Below are positions 1-64,000 of a DNA stretch of 64,000 nucleotides, one piece after another. Made by a program: the position numbers and the translations under genes. The stretch comes from Monosiga brevicollis MX1 (lineage: Eukaryota; Opisthokonta; Choanoflagellata; Craspedida; Salpingoecidae): the NCBI RefSeq assembly GCF_000002865.3, contig NW_001865041.1, forward strand, positions 917,793-981,792. The letters are read 5' to 3'. A model generated the notes under the pieces. It was not told the DNA's origin. It made no database searches and was given only the letters and a program-made list of their open reading frames with translations. Each line of letters starts with the position of its first letter. Within the stretch, counting starts at the first letter, position 1.

Positions 1-70
1 ACACCTGTTCAGCACGAATGCGCTCGTCTTCATCAACATCCAAGCATGGATCTGATGGCACCGCCGGTTC
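1..70 (-). repeat. C8 unit 9 (cut by window edge)
   Basis: SDPCLDVDEDERIRAEQV fits the opening of another C8 (PC...A). The frame is open at base 1, so the protein continues. Confidence 0.55.
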
Positions 71-3000
71 TTCAGGCGGCAGACAAATGTCTTCATGGGA
101 TCGGAACAGCTGCGAGGCAGCACCCGTGACGTTGACGACCGACCAACGGGCAGCCAAGGCAACACCATCCAATTCACCCGTCGTAGTCGACTGAGCGCCA
201 GCCAAACCGCACACCGAATCGGTGTATTGATCAGGAACCCAAACGGTCAAAATGCTTTCAATGGTCCACTCGACCACGACACCCGAAGGCAAGGTGGCGA
301 CAATGGTGCCACTGGCGGCGCGGCGCAAGGAGGTGCCATCCGGCAGGAGAGTCGGTAGAGTGCGCACGAGTTCACCGGCATAGTAGACAACACCTTCACC
401 CAGTTCCAAGGGAGGATAGCGCTGGTGCTTGACGGCAACAGCCTGTGTGTACACACCGTTGCTAGTGCTATTGCGATTGCGCACTTGCACTTCAAACTCG
501 GCCACACCTGCGCAATCCTTGACAAAGACGTAGTCGCAGACACCGCTTTGACTGAAAGTGGCGCTGTTCACCGTCACGTAATGTGGGTCGCCCCACACGG
601 TGGTGATGGAGTAGTCGTCGATGCATGTCTCGCCGTTGCCGTTGCAAACACCACACTGATCAATGATGGAGTTGACAGCCAAGGCCCGCCCGCCCGACGA
701 AGCGCGGCAGACGCTCTCGTATGCACTAAACAGGCCACAGGCCGCCACGCCGCCGGTTTCACAATAGTTGTCAATACAAGCATCGTACATGGCTGCTGGA
801 TCCACCAACTCGTGGCACGCAGCATAGGGGCCGTCGGCGTCAGAGAGCTGGGCGCAAAACGCCTGGGCATCCTCAAGCGTGGCAGCATCGCAGGTTGCAT
901 CTCCACGTGCTTCACAATTATCTCCCAACACCTCGGCAACGGTCACGTCGCCCACGACGCGCAGACGAGTGAGATCGTTGCAAGCGCCGTGAAGCGTGGC
1001 GCCTGTTGACAGTGAGGCAAGCACGGAGAGCTGGTCTTGATTGCGGTCATAGCTGATTTCCAAGCTCGGACGCATGACCGAGATGGAGATCAAGTTGCCA
1101 ACTTGCTTGAGCTGGCCAAAACCCAGATCAACTGACTGCTGAACCAAGGCTCCCCATTCGGTAAAGGCGCCTGTTGCATTGATCACGACACTGGTGTTGC
1201 CGGACACAACGGCAAAGCCGGAGAGGACCGAATCCACGACATCTACCGTGATCGCAAAGTCACCCAAGGCCACAATCGTGACGCTACAAGGTGATGCAAC
1301 GCCAAGCGCAGATGGGCCCCGCGATACAAGCACCCCCTGGGTCAACGAGCACGTCCAGGCGTCACATGCATCACCCGTGCCATAGCATTCGTCACAAGCG
1401 TCCACGACGCTGACAAAAGGCGCACTGGCGGCGGCGCAGGAGCGCTCGTAAGAACGTAGAACGTCACAAGCGGCAGCAGGGCCGATATGGCAGAATCGAT
1501 CCACGCAAACATCATAGAATGCTGCGCCCTCAACTTGATCGGCGCAACCGGCATATTGAGTATCGGCCGTGCCAATGAGTACGGCGCAGTAATCTGCTGC
1601 AGCAAGGGGATCGCATGGGCTAGGAGGTTCTGGGCTCACAGTGCACGGACTGTTTGCCATTGTCGTGTTGGTGGAGGCGTTGTGGCAAGCACCGCACGCG
1701 GGTGAGCGATTTGGCGATGTGGCCACGACCGCGGTGATGAAACCGTCATAGCGCAGCGAAAAAGACTGGCTTTCAAGCAACAGTTCACCATTGCTCTCAA
1801 AAAGCGAGACACCATCCACAATGGCCGGCAGGGCCGACAACGTCTGCCCATCAACAACCACCACGGCGCGGGAGAACTGAAGTCGGTCTCCGGCGGCCAC
1901 TAAAGTAGCCGGTGACGTGTACACGTTGTTGACAAAGGCTTCGCCGATTCGCAAGAGCGTGGCAGCTTGGTCGCGACTTACGCCCAGTAGGCTGGCCACA
2001 ATCCAGTCGACACGGCGACCGGCTTGATCAGCATTCACCATGTGAGTGCGACCCTGCAAGCGGATGACGGATCCCCCCTCAGTACGGACAGCGTAGGCCA
2101 TTGTCGCGCCACAAGCATCGCCAACAATCTCCACGCCCAACCCGGCTGCACAATCCGCCAGGAGGGCGACAGGGAAGCCGGCAGCCAAGTCATGCGGCGG
2201 CAGAACAATACGCTCCTCCACGGCGCGACACTCATCCTCAAAATCAGCCATGCAGTGGGTATTCACCAAGGATGCAGGCACCGACATGGCCACGCAATGA
2301 TCCACCAGCTGGGTCGCAAGAGTGCACGCGGCATCCTCGGAATCAGAGTGGCAAACAACCTGTTCGCAAGCGGCCATCATCGACGCGGCATCAAAGACAG
2401 CTAGACAAGCGTCAAGATAATCAGAGTCGAGGACAGCACAAGCCCCATTAGCCACAGCAGTTGCCGTGGTATTGGCACACGGCCCCACCGCACACGCGCC
2501 AGCAACACCACCAACTTCCTGGTCATCAAAGCAGAGGCCAGTGGCAGCAAGAGGCGCAGCAACGTTTAGGGTTGCCACGCCGTTTGCGATGCCGAGTCGG
2601 AGAGCATGGCCACGATGGTACAGCAGGGCATTGGCATCAGTGCCGGTAGAGCGCGCCTGTGCATACACATTGCCATCTGCACTGGTGTAGGTAAGATCAG
2701 CAGTCTGCGCACCTGCCAGAATGAGAGCAACACCCTGGTAGTTTGCCACGACGGTATCGTTCACGAGGAGGATGCTAAACTCTTCACTATCCTCAAACAC
2801 CACCGTGTCGCACGAGCCACGTGGCCACGGTGTGTTGCTAAAGGACACCACCAGGGATTCACTGGCCGTGCAGCTGCTAGTCGCGGTGGTATGTTGCGAA
2901 AAGCATGCGGCCTCTGTCAGTGAAGACGAAAAGTTGTTGATGCCCGCAGCCAAGCATTGTCGCTCATAAGCGCGCAGTGAAGAGCAGCTATAGCCGTTCA

Positions 3001-6000
3001 TCAGCGCACAGCTGTCCTGTAAGCAAGCCTCAGCAAATGGCGTGGGGTCCACGGCGGCATGACATGGTGCATAGCCACCGTCCACAGCCGTTAAGACGGC
3101 ACAGGCTTGATCCAAACGCTGGAATCGTGATACTTGCACAGTGTCACAAGCGTCAGACGAAGTTGCCGGGGGTGCATTGGCAATTTGGCATCGCTGAACA
3201 TCACTACTCCACAGTGTGACACTACCATCGGCATAGACTGCGATGTGCTCCGTCGAGTTATCGGTCATCAAATAAGCAGAAACGGCCGACGCAGTTGTTT
3301 CCACGTAAAGTTCACTGCTCAACCAGCCGGTTACACCCGACGCAAGGCGAACACCATTGAACACCAGAGCACCCGAGCGGAGAACTTGAATCTCGGAGCC
3401 ACTGAGAGTGAGACTGACCAGCACGCTGCTGGCTGGGCTCAAGGTCAAGCCATTGTTGACTTGCCACATCGTGCCCAGGTCAACGCGCGCGAAATCAGTG
3501 CCAGCCGCGAAGGTATCACCCGGCACAACGGAGCAAATGGCACTCTTGCACGACACACATGGGTCGCACATGTCGACAGCGAATGGAATGTCCTTGAAGC
3601 CGGCGGAAAGGCAGGAATCCCTGTAGGCGACGATGGCGGTGCATGGTAGGGCAGAGCCCAGGCCAGAGGACGTGTTGTCGGCCTCACACCAGAGGTGGAT
3701 GCACTGCTGGAGATAAGCAGCCGGGGATACATGATCACCGCATGCCTCCCAAGCATCATCCACCAACAGGCCCGAGCAATACTCAGTGGCTTCAGAGAGA
3801 GATGTAGCGTCGCACGTTGATGCTGGCGCGGGCGCGCAGAGGCCGTCTGGACCAACATAGGCGGCTGACAGTGTGCAAGCACCGCTTGCATCAAGACTTG
3901 GATCGGCACTAACGTGCAGGCCCTGCGTTGTCACTTGAACGAAAACGTCCAAGGCACTGAAACGAACAAGCGAGGAGGTAACGGCCTGAGCCATTGTGTC
4001 GTTAAGCACCTGGATGGCTGCTCCGAGCGTGGTATGCACGCCTTGGGCAACAGTGACATTATCCACCACAATCTGCACCAACGAAGCGTTGGCCAGCACT
4101 TGCCAAACGGAGCCATTGTTGGGCAAGCTCAGCTCATACAGCACTGAGATGCAAGCATCGAGCGGGCGCCAAGCGCGCTGAGCAGCAAATGTGGTAAAGA
4201 CATCGTCACGAAGCGTGCAGACGCCCAATGAATCCAGAAGATCATGGCATTGGCTGAGGTCACGATCACAGGGCCCGCAAGGCGCAAGCACATCGGCGGG
4301 CCCGTTAGAGCCAGAGCATGACGCCAACATGGTCTGCAGAGTTGAGCATGAACGATCAAGACCAAACGCGCAGATATCTTGAGCGCAAACACTGGCGGCA
4401 TCCACGGCCGTAACCGAGCACGAAGCAAAGTCAACGTCAGCAAGGAGGCTCAAGCATGTTTCGGCAGCATCTGCAGCCAAAGAGCCCGTGCACGTCTCGC
4501 TACTCAAATTGCGCGGTGGGCACAGGTTGCCATCCAAACAAGCACCACACAGGTGGGCAGTCGTGGCACCCGTCACCGTCACAGCTTCGGGCGCAACAAC
4601 GAGCGTGATTGCATCGAACAAATTGATGAGAACTTCGCCTTCGGAAAGATGGACCCAGCCAGCATTTGCGAGACTGGTCAGGCCTCGAGAGAGCGGGGCA
4701 CCATTGAGGTGGGCGGTGAGGTTAGCCGCCACCAAGAGGTGCATGTTGACCATCTCAAACAGCAAGGCACCATCCCGTTCTGGACGGGTGATGTTGAAGC
4801 GATCAGCGCTCGCATCGTCGGCACACAGCGAAAGTACACCAACGCCGCCTGCAAGACAATCCGTATCGATAATGCGCGAGGCAATCAGAGATGAGCCAAG
4901 GTACGAGCCCTCGATGCGGCACTCAAGCGCGTCGGCACAGGTGTTTTCGTCGCTGCAATCGGCACATGAAGGAGCTGTCACTTGAAGAGCCGAGTCATGG
5001 CTGGCACAGGCCAAAGCATACGCATTCAAGGCGCGGCACCCCATGCCACCCGCACAATGGTCAAAGCGACAGGAGGTTGCGAATTCGCCCACAGGTACGT
5101 TTGCAAAGCACGCAGCCAGAGGGCTCGTTGCGGAAGACAGCGCCGCACAAGGTCCCTGACCATCGAAACACGGCGGCTCAATGGGCTTGTCTACCGTGAG
5201 AGTGCACGATTCGGATTGCGCGGGAAGCACTCCGGTGCCCCAAGAGTTTACAACACTGAGGCGTGCAGCCGTCCAGGTGCTGTTGTACTCAAAAGCACGG
5301 CAGAAGCCGTCCATATTCGCAAGGCTGGCAGATGTTGCACTAACCATGACGCGGCCGTCAGGCGCGAGCACCACTTGCATTTCATAAGCCGGCAGATAGA
5401 CCACGGCTGAGAGGTTGACACGCATCACAGCCATTTCCAAGGTTGTGACGGGCATGTCCACAGGCGTGTCATCCAGGAGCAAAATGCCCTCGGACATGGC
5501 TAGGCGCTGGTTATTGATGATCACACCAGCGGCCATTTGCGGGTCGTCGGAACGCACCACGGCGTGAACCTCCATCGCATCATCATAGAGCATGCGGAGC
5601 GGGCACATGCCTGGGTAATGCACGTGCTCGCCATTGGTCAGACGAACCATGCCAGCTCCAAACGTCTGGCATGTCTGCTGGTTGTCGGCGCACATGGCCG
5701 ACGTCGAGCAGACATTGCAGTCGAACACAACCGACTCAAAATCCATGTGCCCGGCACCGATGCATGCACGCTCAAAGGCCTGCGTCACACCGCAGGCCGG
5801 TTCGATTGTTCGAGCTTGACACACCGAGGCCATGCAAGCCAGATAGAAAGCGGTACCATTGACGTCATTATCGCAACTTGCATAGTCAGTCAAGATGCGC
5901 TGGCAAGCACCTGCTGCCTCGGCAGCGCGCGCGGGATTGCTGCACGTTGGCACAATGACATCCAAGCCAGTACACGTGTCATCAAACACTTCTTCGGCCA

Positions 6001-9000
6001 AAGTATGGCCTTGAACTTGAAGGTCACTGTCATCCATGATCTCCGCACACATGCCGGATGAGGCACTGGCCAAGCTGGGGTGCACGTAGACCTCAAGACC
6101 AAGTTCGCTGGCAGTCAGCAAGACGAGGCCCTGATATAGGACGGCTTGCACCGACGCACCCACCACGCCAATGGCGTGATCACTGGACAACACCAGCGAG
6201 GCCACCGTCACAGGTTCAGATCCCACAGAAGCTTGACCCAGGTCATCAAAATCGATGGCTGGGCTGCCTGCCATATCAAGATGGTAGAGGGACCAGCAGG
6301 CTCCTGCGTAGCACGGACCCAGGTAGCCGCTCAATTCGAGAGCCACGGGAACGTTTAGCACGGTCTGGTTCAGCGACAGCAAGGGCACACCACACCGTCC
6401 AGTCAAACTCACAAGCGCGCCAGAGAGTTGTCGAATGTGTGACGATGGGAATACGGCGCAGCTCGAGTACGGGCCGTCATACACAATTGTGCGAGGCACG
6501 GGCGCATCACCATCTGCAACACAGCGGCCCATGACACCGTACGAGGCCTCACAGTAACCGCGCGAGACCTGTCCGATGAGGGTGAAGAGTTTGCCAGAGC
6601 TGGTGATGGTGAGCTTGAGTGAGTCGGGACCGCGCAGGATGTAGTTGTTGCTTGACTCACGCTCAAGCGTGTAGCCGGAGACAATGGTTGTGTTGCCCGA
6701 GGCAAACGCCGCCGCCGCAGCCTGGTCCCCGTCAGTGCCGACAAGCGACACGACAAGGGTCGAAGTGGCAACATCGATGGTGAACTCGAGAACACGACTG
6801 CCAATGCTCACCCGAACGTAGTTGGCACACGACGCCGTGGCTTGCGGGCAGCGCACCTGTTCGGTCAAGACGGAGAAGTACTGGTTGGGCGACAGCGTAA
6901 TGATGTAGCGGCCCTGCGAGCTAAACTTCTTTTGCTCGCCCAGCAAGTTGGCGTAGTAACCCTGCCCAAACATGGTCCACGTGTAGAGCACAGCCGTATC
7001 GCGTGACACGGTGAGTACACTGCAGTCATCGCCCGAGTAGCCTGAGGTGCAGACACTGCAATCAAGAGCACCCTGGAAGCGAGGCTCGCAGACGCAATTT
7101 CCACTTGCTTCCAAGCATTCACCGTGGCCGGAGCAGGGCTCCACGGCCCCACCACGACAAGCATCGGCACACTCATCACCATAATACCCATCGTGGCAAG
7201 TGCATGTGGAAGCGACGGAATCGGGCTCGCCCATGAAGCAACGCAAGTTGCAGTCAGTACCGTAGTAGATTGGGAAGATGACCGAGCCCTGAGTGTAGTG
7301 GTGGCAGAGGGGCGCAAGCGGCCAACTGGCTGTGGTGGGCACGAGGTCATCACAAACATCCGAGTAGACAATGGTTGCAATCATGCCGGGGTTCAATTTC
7401 GCCGCCAATGACACATCTTTGAGGCACATGTCACGGAAGAACTGGCGAATGGACGGTCCCATTGCGGAGCAAGCGGCGATGTGAGGCTGCGACTCGTTGA
7501 AGGCTGAACTGCAGAGCGCTTCGGCAGTCGAGCGCAGCGAGGTGCTGGACCACGTGGTGGTGTACAGCTCTTCTGTAGAAAGGTCTACCACGGTCAGCTC
7601 AAGCGTGCTGAAGGACCACTTGGGAGCGCGATACTCGGAGCTCGAAGGTAGGTACAAGCAGGGCGCATCGTATTCGCTATCTTCGCATGTAAAGGGGCTG
7701 ATGCGGTCGCGCACGTATTCACCTTGGCCAGCATTGAAGTTCCAGTATGCGATGAGACCATTTGAGTCCAGGCTAGGCGCGGTCGACCAGAGCTCGAGCA
7801 ACTCGGTCTGGTCGAGAGCGTAGTTCCACAGATGGGCCTCGTCAATGCTGCCGACAAATGGCACTGAAGCACTGTAGCGGCTAGGTTCGGTGGCCACGCC
7901 CAACTGACCGAAGGACAGGGCACCACCGGGCATGAACGGATTGCCCGTGAGAATGAGACTTTGAGAAGCAAATTCAGGCTGAACAGAGCCATCGGCCTGA
8001 GGCACACCAACGCTGCCCATAACGTAAACGGTGAGCGTGCCAGATTGCAGGTCGCTCGATGGGCGCCAGATCAGTACCACTTGGTTCCAATCGCCGACCT
8101 GCAGCTCGAGATCGAGCGGGGTCAGCCGCGAGTTCCACAACACATGCAAGCGATGCGCCTCAGGGTGTGTGCAGTCTGCGTCCTCCGCCGGGCACTCCGG
8201 TTCACCTACAATCGCAAAGACGCTTCGCGTGGCGTAGGACACAATAGGACCACCGTAGGATTCAGCCTGTACGTAGAAGTCCAGCGTGATGGCCTGCTCA
8301 CCAAAAATGTACAGAGCCTTGGAAGTGCATGCGGTGTTGTTGAAGCTGAGAGCGTAGAGCGACCCCAGCAATTCACGCTGCTCTCCATAGTTGCCGTAGT
8401 CGTACAAGACTGCAAAGTGGGATGCAAGGCGATTAACTCGATAGCGTGGAACGACGAGCTCATGGATGTTCTGCTGAGTCATATTGGTCGTGTAAAGATT
8501 GGAGACTGGAATGTCCGTGAGATAGTGCGTCGCGTTGATGGCAAAGTCGTTCGTGGGATCGCTGTCGCAATTGCCAAGAAGGCCATCAACTGTATTGCAG
8601 AGTTGTGAGGAAATGCGGAAGGCCACCGAAAGCATGCGACCCACAATACGCACGTGGAGGCGCGTTTGGGCGGTACGGATCGAGTATGCCTCAGAATCCA
8701 CCTGTTTGAGGGTCGAGCCATCGAAGCTATGTGCGTCCAGCTGTCCCTCCGAACCGATGGGCAGCGGCTCGCCATCGAGGAACACCAGTGGTGCGGCATT
8801 GACCACGTACGGCGCGCGAACCACCAAGACGTGGGCGGCCGTAGCATACGACACAGCTACGAGGCAGAAGGCCCGGGCACCGCAAGGGTTCAGACGTGCC
8901 TGAATCGTCAGGGTCGAACTCTCGTACAAAAGCAACTCGTCGGCGCCCGCGAAGGAAAATCCAGCACCGTCAAAGGTTGTAAAGCGCCCGTATCCGCTGG

Positions 9001-12000
9001 CCGTGAAGACGCGATATTCAGAGGCAGGGATTTCAGTCGTGGCGACACCGCAATCGTGGCCAATCCAGCCATCCGCACAAGCCGAACATGACGTGCGGTA
9101 AGGGGCCAAGGTCGAATTGTGCTGAACCGGGATGCGGTGATTGGGGTAAGTGTAGTCAAAGCCGACACGGTCTGAAACTTGCGATGGGCTGCCGTCGAAG
9201 TCTTGTGTATCATCGCCACTCCACTTGAGCTCACAAACACACTCACCAGTGGTGGTGTCGCAATAGCCGTGACCACTGCAGGCCAAGCCATTGGGACCAA
9301 CGGGGCAAGCGAAGTCGCAAGTTGGACCCCAGAAGCCCTCAAGGCATTGGCAAACCATCGGCTCACCGTTGCTTCCACCAGCCCTGGTAGTTGTCGTTGT
9401 CGTTGTCGTTGTCGTTGTGGTGGTGGTGGACGAGGAGACGCCCGGGCCGTTCTGGACGTCATCGTCAACATCCAGCTCGTTACGGTCATCTGCCTCATCG
9501 CAAGGCACCAACGCGACGAGGGCAGAGCTGAGGTCCACGCTCCGGTCGTAATAGTTGGAGTTCGGGTTGTTGAGAACCCAAGTGATGCGATCACCGTGGC
9601 CAATGTTCACGCTGAAGACGTTATGCACACGTCCAGGCATGAAGGCAGTCGGTTGGCCTAGATCGGACGCGGTTCGAGATGTGCTGGTTGTGGAGCTAGA
9701 CGAGGCGATAAACGGCGAACGTTGGTAATCGGAGAGGGTTGGCATAAAGCGGTTGAAAGCGCCGATCGCAATGCTAACAGACACTTCGTTCACATTCTCG
9801 TAGCCGAGCCAGACCTGGATGCCACTGGTCAGATTGCGGACGCACTCGACATGCGGTACAACGGGCAAGTAGTCCACACGTTCACTGACAACGCTGTCGA
9901 CGTTCTCATCATCCTCGACAGACGCCGTGGAGCCGGCGTTTGAAGCCAACGAGGCGGGCACGAGTTCGCCCTGACCGGCCTTGCAGCGCACCCCACAACC
10001 CTCATCGCCGTAATCATCGTGGCAGGTCGCACACGAGGGGTATTCCCAGCCCTCCTGGCAGATTGTGCAGCCTTCTCCTTCCCAATGACCGTTCACGCTG
10101 TCATCATAGCACCGACAGATGGCACCGTTAGGAACGGTGGCATACCCATGCTCGCAATACACGGAGCAGTCGTGTGTCGCCCAACCAATATAGTTGCGCT
10201 GACACACGGAGCAGCCGGTACCCGCGTAACGCGTGGCACACAGGGAGCAGTCGCTACCAGCAAACGAGTTATTGCACACGCAGGCCGGAACGCCGGTTGT
10301 TGCGGAGATGGCACAGACACCACGGCCCGAGCACGTCGGGGTGCCTGGGCAAACAAGATCCTCGCACGCCTCGCCCGTGTAGCCTGGGTCACATCGACAG
10401 ACCGGCCCAGAAGCACGATCCACGCAGCTGCCACGATTGTTGCAATCTGGCTCCCCGGGGCAGTCGACCTGACCACACAGGGGGCCCTTGCGTCCTTCAC
10501 GACAGATGCACTGCCGGTTGGACAGATCAATGCCGAGCCCAGGAAGCGGGGAGATGGCGTTGTCGTCATCCTCCACAGCACTATCCTCAACCGACAAGCG
10601 CAGAGTCAAGTCGGCCAGGCGCTGCAGCGCACATAAATCTGGAACTGTGATGACTGCACCGGTGACGTTGTTCTCAAACACGTACACACCAACGGCCAGC
10701 CAGGCTTGCTCACCGGCAACAAGACCAACGGTACCGTTGCTGGCTGCAAGCTGCACCGCCACGCCATCACACATGGTGGCCGCAGCCCGACACACGTCCG
10801 TGTCACGCGCCACCACCCCGTTGAAGGCAAAAGCAGAACCATCGTACGTCAAGCGGGGTGAGACATGTGGCCACAGGGCCAGGACAGGCGTTGGTTGCGT
10901 GGTCGTAGTGGCGCTCGGGGTGGTGCTTGATGTGCTCGCGGGCGTGGAGCCAGTGGCCGTGGTCGCGCTTCCGGCTGTCGTTGTCGTAGTGGAGCTGACC
11001 GCAGGAGTTGGCGCTTGAGCCGCATACTCAGCAATCATGGTGGCAAGGAGGGGCGAGCATACATCGGCTGCATCAGGAATAGTACAATTGGGGCCACTCC
11101 AGCCCGCTGCACAGCCCCCACAGGTCGGGCCGACAATGTTGTCGTTGAAGCAATAGCAAGTGGCTTCGGCTTCGGTACCGTTGCGGGCGCAGAGACCGCG
11201 ATTGTGACAATCGTCGCTGCAAACAAATGTGGCACAATTGTCACCCGCAAAGCCAGGCTCGCATTCACAGTGGGGAAGGTCATCTCCGTTGTCCCAGACA
11301 CACGTGCCATGCGCCGAGCAATTGTTTGCACAGTCAAACTCGGTGCAGAATGTGCCAGTCCAACCAGCAGCGCAGCCGCAGGTACCCTCACCGCCACATT
11401 CGACATCGCAGTTAGTGCCGCTGAAGCACGGGTCACAGACACAGATGCCTGAATCCATTGGAACTTGGTTGCCATTGACACAGGGTTGGTCACATGACGT
11501 ACCCATCCAGCCCTTGGAACAGTTGACGCAGATGGGGCGGCTGTAGGCCTCATCTGGATCGCAGTCTCCGCGTGCATTGCAATCAGGTTCGCCGGGGCAG
11601 TCGGGCGTGTTGCAATCAACCCCACGCCAGCCAGGATCACAACGACAAACCTGTTCCTCCGGATTGCAAGTACCGTGGCCCGAGCAAGATTCGCCGACGC
11701 CCGGGCAGCCACGGATACCACAGCGCTCGCCCCACCAGGCTGTGTCACACTCACAGCCACCGTTGACGCAGGTGCCATGGTTGGAACATTCGCGCGTGCA
11801 CGACGGGCCATCAAAGCAGATGGCGGGCTCACATTCGCAAATGCCAGAGTTCATAGGGAATTGCGTGCCGTTGACGCAAGGAAGTTCGCAACCGGGACCC
11901 ATCCATCCTGCCTCACAATTGATGCAAGAGGGCGGGTCGTAGAGTCCGGTACACGTGCCACGACCCAGACAGTCAGGCTCGCCGAAGCAGTCAGGCACTG

Positions 12001-15000
12001 AACAATTAGCAGCCTTCCATCCGGCATCACACGTGCAGTTCTGCGTGCCAATGTCGCACACACCATGGCCCGAGCAAGGAAGGTCGATGCCGGGGCAGGA
12101 GCGTACTTCACAGAATTCTCCAAAGAAGCCTGTTTCGGCCGAGTTACAATCGCAATAGTTGCCCGTTGAGGAATACTTACAGATGCCCTGATCTGAGCAA
12201 GTTGTGTTGCAAATATCTCCCGACACACAATCATCGCAGACGCAGATGCCCGAGTTCATGGGATACTGCACGCCGTGCACACAAGGAATATCGCACGCGG
12301 CACCCATCCAGCCCTCGATGCAATTGATGCATGTGGGCGCGCCTAGCTCCTCATCAAAGATGCACTCGCCACGTCCATTGCAGTCTCGCTCACAATCGGG
12401 AAGGTGGCAACCACGCCCCTTCCAATTGAGATCGCACTCACACTCAAAGGCGTCGTTACAAGTGCCGTGATCAGAGCAAGCAATGCCTCCGAGACCCGGG
12501 CAAGTTTGATTAGAGCAATCGCTCCCGGTCCAGCCAGAAGACTCATCATACGGGTCCATGTTGCACTCGCATGCACCATCAACACACGTGCCGTGGTTTG
12601 AACAAATGAGGTTGCAGGATACACCTGACCAGCAACCCGTGTCACACTGGCACTCGCCTGAAAAGGGCGCACGCTCGACACCATGAAGGCACAAAAGCTC
12701 ACAAGCGGCACCAATGTAGCTGCCGCTGCAATTGACGCACCAGGGTTCATCGTCGGTGGAGACATCGCATACGCCGCGGTCATTGCAATCATCTGCGCAC
12801 AGCGGGATCTCGCATCCTGTGCCGTTGAAGCCAGGGTCACAGACACAAGTCTCGGTGGCCAAGTTGCACACGCCACGCCCGCTGCACTCCACATCAATGC
12901 CCGGACAGCGCTTCTCGCGACAGTACACGTCGTATTCAACCAGCTCGTTCGGTGGACAGTCACACGTTCCTTCAAGCGAACATGAGCCAATGCCGTTGCA
13001 CAGGGTGTCACAAGTATCGCCGTGGTAACACGAGAGACATTCGCACTCGTTGGCTTCCTCGGTGCTCTCGACGCCATGCACACAAGGCACCTGGCATTCC
13101 AAGCCGACATAGCCAGCGTCGCAGTCAAAACAGCGAACGCGTGCTTGAGCTTCGCCCGGCGTGAACATGCCACATACGCCACGGTCATTACAGTCGTTGG
13201 GGCAAACGGGAACCGAGCAATCCTCCATCTCAAAGCCAGAATCACAGAAGCATTCGCGCGTAGCTTCATTGCACTCGCCATTGCCTGAGCACGCCAGGTA
13301 GGCGGAAGCGGGCACCGTCAGCTGGGTGATCGAGCGATTCACGACGTAGACAGCATCCGAGCCAGGGCAGCCTTGCTCTTCGCAGCCGGAACCGTGCCAA
13401 CCATTACTGTAATCACACACGCACTGTTGTGTCGCTTCGTTGCAAGTACCATGGTTGTTGCAGACCACGTCACACGAAGCCCCTGTGTAGCAGGGGTCAC
13501 ACTCGCATTCAAACGAATCCAGGGAGAAGTTGCCATTGACGCACGGCAGTTCGCACGCCACGCCCGTAAAGTCGGGATGACAGGCACAGAGACCTCCCTC
13601 GAGACAGTCACCATTGCCGTTGCATGGTGGATCGCCCGGACACACGGGCTCAGAGCAATTGGCTCCGGCAAAGCCGTTATCACACGTGCACACGCCAGTC
13701 GCGCTGTTGCACACGCCGTTGTCGCTACATGTTGGGGAGCCAGGGCAGGAGGCGACATTGCAGGCCGAACCAGACCACGAGTCACCGGGAACAGCGGTGC
13801 GACAGACGCACTCGCCATTGACGATGACACCATGGTCATCGCACTCAACGTCACACGACACGCCCGTGTATTGCGGCTCGCAGACACACAGACCTGATCG
13901 CAGGGGCGTCTCGACCCCGTGCACGCAAGGCACCGAACAAGAGGGGGACAAGTAGCCGGCATCACAAACGCAATAGGCTTGACCGTCCTCCCAGTCGCCG
14001 TAGCACTCGCCATTGCCCGAGCAGTTTCTGGGGCAATCAGGAATGTGGCACCCAATGCCTGCCCAGGAGGGAAGGCAATCACATTCGCCCAAGGCATTGC
14101 AGTCGCCGTGACCCGAGCACTCTGCACCCGCGACCTTGGTTGGGCAGCCCTCAATCTCGCAGCTAGCGCCTGAGCGGCCACTCTCAAAAGTGCACTCGCA
14201 AACTCCACCGACAATGCTTCCAAAACCGGAGCACTCGATATCGCACGAGGCTGAGGTCCAGCCCGGATCACAGATGCAGATGCCCGAGTTGGGCGGAGAT
14301 TGCGTTCCATGCACGCATCGTTCCGAACAGGCAGCTCCCATGAAAACACCGATGCAGTCAACGCAGGTGGGGTCCGTTTCGTTCTCCCACTTGCACGTGC
14401 CCTGGCTGTTGCAGTTGGGCACGCCGGGACAGTCGGGGGTTTCGCAGCCGACGCCCTGCCAGCCGTTGAAACACTCACAAACGCCGCCCGAGCACTCGCC
14501 GTTGCCACTGCATGACTGACCCTCTTGCATGCGCCTGTAATCGGTGAAGCCACAGACGCCATCGTATGCACCCTCGGCGCAAGGGCCGTTACCGGGGCAA
14601 CCGGGCACGTCGCACAGCTCGCCCCAGAATCCCTTCTCGTAATCGCAGGCACAAAACACGACGCCCTGATCGGACGTGCGGATTTTACCGTTGCCCGAGC
14701 ATTCAGCATCACAGCTCTCGCCACTCCAACCCGTTTCACACAAGCAGAAACCTGAGTTGACGGGTGTTTCCACGCCGTGAACGCAGGGTGTGTTGCAGTC
14801 ACGTCCCATCCAACCTGCATCGCAGTTTTGACAAATGGGTTCCTCGAGCGTGTAGTTACAGAAGCCACGGCCATAGCAGTCAGGCTCGCCGGGGCAGTCC
14901 GGACTCTCACAGCCAGGACCACGCCACCCGGGGTTGCAGTCACAGACAGCCAACTCCGAGTTGCAGATACCGCGGCCAGAGCAAGACTCACCGTAAGCCA

Positions 15001-18000
15001 TGCGTTCGGCGCCAGAGAGATCACAAATGCCCGGCGCACTGGTATTAAAAAGGCACGCGCCGTTGCCAGGGCAGCCAGGCTCGTCGCACAATTCACCCCA
15101 GAAGCCTTGCAGGTAGTTGCAGATGCACTGGTCGCCCTCGATGATGCCAGCGCCACTGCATTGGACATTGCAACTCTCCGAGGTCCATCCAGGCTCACAA
15201 ACGCAGTTGATAGAGTCCTTGGGCGTTTCGATACCATGAGTGCAGGGCGTGCCGCAATCCAAACCCATCCAGCCCTCATCGCAGTTAACGCAACGGACAA
15301 GAGGTGCGTAGGTGTCAGGATCGCAGGTGCCACGGAAGTGACAGTTGTTGAGACAATCGGGAACGCTGCAGGCCACACCAACCCAGCCGGGGTCACAGGT
15401 GCACTCGGCATTCTCCGAGTTGCACTCACCATGGCCGGAGCAGTCTTCATCGGTAATAGTAGGGCAACCGGGAATCTCGCAGAAGGTGCCCTGACGACCC
15501 GAATAAAAGTCGCAAACGCACTCTCCCGTGTCATCGTCAATCGTGCCGTAGCCCGAGCATTCACGATTACATCCTTCGCCGGCCCAACCAGGCTCACAGA
15601 CACAAATGCCCGAGAGCGCGGGTTCCTCCACCCCGTGGAGACAAATGGAGCCACAATCGGCACCCATCCATCCCTCGGTACAGTTGACACAGCGGGGGAA
15701 GAAGAAGTTCTCACCATCACAGTCACCGCGTCCATTGCAATCATGCGGGCAGGAGACAACGCTGCAGTCATCCCCACTCCAGCCGACCCCACAGACACAC
15801 TCATGCAAGTAGCTGTTGCAGGCGCCGTGACCATTGCAGGCACCGTCCTCGCCGGGGCAGATGGGACTCTGGCAAAGGTCACCACCCCAGTCGTCGTCGC
15901 ATTCGCACACCTCCGCGGTACACACGCCGTGCCCAGAGCACGATTCGTCGCACAATACACCGTGGAAGCAGGGTGCGCATTCGCACTTGCCATCGGGGTT
16001 GCATTCGCCGTTTCCACTGCATTCTTCTGCGCACGTCGAGCCAGTAAAGCAGTCGTCGCAGATGCAAGTGCCGTGCGGTGAACACACGCCGTTGCCGTTG
16101 CAGGTGGAGTTGGAATCGCATTCATACTCGCAGGTGTAGCCGACCCAGCCAGGTTCGCAAACGCACATGCCGTTGGGGCCCATCGCACCGTGGAGGCCGC
16201 AATCGCCCACAAACATACATGCAGGGCCAGCCCAGCCGCTGTCACAAGTGCATGTACCTGTGCCAGCGTTCCAAGAACCGTGGTTACCACACACGGTCTC
16301 AAAACACAAGGTGCCGTTCTCGGCACGGGAGGAAGCTGGGGTATCGCCACCAACGGCAACGGGGTTTACGCGGAAGTCTTGGTTCGTCAGATGATGCGAA
16401 ATCAGTGCGGCACGACCGCCGCCGCCGCCGCCGCCGCCATGGGAACTGCCGATGCCAACGAACCTGTCGCCATCACCGCCGGCGATGTTGACGATGCCAT
16501 GGCCCTCCAGGTAAGGTGCCTCGAGGTAGGCTGAGCCACCAGAACCACCGCCGTCTCCAGAGTCGCCACCGTCCGCGCCAATAACAGAGATTGTGCCCTC
16601 AAACTCGAGAAGTTCGCCAGAAAGCAGGTTGAAGAGGCCACCACCATTTCCGCCAGAGAGATTGCTTGAGGAATCATCATCGGTACCCTCCGAACCCACC
16701 GTGATGGGCGCACAGGCTGAGCCGTACACATAGCCGTTGTCAACGAGAGGATTGGTAAAACCTCCATGGCGACCGCGACCGCCGTGAGAAGCGCCGTCCC
16801 TGATGCTGCGCGTCGAGCCCGGGCCCGCTTGACTGGACCAGCCGTTGTAATCGGCCTCAAGGGTGGCCGAACGGTCGATACGAGCGCGGCGAACCCAAAT
16901 TGAAGTTTGCGAGCCATGAATGGCCGCCGATCCTTGCACCTGCAAGCTATCAGCGGCCAAGAGACCACCCACGTTGGAACTCGTTAGCTCACCAATGAAT
17001 GAGTTGGACATGGTCAAGCTTGAGCCAGATGCGAGCGTCAGGGAGTGGAGCAGCAGCTTGTTACCGCGTGCTGCATACTCTGCCGGCGTACAAACAGCGT
17101 TGGTGCGACAGCGAGTCGTACCGCCACTCACGATCAGCGTTGCGCTTGGCAATACAAATACATCGATGGCGCCGAGATAGCCCTGAAGGGTGAGAGACCG
17201 AGGAATATACAGGGCAGGCGGGACCTCCAGCACGCCCCCGGTTTGTATGATGACCGAGGCAGCCAGGGAGGTACTGGCATCAGTGACGCCTCCAACAACT
17301 ACGGTGGTGCTTCCAATCCGCAAGGTGCCAGTCAAGTCACCCTCCAATTTACCCAGAGTCAAGGATGTGGTGGGAGATGCCACGTTGACCACGGCAGAGC
17401 GCAGCAAGATGAGCTGATCAATGGCGATGTTTGTGCCCTGAAGTTGGGAAGCAGGGGCACTTGAGCCGCGCTCCTGGTTATCAAAGATGGCCCGGCGGTA
17501 CGTATCGAAATCATGAACGTACTCGATGAACACAGTGCCCATGCCGCCGTGCTGAGCCGATGCGCCACTGCTACGGGCACCACCCAGCGACTCGACGACG
17601 CCGTGGAATTGGAAATCGCCTTCGGATATGTACAACCCGACACGACCACCGCTGCCACCACCGCTGCCACCATAATTGTCATCGTTAGCGCCGCGACCGC
17701 CGTTTGCGGTCACCGTGCCGTGCCCAGCAAACTCAAGGCATTCGATGCGGATGGAGCCACCGCTGCCGCCACCACCCATGGTGGCGTCTGCGCCTCGTGC
17801 GGTAATGTTGCCGTCCACAAAGAAGCGACTGCCAACACGAAGAGTAAGCGCACCGCCGCCTCGGGCCGTATTTCCTTGGCCACCAGCACCCGGTTGCGGT
17901 GAACTCAAGGTCAACTCACCATAGGGAGCTGCGACAGAACCCGTGTAGCCAGATCCGCCATAACCGCCGTAGGAGCCACCCGCACGCCCATTCACAGGGC

Positions 18001-21000
18001 CCGAGAAACCCTGTCCATCGCTGCTGAGGTAACCATCAAGCTCGATGTGCAATGTGGATACCACGGCTGTGAGGTTCAGGGTCGTCGAGCTAAAGTTCGA
18101 GCGGTACCGCATGTTCAGGGACGCTGCCCATAGGACAGCGTTGGGGGAGCTAATGTTGAGCTTGCCGTTGGCCAAAATGTCGACCTCATCGAACAAGAGG
18201 TGACCATCGTCAGAGATGGAGAGGTACTGGGATTCGGGATAGTAGTCCTTACCCGTTTCCATCACCGCGTACTCAATGCCGTTGATGATTCGCGTTTCGT
18301 TGCTCTCTTGTAGCTTGACCTCGGCCGTGTGGCCGCTGCCGGCGCAGTCGAAATGGCTACCGCGCTGCAAATGCAGTACCCGAACGTTGGTCAAGCGACC
18401 GCGTAGACGTAGGTCTTCCCCGCGCAGGATAACATGGCTGGGCATAGTCAGCTCGCCACCTTCGTCGACCAGATAAGTCACGGGAGCGTCGTGTACTGTC
18501 TCGTTCGTCACGACAACCTCAACAAACAAGCGCTGCGTGTCTCGCACGTGAACAACACCAGTGCGGTCGCCAAGCATCTTGTGACCGACCACGGTGACAT
18601 CGTTGGTTGGCGAATCGTAAAACCAAAGCAAAGCAAAGCCATTGAGGGTCATTTCATTGAACTCGAGCAGGTCCGTGGCCGTGTCCATAATAACACCCGG
18701 TAGGGCGCCGGCCCGGTCCTCGTTGTCGACAATGACACGCTCGTGCGGCGATACGGGGAGAATTTCGGCCAAAGACGGATCGTACTTGTAAATCTCATAC
18801 TGCGGTCCTCGATTGCTCTCAAAAGCAAACACTGTGCCCGGACCGCCCTGCGGCAAGCCTCCAACGGAACGCAAGGCACCGCCGAAAGCAAAGGCAAAGC
18901 TGGCATGAATGGCCATGCGGCCACCAGATCCACCAAAACCGGTACCGTTTCCAGCGCCGCCGTTCACGTTGGCCTCACCGTGTCCGGTGATGTTCAGGGT
19001 TTCGATAAAGATGGAACCACCCGAGCCACCGCTGCTATCGACATAGCCGGGAGCACCACCAACGAACAGCAGGCCGTCCAGTTCTGTTTCAGCACCGGTT
19101 TGTACGTGCAAGCGGCCGCCGCCGGCACCAAGGGTGCAAGTCGCCTTCAAGTGCGTTGCCACGCCGTTTTGGTAGCAAACTCCAACAACGAGGTCGTCTG
19201 ACGGGGAGCCTGCACCCGAACCTGCTTGGAAAGGAGAGTAAACGGTGCCGTGGGGATTTGAGCTTGGAAGCGCAGGGTCTTGACCACCACCAAAGCCGCC
19301 ATAGCTGGCACCCACCCCGGCACTTCCAGCGCCAGGCCCTTCACCGGGCATGAACCCCCGACCAGGTGCCACGAGGGCACCCTCACTCTCGACGGATAAC
19401 AAGCGGGCTGAGACCACCAGTTCGTTGAAGATGAGCAAGGCACCATAGCGCACAATCAAGGTTGATGCAGTAATGGTAAGGTTGTCTGCAATGTTGCTAA
19501 ACTCGAGCTGAGAGCCGAGTTTGACATAAATAGCCGCAATGGAGATGTTGGACGAGTTGGACACATCCACGTGCATTCCCTGATCCAACTGTGCCGTGTT
19601 GACGGTTGAGTAGAAAATCGAATTCGAGCCATCCGTAGCCAAAAGCGTCTTGACGTTTGTGATGGTTCCGGAAAAGCTCGAGTTGACACCCATGAGATGA
19701 ACTTCGACAGGCCATACAATCTCTGATCCAGCGTCCAGCAAGAAAGAGGTCGGCGCCTCCGTCGAATTGGCAAAGTTTTCCACGTACTCAGCAAAAAGAA
19801 TCTGTCCATCCTGCAGGTGCAGAATACCCGTGCGATCACCTCGGAAGAGGTGGGCGGTTACGTTGACACGATAGTCGTGGTAGAACGCCAAGCGCGCAAA
19901 ACCTGTGACCTCAATCTCGTCAAATTCATAGACTTGCGTGTTGTTCTCCATGATGACGGTCGCACCAAAAACCGCAACGGCCAGATTATCAGCGTGCACG
20001 TACGTAAAGTCCGCTGCCAAGAGCACTTCCTGGCGAGAGAAAGAATACTTTTGCTCGCGATAAGACAGAGGGCGAAGTGTTTCTTCGACGTAGGACGTGC
20101 CCGCCGCAGCGCCCCGCCAGTTGATGGCGCCGCCCTTGGCAGGATGGTTGTATGAGTCGCCAAGAACCACGGCATAACAGGCCATATTGTTATCCGAGTT
20201 TGAGGCAACGCAGATGTGTCTGCCGTCAAACACCATGTTGTGGATGGTACGTGCCACTGTAAAAGTGTAGCCGTCGAAGTGGCCCGTGGCAAGGTCATAC
20301 CGCCAAATCTGGTTACCGGTGCCGTAGAAAAGCTTGTCGTGCACAATTGCCAAGCCGCCGTAGAGCTGCGCGGTAAAAGGCGCGCCGCCAACCAAACCAT
20401 ACGAATAAAGAATTTTACCTGACGCGCGATCCATGACGTACACCGTCTCATCCTGGCCACGCATGGCATAAACGTAGCGGCCACTGGAGGCCACCGCCGC
20501 AGCGCCGCTACCATGGAGCATGTACTGCAGGTCAGTTTCCCATAGCTGATCAGAGCTGGGGTAAGGGCCAAAGGCCATTACTTTGTTGCCGTCACCGTTT
20601 GCGAGGAACTGATAGCCATACTCATCGAACCAAAGCGACATGATGTTCGCGTCACCAACGATGGAAGCGCCCGTGTAGGCTCGCGAGTCCCGATTATAGC
20701 GGTCGACAATGGCAGATTGCGAACGAGGGAACCAGTACTCCATTGTGATGGGGTTAAAGCCAGCACCGTAGTCAGCCGGATTCAGCGCCAACGTGAAGGA
20801 CGTGGGCGTCGATTGCTCAAATGGGGGATGGACATCAATGCCGCCAGCGTCGCGCAGCTCGCCACCATAGGTGAAGCGGTTCGTACACAAAACGGCAATG
20901 CGACCACCGGCACCACCGTAGCCGTCAACACCGCCAGAACCACCGGCGACCGAGAGCGTACCGTGACCAGACATGTTGAAGGCCTCGATTTGCAAGGTGC

Positions 21001-24000
21001 CACCGCTGCCACCGCCGGTGCGGCGGCCGTCACCGCTGCCACCAACTGCGCTGACCAGGCCGTTAATCTGCAGGATGTTGCCAACCTTCCAGATCAAGCG
21101 ACCGCCACCACTGCCGCCAACGGCCGGTGTGAAGTCCTCGCGCAAAGCCGTGCCGCTGCCACCCCCAGAACCGAGCTCAAATGGCGCATAAACGGAATCG
21201 TAGGGCGCTCCAAAGTGAGTGGTGTTGCCACCGCCCTCCCCGCCATGGCCTGCACCGGTACCAAACGTATCAAAAGTCTCACCGCGTCCCGGACCAGCCT
21301 CGGCATCATAGCCCATGGCGTCCATGTGCAACTGGCCCTCGCTCTCGACGTAACCGTCGGCAGAGTCAATGAAGGCATAACGCAGGAACATTTCGCCAAA
21401 ATGCATGACGCGCAATTCTCCCGCTTGAAAGGTAAAGCGGCCGTCGTGAACACGACGCAGCTCCACCGTACCACCAAACTCCACGTAGAACGCGCCAAAT
21501 GTAAGGTTGCCGGCACCAGTCACGTCCTCGTAGGTACCGTGCTCAATCAGTCCCGTCTGAGCGTCAGGGCCAAACTCCACGTAAGCTCCGTCCTCAACGA
21601 ACATGACCTCAACGTTGATGAGCAAGCCCTCAAAATGCGAACGAACACCCGTGGCGTGGACCGTGCTGGGGAAAACGATTGTGGCATTCTCCTCGAGGTA
21701 GAATGAGCAAGGGGCGTACGTAACATTAGTTTGGGATTCGACGTACTCGGCCAAAAGCGTCTGGTTGCTTTGAATATGGAAAAGACCGGTGCGATCGCCA
21801 ACAAACTCGTGCGCCACGATGGTGACGTTAGTGCGCGTGGGATGATACACCTCCAGCCGACTGTAGCCGGTCAGCTCCAGTTTCTCAAACTCAAAGTAGC
21901 GCTCGTCATTGGCAAAGATGACTGTCGATCCCGGGACAAAAAAGCCGGCGTTGTCGATATGCGTGTAGTGATAGTCGACGACCAAGGTGCCGTTGGCTGC
22001 TTGATCCAACAAGTCCTGGTCACCACGCAACTTGCGCAGTGATGGAGGCTTGTTGTTAGCCTGGACATATGTCGTGCCAGCAGCGGCGCCAAATGCATTC
22101 AGCTCATGGCCATAGTACGCCGAGATGTTCTCGATTTGGACGTCAATGTAGGCGTTAAACTCCAGAATCTCGTAACAGTACAGGGATGTCGAGGCAGGAC
22201 CGTGGATGCAAGCGTCCTTGCCGTCAAAGGAAAGGCCGACCACGTCAACGAACGTGGGGCTGTTCCAACCATCGTACGCTCCCGTGGCCAGATCGTATCG
22301 GTAAAAGCGCGAGCCCTCGGCATAAAAGACCTTCTCCTGAGCAACGATAAGACCGCCATCAAGCTGAGAGAACGAGGCGCCGCCCGTCAAAGACAAATCA
22401 AAGTCGTTGTCCAATTCTCCGGTGTACTTGTTCAGACGATACAGGTGAGCGCCACTCGAGGCCATGGCGTACACGTAATGTCGGTCGCAGCTAACACCGC
22501 CCAAGTTGGGCACCAGGTCGTCCGTCTGCCACAACACTGTCTGGAAGCCATCCGCAGCATATTTGGTGATGGTGGAGTAGATGCGATCGGCGTTGCGGAC
22601 GGCCACATATGAGGTTCCATCCTCGTCCGTCCAAATTTGAATAATGTTGGCCTGATTCTCCAAAAAGTAGGCACCACGATACGCCGGGGCGCCAGTTTCC
22701 TGGTCAACGACATAACGATGGACCACGTTGTACGGCCATTCTGGCAGCAAAAACTCGCCCTTGAGCGGATCAAAGCCACCACCATACCCGTGGGTGCGGT
22801 CAATGTTGTACTTGTTGATTTGACGTGCAGCAGTCGAAATGTAATCAGGCTCCAAGCGGTTTCCACCGCGTTCGCTCAAGACGCCACCAAAGGTGTATTG
22901 CCACTCACAATGGACAGCAATACGCCCACCAGCGCCGTCATAGCCAAGTCGTCGGCCGTGACCGCCAACGACACTCAGCTCGCCGTGACCCGAAAAGTTG
23001 AAGGTCTGGACAAAGAGACTGCCGCCGCTGCCACCACCCGAGTTGATGCCGGTGCCATTCCCGCCGCGAGCGGAGAGAATACCGTCAATCTCAACGGAGG
23101 TCTTGCTAAACCAGTAGAGCTGGCCACCACCATAGCCACCGGTACTGACGTTTCGGCCACCGATTCCGTGACCACCTGCTGAGCCCATGTGGTGGGGCGC
23201 GAACATGTCGCCGTAAACGCCACCACCCAAAGGATCAAAAAACTCGGCCAACCCGTTAAAGAGCAACGTTGCGTTGCCACCACCATGGCCACCATGGCCA
23301 GCGCCCGACGCCACATCGTTGACTGTCACACCGGGAGCCATGCCACGAGCATCCTCGCTCCAGCCGTAGCCTTGAGCATCCAGGTGCATGGCACCCGTGG
23401 CTTCGACGTAGCCATAATCACTGAATATTTGGGCGTGATTCAGCTTGAGCTCGCCGCCCCACTTGACGTTGAGGTAAGCAAGGGTAAGGTTGAGCTCAGT
23501 GCTGACGCGTCGGAAGCTGAGCAAACCACCGTTGCGCACCTCAATTGTGCCTGTGGTGATATTGCCCGGTGCTGTCGCCCACAAGTAGCTGGTGTTGGTC
23601 TCCAAGCGAGCCGTATTGGTGCTACTGGCAATTTCCGTGTCTGCACCGTCCATGAGCATGAGCTTGAGCACACCTGTCAAAGTGCCCTCGATGATGTTTC
23701 GAGACCCAAAGCAGTACACCGTATCAGGCAAAAGCAGCTCGCCGCCGCGACGAATCCAGAATGAGACCGGCGCGTAAGAAATCGAGCTTACACCCTCCTC
23801 GTAATCGACCCACAAACGTTGGTGATCCACAATGCGGATGCGCCCGGTCTCGTCGCCAACAAATTCATCGATAGTGATTTCAATTTGTTCAATCGAGTCT
23901 GGATGGTAGAGAGCCAGGTTGGCGTGGCGCGAGAGCTCAACCTCGTCAAAGGCAAAAGTGTCAGCTTCGCCTTCGATCAACAGCGAATACCATGGTGTAA

Positions 24001-27000
24001 CATGATCCTCCGCATCAAACTTCACATAGGTGAAGCCAGCCACCTCTTCGATCTGCCCGCTCGAGCCATACTTGATATCCGCATACTGCGGACCGCGAGC
24101 GGTCTCCTCGCGATACATGGATCCAGCAGTACCGGCGGTGCTGCCAGTACCAGGCGCCGAGCGATACTGGCCGCCAAACGAATGTTTGAAGCGGCAGTGC
24201 ACAGCAATGCGCCCGCCAGAGCCACCGCCACCCAGGAGGGAACCATCGCCGCCAGACACGTCAACCTTGCCATGACCGGTGATGTTGAAGGCATCGATAA
24301 GAATGCTGCCACCAGAGCCACCACCGCTGTGATTGCCTTGGCCCGGTTGACCAGCGGCCCACACGATACCGTCCAGACGAAGGGTAGAGGGGGAAAGAAT
24401 ATGCAAAAAGCCGCCGCCACGGCCACCAACTCCCGTGTCACTTGAGCCACCACCACTGCCAAGCAAAAGTGGTTGCACAATCGAGCCGTAGGCAGGACCA
24501 CCGGTTCCGTTACCTTCGACATAATGACCAGGCAACCCAGGATAGCCGGGAATGTCCTCATAGTAAGGCTCATCCTTGTAGTCACCACCACCCTGGCCGC
24601 CATGACCTGCTCCGCTACCACGAGAGCGGCCGTACTTATCCGAGTAGCTGACACCAGCGCCTGGGCCCATCTCGGCCTCAAAGCCTGTATGATTGACTGT
24701 GAGCACGCCACGACTCTCAATTGAAATCTCAAAGGCGGCAATCATGCCGCGATTCATGGTGGTGAGCGAATGATACTTGAGATGCAGGAGGGAAGTGGAG
24801 AGCAGCATGTACTCAGGCACGAGACTCAAGTTGAGCGTCGATCCCTTCTGAATGGTAACACTGCCGCTGAAGGAGAGGTTGCCAGGATTGGATTCTCGGA
24901 CCAAGTTGAAGGCCAAGGGCTCGCCCTCCAAGTGCGCGGTGCGCGACGTATTGGCAAAGGCCAATACGCAGCCTTCCGCCGCGCGCAAGTCAAAAACGTT
25001 GACGATGCGGCCGTAGATTTCATTGCGCGTCCCCAGGAAGGTGTTGCGAGTCGGGAACACAGCACTGGCGTTGGGATCCAGCAACCAGCTGACCGGAGCA
25101 AGACTTTCTGTGGACTTGCCCTCAACAACCTCAACCATGATGCGCTGCTTGGAGTGGACGTGGACCAGACCGGTGCGATCGCCCTCGAAATCATGAACGA
25201 CCACCAGGGCCGAATCGTTGGCGACGCGGAAGACGGCATGGTTGCGAACCTCGAGTTGATCAATTTCCACGTACCCAAAGGCGTCGCCCAGGATGACCGT
25301 GGCTGCGTCATGGTTGCGACCATCGTTGTCAACAATCACAGTCACAAAGCTTGCTTTGGTGCCCATGTATGTGCCCAAGACATAAATATCCTCAGTTGGG
25401 TCTGTGGCATTGCCAATCTGCCCAATGTACACCGTGCCGGCAGGCCCGTGTGTACCACCGATGAAGACGCCAGTTTCTGACGCCTGACCGCCAAAGCCAC
25501 CAAAAGCCTGCATGTCGCCATGATATGTGTCGCTGCCAGTGATGTGAACGCTAATTCGGCCACCAGAGCCACCAGAGCCACGGTCAGCGCCATCGCCACC
25601 AGTGGCAAGGAGCTGGCCAAAACCTGACAGAATGTGGGTGTGCAGCAAAACGCTACCACCACTGCCACCTCCGCCATTGCTTGAAGAGGCACGGCCACCG
25701 GATGCATTGACACGGCCGTCAATGTGGGCATCGAAACCGACCTGCATAAGCACGGTTGAGCCACCAAAGCCACCGTTCAATCCGCCTTGGCTACCAAAGG
25801 CGCGAGCTTCAGCGTAGTTACCGTAGGCAGCTGGAACAGCCGCCGCATCACCGTACGTGACACCGTTACCACCATGCGCGGCGCCTGTGCCCCATGTGAG
25901 GCTGCCATCGGAAACATTGGCGCCGGCGCCGTCACCCCCAGTCTTCACCGGCGGTGTCTCAAGCGCTGAGCCTCCTTCCATGAAGATCTCGGACACGGAT
26001 AGGTTAATCGTGGGTGCTTGATACAGTGCGGCAGAGTGAAGGGTGAAGAGACCCACGTCCAGCCAGAAGGAGTGGTGCTGAAGGAGAGTGGAATCGGCGA
26101 GAAGCTCAAGCGTTGCAAACGAAAGGTCATCTAGCAATACGCCTGCATCTTCGAACCGACCTCGCTGGGCAGTCATCGAAACAGCCACGAGCCGATCCTC
26201 CATGACAATGAGATGTTCACCGCCGCGCAGCACGCCGTTCCAATCAAGAGCGGGGCTACGCATGCCGTGCACCTCGATGGTGTCCGTCAGAACCAGATCA
26301 CCGCCTTCTTGAATTGTAAAGCTGGCCTGGGGACGAGTGTGTCGTGCGCTATTGGGCACAAAGTCAATGAAATACTGCTCGCCGTCCCGGACCACAATCC
26401 AAGCGGTGCCGTCTGACACCAAGCTTTGAACCGAAACGGCACCACTGAAGTTGAGCTCAATCTGTGCATTGTTAGTGAGCATGAGCTCGTCAAAACTGAT
26501 ATCAGCACCGTTCCACGGCACGCGGGCGCCACTGTCAATGGTGGGGTTGTTCGCATCCAAGCGCAGGGGTTTAGGCGGATCGACAAAATGATTGTCCATG
26601 AAGAGACGGTTGTACAACACAGTGCCATTGCGCTGGGGATCGGCGCGTACTTCGTCAACATACACAACACCAGCGCCGCCAACATCACCACCTTCACGAT
26701 CTGCCGTATGATAAATTCGTGATGCAAAGATATCCAGTTCTTCAGCATAGTAATTTGCATGCATGACCTGGGCGCAACGGAAGGTGCTCGTCGAACCATC
26801 CGAAGTGCAAATCTCGCGGCCATTAAACACGGCCGCGTCTGACGCGCCCCCAGAGAAGGTATATGAGGCCCCAGGTACGCCCGTCTCCAGATCATAGCGA
26901 ATCAACAACGTGTTGGCCAAGCGATAGATCTGGCCCTGGGCAACAAAAATGGCCGAATAGCTGGAGCCTGAAAAGCTCGTGCCTGACTCGCCGTAGCCGG

Positions 27001-30000
27001 GTTGCAACTGCAATCGAGGCTCGAGCTCTCCGGAGGGCAAGAAGGAGCGAACCTCCTCACCAGTGAACTTGTCCAGGATGTACACTTCACGATCGGTGGC
27101 AGTTGTCACGTAGACGTAGTCGCCATCCACAGCCAGAGCGTGAGCGGCAACACCACCAGCTACCTGCACAGTCCACATGACATCAACCGAAGGCCATGGA
27201 CCAAAGCGGGACACGTAGCGGCTGCTACTGCTGTAAGCAGAGCGCGTGTGAACGGCGTAGAAGAACCGATCGTCGTCCGCAGCAAGGTTGTAGACATTGA
27301 CAGCGCCTGGCAGGGAAAAGCTGCCTAGTGCCGTGCCATTGGCAGCAAACCGATTTACGGTTGACGTGCCGTGGCTAAGCAGGAGCCAGTACTGGTCCTC
27401 CAAGAAATAGTAGCCACCACCGTTGCTTCCGGCCTGTAGAGCCAAGCTTGGGGCGGAAACTGGCATGGGCAGATGGTGGGGAGCAATGGCTAAGCCACCG
27501 GGTGCAACGTCGTTGGCGCCACGCCATTCGTTGACAGCAGCTACGTGAATCGATTGAATGCCACCGCTGCCAGATCCACCATCCTGTACACCGCCAGTCG
27601 CAGTGACATAGCACGGTGCAGTAGGATCACAGAGTGCACCGCTGGCACCGTTGGTCGAGAACGTGCCATAGCCCTTCCAGTGAACCACATCAACAAGGAT
27701 AACGCCACCGGAACCACCACCTGCACCTGTGTTGTATGCAGGAGATAGGCCATCGTTGGCTAGAACACCCTCCCAGTCCAGTTCCTTGACATCAAGGTAT
27801 GCAAATCCACCGCCCAAGCCCCCTGAGGCGAGCGTTTCACCATCTGCGTATCGTCGTGCGCCGCCGTGACTTCCAGTAAATTCGGGACGATAAAACGTGG
27901 CCCAAGCCATGCCACCCAGGGCCGAACCCAAGGCGTATGCCCCGCGACCGCCATCCGTCACCATGGCGCCGCCGCCACCCGTCAAGTCCGCGGGAGCGCC
28001 AAGTGAGTGATTTCCAGTACCGGAAATGTTGATGACGGCGTCCAGATCCGAGAAGACAGACGTAGCACGGAGCTTCACGTACTCTGCCGTAATGGAGCTG
28101 GCCCACTTCAGGTCCATGGTGGCCACGGACACGTCCATGCCCAGCGGGCGTTCAAAGATGAGCTCGGCCTCGGCAGCCAACTCAAGTGCGCCAAAGTCAA
28201 ATCGGCCGGGCTCGTCGGTGCGGTCATTGGTTGCAGTGGTGGCAAAGAACACGCTTCGTCCGGGCGACACGAACAAGTTGCGGATGTTGGCAAGCTCGCC
28301 GCGAAGTTCAAGGGCAAATCCAGCCCCAGCGCCGCTGTCGCCAAGGATGTAAGCCTCATCACCAAGGACCAGCTCGCCTCCAAAAGCCACACGCAAATTG
28401 GCGGCCGTACGAGTCGTGTGGTTGGCGCCAGGAAGAACTTCAAGCGCAACGCTCTCATTTGGCTGCACGAGGATGAGACCCGTGTAATCGCCCTCCAGCG
28501 TATCAATATGCAAAGTTTGGGCCTCTGATCGAGCGAACATGCGGAAGGCCGCGTGATTCACAAGATTGACTTGATTGAGAGCATAATTCGTTGTCGATCC
28601 CTCCTTCAACTCAAACCAGACGGTTTGTGCTTGATTGTTGTTATCCACAATGAGTGTTTCCCAGGTTGTATAGGGCGTGGGCCGCGCATTGAGCAGCACG
28701 CTACCGGGACCTCCACCCAAAAGGCCACCAAGGGCGGCCAATTTGCCCGCATACGTCGAGTACATGTAGTTGACGACGATTCGGCCGCCACTTGCTGCGC
28801 CGCCAGTGCCACCAAAAGCACTGCCTCCGCTGGCATTGACGGCACCATACTCGTCGCCGTCAAAAAGTTCAAGATCCAAATGAACGCCACCGCCTGAACC
28901 AGCGCCACCGTCGTTATTTGTCGAGGCACCACTGGCGTTCAAGAGGCCGTCCAAAAGAAGATAATTCGCCGCTACATAAATGGTTGAGCCACCTCGTGCG
29001 CCAAGCGTACCAGAACTAGACGCTGATCCCGTGGAACCAGCCATCTTGGCCTCGCGATACGAGCCGTAGGCGGCGGCGGCACTTTCCGCAACAGCATTGG
29101 CATCTGCACCCAGGTTGGCGTGAGATGCACCCATGCTTGCGGTGCTGGATGTTCCCAAGGTGAGGCTGGCACCGTGCTCGACGGCACCCGAACAATCAAT
29201 GACAGCACCCATGTAGACGGTCATGTTCGTGGCATTAATAAGCACCGCGTCAGCCGTCAGCTTACTGAAGGGACGCATGATGAAGATCTCAATCACACCA
29301 CTAAACGCCGTTCCCGGAGGAGAAACGATGCTCGATCCGGGTGCAGCATCGAGCTCAGCCACTGAAAAGACACCAGAACCAGATCCCGTATCGCAACCAC
29401 CATGAACCTCCATGCGACGGTCCTGCATAAGGTTGTAGACCAAGGCACCGTCCAGGTGACCATCGCAGCGCAAGGTGTACTCTGCGATGCCATCCCACGT
29501 GGAGGGGGCCCCAGTGCCCACGAGATCCACCGACAGCGGTAGTAGCAAGCGACCACCTGCCTGAACGTCCAGATTCCATGGCGCCTTGGTCTCGGCGTAG
29601 CCTGTCTCAAGCTCTACCTCGGAACCCGAAACGACGCGGAGAAGGCCGGTGCCATCGCCAGCAGCCGACACGACACGAACGCGGGACGGTTGCAGCGGTT
29701 CAAGGGCAGCCTGTCGTAGCAGCCGCACGCGAGTCAAAGTCAGGTTGTTGAGAGCCTCTTCATTGACCACGTACGAGCGCCAGTCTGACGCGGCGTTGTC
29801 AAGGATGAGCGTGCTGCTTTCGTCGAGTGAGCCGACATGCTCGAGCAAGACCACGGTACCAGGACCACCGCGAGCGTCCAAGGGACTATTGGCGCTGTTG
29901 GCACTGCCGCCGAGCGCAGTAAGAACACCCTGGTACTCGAGCTGACCTGGAAGGCGCACCAGCAAGCGGCCACCAGAACCAGCACCACTTGATGTGCCAA

Positions 30001-33000
30001 ATGTTGCTCCGCCGTCGACAGTCACAAGACCGATGCCAGCAAAGCGAGTAGAAATCTCGAGGTCCAACGCGCCACCGGCGCCGGCACCGGCATTGGCGAC
30101 CGAAGTGGATGCTCCTGAGGCATCGAGAGTACCATCCACGATCAGCGTCGACGCGTTGATGTAGCCAAAACCGCCACCCACACCTCCGTTGTAGCCACGG
30201 CCACCCGCTCGACGAGGGGCAAACATGCTGTCCACGCCGGGTGCGGCGTCGAGCGAAGCACGACCGCCCAGTGAAGCGTGAGTGCCACCATTTGCAAAGG
30301 AGTTTTCAAACAAGCCATCCACTTCTGAAGCGGCCTGGTAGACACGCACATCGCCGTCCAAGCGCAAGGAAGCGGCTGTCTCGACATCAAGAAGATTCGC
30401 GGCCAGTTGCAACCCATCTGCTTGAACCTCGGCACCGAATTGCAGATCAAACTCTCCAAACGCACCAATGAGGCTCAGGCCATCGGCCATCTGTACTGCC
30501 GCGTTTGCTTGGGCGACAAACTTTGTCAAATCGATTCGACCGCGTTGATCTGAAGCACTACCACAGCTTTGCGACGTCGTAGTCGTGGGATACAGGTACA
30601 GCAAACGGCCAGCACCGACCGTGATTTCTGAAGCACCCTCGATACAACCATGCCAAGCAAAGGAAGACTGTCCCAGGTAGACATACTCCATGGGGAGGAC
30701 GAGTGTGCCGTTCTCCTGCAAATGAAAGTTCAGATCGGATTGCGTGCGATCCACCAGCGTGTCGATTGTCCAACGGTCGCCCGGACGAACGGACACCTGC
30801 TCGTAACCAGAAGTTGTGACCTCGCCCACAACGGCAGTACCTGTCTCATGCATGAAAGAAATACTGGCCTGTCCGGTCAGCGCTAGCGTCCGCACATCTA
30901 GAGTGGCATCCATAATAGGATAGACGACAGACCACGAGTGGTCACTGTTGTCAATCGCCAAGCGCTGGCGCACCTCGCCGTAGACAACCTCGTGTACAAA
31001 GACCGACCCAGGACCACCATGCTGCGCGACGCTGGCACCGGAGCCGCCGAGGGCCTGTAGAGTACCAGTAAACGCCAACGCAGAGGTAGTGTGCACGTAC
31101 ACACGACCACCGCTTCCAGCACCCTGGTTCGAAGAGTCGGCGCCATCTGCCGAGATGGTGCCACTGCCAGCCAGAGAGGGGGCAGTGATGATCACACTGC
31201 CGCCGCTACCACCTGGAGAACCGGACACGGACACGGCACTGGCGTCAAGGGTACCATCAAGGATCACTTGCTCCGCGGAAACGTGAACCAGGCCACCACC
31301 CAAACTGCTGCCAGCCGCGAAACCGCCGGTATGACTGGGCGCGTGATGTGAGTCTGGAATCAACTCATGATCGGCTGAATTGCTCGAGCCGCCAAAGCTG
31401 GCGTGCGGTGCACCCGCGGAGCCAGTGGTAATGCTGGCCGCGACAGTGCCTTGAGCAGTGACCAAAGCTTGCGCCTCGACCGTCAGAGCACCGGCGACAA
31501 TGTAAATGCGCTGCGCAACCAGGGTCACGGCGCGCTTGATCTCAAGTGCACCAATGGCAAGAGAGGCGTTGCTGAGCAGGTTCAGGGTGCTGCCCGTGTG
31601 CAGATCCAACGCTGAGAATGATACAACGCCAGCGTCCCCGTGCGTCGTGTACGCAATTTCGCTGTAACTCGAATTGAGACTGTTCATGCCTGAGCGAACG
31701 AAGGAAGACCCATATGTCAAGACGCCGGCTGCCGCGATTGTCACAACGTCGGCGCCCGTGAGACTGCCCTGAATATCCAGGTGGTGGTCCTTGACAATGA
31801 GTGTTGAGGGCACAACAAGCTCGCCACCAAGTGCCACGGTGACATCGATGTTTGTCGTGTAGCTACGTGGAACCAGTTGATTCCATGTGAGCCACGCGCG
31901 CTGCCCTGCAGCAACGGCGAGCACGGAGCTCGAGTCGGTATCAATGGCATCCACGTGGAATGTGTCGCCGTCAAACTGAAGAGAGATACGGTTCAAAAGC
32001 TCAAACTCGTCAAAATAGAATTGGCTGGTGGAAGAATCAGTCAGACGGACCACGGGCAAATTGCTGGCGGTTTGTCCGGCATCAATCAGCAAATAACGGT
32101 ACTCATCGTCTCGAAGATTCTCAGCAAAGACGACGGGGCCGGGTGCCCCAATCAAGTTGCGCTCGGCGTCGTAGCCGCCAAAGGCCAACATTTGACCGCT
32201 GAATGCAGCATCGACTTGAGTGTAGACTGCAATGCGCCCGCCAGATGAAGGGCGTCCGGTACCCGCACCGCCCTTGGCGGTCAAGATACCCGAGCCTTGC
32301 AGGTCGTTGGCTTCAATGAGAATTGAGCCGCCCGCACCATCCGCCGCATCGACGGTGATTGTGCCATAGTTTTCCACCGTGCCTGAGGAAGAAATGTAAA
32401 CCAAGCCGCCGCCACGTCCGGCCCAGCCAGCACTGCCAGGTAAACGTGGCTCCAGCATATCGCCAGCTGTGCACACCTGGCCGTAGCCATACCCGCCATG
32501 GCTGGCACCTTCAGAAGCGGATGCCGCATCGCAAGGGCCTTGGCCAGCGGCATAGCCACCGTTCTCAGCCCGCACAGCAGCACCTGCCATGATGGAAAGC
32601 GAGCCGCAAGCAATGCTGATGCGCTCTGCCTCCAGACGAGAGTCAACGCTCAATGTCAAGGAGGCTGTGGACATGGCAATATGGGATGGGCTCGCCACGT
32701 CATGCGAAGCAAGCGGTGGCGCTGCAATGATCAGCGCCGCGCGGGCCTTGACGGCGATTGATGTGATGTCCACATTGTATGGATCCGTGACATCGCCGTA
32801 CCCGTTGGCCTCTGAATAGGTTGCAAAACGAGTCGTGTTGACGACATAAAAAGCTGTATCGGCAAGGACAGTCAGGGCCTGAAGGTTGGTAATGAGACCG
32901 CGCAGGCGGGTGGCATCACCACTAAAGCCAGTGCGTGGAGGGACACGGAATTCAGCGTCTCCATCTTGCTCTACGCTCACAGGGATGATCGTCATGGCAG

Positions 33001-36000
33001 CGGTGTTGGCAGCCGAGTCATCAATGATAAACACGAGGTCGTCATCCACACGCAGGGTGGCGCTGGCATCGCCCAAAATGGCGTCTACCGTAACGCGCTC
33101 GGTCGTTTGCGTATTGAATGCAACAACCGCGAGGCCACCAATCTCCAACGTGTTGAGTACAATGGCAGACGTGGTGCAATCAAGCACGGTGTTGCCAGAA
33201 ACTTGATTGGCAACATACAGGTTTCTGCGCGTCGCGATCCCCTCGCGATACGTTATGTAATGCGTGCCTGCATTTGTACCGTGCACATTCATTGTGCCCT
33301 CAAAGCGATTATGGGTGGTTTCAACAACAATGCGACCACCGGCATCAGCGACGGCACTGACGTCCATCAGGCCTGCTCCTGAAATGCTCGTGGTGGCAAC
33401 AGCCAAGAGGCCACCAGAGCCCGCGGCCGTGCCTTGACGAGCCAATGTACCGTCCAACGTCAGAGAAACAAAGCTCAGGTCGAGCACGCCCCCGTCGAAG
33501 AGAACCGCACCCGACGGGGTTGTCGTGGCATCGGAGAAGCAAACCGAGGAGCGCACAGGAAGCACTGACGGCGCATGGGAAGTCAGTAGACCGCCATACT
33601 CAATGCCAAGCGTCACGCCGCTAATAAAGGCGTTACCAACCTGAAGGGTGCCGGCACTAGAAATCAAGATCTCATCCGCGTCAATAATGACAGGATCGCC
33701 ATTGTTGACGCCCTCAAAGGTCAGAACCGCATCGCTGCCAACGTCAAGCTTTGAGAAAGTAAAATTGCCGGGCAAATCCAAAAAGTCGTAATTGCCGACG
33801 CCATCACCCAAGGCTGTGTGGGCGGTGGAAGAGAGAATCACGGAGGCACCAGTGCTCAGAATCAGCTCGCTGGCACCGTTGAGCAAGCCTTCAATGATGA
33901 CGGATGGGACGCGCGAGGTGGCTGCTACTTGCACAATCTGTGGCAGAACAACTTCGGCATGAGCCGCACCCTCGAGGGCAAAAGGAACCTGGAGCGGGGC
34001 AGCGGCAGCTGCACGCGAAGCTTGGAGATAGGCTGCGGTGTTGTTTACCAACAAGGAGCCTGAAAAGTCACCCACGACGCGCTGTGCACTCAAAATGCCC
34101 GTGCCCAGAAGGACCACACGCGAGCCACCCTGAATTTGCAGGAGCTCAATGGTGGTGACGCCGGTGCCCTCCACAGTGATTTCTGTTGCCGCCTCCACGC
34201 CATCAGCCTCGCCAATGACAAGAAGCTGGCGCTGGAAGAGACCAACGACGTTACGTTCCACGTAAACAGTACCACTGGCACCAGCTGTGGCACCTTGGCC
34301 ACCACCGGGGGCCTTAATGGTGCCAGAAAAGGCGGCCATGTCCAGGGCCAGAACGCTCACGCGCCCACCAGCAGCACCATAGTTGGAGCTGGTCACGGAA
34401 CCACCTTGCGCTTCAATGTCACCGTGGCCGCGCAAGTAAGGCGTAGTAATCGCAATGCTTCCACCGCTGCCAGCGCCGCGGGTAGCAGATGCACCCTCGA
34501 CGCTGATGCGACCGTTGAGGACAATGTTCTCACTGCTTACAATCGACACGCGACCACCGCCGCGGGCTTGACCAGGCACACCCGACCCGAACAGAGCTGG
34601 GGCGCGGAAGTCCCCATAAGGGCTACCCGCGCCAGTGCCTGAGCCATAGCCACCGAAACCAGCGCCAGCATCAAGACCAGCGACGCCCGGTCCTTCAGTG
34701 AGACCTTGATAATCGGCATGCAAGACCGCGCCATCATTGATGGCCACCTCGCTGGCCTCGATCACAATGGCAGTGCCGCTAGCAGACGATGCCCGCAAGA
34801 CGGCCTCGGTTCCAAGCGTGAGGGAGCCAACGGTGATGTTGGCGGCGGGCATGATTAGAATCATTTCAGCCCGCAGGGCCAGGACCAGCTCGTCAAGCAC
34901 CACGGGGACCGCCGAGAAAGCTTGTCGTGCCGCAGGGGTCTGGATATGGCCACCAGCCTGCTGTGTCAACTGGGCACCCTCGCCCACGTGAAGCGAATCG
35001 GTCTGAATAACGCCATCGGCAGCTACCGCCACCTCAGTGTCGGCACCCAGGCGAAGGCCTGCTGCTTGAAGCATGCCGTGCAGTTGCAGAGGATTGCTTC
35101 CTGCGAGCACCAGATTGGCGCCCAATGACAGTAATGTAGTGCCAGAAGTCAAAAAATTGATGCCACACCAGCCATCGGCACACGTAACAATGGACAGCTG
35201 GCGGTCTGAAACGTCTAGCGAGCCTGTGCCATCACCGCGGAGCATGCTGATGGTGGTCACATTGTTGATCGCCACATCCGCACGTTCCGTTACGATAAGG
35301 GTTGTCAAGGTGCTGTCGAAAGATGCTGGAGCGTTAATTCGCGTCTTCCCAGAGCCACCCACGGCCACAGTGCGCAGAATGCCGTTTGCAGTGTGGGTTT
35401 CGTAGAGGGCGACACCCGGACCAGCCGTTGCATCGGGTGCCTTCAGGGCGAAGACAAAGTTTTGATCGCATGCGGCAGTGCCGTTATGACAGAGCACATG
35501 AACACGACCACCCGAGCCGCCGTACGAAATGCGTGTGCCGCTGTAGCCAGCACCGCCATTGGCCTGCAGTGTGCCTGTACCTTGCACGTGCTCCGCGCTG
35601 ATAAAAATGGAGCCACCTGAGCCACCGCCACGCATGTTTGAGCCCGACGCACCGTCGGCATGCATGAGGCCATTATGCTCAAAAAGCCCAGCCTGAATAG
35701 CAATGACGCCGCCGCCATAACCTCCGTTGCGACCACCCCGGCCACCAAAGGACGCGGGTGCTTCAAGCGTGCCAAAAGGCTCCAGGTTTTCCCCAAAGCC
35801 ACCGTACACACCACCATAAGCGGTGTACTGGTCCGAGCCAAGCGAGTCAAATGTACCCTCACCCTCGGTGGCAGTGCCCACGGCCTCCGCAACGACCGTT
35901 GAGTCGATGTGAGTGATGAACGTATTGGCCTTGACTTGCACGATACCCTCGGTGGGCGAAGATTTGAGAGTCAGCGTCGAACCTGCGCGCAGCTCAACTG

Positions 36001-39000
36001 CATCATATTCATAGGTTCCACTTGTGAGGTAGCAACTCTCACCGGCGTACAGCGTGAATCCCACTGAATTGTCACACGAGATAGAGTATGTAATGTTCCA
36101 AAACGTCAGTGTGTGGGGGACCAGGTCTGTCTCTGTCCAGCTGTAAGATTGATTCACCCAAACCTGCTCTGGAACGACCCACTCATCGGCGCGCGCATCC
36201 ACGCATGTTTGCAGGTCTTCACATTCCTCGCTGACAATGGCCTTGGCAGTCTCGTTGGCGACGGAGGTGTTGTAGGTTACCATGCGGTAGCCAGTATGAA
36301 CGGTATTGACAGGTACCATGTACTCCAAGGTGTACGTGTTGTTGCGCTCGTCGACAATGGGATCGCCATGACGGCACGGATTGTATGGCACGTGGGAGGC
36401 GTTGTCGTGGAGCACCAAGCCCACTGGGCAGGGCTGATCAACGATCACGGCAAGACATTGAGCGTCCACGCATGATGCCTCATCCGTGTGTTGCTCACAC
36501 GTGCGAGGTTGCCAGTCATATGAGAACACCGGATCGTACACGGTTTGGTTGATGCAGTTGTGCAGCTCCGAGACAGTGGCATTGCGACACACTGTCTCGT
36601 CACAAGAGGCAGAGGTGGAATTACACGTGGTGCCGCGGGAGCAAATGAGTTGTGGTTGCTCGGGACAGTCTGTCTCAGAATGAACCTCGTTGATGGGTTG
36701 GTCCTGACAACCACAGACTTGACTCTCGGCATGCCAGAAACATCCTCTCTCCGTGGCAAAGCCATCAGCTTCATTGATCACAGCATCGTCATCCGCGCTA
36801 GGAGCCAAAAAGTCTTCAAAGGCGAAGGAACCACCATACTTGATGACAAAGGAGCTGGCCTGAATGCCCGTTTGCTGGATGGCTTTAGTATCCACTGATG
36901 CGAAACGCTCGATGGTGAAAGAGCTCGCGTACAAATACCCAGCGGATGCACCCGACGCTTGCTGCAGGGTGTGTGCCAATTGGAGAATGCTGCGTTCCCC
37001 AACAACCACTGAAGTAGTTGCAGAGATGCCACCCGCAAGGATCCAAGTAGCGTCGGAGATGACCAAATTTGATGGCACAACTAGAGAGCTACTCGCAAGG
37101 GCACGAAGAGACAGGCTCACCGCAGCCGATTCGGTGATGCGAAGCGCATGAGATGCGGCAAGGTATAGACCACCGGTACCGTCACCCAGCGCTTTTCGCG
37201 TAGCAATGGCCAATGCGCTGCTGGAGGATTGGCCAATGGCCACCACATATGAGCCACCACTGATGTTGAACGAGTCAAAATCGTAGTTTTGCTCCCGCGT
37301 GCCAGGCAGCGTGGTGCTGCCGTACACCAGCACGGTTAGTGGACTGGGTTCATCCAAAAGGGAAGCGATGTTAACCTTGTCCTCTGACAAGCTTCGTTGG
37401 TCTGGACGGCCGCGATTGTTGATCACCAGATCATCTTCGACCGTGGCATCGGCTTGCTTGGCCCGACGTAGAACCATGCCGGCCGCGCCGCTCTGGTAGC
37501 CTACTCCACCAACGGCTTCAACAGCTCCGTCAAAGCTACTGGTTGTAACCGTGTACTCCAGACAAACAAGTCCACCAGCGCCACCGCCTTGTAGGCTGGT
37601 GCTTCCAGCGGTCCCGCCGTTTGCACGAATCAGGCCGGAACCTGTCATCGTAGGGGCAACGAGATGCAAAGAACCGCCAGCGGCACCGCCAGCGCCGACG
37701 ACAGCACCCTGCCCATCAACCTCGATCAAGCCATCGATGTTCAGGGTCGTGGCGGTCACGCGCAAGGCACCACCACCACGAGTCAGGAACTGACCGCTAC
37801 CGCAACCAGGCGCACCGTATGTGCGGGGACGGAAAACGTTGCCAAAGGCCGCAAGAAAATCGGCACCAGGATCGCTGCCGCGGCCACCATGGCCACCATG
37901 ACTACCACCCTGGAATGCACAAGAAGAGGCGTCTGACAAGAACGACAACGCAACGGGCTGTTGAGTTTGCGCCGACAAGCGGCCATCTGTGTCAACCGTC
38001 ACAGTCGTGGCAGAGATGGACAGGTTCAAGGCGGTCAGCTCAGCCCGGGTGTCGATGGTGAGCTCAGTCAACGTCAACCTAGACGCCGGCCCCAACATGA
38101 GACACTTGGATTCGTAGCCGAGCTCTAGCGTGGTCAACGTGTGGGTGTTGGCTGTGCCAGCTCCGCCATTTGACGTGATGCTCGAACCGGCTTCACCGCG
38201 ATAAACGGCGTAATACATGGAAAGATCCGAGATACCAGCCAAGACACCTTGGTTGATGATGCTGGTGCGGAACATGGTAACGGTCTCAGGCAGAGTCAAA
38301 CGAGCCCCTGCGGCAATGCGCGCAGAAAGAGGAATGTGCTCTTCAGTATTGACCACCTCGACCGTGACTTGGGATTCAAGGACAAGGTTCGGGTACAGTG
38401 TAGGAAGAGTCGAGCCTTGCAGCATCACGACTTCCACCGACGCCGCTGAGCCGGTGGATGAACGGAGCAAAATTTGGCCGTTGTTGATGAAGGTCGCCGT
38501 ACTGAGCGTGAGAGTAGCGTCAGCAAGAAGAATGCCCGTGCCAAAGCTCACCATGCTCTCATCAGTCAGGTTGACTGCCAGACCATTCGAGTCGACAAGG
38601 AGCTCGGAGGTAGCGCGATACGCATCGCTCACAAAGATGGTGCCTGCAGCTGAGGTTCCGGCGCCATGAGCGCTCGTGGTACCGGTAAAGGTGAACCCAG
38701 GACAGGCCACGGCACTTGCGCACGAGACACCCTCTGCGATGTGAATGGCCAGGCGACCACCAGCACCACCTTCCCAGCCAACTCCAGCGCCACCATTGGT
38801 AGTGAGAGCGCCTGACCCGGCCACTGTAGTCGCAGCCTCGATCAGCAAGCTACCACCGCTACCGCCAGCACTCGTACCACTAGCGGCACCGCCATTGGCG
38901 GACACAATGCCGTGAATCGTGGCCGAGTTAACTTGCAGATGCAGCAAGCCACCCGCGGCTCCACCAGCGCCGGAAGCGCCATCCGCGCCGCGGCTGCCCA

Positions 39001-39960
39001 ATGCGCCAGGCACCTTGAAGTCGCCGTACGGTGCGATGAAGCTGCTGGTGCTGGACATGCCGGTGCCTCCATGAGATCCGGCACCCGTTTCCGAGTAACC
39101 CGAGCCCAAGTACTCATTCGTAGCCACAAGACGCACCGTGGCGCCCTGATTGACGGTGAGGTTGGAGGCAATCAGATGCAGAGCATTTGCTTGCAAGCTG
39201 GCGCCGCTGTACAAATCTACCTCGAGGGTACGTAGAACGTGCAACTGGTCGCTGGTGTCGAAGCGAACAGCACCACCGCCCCTTACCACGAGCGTATCGA
39301 TGGCAGTTTCACGATTTGCCATGGCCGAAGCGATGCGGAAGTGGGCGTTTCGTCCCACTTGAAGCTCACTCATTGACGTAAAGGCGCCGCGTACATCGAC
39401 TTGGACACCCTGCAACAGTGTCGAAGCAGGGAGAGTCAAGGTCACGTTGGCTCCAGTATTGATACCAAAGGGGATGGCTTGCAAGTCTGAATCAGCTGCA
39501 AAGCTGAGGTGCGTGCGCTGTGATGCGTGAATCACGCCCGAAGAGTCTCCCTCCGGAGCACTGTACGCGCACGATGCCTCGTGATCCAATGCACCAACAA
39601 GCATCAGCTCGCCCAAACCCTTGATCTCCAAGGTATCAAAGGAGTTACATTCTGTGTGCGAAAGGACAGCCAACGACGAGGCGAGGGCCAGGTCCAGGGC
39701 TTCGTCGCGAGAACGCGATACGAACTTGGCCTTGTTATCAACAACAAGGCGTACCTCGGACGCTGACTTTACCAGCACAGAGCCAGGGCCACCCGCTGTG
39801 CTGTAGGTTTTACCGCCAGACGCGTCATACGACCCGATGAAGGCAAGCACGCGTGTGTCGATTGCAATGCGACCACCACCGCCAGCACCACCCTGAGGTG
39901 TGTTAGTGACGGCAGTTTGGAAGCCATCACCACCCCGCGCCGTGATCATGCCAGCACCAT
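1..39960 (-). CDS. Exon 7 (39,960 nt, 3' partial): modules M13-M30, EGF array, VWD/C8 array
   Basis: One reading frame (codon starts at coordinates leaving remainder 1 on division by 3) stays open from the intron 6 acceptor to base 1: 13,319 complete codons. I checked the frame against recognisable protein at about a dozen points (39,958, 36,010, 32,953, 30,019, 25,984, 22,060, 19,018, 16,102, 9,382, 5,056, 2,044 and the window edge) and it never shifts. Seventeen further Gly-rich modules lead into about 50 EGF-like repeats, Ser/Thr linkers, VWD, a pentraxin-like domain and nine C8/VWD-like units. The exon continues outside the window. A cryptic in-frame intron cannot be excluded, but no domain shows an interruption. 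Confidence 0.93.
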
Positions 39961-42900
39961 CTAAAAATCATGTCAAATATGTGAGTGATCAAGCCAGAGC
40001 ACAGGAAAGCGTAACGGGAACCGAACAAACCGGCGAAAATGGGAAGCACAACTTACTCAAGTCATCGGCCACGATCCAAACTGAGCCACCGCTGCCGCCT
40101 GAACCAGAGCTGCTTGAGGTTGATGAAGCACCGCCATTGGCGCTAATGGAGCCGTCAACCGTTAACATGGTAGTGTTGATAAGAATGCTGCCTCCACCAC
40201 GACCTTCCGAACCGGGGCTACCAAGGTGTACCGGTTGGGTCATGCTCCCGTAGGTGGGTGGGACAGCCGTGCTCGAAACGTCGCCTGCACGACTGCCCAA
40301 ACCACCATACGAAGCACCATCCGCGGTTGAAGACTGGCCCTCACCAACAAACCCGGCCAAGCGAAGCGCATTGTCGAGCTCTGTGAAAGCACGAGGTGTC
40401 AAGCCAACGGCCGTTAATGCACCTCCCTCATCAATGGTAACATTTTCGGCAGCGATCATGACGCGCGTGCCGTTCAGCAAACCACCGGCCTGCACCCGCA
40501 CGGCGCGCGAGTTAACCACAAGATCCTCCTCTAGCTGAACAGCAGTTTCCGAGCTGAGAATGCCTTCGGCAGCCACAGTCACTGTCTCCAGCTGGTGCTC
40601 ACGCAATGTGTCCTCGCCCACGAAAAAGGTAACGCCTCGACCAATGACGAGATTCGCCACCCTCTCCAACGCACCGTAGACGCGACTGACACTTTGCAAA
40701 AGGTCGGCAAACTGCGTAGTAATGGGCAGTGATACCAAAGAGTTGGCATGTGTGTGCAGAGCAAAAGGCATGAGGTCATCCACGTTTGTGATGGATAGTT
40801 CCACGCCGTCTCCGACGTAGAGCACACCAGTGCGGTCGCCCGTCACCTCGCCAGCCTCAAAAGTCATCGGAAAGCTGGCTGGAGACTGAATGCCAAGAAC
40901 AGCGTCGTTGTTCAGCGTGAGCAGATCCACAGCATAGGAGCCCTCGCTGCTCGATGGAATGACCCAGGTTTCACCATAGGATCTAGTCTGCAATCGAGAG
41001 AGAGTCACCACCTTGCCTTGGGACGCAGCGTTGTCAATCAACAATTGGCTTGCAGCTATGGTGCTGTTGCCTGAGGCCAACAGAACAGTACCGGCGCCAC
41101 CGCGAGCAGCACCAACACCCCCACCATAAGCCACCACGTCTCCATCAAAGGTCAGCACACGAGCGTGCACGGCAATGCGACCTCCGCCGCCACCGTTGCC
41201 ACATTCGCCATTGCCTGCAGCACCAGAGGCCGAAATGGTTCCAAGACCATTTACAGCATGAGCAGTCAGCCAGATGCTACCACCTGAACCGCCACCCGCG
41301 CTGGGTCCAAACATGGCTTGTGGCACCTGGCCGTTGGCAGAGAGAGCACCATCGACACTGATGGTATGAGACGCATTGATGCGCACCACGCCACCACCTC
41401 GACCACCGAACGGTCGCTCCGTCTCGTCGCCCCATGCAGCATTGCTGCTGACGTCACCGGCGCCACCGCCACTGCCTGGAAGGACAGGCGTGATGAAGCT
41501 GCCATATGCAGGCGTTGCGGAGCGCGTCTGCTCAGTGGGACACAGTGAACCACTTGTTCCACCATGGCTGCCACCAGCAAACTTGAGTCCTCGACCCACA
41601 CCAGCAGCACTCCAATGGCCACCATGAGAGCTGTTAAAGACGCCGCCCACATCAACGGTCAAATTGTAGCAAGTAATGAACACATTACCGCCCTCAAAAT
41701 AGCCTCCGCCACGGACAGTCATAACGCCCGAGCCATTCGACGTGCTGTTGGTTGAGTTGGACGAGTTGGTTGCGACGCGCTCGAAAACCAACGTTGCTTG
41801 CTCGGTAGGCGTTGTGGTGATGATGAACTCACCTCCATCACGGATGTCAAGAGAGCGAAGATTCATCTCCTTGTTGGCATCCGAGTTGACTCGCCAGTTC
41901 GGGCCCAAGAGCGTCAGATCACCGCCCTGAAGCAGAGAAAGATCCTCGACGCCAGAAATGCGACCCAACATGGTGACACGGTTGCTGTAAAGTGACGTCA
42001 CGGGAGGAAACTGCAATTGGGCGCGCGGTGATCGACCGTAAATGTCAACCATGAGCTGGTGCTCCTGGCCATTTTCGCTCTCCAGATCGCCAGTCACCGC
42101 AAGCGTGTGGTCAGCACGAAGGTGAATGGCACCTGTGCCATCGCCGATAAGTTTGCTGGTCAACAAAGTGCGCGAGTTGTCCTGCGTAGTGCTCGTACCC
42201 GGTACAAAAGCCACATGTGCCGCCTTCTCCACAGTCATGCGTGTAAACGCGAGCTGGCCATCGTCAGGGAAGGTCAGGTATGTGCGAGCCGAGTCCAGAT
42301 CAAGGGAACGCAAATCATCAACAGGCTCGCTCACGTTGCGACCGCCAAAGATGCGCAATTTCGAGTACCCGACGTAGCGGTTGTCGTACGACGGCGACAG
42401 AGAGATAGTGAGCGTGATCAGCGTAGTGTTCACGTAAAGGGTGTAGGGAAGAGGCTGAGAGCAGTCTTTGAAGTCGACCGCTGTGTCGCGTGAACCACTC
42501 GTGGTCGCGTACTGGAACCTTACTTTGCTCTGGTACAGTGGATCACAGTATGGCGTAAGCTCGATGCGGTCAACGTACGTCGCACGATCTGTAGGCAGAA
42601 TCAGCATCAGGTTCACGGACGTTGTGTTGAAGATGCTGTGTGGTTTGGTAAAGTTACCCACAGCATAGCCCGCCATCTCTTCTGGCGTGCTCGTGATGCG
42701 TACGTCGTTGGGCATGAGATAGTCGTGATCACCGCTCTGCTTCGCTTGGCTAAAGTCCATGAGATATGGCTGGTACATTTGCTCAGAATAGGGAGCACGG
42801 CCGTTGTTGCTAATGATGAGCTCCGTCGCATTGTTGGCCTGCACGACGATTGTCCCGGCCGCACCGTCTTCAGCACCGTGTTGACCGGCGCCGCCACGAG

Positions 42901-44261
42901 CAGAGTATGAGCCACTGAAGCCACTAATATCCCCTGCTGCCAACAAAATGCGTCCACCGCTGCCGGCTCCACCAGTGAGCAATACGTCGGTGGAATGCAC
43001 CACAGGTACGCCACCATTGGCTTGGAAGAGGCCGTTACCGGCGAGCACGGTAGCATTGACTAGAATGGAACCGCCAGCACCAGCACCACAGCCGCCCAGC
43101 CCACTGCCGCCGTAGCCATTCACGGACAACGAGCCGTCATGTTCAAAGCGCTGTGCACTGATGTGGATGATGCCACCACCATAGCCGGCGATGCAGTTGA
43201 AACTTGCCGACGCTGGCTCACCTCCACCTGAACCAAAGTCAGAGGGGTTCATGATGTCGCCATACGAGTCACTGGTCAAGTGATTGAGCACGGACGAACC
43301 ACCGCGACCACCGAAACCACCTCCAGTGCCACCAACCAGGGCAGCGACGCCCGAGCCGTGACCAGCGCCGGCCCCCTCTTCTTGTCCGTATCCCATGTAG
43401 TCAGCATGCAAGCGACCAAGAGGATTGACGGTGAGATTGACCGTTTCCAAGAAGATGTTGATGCCCGTTAAGACGGCTTGACCTGACACCAGCGTATTTT
43501 GGGTTCGCAGGACACGTCGGTCCCGCCCGTTGCTGATGTTGACTTTGGAGTAAGCGCGCACCTCGAGGTCGTCGAATTCGAAGCGCTCGGCGACTGAACC
43601 GTTGGGATAGACCTGATCCAAAAGGTTCAGGTTTGCGCGGTTCGTTACCTGCATGTCACCAGCGTTGGTCAAAGCGCCCTCGAGATTTACTGTCACGCCT
43701 GAGATGACGGCTTCACCATCCATGGCAATCTCGCCGCCACGATAGACGTCCAAATTGAAGTTGATGAGATACTGTCCGCTGAGCGTCAAGTACTGGTTGA
43801 AGTCAATGTGCATTTTGCCAGTGCCGTCGCTTGCAAGCTTTTCTACGCCTAGCGTGATGCGGCCAGTGTCTGACTCAGCCCGAAGGGCAAGATTGCTTGT
43901 CCCGTAAATGTGGATTTCTGTCATAGACAATGTGTCTCCATCCTCGGTAAAGATGTATGAGACACTTGAGACGTCCTCCACGTCGGTGGCCAGACCACTC
44001 GTGTTCTTTGCCAGTCCATAAGGTCGCTGATTTTTGTTGTTCAGATACAGGGTCGTGTTTCGCCCGGCGCTGGGATCGGTCGAATTCACGGCAGAGTCGA
44101 TGAAGAGCGTGCCTGACGCTCCGGGCTCGTGAGGCCCATAACCTAACATGAGCGCGAAAGCGGAGACATACAAACAAATGAGACACAAAGAAACCTGCAC
44201 AAAGCACTCAGGCAAGACATATTGCGCGTATACCCAGGGAGATAACATGAAAGCACGATCT

Positions 44262-44298
<37 letters not shown>

Positions 44299-47200
44299 AA
44301 ATGACAATCCCAAATCAGGCGGGACAATAAAAACTTACCACCGTGCACAATGTGCTTGCCAGTAAAGCGATTGGCATCCGTATACACTGCTGCGCGACCG
44401 CCAGAGCCACCACCACCTTGCGCATCGGACACGCACTTGTAAGTGATGTCAAAGTCCTTCTCGCAAGTGGGATCGGGATCTCCCAACAGGGCCGTATCTA
44501 CCGTAAACACACAGAGGATGCGGTCGTCGCACTTGTCGCGCAAGATATCCGTGTGCGTACCACGCGGAACGTCGCAGTTAAGGCCAAACGTCGCCTCCTG
44601 GATGTAAATGCCATACAGGCACTCAAGCATGATGATTCTGCCCTCACCAGGGAAGTGATTAAAGTGTGTCTCATCGTTGCTGTCGGTGGGCTGCCCGTAG
44701 CCAACGCCGCCACTGATGTCCAACTCACCAGAGCCATCATACTCGCCAGCGTTAATCAGGATGCTACCACCAGAGCCACCTCCACTTTCAACTGATACCC
44801 AGTCACCGCCACGCGCAGAGATGGTGCCATCAAGGCGAAGCTCGCCGGTCACGTTAAGCTTCAACCGACCGCCACCAGATCCACCCACAAATGGGTAATA
44901 CCGAGCACCGCCGCGGCTGCCAAACGAGCGCGGCTGCAGAAAGTCACCATAGGCCACACCATGCGTCTGCTTCTGACCAAGACCAGACCCACCAGTACCA
45001 GCATGACCTGCACCGCTAGCACCAGTGCCACACGCCTGCCCAGCAATGCAGGAAGGTGCCTGTGAGGCGCCCTCACCCTCACCGCCATGCTCGCCGTGAC
45101 CGATGCCGTCGTCGCTGAGGCGAGAGCGAGCATCGGCGGAGATCTTGGCATAGGGTTCAACCTCCACCTTGTAGAAATTGAATGTCGCATCATCGGCATT
45201 GATCAGCGCGCCTGCAGCCATGGTGAGATGGTGACCGCTGATCTGAGTCGTATGACCAGGAGCCGAGTCAATCTCAAGGTAGCTGCCGTATTTCATCGTC
45301 AAATTGCTAATGTCAAAGGGGTCATCGTTCGCGTCGCGGTGCAACGTGATGCCACAATCGTACTGCATCTCGAGGGACTGCATGTACGACAAATCACCGT
45401 AAATTGACCAGTTGGTACCCGCACAAGCAGTGCGACTCGGCAGTTCGATCTTGCCGCCGTCAAGCACGAGGAAGTTGAAAGGGAATACTTTCTCTTGCTG
45501 TTGATTTGTGAGTTCGGTGCCAAGTTCATCCTCATTGTAGTCCTCAAAATGAACCTCTTGTTGGTCACGTACGATCAGCATGCCCGTGCCATCACCTTCA
45601 AGCAGGTGTGCGTGCATGACAGTTGGACCTTCCATGTTGAGACTTCCACCGCGGCGAGTGTGTGTCTCGTTGAAGAAGTAGGCCTCGTGGCCCTCGGCCT
45701 CATCCGTGGGGATCAGCCAGGCGCCGCCGTGGTGGGCGATGGGGTTGCCAGCGTGCACTTGATCCTCACGCCAATAAAAGCTGATGTCCTTGAGCGATGC
45801 GTAAGTATTGCCTTGCAGGCGCTGAAATTGAACAACAACTGATGTCACATTGGCCTCGAGACTGATGGGAAAGGTCACGCCATCAAGGCACTGATCGCTG
45901 GACACGAACGACCCTGATGACGCCGGTACCCTGCGCACTGTATTCGACCCGTCCTGGAACAAAACGTTGTATTGGGAATAGTAGCCACTTGTGCAGTCGG
46001 GAGTCACCACTGCGTGTGCCAAAAAGCGAGGTCGGCCAAAGGTGATTGTCACAGTAACAACAGAGCTTGTTGCAAAGAAGAAACGAGAGGCCAAGTTGTT
46101 GTCAAACAGATTAGCAAGGTTGCCACCGCTCATGCTGCTTGAAACGACGTCATTAGCACGAGTTGTGTAAACGGCCTGGTTGGTGTTCAGCCTGTATGAA
46201 CCGGAAGCCATGTCATAGCGATGCGTCTCCAAAAGCCGTACGTCGGGTACATTGGTTTCGTCGTTGTCAACATACAAGGAAAGATAGGCGGGCGACAAAG
46301 TTGCGTTGCGCTCAAGAACTGTTCCAGCACCACCGTTAAGGGGATGGGTGTAAAACCGCTTACTGTCTTCGTCGTAGAACGTTTCCAAGGACCCTGAACC
46401 GCCAAAGGCAGTCAACTGGCCATCAAAGTGGGCCATGTACTGTAGAGCCCCGGGTTCGTTGGCGTACTCGACAACAACGCGGCCGCCAGCACCAGCTCCG
46501 GCGGAGCTGGTGGCAGCGCCACCGTTGGCCTCAATTGAGCCTGAGCCGGTAAGCTCGCCACACACAATGGTGACAGTACCACCAGAACCAGCACCTGCAC
46601 CGTTTGCCACAGCTGTCTCTCCATTGCTTGAAAGGATTCCCTCAACGCGAAGCTCGCCTGCCATACGCACATGGAGACGACCACCACCACGACTGCCGCC
46701 GGTGAGGGAGGGGGAAGTGCCGATGCCACCGCCGCTGCCCAAGGTCGTGGGATTTAAGGTCGAGCCATACGCACGGCTCGAGTCAATGCGATTAAGAGCA
46801 AGACCGCCGCGACCGCCGTGTGCGCCACCGGTGCCCAAAGCCCCTGCTGACAGCGCAGGCAAGCCCGCACCAGGGCCTTGACCCATGGCATAACCACCAC
46901 CATTCACACTGACCAAGCCATACTTGTCGACCTGCATGTCGGTGCCAAAAATTTCAAACCAATTTGATTCAATAGCACCGCCGGCGTGAATGACAGTCGT
47001 GTTGGCCTCGATGAAAACGGGGATGGTAGCAGACAAATTGTCGTAGTTGATGTGAGTCACGGGCAAAAGGGCACCGTGGGGCTTGACACGAATGGCCTCA
47101 AATCGGTAACGACCGTTTGCCAAGCCGGGGCTGTGACCGCGAGAGCTGAGCTGCAGCCATCCATCGACATCAACGGTCAGATCATTCGTTCGCGCAAAGG

Positions 47201-50200
47201 TGCCATTCACGTCAATGAAGACCTCGCGCAAGTTGATGCGTCCATGTGATGGCATGTTAAGCTGGCTGTTCGCGTACACATACACGTTGACTGGGAAGTA
47301 AATGTCCGAGGCATTGATGGTGATGGTATGATTCTGGCCGATATGGATACGACCCGTGCGATCACCCGCAATCTCCGCCGCCTCGATGGTATGCGCACGG
47401 TTATCAACCCCAAATGGCGCGGAGAGAATGGCGACGTGCGCGTTGCCACGAACATCAAGCACGTCAAACTCGTACAGCTCTGCGGACGAGTCGTGATGCA
47501 ACCAAGTTACGCCGCCAACCTCACGCACATCGCTAAAGTCGCCATCCAAGAACGGGCCAAGACGCGAGACGCGACCCGCGGCCCATGGAAGCTCTTGACC
47601 AGCATTGTCAATGAGAAGCGTACGATGCAGGCCTGAGGCATTGCGGCCCTCGATGTAAACTGTGCCCGCGGCGCCGTACTCGTTTGCACTCGTACCACCG
47701 CGGGCCGAGAAAGTACCGTTCCAATTGAAGAGATCGTCGAATTTGCCGTGATAAATGGCGATGCGACCGGCGCTGCCACCACCACCACCCAAGGGATGCC
47801 CATCACCGCCGTTGGCAGAAATGACGCCGTGTCCCTTGAATTCTGTGCAGTTCAGCAAGATGGAGCCACCACTGCCGCCACCTGCGGCAGTGGCCAAGCC
47901 GTTACCGCCATTGACTGATACATTGCCATCGAGGACGATGAGGGAGGCCGAAATTTCCAGTACACCGCCACCAGTGCCACCAAGCCCCATGCGTGAGATG
48001 ATGTTGGCGTCTGGTAAAGTGGTGCCAGACAGATAGTCACCGAATACAAGACGACCATACTGAGCGGCAGCGCCACCGTTGCTGCCGTATTCGCTCGGCA
48101 AGTACAAGTCACCGTAGGCTTGCCCGACCTGTACAGCACGGTCACCCGCACCACCGCTACCGGCATGACCACCACCCGAACCACCACCCGAACCAGAGAC
48201 GCCTTGTCCGCGACCTTCTTGAGTGTCATAGTCTGACAGGCCGGTGGTCTCATCGTTAGTGCCTTCACGCACCTCCCGTGTCTGGAACCCACCTTCGTCA
48301 AGGTTGATCTGTGCCCCTGAAGCCACGTCCAAGTTCTCAGCCAAAAGACGAAGGCGAGTGTTTGACAGGAGGCGGCCCAAGCCATAAAACGTGGCGTTGT
48401 GCGTTTGCACAACAAAGCCGGTGTCGTTGACGGCCGCAGCGTACAATTCGAGCGTACCGCCCGCTTGCACACTAAGCTCGTCTAGAACCACGTTGCCAGC
48501 ATCCCAAGCATTGATCGATCCGTTGGTGTCGACACGAAGCAGGCCGTTGTCGTAAATGTGCACCTCGCGCAGACCCGTGACATCACCTGAGACGTGGCAC
48601 TGAACGCCGTTCAGATAATGCTTGTCCGTGATACGGAGAGCGCCGCTCTCATACACGCGGGTATTAAAACCAAGGTCAGTAGGGGAGTCAACGACTGTCA
48701 CTGTCTGCTCGGGACCGACGTGCAGCCAGCCTGTCTTGTCGCCCTCCACGCGACCAAAACTAACAGCGCGTGAGCGATTGATCCAATCCACGGGCTCGAT
48801 GGCGAGTTGGGCACCACCCACCAGGTCCAGCTTGCTAAAATGCATAGCCGACCGTGTAGTGTCGGAGGAAATCCACGTGCGCGCGGCATCGAGAGACAAG
48901 TAGTCGTAACGCTGGTCTGGAGTCATGGCGTGCACGTACATCTCGAATGCCGTCAGTCGCACTTGCAGGGAGTTGGGTTGAAGCTCGAGGCGAATCTCGT
49001 CTGCTTGGCGCAAAACGGGAATGTCTACAAAGGAGCCTTGCGTGCAACCATTGGTCATTTCGACCCAGGTCGAGGTGGCAGCCTGTGCCACGCCTGCGTC
49101 ATAGCTTGTGATGCGAAAGTTGGCGGGTCGATCGCAATAAGGGAACACGCGCACGTAACCCACAAAATAAGAGTAACCTAGGTTGACGGTCAAGGTCACA
49201 TAAGAACCCGTAAACGAATAGAAGTGGCCATCGGCACCATAGGTGTGCTGAAACAAGTGGCGCAGCGGATAGTTGGACGAGGGGGCCGTCGACGAGGACA
49301 CGGTGATGTCGCCAACCGTCCACAAAGTGGACGAAGTCTGTACGCCACTGCTCAGGTCCAAGCGCTCACCCATGTTCGAAATGACCGAACTGAGCGCAGG
49401 TTGAACGGTCCCATCATTGTCAAAGTTGTCCACGTACAACCAGTTCTCGCCCGTTGTGGTGTGCTCGACATAAGCCGTGCCGGCAGCACCCGCTTCCGCT
49501 CCAGATGAGCCGCGGCCACCGTGAACATCAAGTGCGCCGTAGAAAAAGGTGTGCAAATATGACGACGTGTTGTGATAGACTGTGATACGACCACCAGAAC
49601 CACCACCACCACCCTGAACAAACACATCGGCATCGCCGCCCTCAACGGATAGCTCACCGGTATGACCACCGACAAAGGCGCCCACTTGGGCATAAATGCT
49701 ACCACCAGAGCCACCACCTGCGCCCTTGCGCAACAACAGCTCATACGCGTTGATGTCAAGGATGCGGACACACGCAACATCAAGTTGGCCGTTCTCGCCG
49801 AAACAGAGATGGGCGCCATCAAAGGCCATGGCCGATGCAGTAAAAGGCAGCGTGCGGAAGGCGTTGTCAAAGTAGCCCGTGCTCAAGTCGTAGCGATACA
49901 ACTGATCGTTGAGAGCGTGGTAGATTTTTCCCTCGGCGACAGCAAACGAGCCACTCATTGACGTCGACGCCCAGTCGTTGCGGCCGCCGAGGAGCGTGAG
50001 GGTACCCACCTGGGTAAGATCATCCTTGTCCAAGATCGTAACAACGCGTGTTTTATCGCACATAATGTAAACGTAGTTGTAATCGCCGGCAATACCGCCG
50101 ATGGTGCAGGTGAAAGTCTGGGTCAGCTCGAGCGTGTAAGCAAGGGTCGCATCTCGAGTGTACTTGCGCACTGCATTCCGCCGTTCGAGGCCAACGGGGT

Positions 50201-53200
50201 ACCGATCCAAAAAGTAAAAGTTACCTTCGATACCATCAACCCACATGCCAGAGCTATTTCCACTACCAACGCTGAAAGATCCCAGCTCATTCCCCTCTGT
50301 GTCGTAGCGATACCAAGTCGTGCCGCCCGTGTTCCAAAGATATTCGTGGCGCAAAGGATCGTAGCCGCCACTCTGGCGATCGGCTCGCATGTACAATGTG
50401 TAATCCAACGGCATGTTGTCCAAATGTTCGGCACCCTCTTGGAGATCCGGGTATACATCGTATGCATCTGCAACGATGTCACCATCAATGTGGAAAATGC
50501 CAGCCACGTAAAACTCGAGGCGACCGCCACCAATGGAACCAAACTCGCCACCGCCACCAGAGCCGTAAGCGGTAGCGTTGAACACATCGCCGTATGGACC
50601 ACCCTTGGGCAGACGCCAGCTGGGCTGACCGCCATGCCCACCACCACGGCCACCGCGACCGCCGTGACCAGCACCAGAGCTGCCCCGCACATGGGCATCG
50701 CCAGCGCCAGGTCCGGTCATGGCGGCATATCCACGGCTAGAAGCATTGACCACTGCCCCATCATCAACTGTCATGTAATCGAGGTGGAAACGGGCATAGG
50801 TCGTGTCGATCAAACCCCCACCCTCAACCACGATGCCTTGTGCAATGACGTCGATCGGCTCGGCATAAGCAATAGGTTGCATTGCATTGATCCGAGCGTC
50901 AGCCTTCACCAAGACGGTGCCATTGAAAGCATATGTTGATGCGGGATCCCCGGCTGTAGCACCGGATGAGTTGAGGACAAGCAAGGCTTCGTGGATGAGC
51001 GTGAGATTGACGATGTGGTCAATCTCACCCTCCACAACCAAAAACACATTGTCAAGGTCTGTGTATGTGGCCATGCCATAATAACCACCCTTGTAAACAA
51101 AGGTGTTGAATGGCGCATCAATCACCAAACGCTCGAGATCCAGGCTTTGATTGTGACCCACGTGGATAACACCGGTACGGTCGCCAATCATGTGCTGAAA
51201 GAAGAGGTCAGCCTCACGATCAAAAGGCTCCGTCGCGACAGCCAAATGAGCATTGCCATAGATTTGCAGCTCCTCAAAGTGGAACTGGTGGTCATTGTTG
51301 GCCATGTCGTGGAAACCAGACTCGGACAAAATCCACGCCTTGGCTGTCTGCTCAGACAAGTCGTCGTAGTCGGTGATACGCGGTGCCAACGAAGCTTGGC
51401 CGCCGTTGTCGACGATGAGCGTGCGGTGCTCCTCAATCATGTGGAAGATGAATGCAGTGCCTGCGCCTCCCGGCTCACTCAGGCTTGCACCACCGGCTGC
51501 GTAGACGCGCCCTAAGAACGTATCGTTGTGATTGAAGTAAATGGCCACACGGCCACCAGCACCACCGCCTCCGGAAAAGTTCGGGATGACTGGAAGCAGG
51601 AAGGTCGGGTCGACGTGGTCCCAGCCATCACCGCCGTGTGCTGAGACGGTACCAAAACCATGAAGGCGATCACAGGTGATCCAAACGCTGCCACCGCTGC
51701 CACCGCCACCGTACTCAATCTCAGCAGCACCGCCTGAGGCGCGAATCTCGCCATCAATTGTGAGATTTTTGGAAATATTGAACCAAAAGATGCCACCTCC
51801 GCGGCTGCCGTGTTCCGGATCGGGGCGCAGGCCGGTGCCACCAGCAGATCCAAAGACAAACGGCTCGTAGATGTTACCATACGGGCCTCCCACAGCCAAC
51901 TGGTTTGCGCCACGGCCACCCGTACCACCATGACCAGCACCGCTAGCACCCTGGGTGTTGTTGTGTCCAGCGCCGACATTGGTGACACCGTGCACCGTGT
52001 CGATGCCAAAGCCGTGTCGCAGGTGATAGCCGAGTTCATCCGCGTTGACACTGCCGCCATCGTCGATGCGCAGGATTTCCGAGTGAAACTGAACCTTGGC
52101 ACCACGCATCTCGGCACCACCCTCGATAAATGTCCCAATGGTGCGAAGAATGATTCCAGGATCCTCCACGGGATGCGTCTCCATGTGGAACTGCCCCTGA
52201 TCAGCAACAGTAACGTAATCAAAGACAAATTCGCTCGGAGCCGCACCTGTAGTGCGACCCCCGTCGTTGGCCCAGAAGTCACCAAAGCGATGGATGGTCA
52301 TGTTTTTAACATGACTCAAGCGTCCTGAAACCTGAAGGAAAACGTGATGAATGTCCACATACTTGGCAAGGCCCAAGTGAGAGTTGCGATAAGACCAGAC
52401 GTTAAATGGCAGTGACACTTCATCACGGTCCAAGTCCATATCCTGGCCACCACCAATGTGCAGGGTACCCGTTCGGTCACCGAAGAACTCATCCGAATGG
52501 ATGTCGACACGGGATCCAACCGGGTTGGCCAAAAACGCAAGGTGAGCATTGCCCCACAGTTCGAGCTCCTCGAAAAAGTAACTGTAGTTGTAGTGCGCAA
52601 AGCGGTGCGTGCCAGACACTGGCAAAACCCAAGCGCGACCCCCGTCCTCGGACAAGTCGTCGTACCCATAGGATCGACCGTCAGTGGTATTGACCTCGAT
52701 GGCGTTGACCCAGCGATGGTTCTCGTTGCGGCGAGGAATGGGTTCGCCACCACAATTATCCACGATCAGAGTCCTAATTTGCTTGGTCTTGTGCCACACG
52801 AAGCCTGTGCCGGGCCCACCATGTTCGTACAGGGAGCGTCCACCACAGCTGAAGATCTGAAACCCTGGCTGGGTGAGGTTGGTTTGAAGGAAAAGTGAGA
52901 CGCGACCACCTGCACCACCGCCTCCGGGCTCGTTCGTGTCTGCATGGCCGTCACCACCATGGGCATTGATTTTACCGGTGCCCGTGATGGTAGAGACGTT
53001 CAGCGTCACCGAACCACCAGACCCTCCACCAGAAGACGAGCGCTGGCCTTCGGTGCCGTCTGCGGAAATGTTGCCGTCCAAATAGAGCGTATCAGTGACT
53101 GTGACGAAAAGAACTCCGCCGCCACGCGCGCCATGTTCGTCATCCGCGTCGTCGCCTGGGCCACCGGCACAACCAAAAAGCCCGGGCTCATAAATATCAT

Positions 53201-56200
53201 CATAAGCAAACCCGGTGTGGTTCTGTCCGGCGCCCTTGCCGCCCGTACCACCGTGACCAGCACCCGACGCACCACTTGAGCTGTTGAATCCCATAAACTC
53301 GTTCACGATACCCCGGCCAAATGGATTGGCTCGGCCCTTCGTATCACGCTCATGGTAGCCAAAGCCGTCCGCGTTCAGCAGACCTGCACGATCAATTTGC
53401 AGCACGGGGGTGTTGAGGTGCACGTACGTGCCGCGGGCTTCACCGCCACCCTCAATCTTCATTTTGTAAACGACAGATAGATTAATGCCGGGATCAGCGA
53501 CGGGCGAAGTCTCCATTTCAAAAAGTCCCTCGTCCTGGATTGTCAGGAACTCAAATTCGTAAGTGTTGAATGGCTGGCCCTCGGTGCGGCCGTTATGGTT
53601 GCAGTGGAAGCGACCACCGTGGTGCATCGTCAAGTTTTGCACGTTGAAGAGTTGTCCACCCATCTGGATGAACACGCCGTGCACCACCGTATCTGTGGCC
53701 AGAGTGATTGACGTATTCTCGTAGGCCCATAGAGAAAAGGGAAGATCGATTTGACGACGCTCAAGATCCAATTCCTGCATGGCATGCATGTGCACCACAC
53801 CCGTGCGATCGCCAATCATGTCACGAAAGTACACATTCGATTGCTGCGACGGTGTGTACATGACCAAGTGGGCCGAGCCATAAATGTTGAGCTCCTCGAA
53901 GTGGAACTGATTTGTGCCATTGGCAAAGATGTGATCGCCGTGCTCGTCGAGAATGTAGGTGCGCCCGCCCACGGTGCGAAGATGATCGAGAGTGTAATCA
54001 AGAAGCGTGTCAGACGTGTCACGATATGACACGGCGGAGACGGTGCGGTGGAGGTAGTTGCGCCGGCCCAAAGGAGCACGACCGTGGTTGTCCAACCACA
54101 AGGTGCGGTGGTTGTGAAGATGAGCCCAGGCAAAAGCTGTACCAGATCCACCGGCCTCGTAGCCCAAGCCACCGTAAGTACGGAAGGAGAAGATCGAGGT
54201 GGTGGTATTCTCGTAAAAGTAGAGCGCGATGCGCCCACCGGCACCGCCGCCTCCGGAGACAGAGGCCGAATCAAGGCCACCATCGCCGCCGGTAGCAGTA
54301 ATGTTGCCTGAGCCTCGCAGCCGGTAGCAATTGACGTAGACAGAGCCACCTGAACCACCGCCAGCACCACCACCCTGGCCAGACTCGCCGTTGGACGAGA
54401 GCTCACCATCAACTAGCAGCTCGTTTGTCACATTGATCCACAAGCTACCACCGCCAGCCCCACCCACGGCAGCATTGTCCGTGCCACCGGCAGAGCCCAT
54501 TACACGTGGCTCGTAGAGATGGCCGTAAGCCCAGCCAATCGTGCCCTGACTAGAGCCAGCACCACCAGTACCACCGTGACCACCGCCACTGGCACCCGAG
54601 GGATGATCCAGACCACGGCCGACGTTGACGGGCGTGTTGTAAAACGAAGTGGCGCTGGTGGAGTTGGTGGGACCGTACCCGCGACCATTGGTGGACAGCT
54701 CACCGCCGGCGTGGATTCGCAGGTCAACTGCATAAATGCTAATGTTGGTTGCATGCATCTGGCCGCCGCCCTCAATGTCCATGTCAATCGCGAAAAAGTC
54801 CATGGCAGAATCAGTGACTGGATCGTGATAGCAGCGCACCACACCTCCGTCTTCAATGGAAATGTACTCAAACTCAAAAGCATCGGCCTCGCGGTTACCC
54901 GTGCGTGATCCGCTGAAGAGGTACAACTCACCGCCGCCAAAAACGGTGAGGTTCTTCACGTGATCAAGCGTACCCTCCAAATAGACGTGAACATCATGGA
55001 TGTTGGTGGCGTTGGCCATACCAAGATAGGCGTTGGGATAGACGTGCACATTGAACGGCAGATCAATGCTCACGCGTTCCAGATCGAGGTCTTGATTGGG
55101 TCCGACGTGGAACGTGCCGGTGCGGTCTCCAATCATATTCTCAAAGTAGGAAGTAAGGTTGCCCAAAGGAGTGGTCTCCGCAAGAACGGCAAAGTGTGCG
55201 CCACCCCAAACCTGCAGCTCGTCAAAAAAGTAGCCTCGGCCATCGGCCAAAAAGTGGTCCAAATTGGACTCGAGGAGCCATGCCACAGATGACACGCCCG
55301 AAACGTCTGTGTAATCGTTAATGCGAATATTGCGCGACGGTTGAAACTCGGTGTTGTTGTTATCCATGATCAGCGAACGATGATCGAACTGCTTGTGATA
55401 CGCAAATACAGTACCGGCGCCGCCCGAGTGCGCGCCAGCCTTCATAGCAGCGCCACCAATAGCACGCAAAGCACCAACGTGAGTGGAATTGTCATTGAAC
55501 CAGATGGCAAGGCGACCACCGCTGCCACCACCGCCGCCGTGGATACCGGTGCCCATGCCTGCGGCGCCGCCGTTGACAGTGATATTACCGTAGCCCCACA
55601 GATGGTGGGTATCGATCAACACACTTCCACCGCTGCCACCGCCCGAGGCCTGGGTGGCAGCACCACCGTCAGCATGGATGCGGCCGTCAATGCGCAGACT
55701 GTTGCTCACATTCATGTACAACACACCGCCGCCATAGCCGGGGACACCGGTTGCTGCACCGCCGACACAGCCAGGAAAGACGGGTTCAAAGATGTGACCG
55801 CGTGGAAGTCCAACGATGGGCTGGGAAGTAGAGCGACCTCCGGTGCCGCCATGACCACCACCTGACCCAGCGCCAGAGCCGTCAGCTTGACCGCGCTCGT
55901 CCAGCGAGCAGTCGGTACCTGTGTACGTGTCCGCGTAGAGAAAACCCTCATCCTGGACGGTCACGTTCTGAGCGATAATGTTCAAGCGAGTGGCATGCAA
56001 GATGCCGCCGCCGCGCACGTCGAGATGCTCATGAACAACAATCGTGATGTTGGATTCGGGGTCATTATCAACGTCGGCCTGGCGAATCTCGCCACCAGCC
56101 AACACAACAAGCTCGTCAAAGTCGTACTCGCCGGCAGCTTCAAATTCCGTATGGCCTGTCTTTGAAAACTCGACGACGCAGCCGTGTCCCACGGTCAAAC

Positions 56201-59200
56201 GGCGCACGGTGTCAAGACCACCAAAGACGCGCATAAAGGTTCCAAAGCACTCATATTTCTCTGGTAGATGCAGCGTGCCGTGTTCGTAGACCACAATGTT
56301 CATCTCGACCTCGGTAAGATCAGGCAGTTGGACCACACCCACCTGATAGGGGCCAATGTGAAGAACAGCCGAGCGGTCGCCAATGAAGGTGTTGATGTGG
56401 AAGGCATTCAAATCGCTGCCACCGGGCAGCAAGGCCAGGTGGACGCCGTTGATAGCCTTGATATGGTCATAGTCGTGCGTTAGGTTGTAATTTGGAAACC
56501 AAGTGCGACCGACATCGCTGGTCGTCAAATCTGTATAAGCGCCATTGTTTTCGGGAATTAGCAACGATTTGGCGTTGGCACGACCACCCGCATCCAGCAC
56601 AAGCGTGCGGTTCACAACACCGTAGGCGAGGTGGCGCAGATACACTGTGCCGGCGCCACCGGCCTGTGAAGAGTAAGTGTTGGAAGAGGAAATGCCCGGG
56701 TAGGCATGGAACTCCCCGAACCACGCAGACATGTAGTGCCAATACAACGCAAGGCGACCACCAGCGCCGGCGCCACCAGCGCCAGCCGCATCGCCGCCAT
56801 TCACCTCAAACGTACCCCAGCCCAAAAGATCGTCAGTGGAGATGATCATGCTACCACCCGACCCTGAGCCAGCGGAAGATGAAGCACCGTTGGCGGAGAT
56901 GACGCCGTCAAGGCGCAGCTCATCGGCCACGTCCAAGTGAAGGTGACCACCGGCGAGAGCACCCGAGGTACCACCCCGTGAGCCAAGGGATGTGGGCCAC
57001 GAGAGGTTGCCATGTGCCAAGCTGTGCGGAGTGTTGCCGCCAGCACCGCCATACGAACCACCACAGGAGGATGTGCAGACGGTGTCCACGCGGAAAGTAG
57101 ACTCGCCGTCAGCTTCCAGACGCCCGTTCGTCTCGACCGTCAAATTCGGACAGATGAGATGAAGCGCAATTGCAGACACAGTACCGCCCCCCTCAATCAC
57201 CATGAGGCCATCGCGATGACCTGCCAACCCATCGCCCGCGACAGTCAGGTTGTACGAATCGCCCACATCAGCCGTGTTCGAGTTGAAGCGCCATGTGCCT
57301 CCCGACTGAATGTTGACGGCGACACAAGACACATCGCGGGGTGAGGATACCTCAAAAGTCCAAGTACCAGCGTTACCGACAACAATGTGCGCAAGGTGCG
57401 TGTCAACAGTGCCGAACACGCGCAAGTTGGCGTTCATAGTCAGGCTGGGAAAGCTGTACGATGGTTGGGAACGCCATTCAACAGTCTGCGCTGGCAAAAT
57501 CCACAAGCCTGACTCGTACACCAACGGCATGTACGAGACATTGTGGCGCTTCCAGGGCTCATAGGCATCATGTTCGAGCGTAAGACCCGCCCATACGTGA
57601 ACGTGACCGGTGCGATCGCCCGCAAAATCAGCGTATGTAAGACGGTGATCACCGGTTGAGGTGGTAGGGCTGTCAAAAGACAGGTGTGCGCCACCGTACA
57701 GCTCGACGAGGTTGAAACGAAAGACCCAGCTGCTAGCCGGAGGATTTAAGAAGGTGATGGCACCTGTCAGGCGCGAACTCGCTTCGTCGTTGGCCACGAC
57801 GGTGGTGCGCGTCCCGCGTCCCTCGTTGTCTACTCTGATGTTGCTAAAGTTGCGACCGTGGTCCAAGGTGTAGACAATGCCCGAAGCGCCATTTTCGTAC
57901 CCAGCACCGCCCTGGACAGAGGCCCGGTTGGTTCGGAATGAACCGCTGGCGTAGGCGACAAAAATGTAGCCACCCGCACCGCCACCGCTGTAAGCATCTG
58001 AACCGGAGTCACCACCCTGGCACTGGAGTGCACCCGTTGCGGTCAAGCCGTTCACACTCAGCCAGATGCTACCACCCGAGGCACCACCGTTGGCGTTGCC
58101 GTTCGATGAGGCAGCGTTGGCTCGCAGCACACCTTGCAATACCATGTTGGCTGAGACATGCAGCTGCATATAGCCACCACCGCGCCCAGCGCTGCCTCCT
58201 TGACTAGGGCCACCAGAGCCCCAGCGAGAGGGCAAAAAAGCCTCGATGGGCTCCTCCGAGAAGGATTGGTTGTAGTAGATGTGGCCATAAGGATCACTGC
58301 TATAGCGATTGCTGTTACCAGCGCCGCCCCGTCCAGCGTGAGAAGCACCCGAGGCGCGTGATGCATCGCGCATACCGATACTACCTGGGCCTTGGTTTGA
58401 GTAGTGTCCACTTGCGCTGACGTCGACTACACCTGAACCCGTCACCATGAACGTGGGCAAAGACATGGCCAAAGAACCGGCTTGCAGCGTACCACTGACG
58501 GTGGCGCGTTGAGAAAGGCGAATGTACGAGTGGCCAGTCCCAGCGGTTGTGGGGAACTCGGCATCAATTGGGGAGCGCTCCGAACCCTGAAAGTACAGGT
58601 TCATGGTGGCGCCCGAATCGATGGCAAGCCAGTCACCGTCCCAGACCGACGTTCGAAACAATGGTTTCATGGCGCGCACCGTGCCCGCATGTATGTGGGC
58701 CGTGTCAATGCGATAGGGATTGATGGGGAAAAACTGAAAGAGAGCAGCAGAGTTGGACAACGACAAATGCTTCCAATGGTCTTGACAATCTGATTGAATG
58801 CTAAAAAGACCACCGTAGACCTGCCCGTTAATGTAGACCTCGTCCACGCAGATAGAGCTCCAGTTGGTGTAGGAAGGGTTGGCCACGTTGGATTGCGTGA
58901 CTGCGTTGATGTTGCTCACGCGTTTACGATGGTCAAAGAAGACATCACCGGTGCTTGCAACGCTGATGCCAGTAAGCAGGCCACCAGTTTGGCTGCGAAT
59001 GTGCGTGTGCGAGGCAAGCTCGAGTACGCCTGACACGTTGATCAGGTTGCTGCGCAGGAAAGTGTTGTAAGCCTCCATGGTGAGACGGGAATTGGCATCC
59101 TGCACATCGAGCTGATCCACAGCCAAGTCGAAGTAGCCAGCATACATGATGCCCGTATTGTTGACAATCAGGGTTTGACCGCCAGTGGCAAAGCTAAAGC

Positions 59201-62200
59201 GGGACGGTGGCTGGGCTGCCCACGCACCCGCACCGTCCGTGCACGACGAACGCGATGAGTAAGTATCACTGCTGCAGCCATGGCCATCATAATCGAGCCA
59301 CAGCAGCGCGTTGTTGACCGTAATGCTCTGCGTCACGGCAAAGTTGACCGGGTCCCAAATTCGGAGGATGCTATTGGAAGTCAGATCGATCGTGACGATG
59401 TATGCGGCGTAACCAGCGGAGAGGGGCGCAAAGCTCCATTCACCATACGAGCTAAGGCTGGCCATCATGACATCAGGCAAAAGTTGGCCGGCGCGAAAGT
59501 TTCCGCGGTTTGAGACGACAATGTCGTTTGCCAACAGGCGAGAGCCGTTCACCGAGCTCCAGGCGCGACTGGCGCTATGACCCTGCATGTCCCAGATCAT
59601 GGTGCCATAATCGAGCACTGCTACACTGTCGCACCTTTCTGTGGCAACCGCGCCCGTAAGGCTGGTTGTACTTAGCACCTCCAGATCGCCAGCCACACTG
59701 ACTGAGTCACATTGCCACACGTCGTGGGCGGTATCAAAGGTGACCTTGCCGCCACGAGCAGAGCTAGATGAACCCATAACGTTGAGTGCGGAGCAAACTA
59801 TCTCAGCATAACCAAAGTGCGCTTCACCGTGGGTGACGCTGATTGTCAGGCCGGTGCTGTTCGTGCCGAGAAGCGACGGGTCGGCGCTGTGCCATGCGCG
59901 TGGGCTCACAGCGTGGCCCTTGCTATCGAGTTGAAAAACGCTGGACGAGCTGGTGATGGTCAAGCTGTTGAGGCCACACAGGTTCACGGACGTAGCCACG
60001 GTCAAGTCACCGTTGCTGGACAATGTGATTGCGCCAATGTGGTGAGGAGCGCTGGTGCTGGCAGGTTCAAATGTCATGGCACCGTTGGTGATGGAAAGGG
60101 AGTCAATGCCAGGCCAAGTACTCGCCAAGCGCCCGGCACTGAGCGTGCCATAGACCGTCACCTGCGCAACGTACAGCACCGAGTTGGCTCCAGCCGTCCA
60201 CGTGTTGGAAGCAGCGTGGCCGAGGGAGTCCAAGGTTAAGCGACCCGACGACCCAATGGTCAGCGAGTCGGCGCGCTCGGTGAAGATGCGGTCACTGAAC
60301 GTTGTTTGCTTGTTGATCACCATATTGCCATTAATGGTGGCTGTGTTAAATGCGGTGTGATAATTGGCAGCCTCAAACTCAAGAACGCAGCCAGCATCCA
60401 CGTGCAGCGTCTTCGTGTTGAGACTGAGCAAGCTGCCGTCCAACCTGCACGTGCGGCCCGTCACAAAAGACAGAGTCACGTCCAAGTCACCATCCTCAGG
60501 GCGTCCAATAACGCTGGCCGCACGCTCGATTCGGTTGACGGTGCCTGCCAGGCCCTCAGCATCCAAAGTAAGCTGGCCCGTCACCGTTACCGAAGTCAAC
60601 TGCATAAATTGAATGGGCTTTTCAGCTGTGAACGTGCCATCTACGCTGAGGCTCTGCAAGTGCCAGGGCGTGCCGGCGGAGACGGGGTCTAACTTTAATA
60701 CACCAGAAGATTGCACCGTAACAGCGGTGGTCGCGGCCGAGGTGATGAAATGCACCAGACCAAAGCTTGCAGTGCCCGAAACGGTGAGCTGGGCCAAGAA
60801 GAGGCCAGAAGAATCTTCACTGGACCATGAGCCCAGCTGCCCGCCAAGGTAGTCCAACTCAAAACGGCCGCGCGTGTTCACAGTGACAGTCGTGGCTGCA
60901 GCCGAGAAGCCGCTCAAGGATGTTGGCTTCAAGAAGAACAAATTGGCGTACGTCACGGAGAGCGTGTCGATGCGAGTGGTGCCCGAGGCCTCAACGACCA
61001 ACTCTGCCGTCTTGGACGGCGAGTTTTGGCCGGCCAAGGTCAAGGTATTGACAGAGAGCGTTGACTTGCCAAGCAAAACGTCTGCATCAAGCAAGACGGA
61101 GAGGGAGGAGGCGGTCACCACTGAAGCCTCTGGGGCCCATTGCGTCAGGACCACATGCACGACGCCCTTGACGCCCTGGCTGTCAACAAAGGGATAATCG
61201 CCCGGGGCAGCAAAGTTACGGATGCAACGGTAGGAAGCGCCGGAAGCACAGGCCGCAATGCTGGCGTTGCTAAACGTGAGACCGGTTTGGTAATTGTGCC
61301 AATGAAAATCGATACGATCGTCAAGTGCAATGGTGATCTCGGCCACAGCCAGGGGATTGGCGGGAGGCCAGGCCAGGGCATGTGCCTTGGGGCCTTGATT
61401 GTGAGCATCCAGTTTCAAGACGGAGGCAGCGGTCACGGTCAACGTCGATACAGTCAAATCTGCGGACATGTCAAAGGCCACTGTCGAGCTGCCAGTCACA
61501 GTCAAACTGTCAAGTGATACATCGTAGCTGCTTGCATGGCTTTCATCTGCGTGAAACCAAAGAATACTGGCGCCCTGCACCGTAAGACTGCCGTCGTCTA
61601 TGGAGGCACGACTGGCAGCTGGCCCCAGCTCCACCCGAGCCGCGTTGAGCGTCACAAGCGAGTTGCTGCCCAAAGCGAGACTTCCGTTGAGCAGAGCAAT
61701 GCCGGAAAGCGTCTTGGCGCCAGTGAGGTGGTTCAGGTCCAACACGCTACCAGTTCCACTGAGCATGCGACCAGTGAACGTCGAACCCAGGCGAAGAGTC
61801 TGGGTATCGTGGAGGACGAAAGCACCCGCTTCTGCGTTGAGCACACCGACGCTCAGAGTGTCAGTGGCGCTGCCTGCCGAAGCAACGGCACCATGAAGCA
61901 GCGTCAAGGTGTTAATAGTGCGATCGATGCCCCCGCCAAGGTTCATCCAGTAAGAGCCTGACAGGGGTACAACGCCGCGCTGATCATCAACGGCCTGCGA
62001 AGCAAAGGCGGTGTTGACATCAAAGTCGATGAAATTATGAAGCGATCCAGGATCGAGGATGAGTTCACCCGTAGCAAAATAGATTACGCCAGGGCCACCG
62101 GGTGCTGAGTAGGCACCACGATTCACTGTCACTTGAAAGCTGCAGTATTCTCCGGCCAGGTACGCAAAGACGCGAGTCGTGCCGAGATGAAAGGTAGTGC

Positions 62201-64000
62201 CTGAGGGCGGTTCAGCTGTAGCACCGGGTGGAGCCGCAAAGGTGACGACGGCACCGCGAGCATTGGGTGGAGCCGTGACAACCATGTCGCTTGGGCAAGA
62301 TGCTAAAGTAGGACTCCAGACGGAGTTGGTTGTAATGATGGTGCGCGTACACTGGTCTGAAACAAAACTGGTGTCTGCAAATGTGACTGAAAAAGTCTGC
62401 TGAAGCACGTTAACAGTACTGCTGGACGATTGTGTAAAGGTCGCTGACGATGTGGGAGCGCTGTCTGCGGCGAGCAGGGGCCACGTTGACGTGTAGGCAC
62501 TTGTCTTGGTGCGAGCAACATCGTAGGCTTGAGGCAGGGCGATATCCACGCTCGTGCGACCGTCAGAGATGGCAACCAAGGCATTCTCGCCGCAACTGTT
62601 TGAAATATGGACATGCCCAGGGACAAAACAAACAAGGTGGGAAAAGCGCAAAGCATGAGAAGATAGCAATAAAGCACCCTCAGGTGAACATGAGGGACTG
62701 GGTAAACGCAGGGTCGCGGAGTGTCCGTGTTGAGACAACCCATGTAAGCAAGCACCGAACACCTACCCATCGAGAAACATTGGGCCCAGCTTGGGCCCAA
62801 AGAGTCCAGTGTCTTGCGGCAGTCCGACTGTCATGCCAAGCACGCAACAAGCGATCGAACCACAGGCAACAGAGAAGTGAGAATACTTGATGCGCGCTTC
62901 AGAAGTTGCACGACGGAGATTCAAGGTACGTACGATCCAAGCCGACGAGGTCGAAGCGAAAGGCTTCAGTGGCCACCGTAGGCCGAATGCGCACGCAATA
63001 GGCCCATGTGGGTTGGAAGCGGCGCAGTACTTTGCTAGTTGTGTCTCCCGAGCCGAGGAAAAGACGCTGCTTGCCAGAATCTGAAAAGGGGATCCACGAG
63101 TTGCAGGTCGGCACCTCACTATAGTCCAGTCGAAAAGAGCTGAGGAAGCTGGGACCGGCGTTGAATTTGTTGATATAGGTCACCTCACTGGTGGGCTGGA
63201 TGTCGTCCTCCGGGAACGGGTAGTTACCGATGTCCGCGACGCCTTGAACGGCAATACCGGTGAGAAGTCGCAAGCGGTCCATTGACACGGTGAGGCTTGT
63301 TCCCGCCCAGCCAGCTGGCACAGTCGTGTTGGGCACGGCCGCGGGGTCATCAAGCCCCGTGAGATCTGGTGTAAAGGTACCCGAGTATGATACAGGGGTG
63401 GTGTACGGGTTCCAAGAATTGCATGCATAACAGCTGGCGTTGACACATTGGCGGCAAGTGCGTGAGCGTCGAGTGTAACTGTACCATGTGGCAGGTCCAG
63501 CCGCAGTCAATGCGCCGCTGGCCTGAACATCAATGGGTGTGGGAACACCTATGGGAATGAGAACGAAGGGGGTTGAAGAGACAACGGGGATAAATATTAA
63601 GTAACGCTGAACGTACTCCCTTGACCGGGGGAAAAAAAAAAATTCAATACCAGGCACAGACATGGCCAAGGTCACCAACCATTGGAAAGTCCACCATAAG
63701 TGGTGATGATACCACTGGCACCGAGGTTGTTGGTTGCGTCGATAAAGACCTATGTGAAACAGAAGAAAATGGCGAGTGAGTCGGGTTTAGCAAGGTTTGG
63801 CAGGCTCTTGGACAGCTGGCGTAGGATGCAGGGAGCTAGACAAGCAACTGACCTCGCCACCACTGCCACCACCCGAGGCACTGTGTCCACCGTTGGCATG
63901 AATGTAACCAGCGCCAGACAGGGAGGACGCCAAGATGCGAATGGTACCACCAGAACCGCCACCACCCGAGGAGCCTGCTGTGGCGTCTTTGCCGTCAGCG
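1..64000 (-). CDS. Giant multidomain extracellular protein, internal part (partial at both ends)
   Basis: One gene fills the window. Coding segments are 64000-63853, 63749-63680, 63548-62934, 62827-62767, 62595-44339, 44142-40057 and 39960-1. All six introns are GT-AG and their phases agree (0,1,1,2,1,1), giving 21,065 codons without a stop. The joins are supported twice: by phase, and because the Gly-rich module consensus reads straight through introns 1, 5 and 6. Domain order is Gly-rich module, F5/8 type C, HYR, beta-solenoid-like region, about 30 Gly-rich modules with inserts, about 50 EGF-like repeats, VWD, pentraxin/LamG-like, then tandem VWD-like/C8 units. These families are extracellular. 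I noticed no transmembrane segment. The signal peptide, any membrane anchor and both termini lie outside the window. The likely role is an extracellular matrix or cell-surface giant; function is inferred. Two or more adjacent genes are unlikely, because frame and domain continuity are unbroken. I do not recognise a named orthologue. Confidence 0.92.
71..893 (-). repeat. C8/VWD unit 8 with the only canonical VWD start
   Basis: C8 part (893-680): CDAATLEDAQAFCAQL, YAACHELVDPAAMYDAC, ACGLFSAYESVC. Hinge CGVCNGNGETC (620-668). Then a clear VWD: VWGDPHYVTVNSATFSQSGV, CDYVFVKDC, FEVQVRNRN, VYTQAVAVKHQ and, near its end, SVCGLAG. In vWF and mucins such D assemblies drive disulfide-linked multimerisation; the same use here is inference. 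Confidence 0.85.
894..1618 (-). repeat. C8/VWD-like unit 7
   Basis: C8 part (1,618-1,412): CDPLAAADYCAVLIG, YAGCADQVEGAAFYDVC, ACDVLRSYERSC. Hinge VDACDECYGTGDAC, then VTIVALGDFAITVDVV and ISVMRPSLEISYDR strands. Confidence 0.77.
1619..2482 (-). repeat. C8/VWD-like unit 6
   Basis: C8 part (2,482-2,270): CANTTATAVANGACAVL, LDACLAVFDAASMMAAC, AACTLATQLVDHC. The VWD-like half is longer than in its neighbours (DQAGRRVDWIVASLLG region). Confidence 0.73.
2483..3160 (-). repeat. C8/VWD-like unit 5
   Basis: C8 part (3,160-2,935): CDTVQVSRFQRLDQACAVL, YAPCHAAVDPTPFAEAC, SCSSLRAYERQCLAAG. The hinge here lacks the first CxxC (AACFSQHTATTSSC). Confidence 0.77.
3161..3820 (-). repeat. C8/VWD-like unit 4
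   Basis: C8 part (3,820-3,592): CDATSLSEATEYCSGLL, WEACGDHVSPAAYLQQC, PCTAIVAYRDSCLSAG. Hinge DMCDPCVSCKSAIC. Confidence 0.77.
3821..4500 (-). repeat. C8/VWD-like unit 3
   Basis: C8 part (4,500-4,300): CTGSLAADAAETCLSLL, FASCSVTAVDAASVCAQDIC, LDRSCSTLQTMLASC. Hinge LAPCGPCDRDLSQC. Confidence 0.73.
4501..5178 (-). repeat. C8/VWD-like unit 2
   Basis: C8 part (5,178-4,990): CFDGQGPCAALSS, LAACFANVPVGEFATSC, HCAGGMGCRALNAYALAC. Hinge APSCADCSDENTC, then a VWD-like half with TCTGSL at the next boundary. Confidence 0.75.
5179..5950 (-). repeat. C8/VWD-like unit 1
   Basis: C8 part (5,950-5,752): TCSNPARAAEAAGACQRIL, YASCDNDVNGTAFYLACMAS, VCQARTIEPACGVTQAFERAC. Then FDCNVCSTSAMC, the CxxC...C hinge repeated in most units, and a beta-rich VWD-like half. 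Confidence 0.75.
5951..6470 (-). other. VWD-like segment before the first clear C8 unit
   Basis: VLNVPVALELSGYLGPC, VTVASLVLSSDHAIGVVG, VLYQGLVLLTASELGLEVYV, SSGMCAEIMDDSDLQV. Beta-rich and of VWD length between two Cys, but the diagnostic start is absent. Confidence 0.55.
6470..7000 (-). other. VWD-like domain 2
   Basis: YTWTMFGQGYYANLLGEQKK, YIITLSPNQYFSVLTEQV, ATASCANYVRVSIGS, VLEFTIDV, LTITSSGKLFTLIG, then YCEASYGVMGRCVADGD, which mirrors the VWD ending CGLCGNxNGD. The GDPHY start is not kept. Confidence 0.65.
7000..7240 (-). repeat. EGF-like pair after C8-like segment
   Basis: CFMGEPDSVASTCTCHDGYY, EPCSGHGECLEASGNCVC, LDCSVCTSGYSGDDC. Two to three EGF/laminin-EGF units leading into VWD-like domain 2. 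Confidence 0.85.
7235..7640 (-). other. C8-like segment 1
   Basis: LRSTAEALCSSAFNESQPH, IAACSAMGPSIRQFFRDMC, VYSDVCDDLVPTTASWP and APLCHHY. It has the spacing of a C8 domain but with weaker conservation than the later units. Confidence 0.55.
7640..8440 (-). other. Pentraxin/laminin-G-like (concanavalin-fold) domain
   Basis: ALYIFGEQAITLDFYVQAES, VSYATRSVFAIVG, LELQVGDWNQVVLIWR, GTLTVYVMG, ALSFGQLG, then PFVGSIDEAHLWNYALDQTE and GLIAYWNFNAGQG. The GSIDEAHLWNYAL and YWNFNxGxG motifs are typical of the LamG_3/pentraxin superfamily. A glycan or lipid ligand is possible but not shown. Confidence 0.85.
8450..9040 (-). other. VWD-like domain 1
   Basis: Pattern of a von Willebrand factor type D domain: GRFTTFDGAGFSFAGADELL, LTIQARLNPCG, ARAFCLVAVSYA, APLVFLDGEPLPI, LHVRIVGRMLSVAF, then CNTVDGLLGNCDSDPTNDF. 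The closing GLLGNCDSDPTNDF is the family's CGNFNGDPxNDF. The usual GDPHY is SGYGRF. Confidence 0.82.
9040..9365 (-). repeat. EGF-like repeats before VWD1
   Basis: MVCQCLEGFWGPTCDFAC, LACSGHGYCDTTTGECVC and, after an inserted loop (KWSGDDTQDF...), TSCSACADGWIGHDC. Three EGF-like units, one with a long inserted loop. Confidence 0.85.
9372..9435 (-). repeat. Thr-rich linker 2 encoded by a short tandem repeat
   Basis: SSSTTTTTTTTTTTTT followed by TRAGGSNG. It is encoded by a run of ACC/ACA/ACG triplets (plus strand gttgtc and gtggtg repeats). A likely length-variable, O-glycosylated hinge. Confidence 0.9.
9430..9930 (-). other. GYxN...NxFxP...QPTxFxPGR domain
   Basis: About 150 residues: CVRNLTSGIQVWLGYEN, SIAIGAFNRFMPT, DLGQPTAFMPGRVHNVFSV, DRITWVLNN and ALVALVPC. 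The string resembles a small extracellular beta domain seen in bacterial and eukaryotic surface proteins (GYxNxN, xNxFxP, GQPTxFxPGR, VFxV, WxLN). I cannot name the family with certainty. Confidence 0.5.
9940..10530 (-). repeat. Second EGF/laminin-EGF-like block
   Basis: CICREGRKGPLC, CPGEPDCNNRGSC, CDPGYTGEAC, CSGRGVC, CSVCQRNYIGW, CTICQEGWEYPSC and CHDDYGDEGC. The later repeats with CxxCxxGW..C spacing resemble laminin-type EGFs. Confidence 0.85.
10530..10880 (-). other. Unassigned beta-rich segment between linker and EGFs
   Basis: About 115 residues (RLTYDGSAFAFNG, DVCRAAATMCDGVAVQLAA, AWLAVGVYVFENNVTG, RLADLTLRLSVED). The opening resembles a VWD start but the rest does not follow that family. 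Function unknown. Confidence 0.5.
10883..11010 (-). other. Ser/Thr-rich linker 1
   Basis: About 40 residues almost only Ser, Thr, Ala, Pro and Gly (SSTTTTTAGSATTATGS, STTPSATTTTQPTP). Mucin-like linkers of this kind are usually O-glycosylated and extended. It separates the EGF array from a non-EGF segment. Confidence 0.88.
11050..16312 (-). repeat. EGF-like array (about 50 repeats)
   Basis: About 1,750 residues of tenascin/teneurin-style EGF-like repeats (CSGHGxCNxxxxxCxCDxGWxGxxC), without an evident calcium-binding DxDE consensus. It starts CGNHGSWNAGTGTCTC and ends GCAAGWSGPNC before the Ser/Thr linker. In other proteins such arrays form stiff adhesive stalks. The Cys-rich composition explains the long stop-free shadow frames on both strands here. 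Confidence 0.95.
11437..15850 (-). repeat. Eleven-fold higher-order EGF repeat (about 135-155 residues each)
   Basis: Four EGF types recur in fixed order: CSGHGxCN...GWxGxxC; CPGEPDCNxRGxC...NCxxGWMGxxC; CVHGVETPxNSGICVCEPGW; and ECSGxG...GxxGExC. The third type marks units at about 15,625, 15,220, 14,765, 14,297, 13,903, 13,525, 13,060, 12,672, 12,263, 11,858 and 11,460, so the spacing is 380-465 nt. Confidence 0.88.
16320..16800 (-). repeat. Gly-rich module M30 core (last)
   Basis: GASHGGRGRHGG, GGGSGGSAYLEAPYLEG, NIAGGDGD, a run of about eight Gly encoded by a GGC repeat (plus strand CCG/GCC run near 16,418-16,440), then RAALISHH. Instead of the GAGTVY strand it passes into the EGF array at NGTLCFETVC. 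Confidence 0.87.
17480..18010 (-). repeat. Gly-rich module M29 core
   Basis: GGSYGGYGGSG, GGGGSGGSIRIECLEFAG, TANGGRGAN, GGSGGSGGRVGLYIS, GGMGTVFIEY, then RRAIFDNQ. The linker has GDLTGTLRIG. Confidence 0.9.
18790..19345 (-). repeat. Gly-rich module M28 core
   Basis: GVGASYGGFGGGQ, a short CYQN...LKATC insert, SGGSGGSIFIETLNITG, VNGGAGNG, GGSGGRMAIHASF, GGPGTVFAFE. The linker has GDRTGVVHVRDTQ. Confidence 0.88.
20060..21290 (-). repeat. Gly-rich module M27 core with propeller-like insert
   Basis: GTGAGHGGEGGGN, GGGSGGTLQIEAFNMSG, VAGGSGGVDG, GAGGRIAVLCTN and YGGELRDAGG, then insert P4, then GAAAGTSYVEET. The linker has GDRTGILHLQDGQ. Confidence 0.88.
20160..20795 (-). other. Propeller-like insert P4 (in M27)
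   Basis: YGAGFNPITMEYWF, AIVDRYNRDSRAYTG, RYVYAMRGQDETVYVMDRA, DKLFYGTGNQIWRYDLATG and closing CVASNSDNNMACYAVV. The four blade-like repeats visible suggest a compact propeller or a partial one. Confidence 0.65.
22030..23340 (-). repeat. Gly-rich module M26 core with propeller-like insert
   Basis: SGAGHGGHGGGN, GGGSGGSLFVQTFNFSG, VVGGHGRRLG, GAGGRIAVHCEW and FGGVLSERGGNR, then insert P3, then GAAAGTTYVQANN. The linker has GDRTGLFHIQSNQ. It pairs with M27 (about 2.0 kb unit). Confidence 0.88.
22150..22835 (-). other. Propeller-like insert P3 (in M26)
   Basis: GYGGGFDPLKGEF, VVHRYVVDQETG, HYVYAMASSGAHLYRLNKY, EKVFYAEGSRFYRYDLATG and closing CIHGPASTSLYCYEIL. Clearly paralogous to P4 next door. 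Confidence 0.65.
24100..24680 (-). repeat. Gly-rich module M25 core
   Basis: GSGAGHGGQGGGD, GGGSGGSILIDAFNITG, VSGGDGSLLG, GGSGGRIAVHCRF, FGGQYRSAPGTG, GTAGSMYREE. The linker has GDETGRIRIV. Confidence 0.88.
25325..25945 (-). repeat. Gly-rich module M24 core
   Basis: GTGAAHGGNGVT, GGGGSGGSVLLHTHILSG, ATGGDGADRG, GGSGGRISVHIT, GPAGTVYIGQ, then VTVIVDND. The linker has GDRTGLVHVHSKQ. From here on the copies resemble the exon 5 modules again. Confidence 0.88.
26590..27995 (-). repeat. Gly-rich module M23 core with propeller-like insert
   Basis: TGGGGAMVTDGG, GAGGGSGGVILVDVVHW, TNGASGALC, GGSGSGGIQSIHVAA, then insert P2, then GGAGVVYVDE and NRLFMDNH. The insert lies after the GGSGG...I strand, a different site from M7. 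Confidence 0.82.
26740..27430 (-). other. Propeller-like insert P2 (in M23)
   Basis: Blade-like repeats: YYFLEDQYWLLLSHGTSTV, FFYAVHTRS, DYVYVTTATDREVYILDKF and GQIYRLANTLLIRYDLETG. It ends ICTSDGSTSTFRCAQVMH, with the same Cys-Cys closing as P1, P3 and P4. Confidence 0.6.
28640..29150 (-). repeat. Gly-rich module M22 core
   Basis: GASHANLGAD, GAGSGGGVHLDLELF, NASGGSAFGG, GAASGGRIVVNYM, GGPGSVLLNA, then TLIVDNNN. The linker has GDYTGLILVQ. Confidence 0.85.
29795..30295 (-). repeat. Gly-rich module M21 core
   Basis: GGTHASLGGRAS, GAGAGGALDLEIST, VDGGATFG, GAGSGGRLLVRLP, GGPGTVVLLE, then TLILDNAA. The linker has GDGTGLLRVV. Confidence 0.85.
30945..31430 (-). repeat. Gly-rich module M20 core
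   Basis: GAPHASFGGSS, GGSGGSVIITAPSLAG, SADGADS, GAGSGGRVYVHTT, GGPGSVFVHE, then RLAIDNSD. Confidence 0.85.
32080..32545 (-). repeat. Gly-rich module M19 core
   Basis: GASHGGYGYGQ, ADGAGGSILIEANDLQG, TAKGGAG, SSGGRIAVYTQ, FSGQMLAFGG, then RYLLIDAG. The GDRTG signature of its linker is not recognisable. Confidence 0.83.
33215..33500 (-). repeat. Gly-rich module M18 core (short, degenerate)
   Basis: The N-terminal GASHGG part is missing. It keeps LTLDGTLARQG, GSGGLLAVATTSISGAG, DAGGRIVVETT, FEGTMNVHG and RRNLYVANQ. The linker has GDASATLRVD. It looks like a shrunken copy rather than a separate domain. Confidence 0.72.
34220..34690 (-). repeat. Gly-rich module M17 core
   Basis: GAGFGGYGSGTG, GAGSGGSIAITTPYLRG, DIEAQGGS, GAAGGRVSVLAL, GASGTVYVERN, then RQLLVIG. 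The linker has GDFSGSLLVN. Confidence 0.85.
35385..35830 (-). repeat. Gly-rich module M16 core
   Basis: YGGVYGGFG, GGRGGRNGGYGGG, GGGSGGSIFISAEHVQG, QANGGAG, GGSGGRVHVLCHNG, GPGVALYE. The linker has GDGTGSLDVS. Confidence 0.85.
36010..36785 (-). other. Cys-rich insert of unknown family (linker M15-M16)
   Basis: About 250 residues found only once, between a SSFVIKYGGSFAFEDF strand and the EYDAVELRAGSTL strand of the next linker. It has about 17 Cys (CFWH, CGCQD, CPEQPQLIC, CNSTSASC, CEQHTDEASC, CVDAQC, CPVG, CRHG, CEDLQTC, CDNS, CYLT) and several NxS/T sequons. I do not recognise the family. It could be a disulfide-rich binding or protease-resistant block. Confidence 0.6.
37430..37930 (-). 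repeat. Gly-rich module M15 core
   Basis: GGSHGGHGGRG, GGAAGGSLHLVAP, SGLIRANGGTAG, GGGAGGLVCLEYT, GAAGMVLRRA. The linker has GDGTGGLYLA. Confidence 0.85.
38605..39105 (-). repeat. Gly-rich module M14 core
   Basis: GAGSHGGTGMS, GGSGGSLLIEAATTVAG, TTNGGAG, GGAGGRLAIHIAEG (with an extra CASAVAC pair), SAAGTIFVSD. Confidence 0.85.
39745..40350 (-). repeat. Gly-rich module M13 core, split by intron 6
   Basis: GASYGGLGSR, GSGGSGGSVWIVADDL, then across intron 6 NGAGMITARGGDG, GGAGGGGRIAIDT, GGPGSVLVKS and RLVVDNKA. The consensus is continuous across the splice. Confidence 0.9.
39961..40056 (-). other. Intron 6 (96 nt, phase 1)
   Basis: Donor GTAAGT, acceptor GATTTTTAG. Its length is a multiple of three but it contains an in-frame stop, so retention would truncate the protein. 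It is the last intron seen; none follows in the remaining 39,960 nt. Confidence 0.93.
40057..44142 (-). CDS. Exon 6 (4,086 nt): modules M11, M12 and start of M13
   Basis: A symmetric phase 1-1 exon of 1,362 codon-equivalents. It starts after TTAG with YGPHEPGASG, the end of M10, and finishes WIVADDL before GTAAGT, inside M13. It holds two full Gly-rich modules and discoidin-like insert D-c. The linkers carry GDGTGAIHLR and GDRTGVLYVG. The exon borders fall at different points of the module, so it is not a simple one-module exon. Confidence 0.92.
41050..41615 (-). repeat. Gly-rich module M12 core
   Basis: GGSHGGTSGS, GGGSGGSIWLTAHAV, GLGTISASGAAG, GGGGGRIAVHAR, GGAGTVLLASG, then QLLIDNAA. Confidence 0.9.
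42345..42710 (-). other. Discoidin-like insert D-c (linker after M11)
   Basis: Pattern: KPHSIFNTTSVNLMLIL, TYVDRIELTPYCDPLYQ, KVRFQYATTSG, DFKDCSQPLPYTLYV, GYSKLRIFGG. It has the same place, Cys pair and strand order as D-a and D-b. The galactose-binding-like fold is inferred. Confidence 0.58.
42815..43390 (-). repeat. Gly-rich module M11 core
   Basis: GAGAGHGSG, GGTGGGFGGRGG, GAGAGGSILVNATVLAG, QANGGVP, GGAGSGGRILLAAG, GAAGTIVVQANN, then ELIISNNG. Confidence 0.88.
44143..44338 (-). other. Intron 5 (196 nt, phase 1)
   Basis: Donor GTAAGT, acceptor CTCATGTTAG. It contains an (AC)17 microsatellite. Two long open frames run into it from either side (Met at 44,296, stop at 44,208), which is why naive frame-calling would split the gene here. 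Confidence 0.92.
44263..44296. repeat. (AC)17 dinucleotide microsatellite in intron 5
   Basis: Thirty-four bases of perfect AC repeat on the plus strand (GT on the coding strand). It is a likely length-polymorphic site. GT repeats near splice sites can affect splicing in other eukaryotes; no such effect can be read here. Confidence 0.98.
44339..62595 (-). CDS. Exon 5 (18,257 nt): HYR, beta-solenoid-like region, Gly-rich modules M1-M10
   Basis: A single uninterrupted frame of about 6,085 codons. It starts after the CAG acceptor, completing a Gly codon, with CGENALVAISDG. It ends in HIVHGG before GTAAGT, phase 1. In order it holds a HYR region, a beta-solenoid-like stretch without glycine cores, and ten Gly-rich modules. 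M7 carries a propeller-like insert, two linkers carry discoidin-like inserts, and M10 carries a SUEL-type lectin. At 18 kb this would already be an exceptional exon. Confidence 0.92.
44433..44621 (-). other. SUEL-type (rhamnose/galactose-binding) lectin domain
   Basis: Sixty-three residues: CLYGIYIQEATFGLNC, then HTDILRDKCDDRILCVF, LLGDPDPTCEKDF and DITYKC. This matches the SUEL/Gal_Lectin family: the GxIxIxxAxYG opening, CxxxxxC spacing, GDPC-like loop and closing LxVxYxC. In animals these domains bind galactose or rhamnose. It is inserted between two glycine-rich strands of M10. Confidence 0.85.
45765..46170 (-). other. Discoidin-like insert D-b (linker after M9)
   Basis: Pattern: NLANLFDNNLASRFFFATSS, VTVTITFGRPRFLAHAVV, PDCTSGYYSQYNVLF, SSDQCLDGVTFPI, VTSVVVQFQRLQ, LKDISFYW. 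The LFDNN...RF opening and the YSQYNVLFQDG strand fit the F5/8C/galactose-binding-like clan. It occupies the same site as D-a and D-c. Confidence 0.65.
46280..46890 (-). repeat. Gly-rich module M9 core
   Basis: GYAMGQGPGAG, GTGGAHGGRGG, GAGSGGTVTIVCGEL, GSIEANGGAA, GAGAGGRVVVEYA, GGAGTVLERN. It is followed by discoidin-like insert D-b and GDGTGMLIV. Confidence 0.88.
47625..48215 (-). repeat. Gly-rich module M8 core
   Basis: GGSGGGHAGSGGAG, GGGSGGSILLNCTEF, GHGVISANGGDG, GGGGSAGRIAIYHG, GAAGTVYIEGRN, then RTLLIDNAG. It is longer than average by a stretch after GSNGGAA. The linker has GDRTGRIHIGQNH. Confidence 0.9.
48930..49330 (-). other. Discoidin-like insert D-a (linker after M7)
   Basis: About 130 residues between the DNFD strand and YDYLSLDAARTWI. 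Pattern: RHLFQHTYG, VTLTVNLGYSYFVGYVRV, PYCDRPANFRI, STWVEMTNGC, DEIRLELQP, LTAFEMYVH. This resembles the galactose-binding-like fold (F5/8C clan). It shares placement and a Cys pair with D-b and D-c. Confidence 0.6.
49440..50700 (-). repeat. Gly-rich module M7 core, split by a propeller-like insert
   Basis: SGAGHGGRGGRGGG and DGDIVADA are separated from GAGGGSGGSIYAQVGAF by about 225 residues of propeller-like sequence. The module then resumes normally (GGGGGSGGRITVYH, GAAGTAYVEH). The insert sits before the GGGSGGSI strand, unlike the other three propeller-bearing modules. Confidence 0.85.
49738..50415 (-). other. Propeller-like insert P1 (in M7)
   Basis: About 225 residues of YVTN/PQQ-like blades: TTWYRYDTEGNELG, RKYTRDATLAYT, NYVYIMCDKTRVVTILDKD and GKIYHALNDQLYRYDLSTG. 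It closes with the Cys pair HLCFG...DVACVRIL that ends all four inserts. A small beta-propeller is the likely fold; a binding role is inference. Confidence 0.6.
51420..51960 (-). repeat. Gly-rich module M6 core
   Basis: SGAGHGGTGGRG, GGGSGGSVWITCDRL, SAHGGDGW, GGGGAGGRVAIYFNHND, GGAGTAFIFHM. The linker has GDRTGVIHVGHNQ. M3-M6 are the most alike neighbours, spaced 1,280-1,330 nt. Confidence 0.9.
52775..53285 (-). repeat. Gly-rich module M5 core
   Basis: SGAGHGGTGGKG, GGGSGGSVTLNVSTITG, NAHGGDG, GGGGAGGRVSLFLQ, GGPGTGFVWHK, then RTLIVDNCGG. The linker has GDRTGTLHIGGGQ. Confidence 0.9.
54105..54615 (-). repeat. Gly-rich module M4 core
   Basis: GGGHGGTGGAG, GGGSGGSVYVNCYRL, GSGNITATGGDGG, GGGGAGGRIALYFYEN, GGSGTAFAWAH. 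The linker has GDRTGVVHMHAMQ. Confidence 0.9.
55385..55890 (-). repeat. Gly-rich module M3 core
   Basis: GGGHGGTGGRS, GGGSGGSVLIDTHHL, GYGNITVNGG, GGGSGGRLAIWF, GGAGTVFAYHK, then RSLIMDNN. The linker has GDRTGTFHVGPNQ. Confidence 0.9.
56625..57090 (-). repeat. Gly-rich module M2 core
   Basis: CGGSYGGAGG, GSGSGGSMIISTDDLLG, VNGGDAAGAGG, GAGGRLALYW, GGAGTVYLRH. The linker carries GDRSAVLHIG in place of GDRTG. Confidence 0.88.
57865..58405 (-). repeat. Gly-rich module M1 core
   Basis: GPGSIG...ASGASHAGRGG, then GGASGGSIWLSVNGL, GGGAGGYIFVAY and GASGIVYTLDHG. The core runs straight on from the solenoid region through SASGHYSNQGPG. It is followed by the linker with GDRTGHVHVW. Confidence 0.85.
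58450..62115 (-). repeat. Beta-solenoid-like region with LDxxGHxxS repeats
   Basis: About 1,220 residues of short alternating hydrophobic strands of the type LTVxxxGxLxLD, with few Cys and no glycine-rich cores. An ending motif recurs: LDSLGHAASNTW (about 60,215), LDSKGHAVSPRAW (59,915), WDMQGHSASRAW (59,580), LDYDGHGCSS (59,280), with weaker copies at about 61,400, 60,845, 60,680 and 60,555. The pattern suggests a right-handed beta-helix or similar solenoid. No named family is recognised. Confidence 0.65.
62125..62595 (-). other. HYR (hyalin repeat) region
   Basis: The second half (62,297-62,125) is a clear HYR domain: CPSDMVVTAPP, VTFAAPPG, the SGTTFHLGTTRVFAYLAG segment and a closing YCSFQVTV. 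This matches the family's CPxxITV...GxTxVTYTATDxxGNxxxCxFxVxV. The first half (CGENALVAISDG...FVSDQC) looks like a divergent preceding repeat. HYR domains are immunoglobulin-like folds of extracellular adhesion proteins. Confidence 0.8.
62596..62766 (-). other. Intron 4 (171 nt, phase 2)
   Basis: Donor GTAGGT, acceptor TTTCAAACAG. The apparent Met start of the 18.5 kb open frame (62,762) lies inside this intron and is not a real start. Confidence 0.75.
62767..62827 (-). CDS. Exon 4 (61 nt): short linker exon
   Basis: The exon encodes GLPQDTGLFGPKLGPMFLD and joins the F5/8C exon (phase 1) to the HYR exon (phase 2). Its 61 nt convert one phase into the other exactly. Its flanking sites are good (GACAG and GTAGGT). 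No family is recognised. It may be optional. Confidence 0.65.
62828..62933 (-). other. Intron 3 (106 nt, phase 1) with overlapping tandem donors
   Basis: The donor sits in GTACGTACCT, which offers two GT sites four bases apart (62,933 and 62,929). The acceptor is GGCATGACAG. Using 62,933 gives phase 1 and includes exon 4. See the finding on frame-preserving exon skipping from 62,929. Confidence 0.7.
62934..63548 (-). CDS. Exon 3 (615 nt): F5/8 type C (discoidin) domain
   Basis: The exon is 615 nt and starts and ends in phase 1, the classic arrangement for shuffled extracellular domains. About 205 residues. The first third has a CxxCVNASCYAC cluster. The rest follows the F5/8C pattern: LTGIAVQG, then a SSFRLDYSE strand, WIPFSD, FLGSGDTTSKVLRRF, YCVRIRP and a closing FRFDLVGL. 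In known families this fold binds phospholipids, glycans or matrix proteins through loops at one end; the ligand here cannot be read from sequence. It ends at a GTACGT donor. Confidence 0.85.
62945..63310 (-). other. F5/8 type C domain
   Basis: Recognised from TGIAVQG, the SFRLDYSE strand, GSGDTTSKVL and YCVRIRPT followed by FRFDLVGL. These occupy the places of the family's TGIxTQG, YSxDG, GNxD, and RYVRIxP...LRxELxGC motifs. The final Cys of the family motif is replaced by LD at the splice junction. Confidence 0.82.
63549..63679 (-). other. Intron 2 (131 nt, phase 1)
   Basis: Donor GTTGGT, acceptor ATTCCCATAG. The intron contains a T-rich run (plus-strand A run near 63,636-63,645). The open frame running through it is not coding: it gives a hydrophobic nonsense stretch unlike either neighbour. 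Confidence 0.75.
63680..63749 (-). CDS. Exon 2 (70 nt): end of module M0
   Basis: The exon encodes 23 codons (VFIDATNN...GIITTYGGLSN) plus one base. It completes the last beta strands of module M0. It starts after CATAG and ends before GTTGGT in phase 1. The donor is weaker than the others, but only this position matches the phase of exon 3. Confidence 0.75.
63750..63852 (-). other. Intron 1 (103 nt, phase 0)
   Basis: Donor GTCAGT, acceptor TTTCACATAG. Splicing joins GGGSGGE to VFIDATNNLGASGIITTYGG, exactly the spacing seen in uninterrupted modules (GGGSGGRIAVY...GxIxAxGG). Confidence 0.85.
63853..64000 (-). CDS. Exon 1 of window (5' partial): Gly-rich module M0
   Basis: The exon enters from the window edge (base 64000 is the third base of a codon) and ends at GAG before a GTCAGT donor, phase 0. 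It reads ...SSGGGGSGGTIRILASS, then SGAGYIHANGGH, then GGGSGGE. This is the glycine-rich core found about 30 more times downstream, so the protein already contained such modules before the F5/8C and HYR domains. Confidence 0.85.

What the first reader, a model, noticed from the sequence alone, without database searches (positions are those of the whole stretch)
1..39960. A 39,960-nt stop-free coding exon that runs off the window
From the intron 6 acceptor to base 1 a single minus frame stays open for 13,319 codons. It reads recognisable protein throughout (Gly-rich modules, EGFs, VWD, C8), and I found the same frame at about a dozen checkpoints. ORF callers that require a stop miss it and report only shadow frames. 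An unbroken 40 kb coding exon is larger than the giant exons I know of in animals, such as those of titin (about 17 kb) or MUC16 (about 22 kb).
Basis: partly seen in the sequence, partly recalled or inferred. Interest (0 to 1): 0.93.

Follow-up and report, generated by a model that had tools for sequence, protein, structure and literature searches.

The report
Giant exon of a repeat surface protein
A single coding exon of about 40,000 bases, part of a gene that fills the whole window and encodes more than 21,000 amino acids, spells a huge repeat-built protein that looks secreted and adhesive; it is real and unusual, but coding stretches of this length are already known outside animals.

Summary
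The minus frame with codon starts at 39958 down to 4 has no stop in 13,319 codons, and the exon begins at 39960 behind a good acceptor. No internal intron is visible: none of 306 candidate in-frame introns scores intron-like. The gene is larger than stated: seven exons and six short introns form one frame of 63,197 coding nt, 21,065 codons, with both gene ends outside the window. About 30 tandem modules of 360-450 aa come first. One is predicted with confidence as an almost all-beta fold (pLDDT 91), most like beta-solenoids, without a significant structural match. Its glycine-rich half weakly matches the NCBIfam AgmC model of gliding bacteria in 10 of 25 copies; 0 of 5 reversed controls match. 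Teneurin-type EGFs, then VWD and C8 domains follow. My reading: a secreted, fibre-like adhesive protein of a unicellular eukaryote, perhaps a choanoflagellate; the species is unknown. The record claim fails for eukaryotes at large: Cryptosporidium CpPKS1 is a 40-kb intronless ORF (PMC2995488). Bases 7-1 read CAG|GTGT, so the exon may end at the window edge.

The parts
1..39960 (-). Exon 7 of the window's gene model: stop-free coding exon, 39,960 nt within the window, open at base 1
   Evidence: Translation without stop; acceptor at 39961; coding statistics; no intron-like candidate among 306; possible donor at base 4
39961..40056 (-). Intron 6, 96 nt, phase 1, GTAAGT...TTTTTAG; it interrupts a module, not a module boundary
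   Evidence: module segments E6 1065-1362 and E7 1-63
40057..44142 (-). Exon 6, 4,086 nt, three modules, the third completed in exon 7
44143..44338 (-). Intron 5, 196 nt, phase 1, holds a (GT/AC) dinucleotide run
44339..62595 (-). Exon 5, 18,257 nt, stop-free, ten modules in its 3' three quarters
62767..62827 (-). Exon 4 (61 nt; its acceptor is uncertain, exon starts at 62812 and 62896 also keep the frame)
62934..63548 (-). Exon 3, 615 nt
63680..63749 (-). Exon 2, 70 nt
63853..64000 (-). Exon 1 as far as seen, with the Gly-rich end of a further module (by eye); the gene runs off the window upstream
16322..39958 (-). 17 tandem modules of about 360-450 aa plus the tail of one that starts in exon 6; some are split by inserted domains; predicted almost all-beta, solenoid-like
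   Evidence: HMM segments; model of one module from exon 5
26519..27481 (-). Inserted PQQ/BamB-like domain (propeller family), below Pfam cut-off
   Evidence: PF13360 E 1.6e-5, 25.2 bits against a cut-off of 27.6; aligned with three others
21917..22852 (-). Second related insert in exon 7
   Evidence: 33% identity to the copy at 19952-20833; only a weak DUF6923 hit
19952..20833 (-). Inserted PQQ/BamB-like domain (propeller family), at the Pfam cut-off
   Evidence: PF13360 28.7 bits against a cut-off of 27.6 on its own, 26.0 bits within a larger piece
49737..50495 (-). Related insert in exon 5
   Evidence: 25% identity; no Pfam hit of its own
9050..16300 (-). Cys-rich stretch of EGF repeats of the teneurin type (PF25024, PF23106, PF07974), limits approximate
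   Evidence: 49 CxC..G..C signatures in the whole translation
8543..9001 (-). VWD domain
   Evidence: PF00094 E 1.4e-9
7559..8500 (-). Stretch with a sub-threshold Laminin_G_3-like match
   Evidence: PF13385 E 3.4e-4, 21.2 bits against 27.6
2..6058 (-). C8 domains with VWD-like stretches between them (by eye), ending in a VWD domain (197-601) close to the window edge
   Evidence: PF08742 above cut-off in four of four pieces, PF00094 E 2.1e-13; about eight C8-like Cys patterns by eye

Best explanation
The stretch is one real giant coding exon, part of a gene with more than 63 kb of coding sequence in a nuclear genome with short spliceosomal introns. It encodes a very large secreted or surface-bound protein. 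The first part is a tandem array of modules, each probably a beta-solenoid, that may form a long stiff rod, with propeller-like and Cys-rich domains inserted into some. A stretch of EGF repeats and a VWD/C8 region follow, which in known proteins (recalled) form disulphide-linked multimers. It most likely works as a fibrous adhesive or matrix protein that holds cells to each other, to a surface or to prey. Shown: the frame, splice sites that keep it, the repeated module, the domains. Predicted: the beta-rich fold. Inferred: the solenoid and rod, secretion, adhesion, multimers, and a unicellular relative of animals as the source.
For: No stop in 13,319 codons and a strong in-frame codon signal. 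Six introns with GTNNGT donors and TAG or CAG acceptors join into one frame of 21,065 codons. None of 306 candidate GTNNGT...YAG frame-preserving introns in exon 7 scores intron-like; the best is -0.06 bits per codon, while 5 of the 6 inferred introns are positive in all frames and the sixth in two of three. 36 HMM segments merge into about 30 modules across exons 5-7. Module model pLDDT 91.4, pTM 0.90, almost only beta strands; the two best Foldseek rows are the EtpA secretion domain and the third is antigen 43, beta-helix proteins by recall. EGF_TEN, EGF_2, VWD and C8 pass Pfam cut-offs. 233 N-glycosylation sequons against 147 expected from composition.
Against: No RNA or protein data; the six introns are themselves inferred. 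Signal peptide, any anchor, start and stop lie outside the window. The source is not identified. No relative was confirmed in bacterial or archaeal genomes, viral contigs, plasmids or phages. Structural matches are weak: none at E below 0.001, top two rmsd about 10 A, TM at most 0.37. In the two-module model the linker is of low confidence, so a continuous rod is not shown. 1.15% of 66-codon windows score below zero against the intron model; they form ten regions, four in the EGF part, five in the VWD/C8 part and one in a Cys-rich insert. Eleven places have 19-residue hydrophobicity of 1.6-1.79, borderline for a membrane helix; they look like beta strands to me, but a membrane segment is not excluded.
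Confidence: 0.7

Rival explanations
1. The frame is coding but not one exon: one or more short introns whose length is a multiple of three and which hold no in-frame stop lie unseen inside it.
For: Intron-like sequence of 96 nt is stop-free in a given frame in 42% of 4,000 simulations, so about 14% of such introns would be invisible to a stop test. Two of the six inferred introns have lengths divisible by three, 171 and 96 nt. Intron 3 looks coding in one frame, without a stop. Ten stretches of exon 7, mostly in the EGF and VWD/C8 parts, score below zero against the intron model.
Against: 0 of 306 GTNNGT...YAG candidates score intron-like. 17 modules fill 24 kb of the exon, apart from inserts. 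The scan covered only that donor form, YAG acceptors and lengths of 58-400 nt.
Confidence: 0.16
2. Two or more transcripts share this open frame, for instance an internal promoter or polyadenylation site separates the solenoid part from the EGF/VWD part.
For: The domain content changes sharply near 16,300 from modules to EGF repeats. Nothing in the DNA demands one transcript.
Against: No stop and no frame change at the join; two genes would normally be separated by a stop.
Confidence: 0.08
3. Assembly artefact: repeat copies joined or multiplied wrongly so that the length is inflated.
For: The region is a tandem array, the class of sequence that assemblers handle worst.
Against: At DNA level the copies are old: the ten direct-repeat families listed are of 42-55 nt at 60-78% identity to their reference copies; Tandem Repeats Finder lists 7 rows, none longer than 46 nt; the 25 modules compared share at most 45% of residues. 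Such copies are not easily confused by an assembler.
Confidence: 0.03
4. A decayed or unexpressed giant gene.
For: No expression data.
Against: A neutral frame of this make-up would soon gather stops: in 100 shuffles no open run exceeds 1,056 nt. 21,065 codons without a stop argue for selection.
Confidence: 0.03

Closest known systems
Cryptosporidium parvum CpPKS1, 40-kb intronless ORF (PMC2995488 passages; PMC4053351 passage)
   Same: Uninterrupted eukaryotic coding frame of about 40 kb in a unicellular organism
   Different: A putative polyketide synthase; intronless as a whole; none of the domains seen here, as far as the passages tell
Giant ORFs of Omnitrophota bacteria (PMC10066038 passages)
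   Same: Tens of thousands of codons without interruption; some with discoidin and laminin_G_3 domains; adhesion or predation proposed
   Different: Bacterial; predicted membrane helices; few annotated domains
Monosiga brevicollis teneurin (PMC6297184 passages)
   Same: Extracellular EGF repeats in a choanoflagellate, nearly all of the extracellular part on one large exon of a four-exon gene; bacterial origin proposed
   Different: Third exon given as 6829 residues; [quoted passage not shown]
AgmC of gliding bacteria (NCBIfam NF047640)
   Same: Its N-terminal model matches the Gly-rich half of modules, 10 of 25 at E up to 0.1, best 2.8e-8
   Different: Best 33.2 bits against a curated cut-off of 275, so no member of that family; the gliding function is known here by the model's name only
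Titin, MUC16 and other animal giant exons
   Same: Large coding exons
   Different: Shorter by those figures; other domains (recalled)

Membership tests
Giant coding exon (single uninterrupted frame) | No in-frame stop over the stated length | tested here: met
   13,319 codons, 0 stops
Giant coding exon (single uninterrupted frame) | No introns inside, shown on RNA | not testable with these tools
   Sequence test only: 0 of 306 candidates intron-like
Giant coding exon (single uninterrupted frame) | Both exon ends known | tested here: inconclusive
   Acceptor at 39961 seen; other end at base 5 or beyond base 1, with CAG|GTGT at the edge
AgmC (NF047640) | Score above the curated cut-off of the N-terminal model | tested here: not met
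   33.2 bits at best against 275 in the ten modules
Beta-helix / beta-solenoid proteins | Stacked coils of parallel beta strands | tested here: inconclusive
   Confident, almost all-beta model; I saw strand positions, not the coordinates; top Foldseek rows are beta-helix proteins by recall, but best E 7.7e-3, rmsd about 10 A, TM at most 0.37
G8-domain proteins | G8 model above Pfam cut-off | tested here: not met
   18.4 bits against 22.9 in exon 6; 1 of 25 modules at E 0.18
Teneurins | Teneurin-type EGF repeats | tested here: met
   PF25024 E 2e-62
Teneurins | YD repeats and RHS core | tested here: not met
   No such Pfam hit in the 20 pieces or the 10 inserts; exon 5 was scanned only in part and the gene runs on outside the window
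VWD/C8 multimeric proteins (mucin, von Willebrand, SCO-spondin type; names recalled) | VWD and repeated C8 domains | tested here: met
   VWD in two pieces and C8 in four pieces above cut-off
VWD/C8 multimeric proteins (mucin, von Willebrand, SCO-spondin type; names recalled) | Disulphide-linked multimers | not testable with these tools
   Needs protein
Choanoflagellate origin | Sequence match to a named choanoflagellate genome | not testable with these tools
   The collections I could search are bacterial, archaeal, viral, plasmid or phage; no whole genome is held for the window

The most novel reading that the evidence does not exclude
A unicellular eukaryote took up a bacterial AgmC-like surface module and multiplied it to 30 or more tandem copies with almost no introns. 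Joined to EGF, VWD and C8 domains, it became a secreted fibre of more than 21,000 residues for attachment or prey capture. Its last visible exon, once followed past base 1, would exceed CpPKS1 and be among the longest coding exons known in any eukaryote.
Probability: 0.22. Interest if true: 0.78.

Novelty: new variant of a known kind. Interest (0 to 1): 0.55.

Why it matters
It suggests that a gene built of homologous modules can grow to tens of kilobases with hardly any introns: 6 introns in 63.2 kb of coding sequence, about 0.1 per kb, against 4.9-8.7 per kb reconstructed for ancestors on the lines from the last eukaryotic ancestor to ichthyosporeans and animals (PMC5560861 passage). The array then grew by duplication within an exon and not by exon shuffling (inference); intron 6 falls inside a module, and intron 5 seems to, by eye. 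It also offers a candidate new domain family: no Pfam family matches more than 1 of 25 modules, best E 0.0067, with a faint bacterial link. And it is a test case for gene callers, which miss the exon when the frame runs off the sequence.

Tried and rejected
Relatives: searches of genome contigs and viral contigs with one module or small alignments gave 23, 61, 2, 470 and 104 pattern matches but no tblastn-confirmed relative. These searches reach close relatives only, so they do not show absence. tblastn of one module against plasmids and phages found none. A profile search of solved structures gave only weak hits (best E 0.029).

AgmC link: 10 of 25 modules match at E up to 0.1. In a second call on 10 chosen modules 7 matched at E up to 1 and 3 did not. 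Five reversed Gly-rich fragments gave no match to any family. Against it: one module also matched chaperonin GroEL models, E down to 0.00099, which I take for chance, so E-values of Gly-rich modules must be read with care. I could not follow the link in bacterial genomes: no genome handle was available. Papers: of 51 found, 12 were listed, none with the word AgmC; of 82, 12 were listed, none on gliding by title or abstract.

Fold: the two-module model is of middling confidence (pLDDT 72.4, pTM 0.63) and does not settle whether modules stack into one rod. An earlier pair alignment was dropped because overlapping pairs aligned a shared module to itself. A first regular-expression count of modules (2, 0 and 3 matches) was too strict and was replaced by the HMM.

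Discoidin-like reading of three Cys-containing inserts (49328-48867, 46238-45702, 42841-42263) was dropped: no discoidin hit in Pfam, 22-26% identity to each other's first member. Pfam coverage is incomplete: exon 5 was scanned only for 62498-59499, for three inserts and through the modules in alignment A1; exons 1-4 were not scanned.

Membrane helices: an earlier script used a cut-off of 1.9 and found none; with 1.6 there are eleven borderline places, so I do not claim their absence.

Literature: I cannot claim that no longer exon is in print. Searches gave listings (5 of 5, 20 of 45, 5 of 5 and 20 of 49 papers) with no survey of exon lengths that I could recognise. PKZILLA (recalled as larger still) was seen only in passages that do not give exon structure. 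PMC4054682 held none of four terms. PMC11573180 was seen as abstract, one section and passages.
Full report
WHAT WAS CHECKED. 4 contain no stop in 13,319 codons, and the window has no undetermined base. The longest stop-free run in the window is this one (39,967 nt with the intron tail), followed by 18,552 nt and 4,323 nt, both on the same strand. In 100 shuffles of the exon the longest run averaged 687 nt and never passed 1,056 nt. The exon starts at 39960 behind ...TGATTTTTAG; the donor before it is TTGA|GTAAGT.

THE GENE IS BIGGER THAN THE FINDING. Reading upstream, six introns of 96-196 nt join seven exons of 148, 70, 615, 61, 18,257, 4,086 and 39,960 nt into one frame without a stop: 63,197 coding nt, 21,065 codons, about 2.19 MDa. 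The introns are inferred from splice signals and frame, not from RNA. Donors are GTCAGT, GTTGGT, GTACGT, GTAGGT, GTAAGT, GTAAGT; acceptors end in TAG or CAG. The acceptor of exon 4 is uncertain, since three of five tested AGs keep the frame. Neither the start nor the stop of the gene is in the window. At the edge the sequence GAACAGGTGT leaves open that the exon ends at base 5, with 39,956 nt. ARAGORN finds no tRNA and Rfam no family above its gathering score in the window.

IS IT ONE EXON? A codon model trained on exons 5 and 6 alone gives a median of +34 bits per 66 codons in this frame and -46 and -61 in the other two. Against a model of the six introns, 1.15% of 66-codon windows fall below zero, in ten regions: four in the EGF part, five in the VWD/C8 part, one in a Cys-rich insert, all with a codon make-up unlike the training exons (the last remark is my inference). 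A direct scan took all 172 GTNNGT sites in exon 7 and all YAG sites 58-400 nt downstream at a distance divisible by three: 306 pairs, best score -0.06 bits per codon, so none favours an intron. The six inferred introns, each scored with the other five as model and with stops counted as zero, gave positive values in all frames for five, and in two of three frames for intron 3. The coding model in that scan included exon 7 itself, which favours coding somewhat. Because about 14% of intron-like 96-mers would be silent in a stop test, a hidden intron is unlikely but not excluded without RNA.

WHAT IT ENCODES. An iterated HMM from four neighbouring repeats finds 36 segments, which I merge to about 30 modules: ten in exon 5, three in exon 6 (the third finished in exon 7) and 17 in exon 7 (one weak segment of 8.4 bits dropped, five split modules counted once). 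Among the 25 modules aligned, neighbours in order are 22-45% identical, mean 30%, against a mean of 26% for the others; 0 of 2000 shuffled orders reach the observed neighbour similarity, as expected of old tandem duplication. DNA copies are diverged, which also argues against assembly error. One module of exon 5, with 25 modules as its alignment, is predicted at pLDDT 91.4 and pTM 0.90, almost only beta strands. Of 85 Foldseek matches in the PDB none reaches E 0.001; the best rows are the EtpA secretion domain (E 7.7e-3, rmsd about 10 A) and antigen 43, and many of the 50 rows shown are pectate-lyase-like or tailspike proteins, beta-helices by recall. So a beta-solenoid is the likely class, but this is not proven. 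A two-module model repeats the strands of both modules, with a poorly predicted linker and overall pLDDT of 72. Some modules carry inserts: four related propeller-like domains, one of which passes the PQQ_2 cut-off when scanned alone (28.7 against 27.6 bits) and not within a larger piece (26.0), and Cys-containing stretches. After the modules come teneurin-type EGF repeats (EGF_TEN E 2e-62), then VWD and C8 domains. N-glycosylation sequons are enriched, 233 against 147 expected. Eleven places reach a 19-residue hydrophobicity of 1.6-1.79, borderline for membrane helices.

FAMILY LINKS. No Pfam family matches more than 1 of 25 modules, best E 0.0067; seven of the eight exon-7 pieces before the EGFs had no Pfam hit at E 0.01, the eighth had the PQQ_2 match. 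The NCBIfam model of AgmC, named there as an adventurous gliding motility protein, matches 10 of 25 modules with E down to 2.8e-8 over the Gly-rich half, far below that family's cut-off (33.2 bits against 275); 0 of 5 reversed fragments match. One module also matched GroEL models at E 0.00099, a warning about Gly-rich sequence. This is a lead to a bacterial ancestry of the module, not membership. The choanoflagellate teneurin gives a precedent for a large extracellular exon with a proposed bacterial source (PMC6297184 passages).

WHOSE GENOME? Not shown. Short spliceosomal introns and EGF, VWD and C8 domains speak for a eukaryote, by recall one close to animals or an animal; GC is 57.4% (from the base counts). 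That short introns with this GC suit choanoflagellates is recalled, not tested. My estimate for a choanoflagellate is about one half.

IS IT A RECORD? Not among eukaryotes on present evidence. CpPKS1 is a 40-kb intronless ORF, and a bacterial ORF of 39,678 aa is in print. A survey counts more than 41,000 proteins of 5000 aa or more in UniProt (abstract and one section of PMC11573180), so size alone is not novel.

HOW IT PROBABLY WORKS. A rod of solenoid modules, a Cys-rich EGF stretch and a VWD/C8 part that may link chains by disulphides: a secreted fibre for adhesion or matrix. The order of parts is shown; fold stacking and function are inferred from domain classes.

VERDICT. It is a new variant of a known kind, the giant repeat-coding gene, with an unclassified module and extremely few introns. 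It deserves follow-up by transcript data and by finding the organism.

Noticed in passing
44263-44296: A (GT/AC)17 run lies inside intron 5, a possible marker for variation between individuals.
   Followed up: no
13339-16359, minus strand: A shadow open frame of 1,006 codons overlaps the EGF repeats on the same strand in another frame; it is the longest of the four false ORFs of 300 aa or more listed inside the giant exon.
   Followed up: no
49737-50495, 26519-27481, 21917-22852, 19952-20833: Four related propeller-like domains are inserted in or between modules at different places of the array.
   Followed up: partly
36017-36817: A Cys-rich insert of 267 aa without any Pfam match splits one module.
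   Followed up: partly
59499-62498: The first 1,000 aa of exon 5 have no Pfam match and only one weak module-like segment; they may be strongly diverged modules.
   Followed up: no
1-64000, translated gene: Lysine is very rare in the encoded protein (0.9%, 190 residues against 871 arginines), as are the codons AGA, ATA, AGG and TTA (7, 8, 14 and 19 of 21,060).
   Followed up: no
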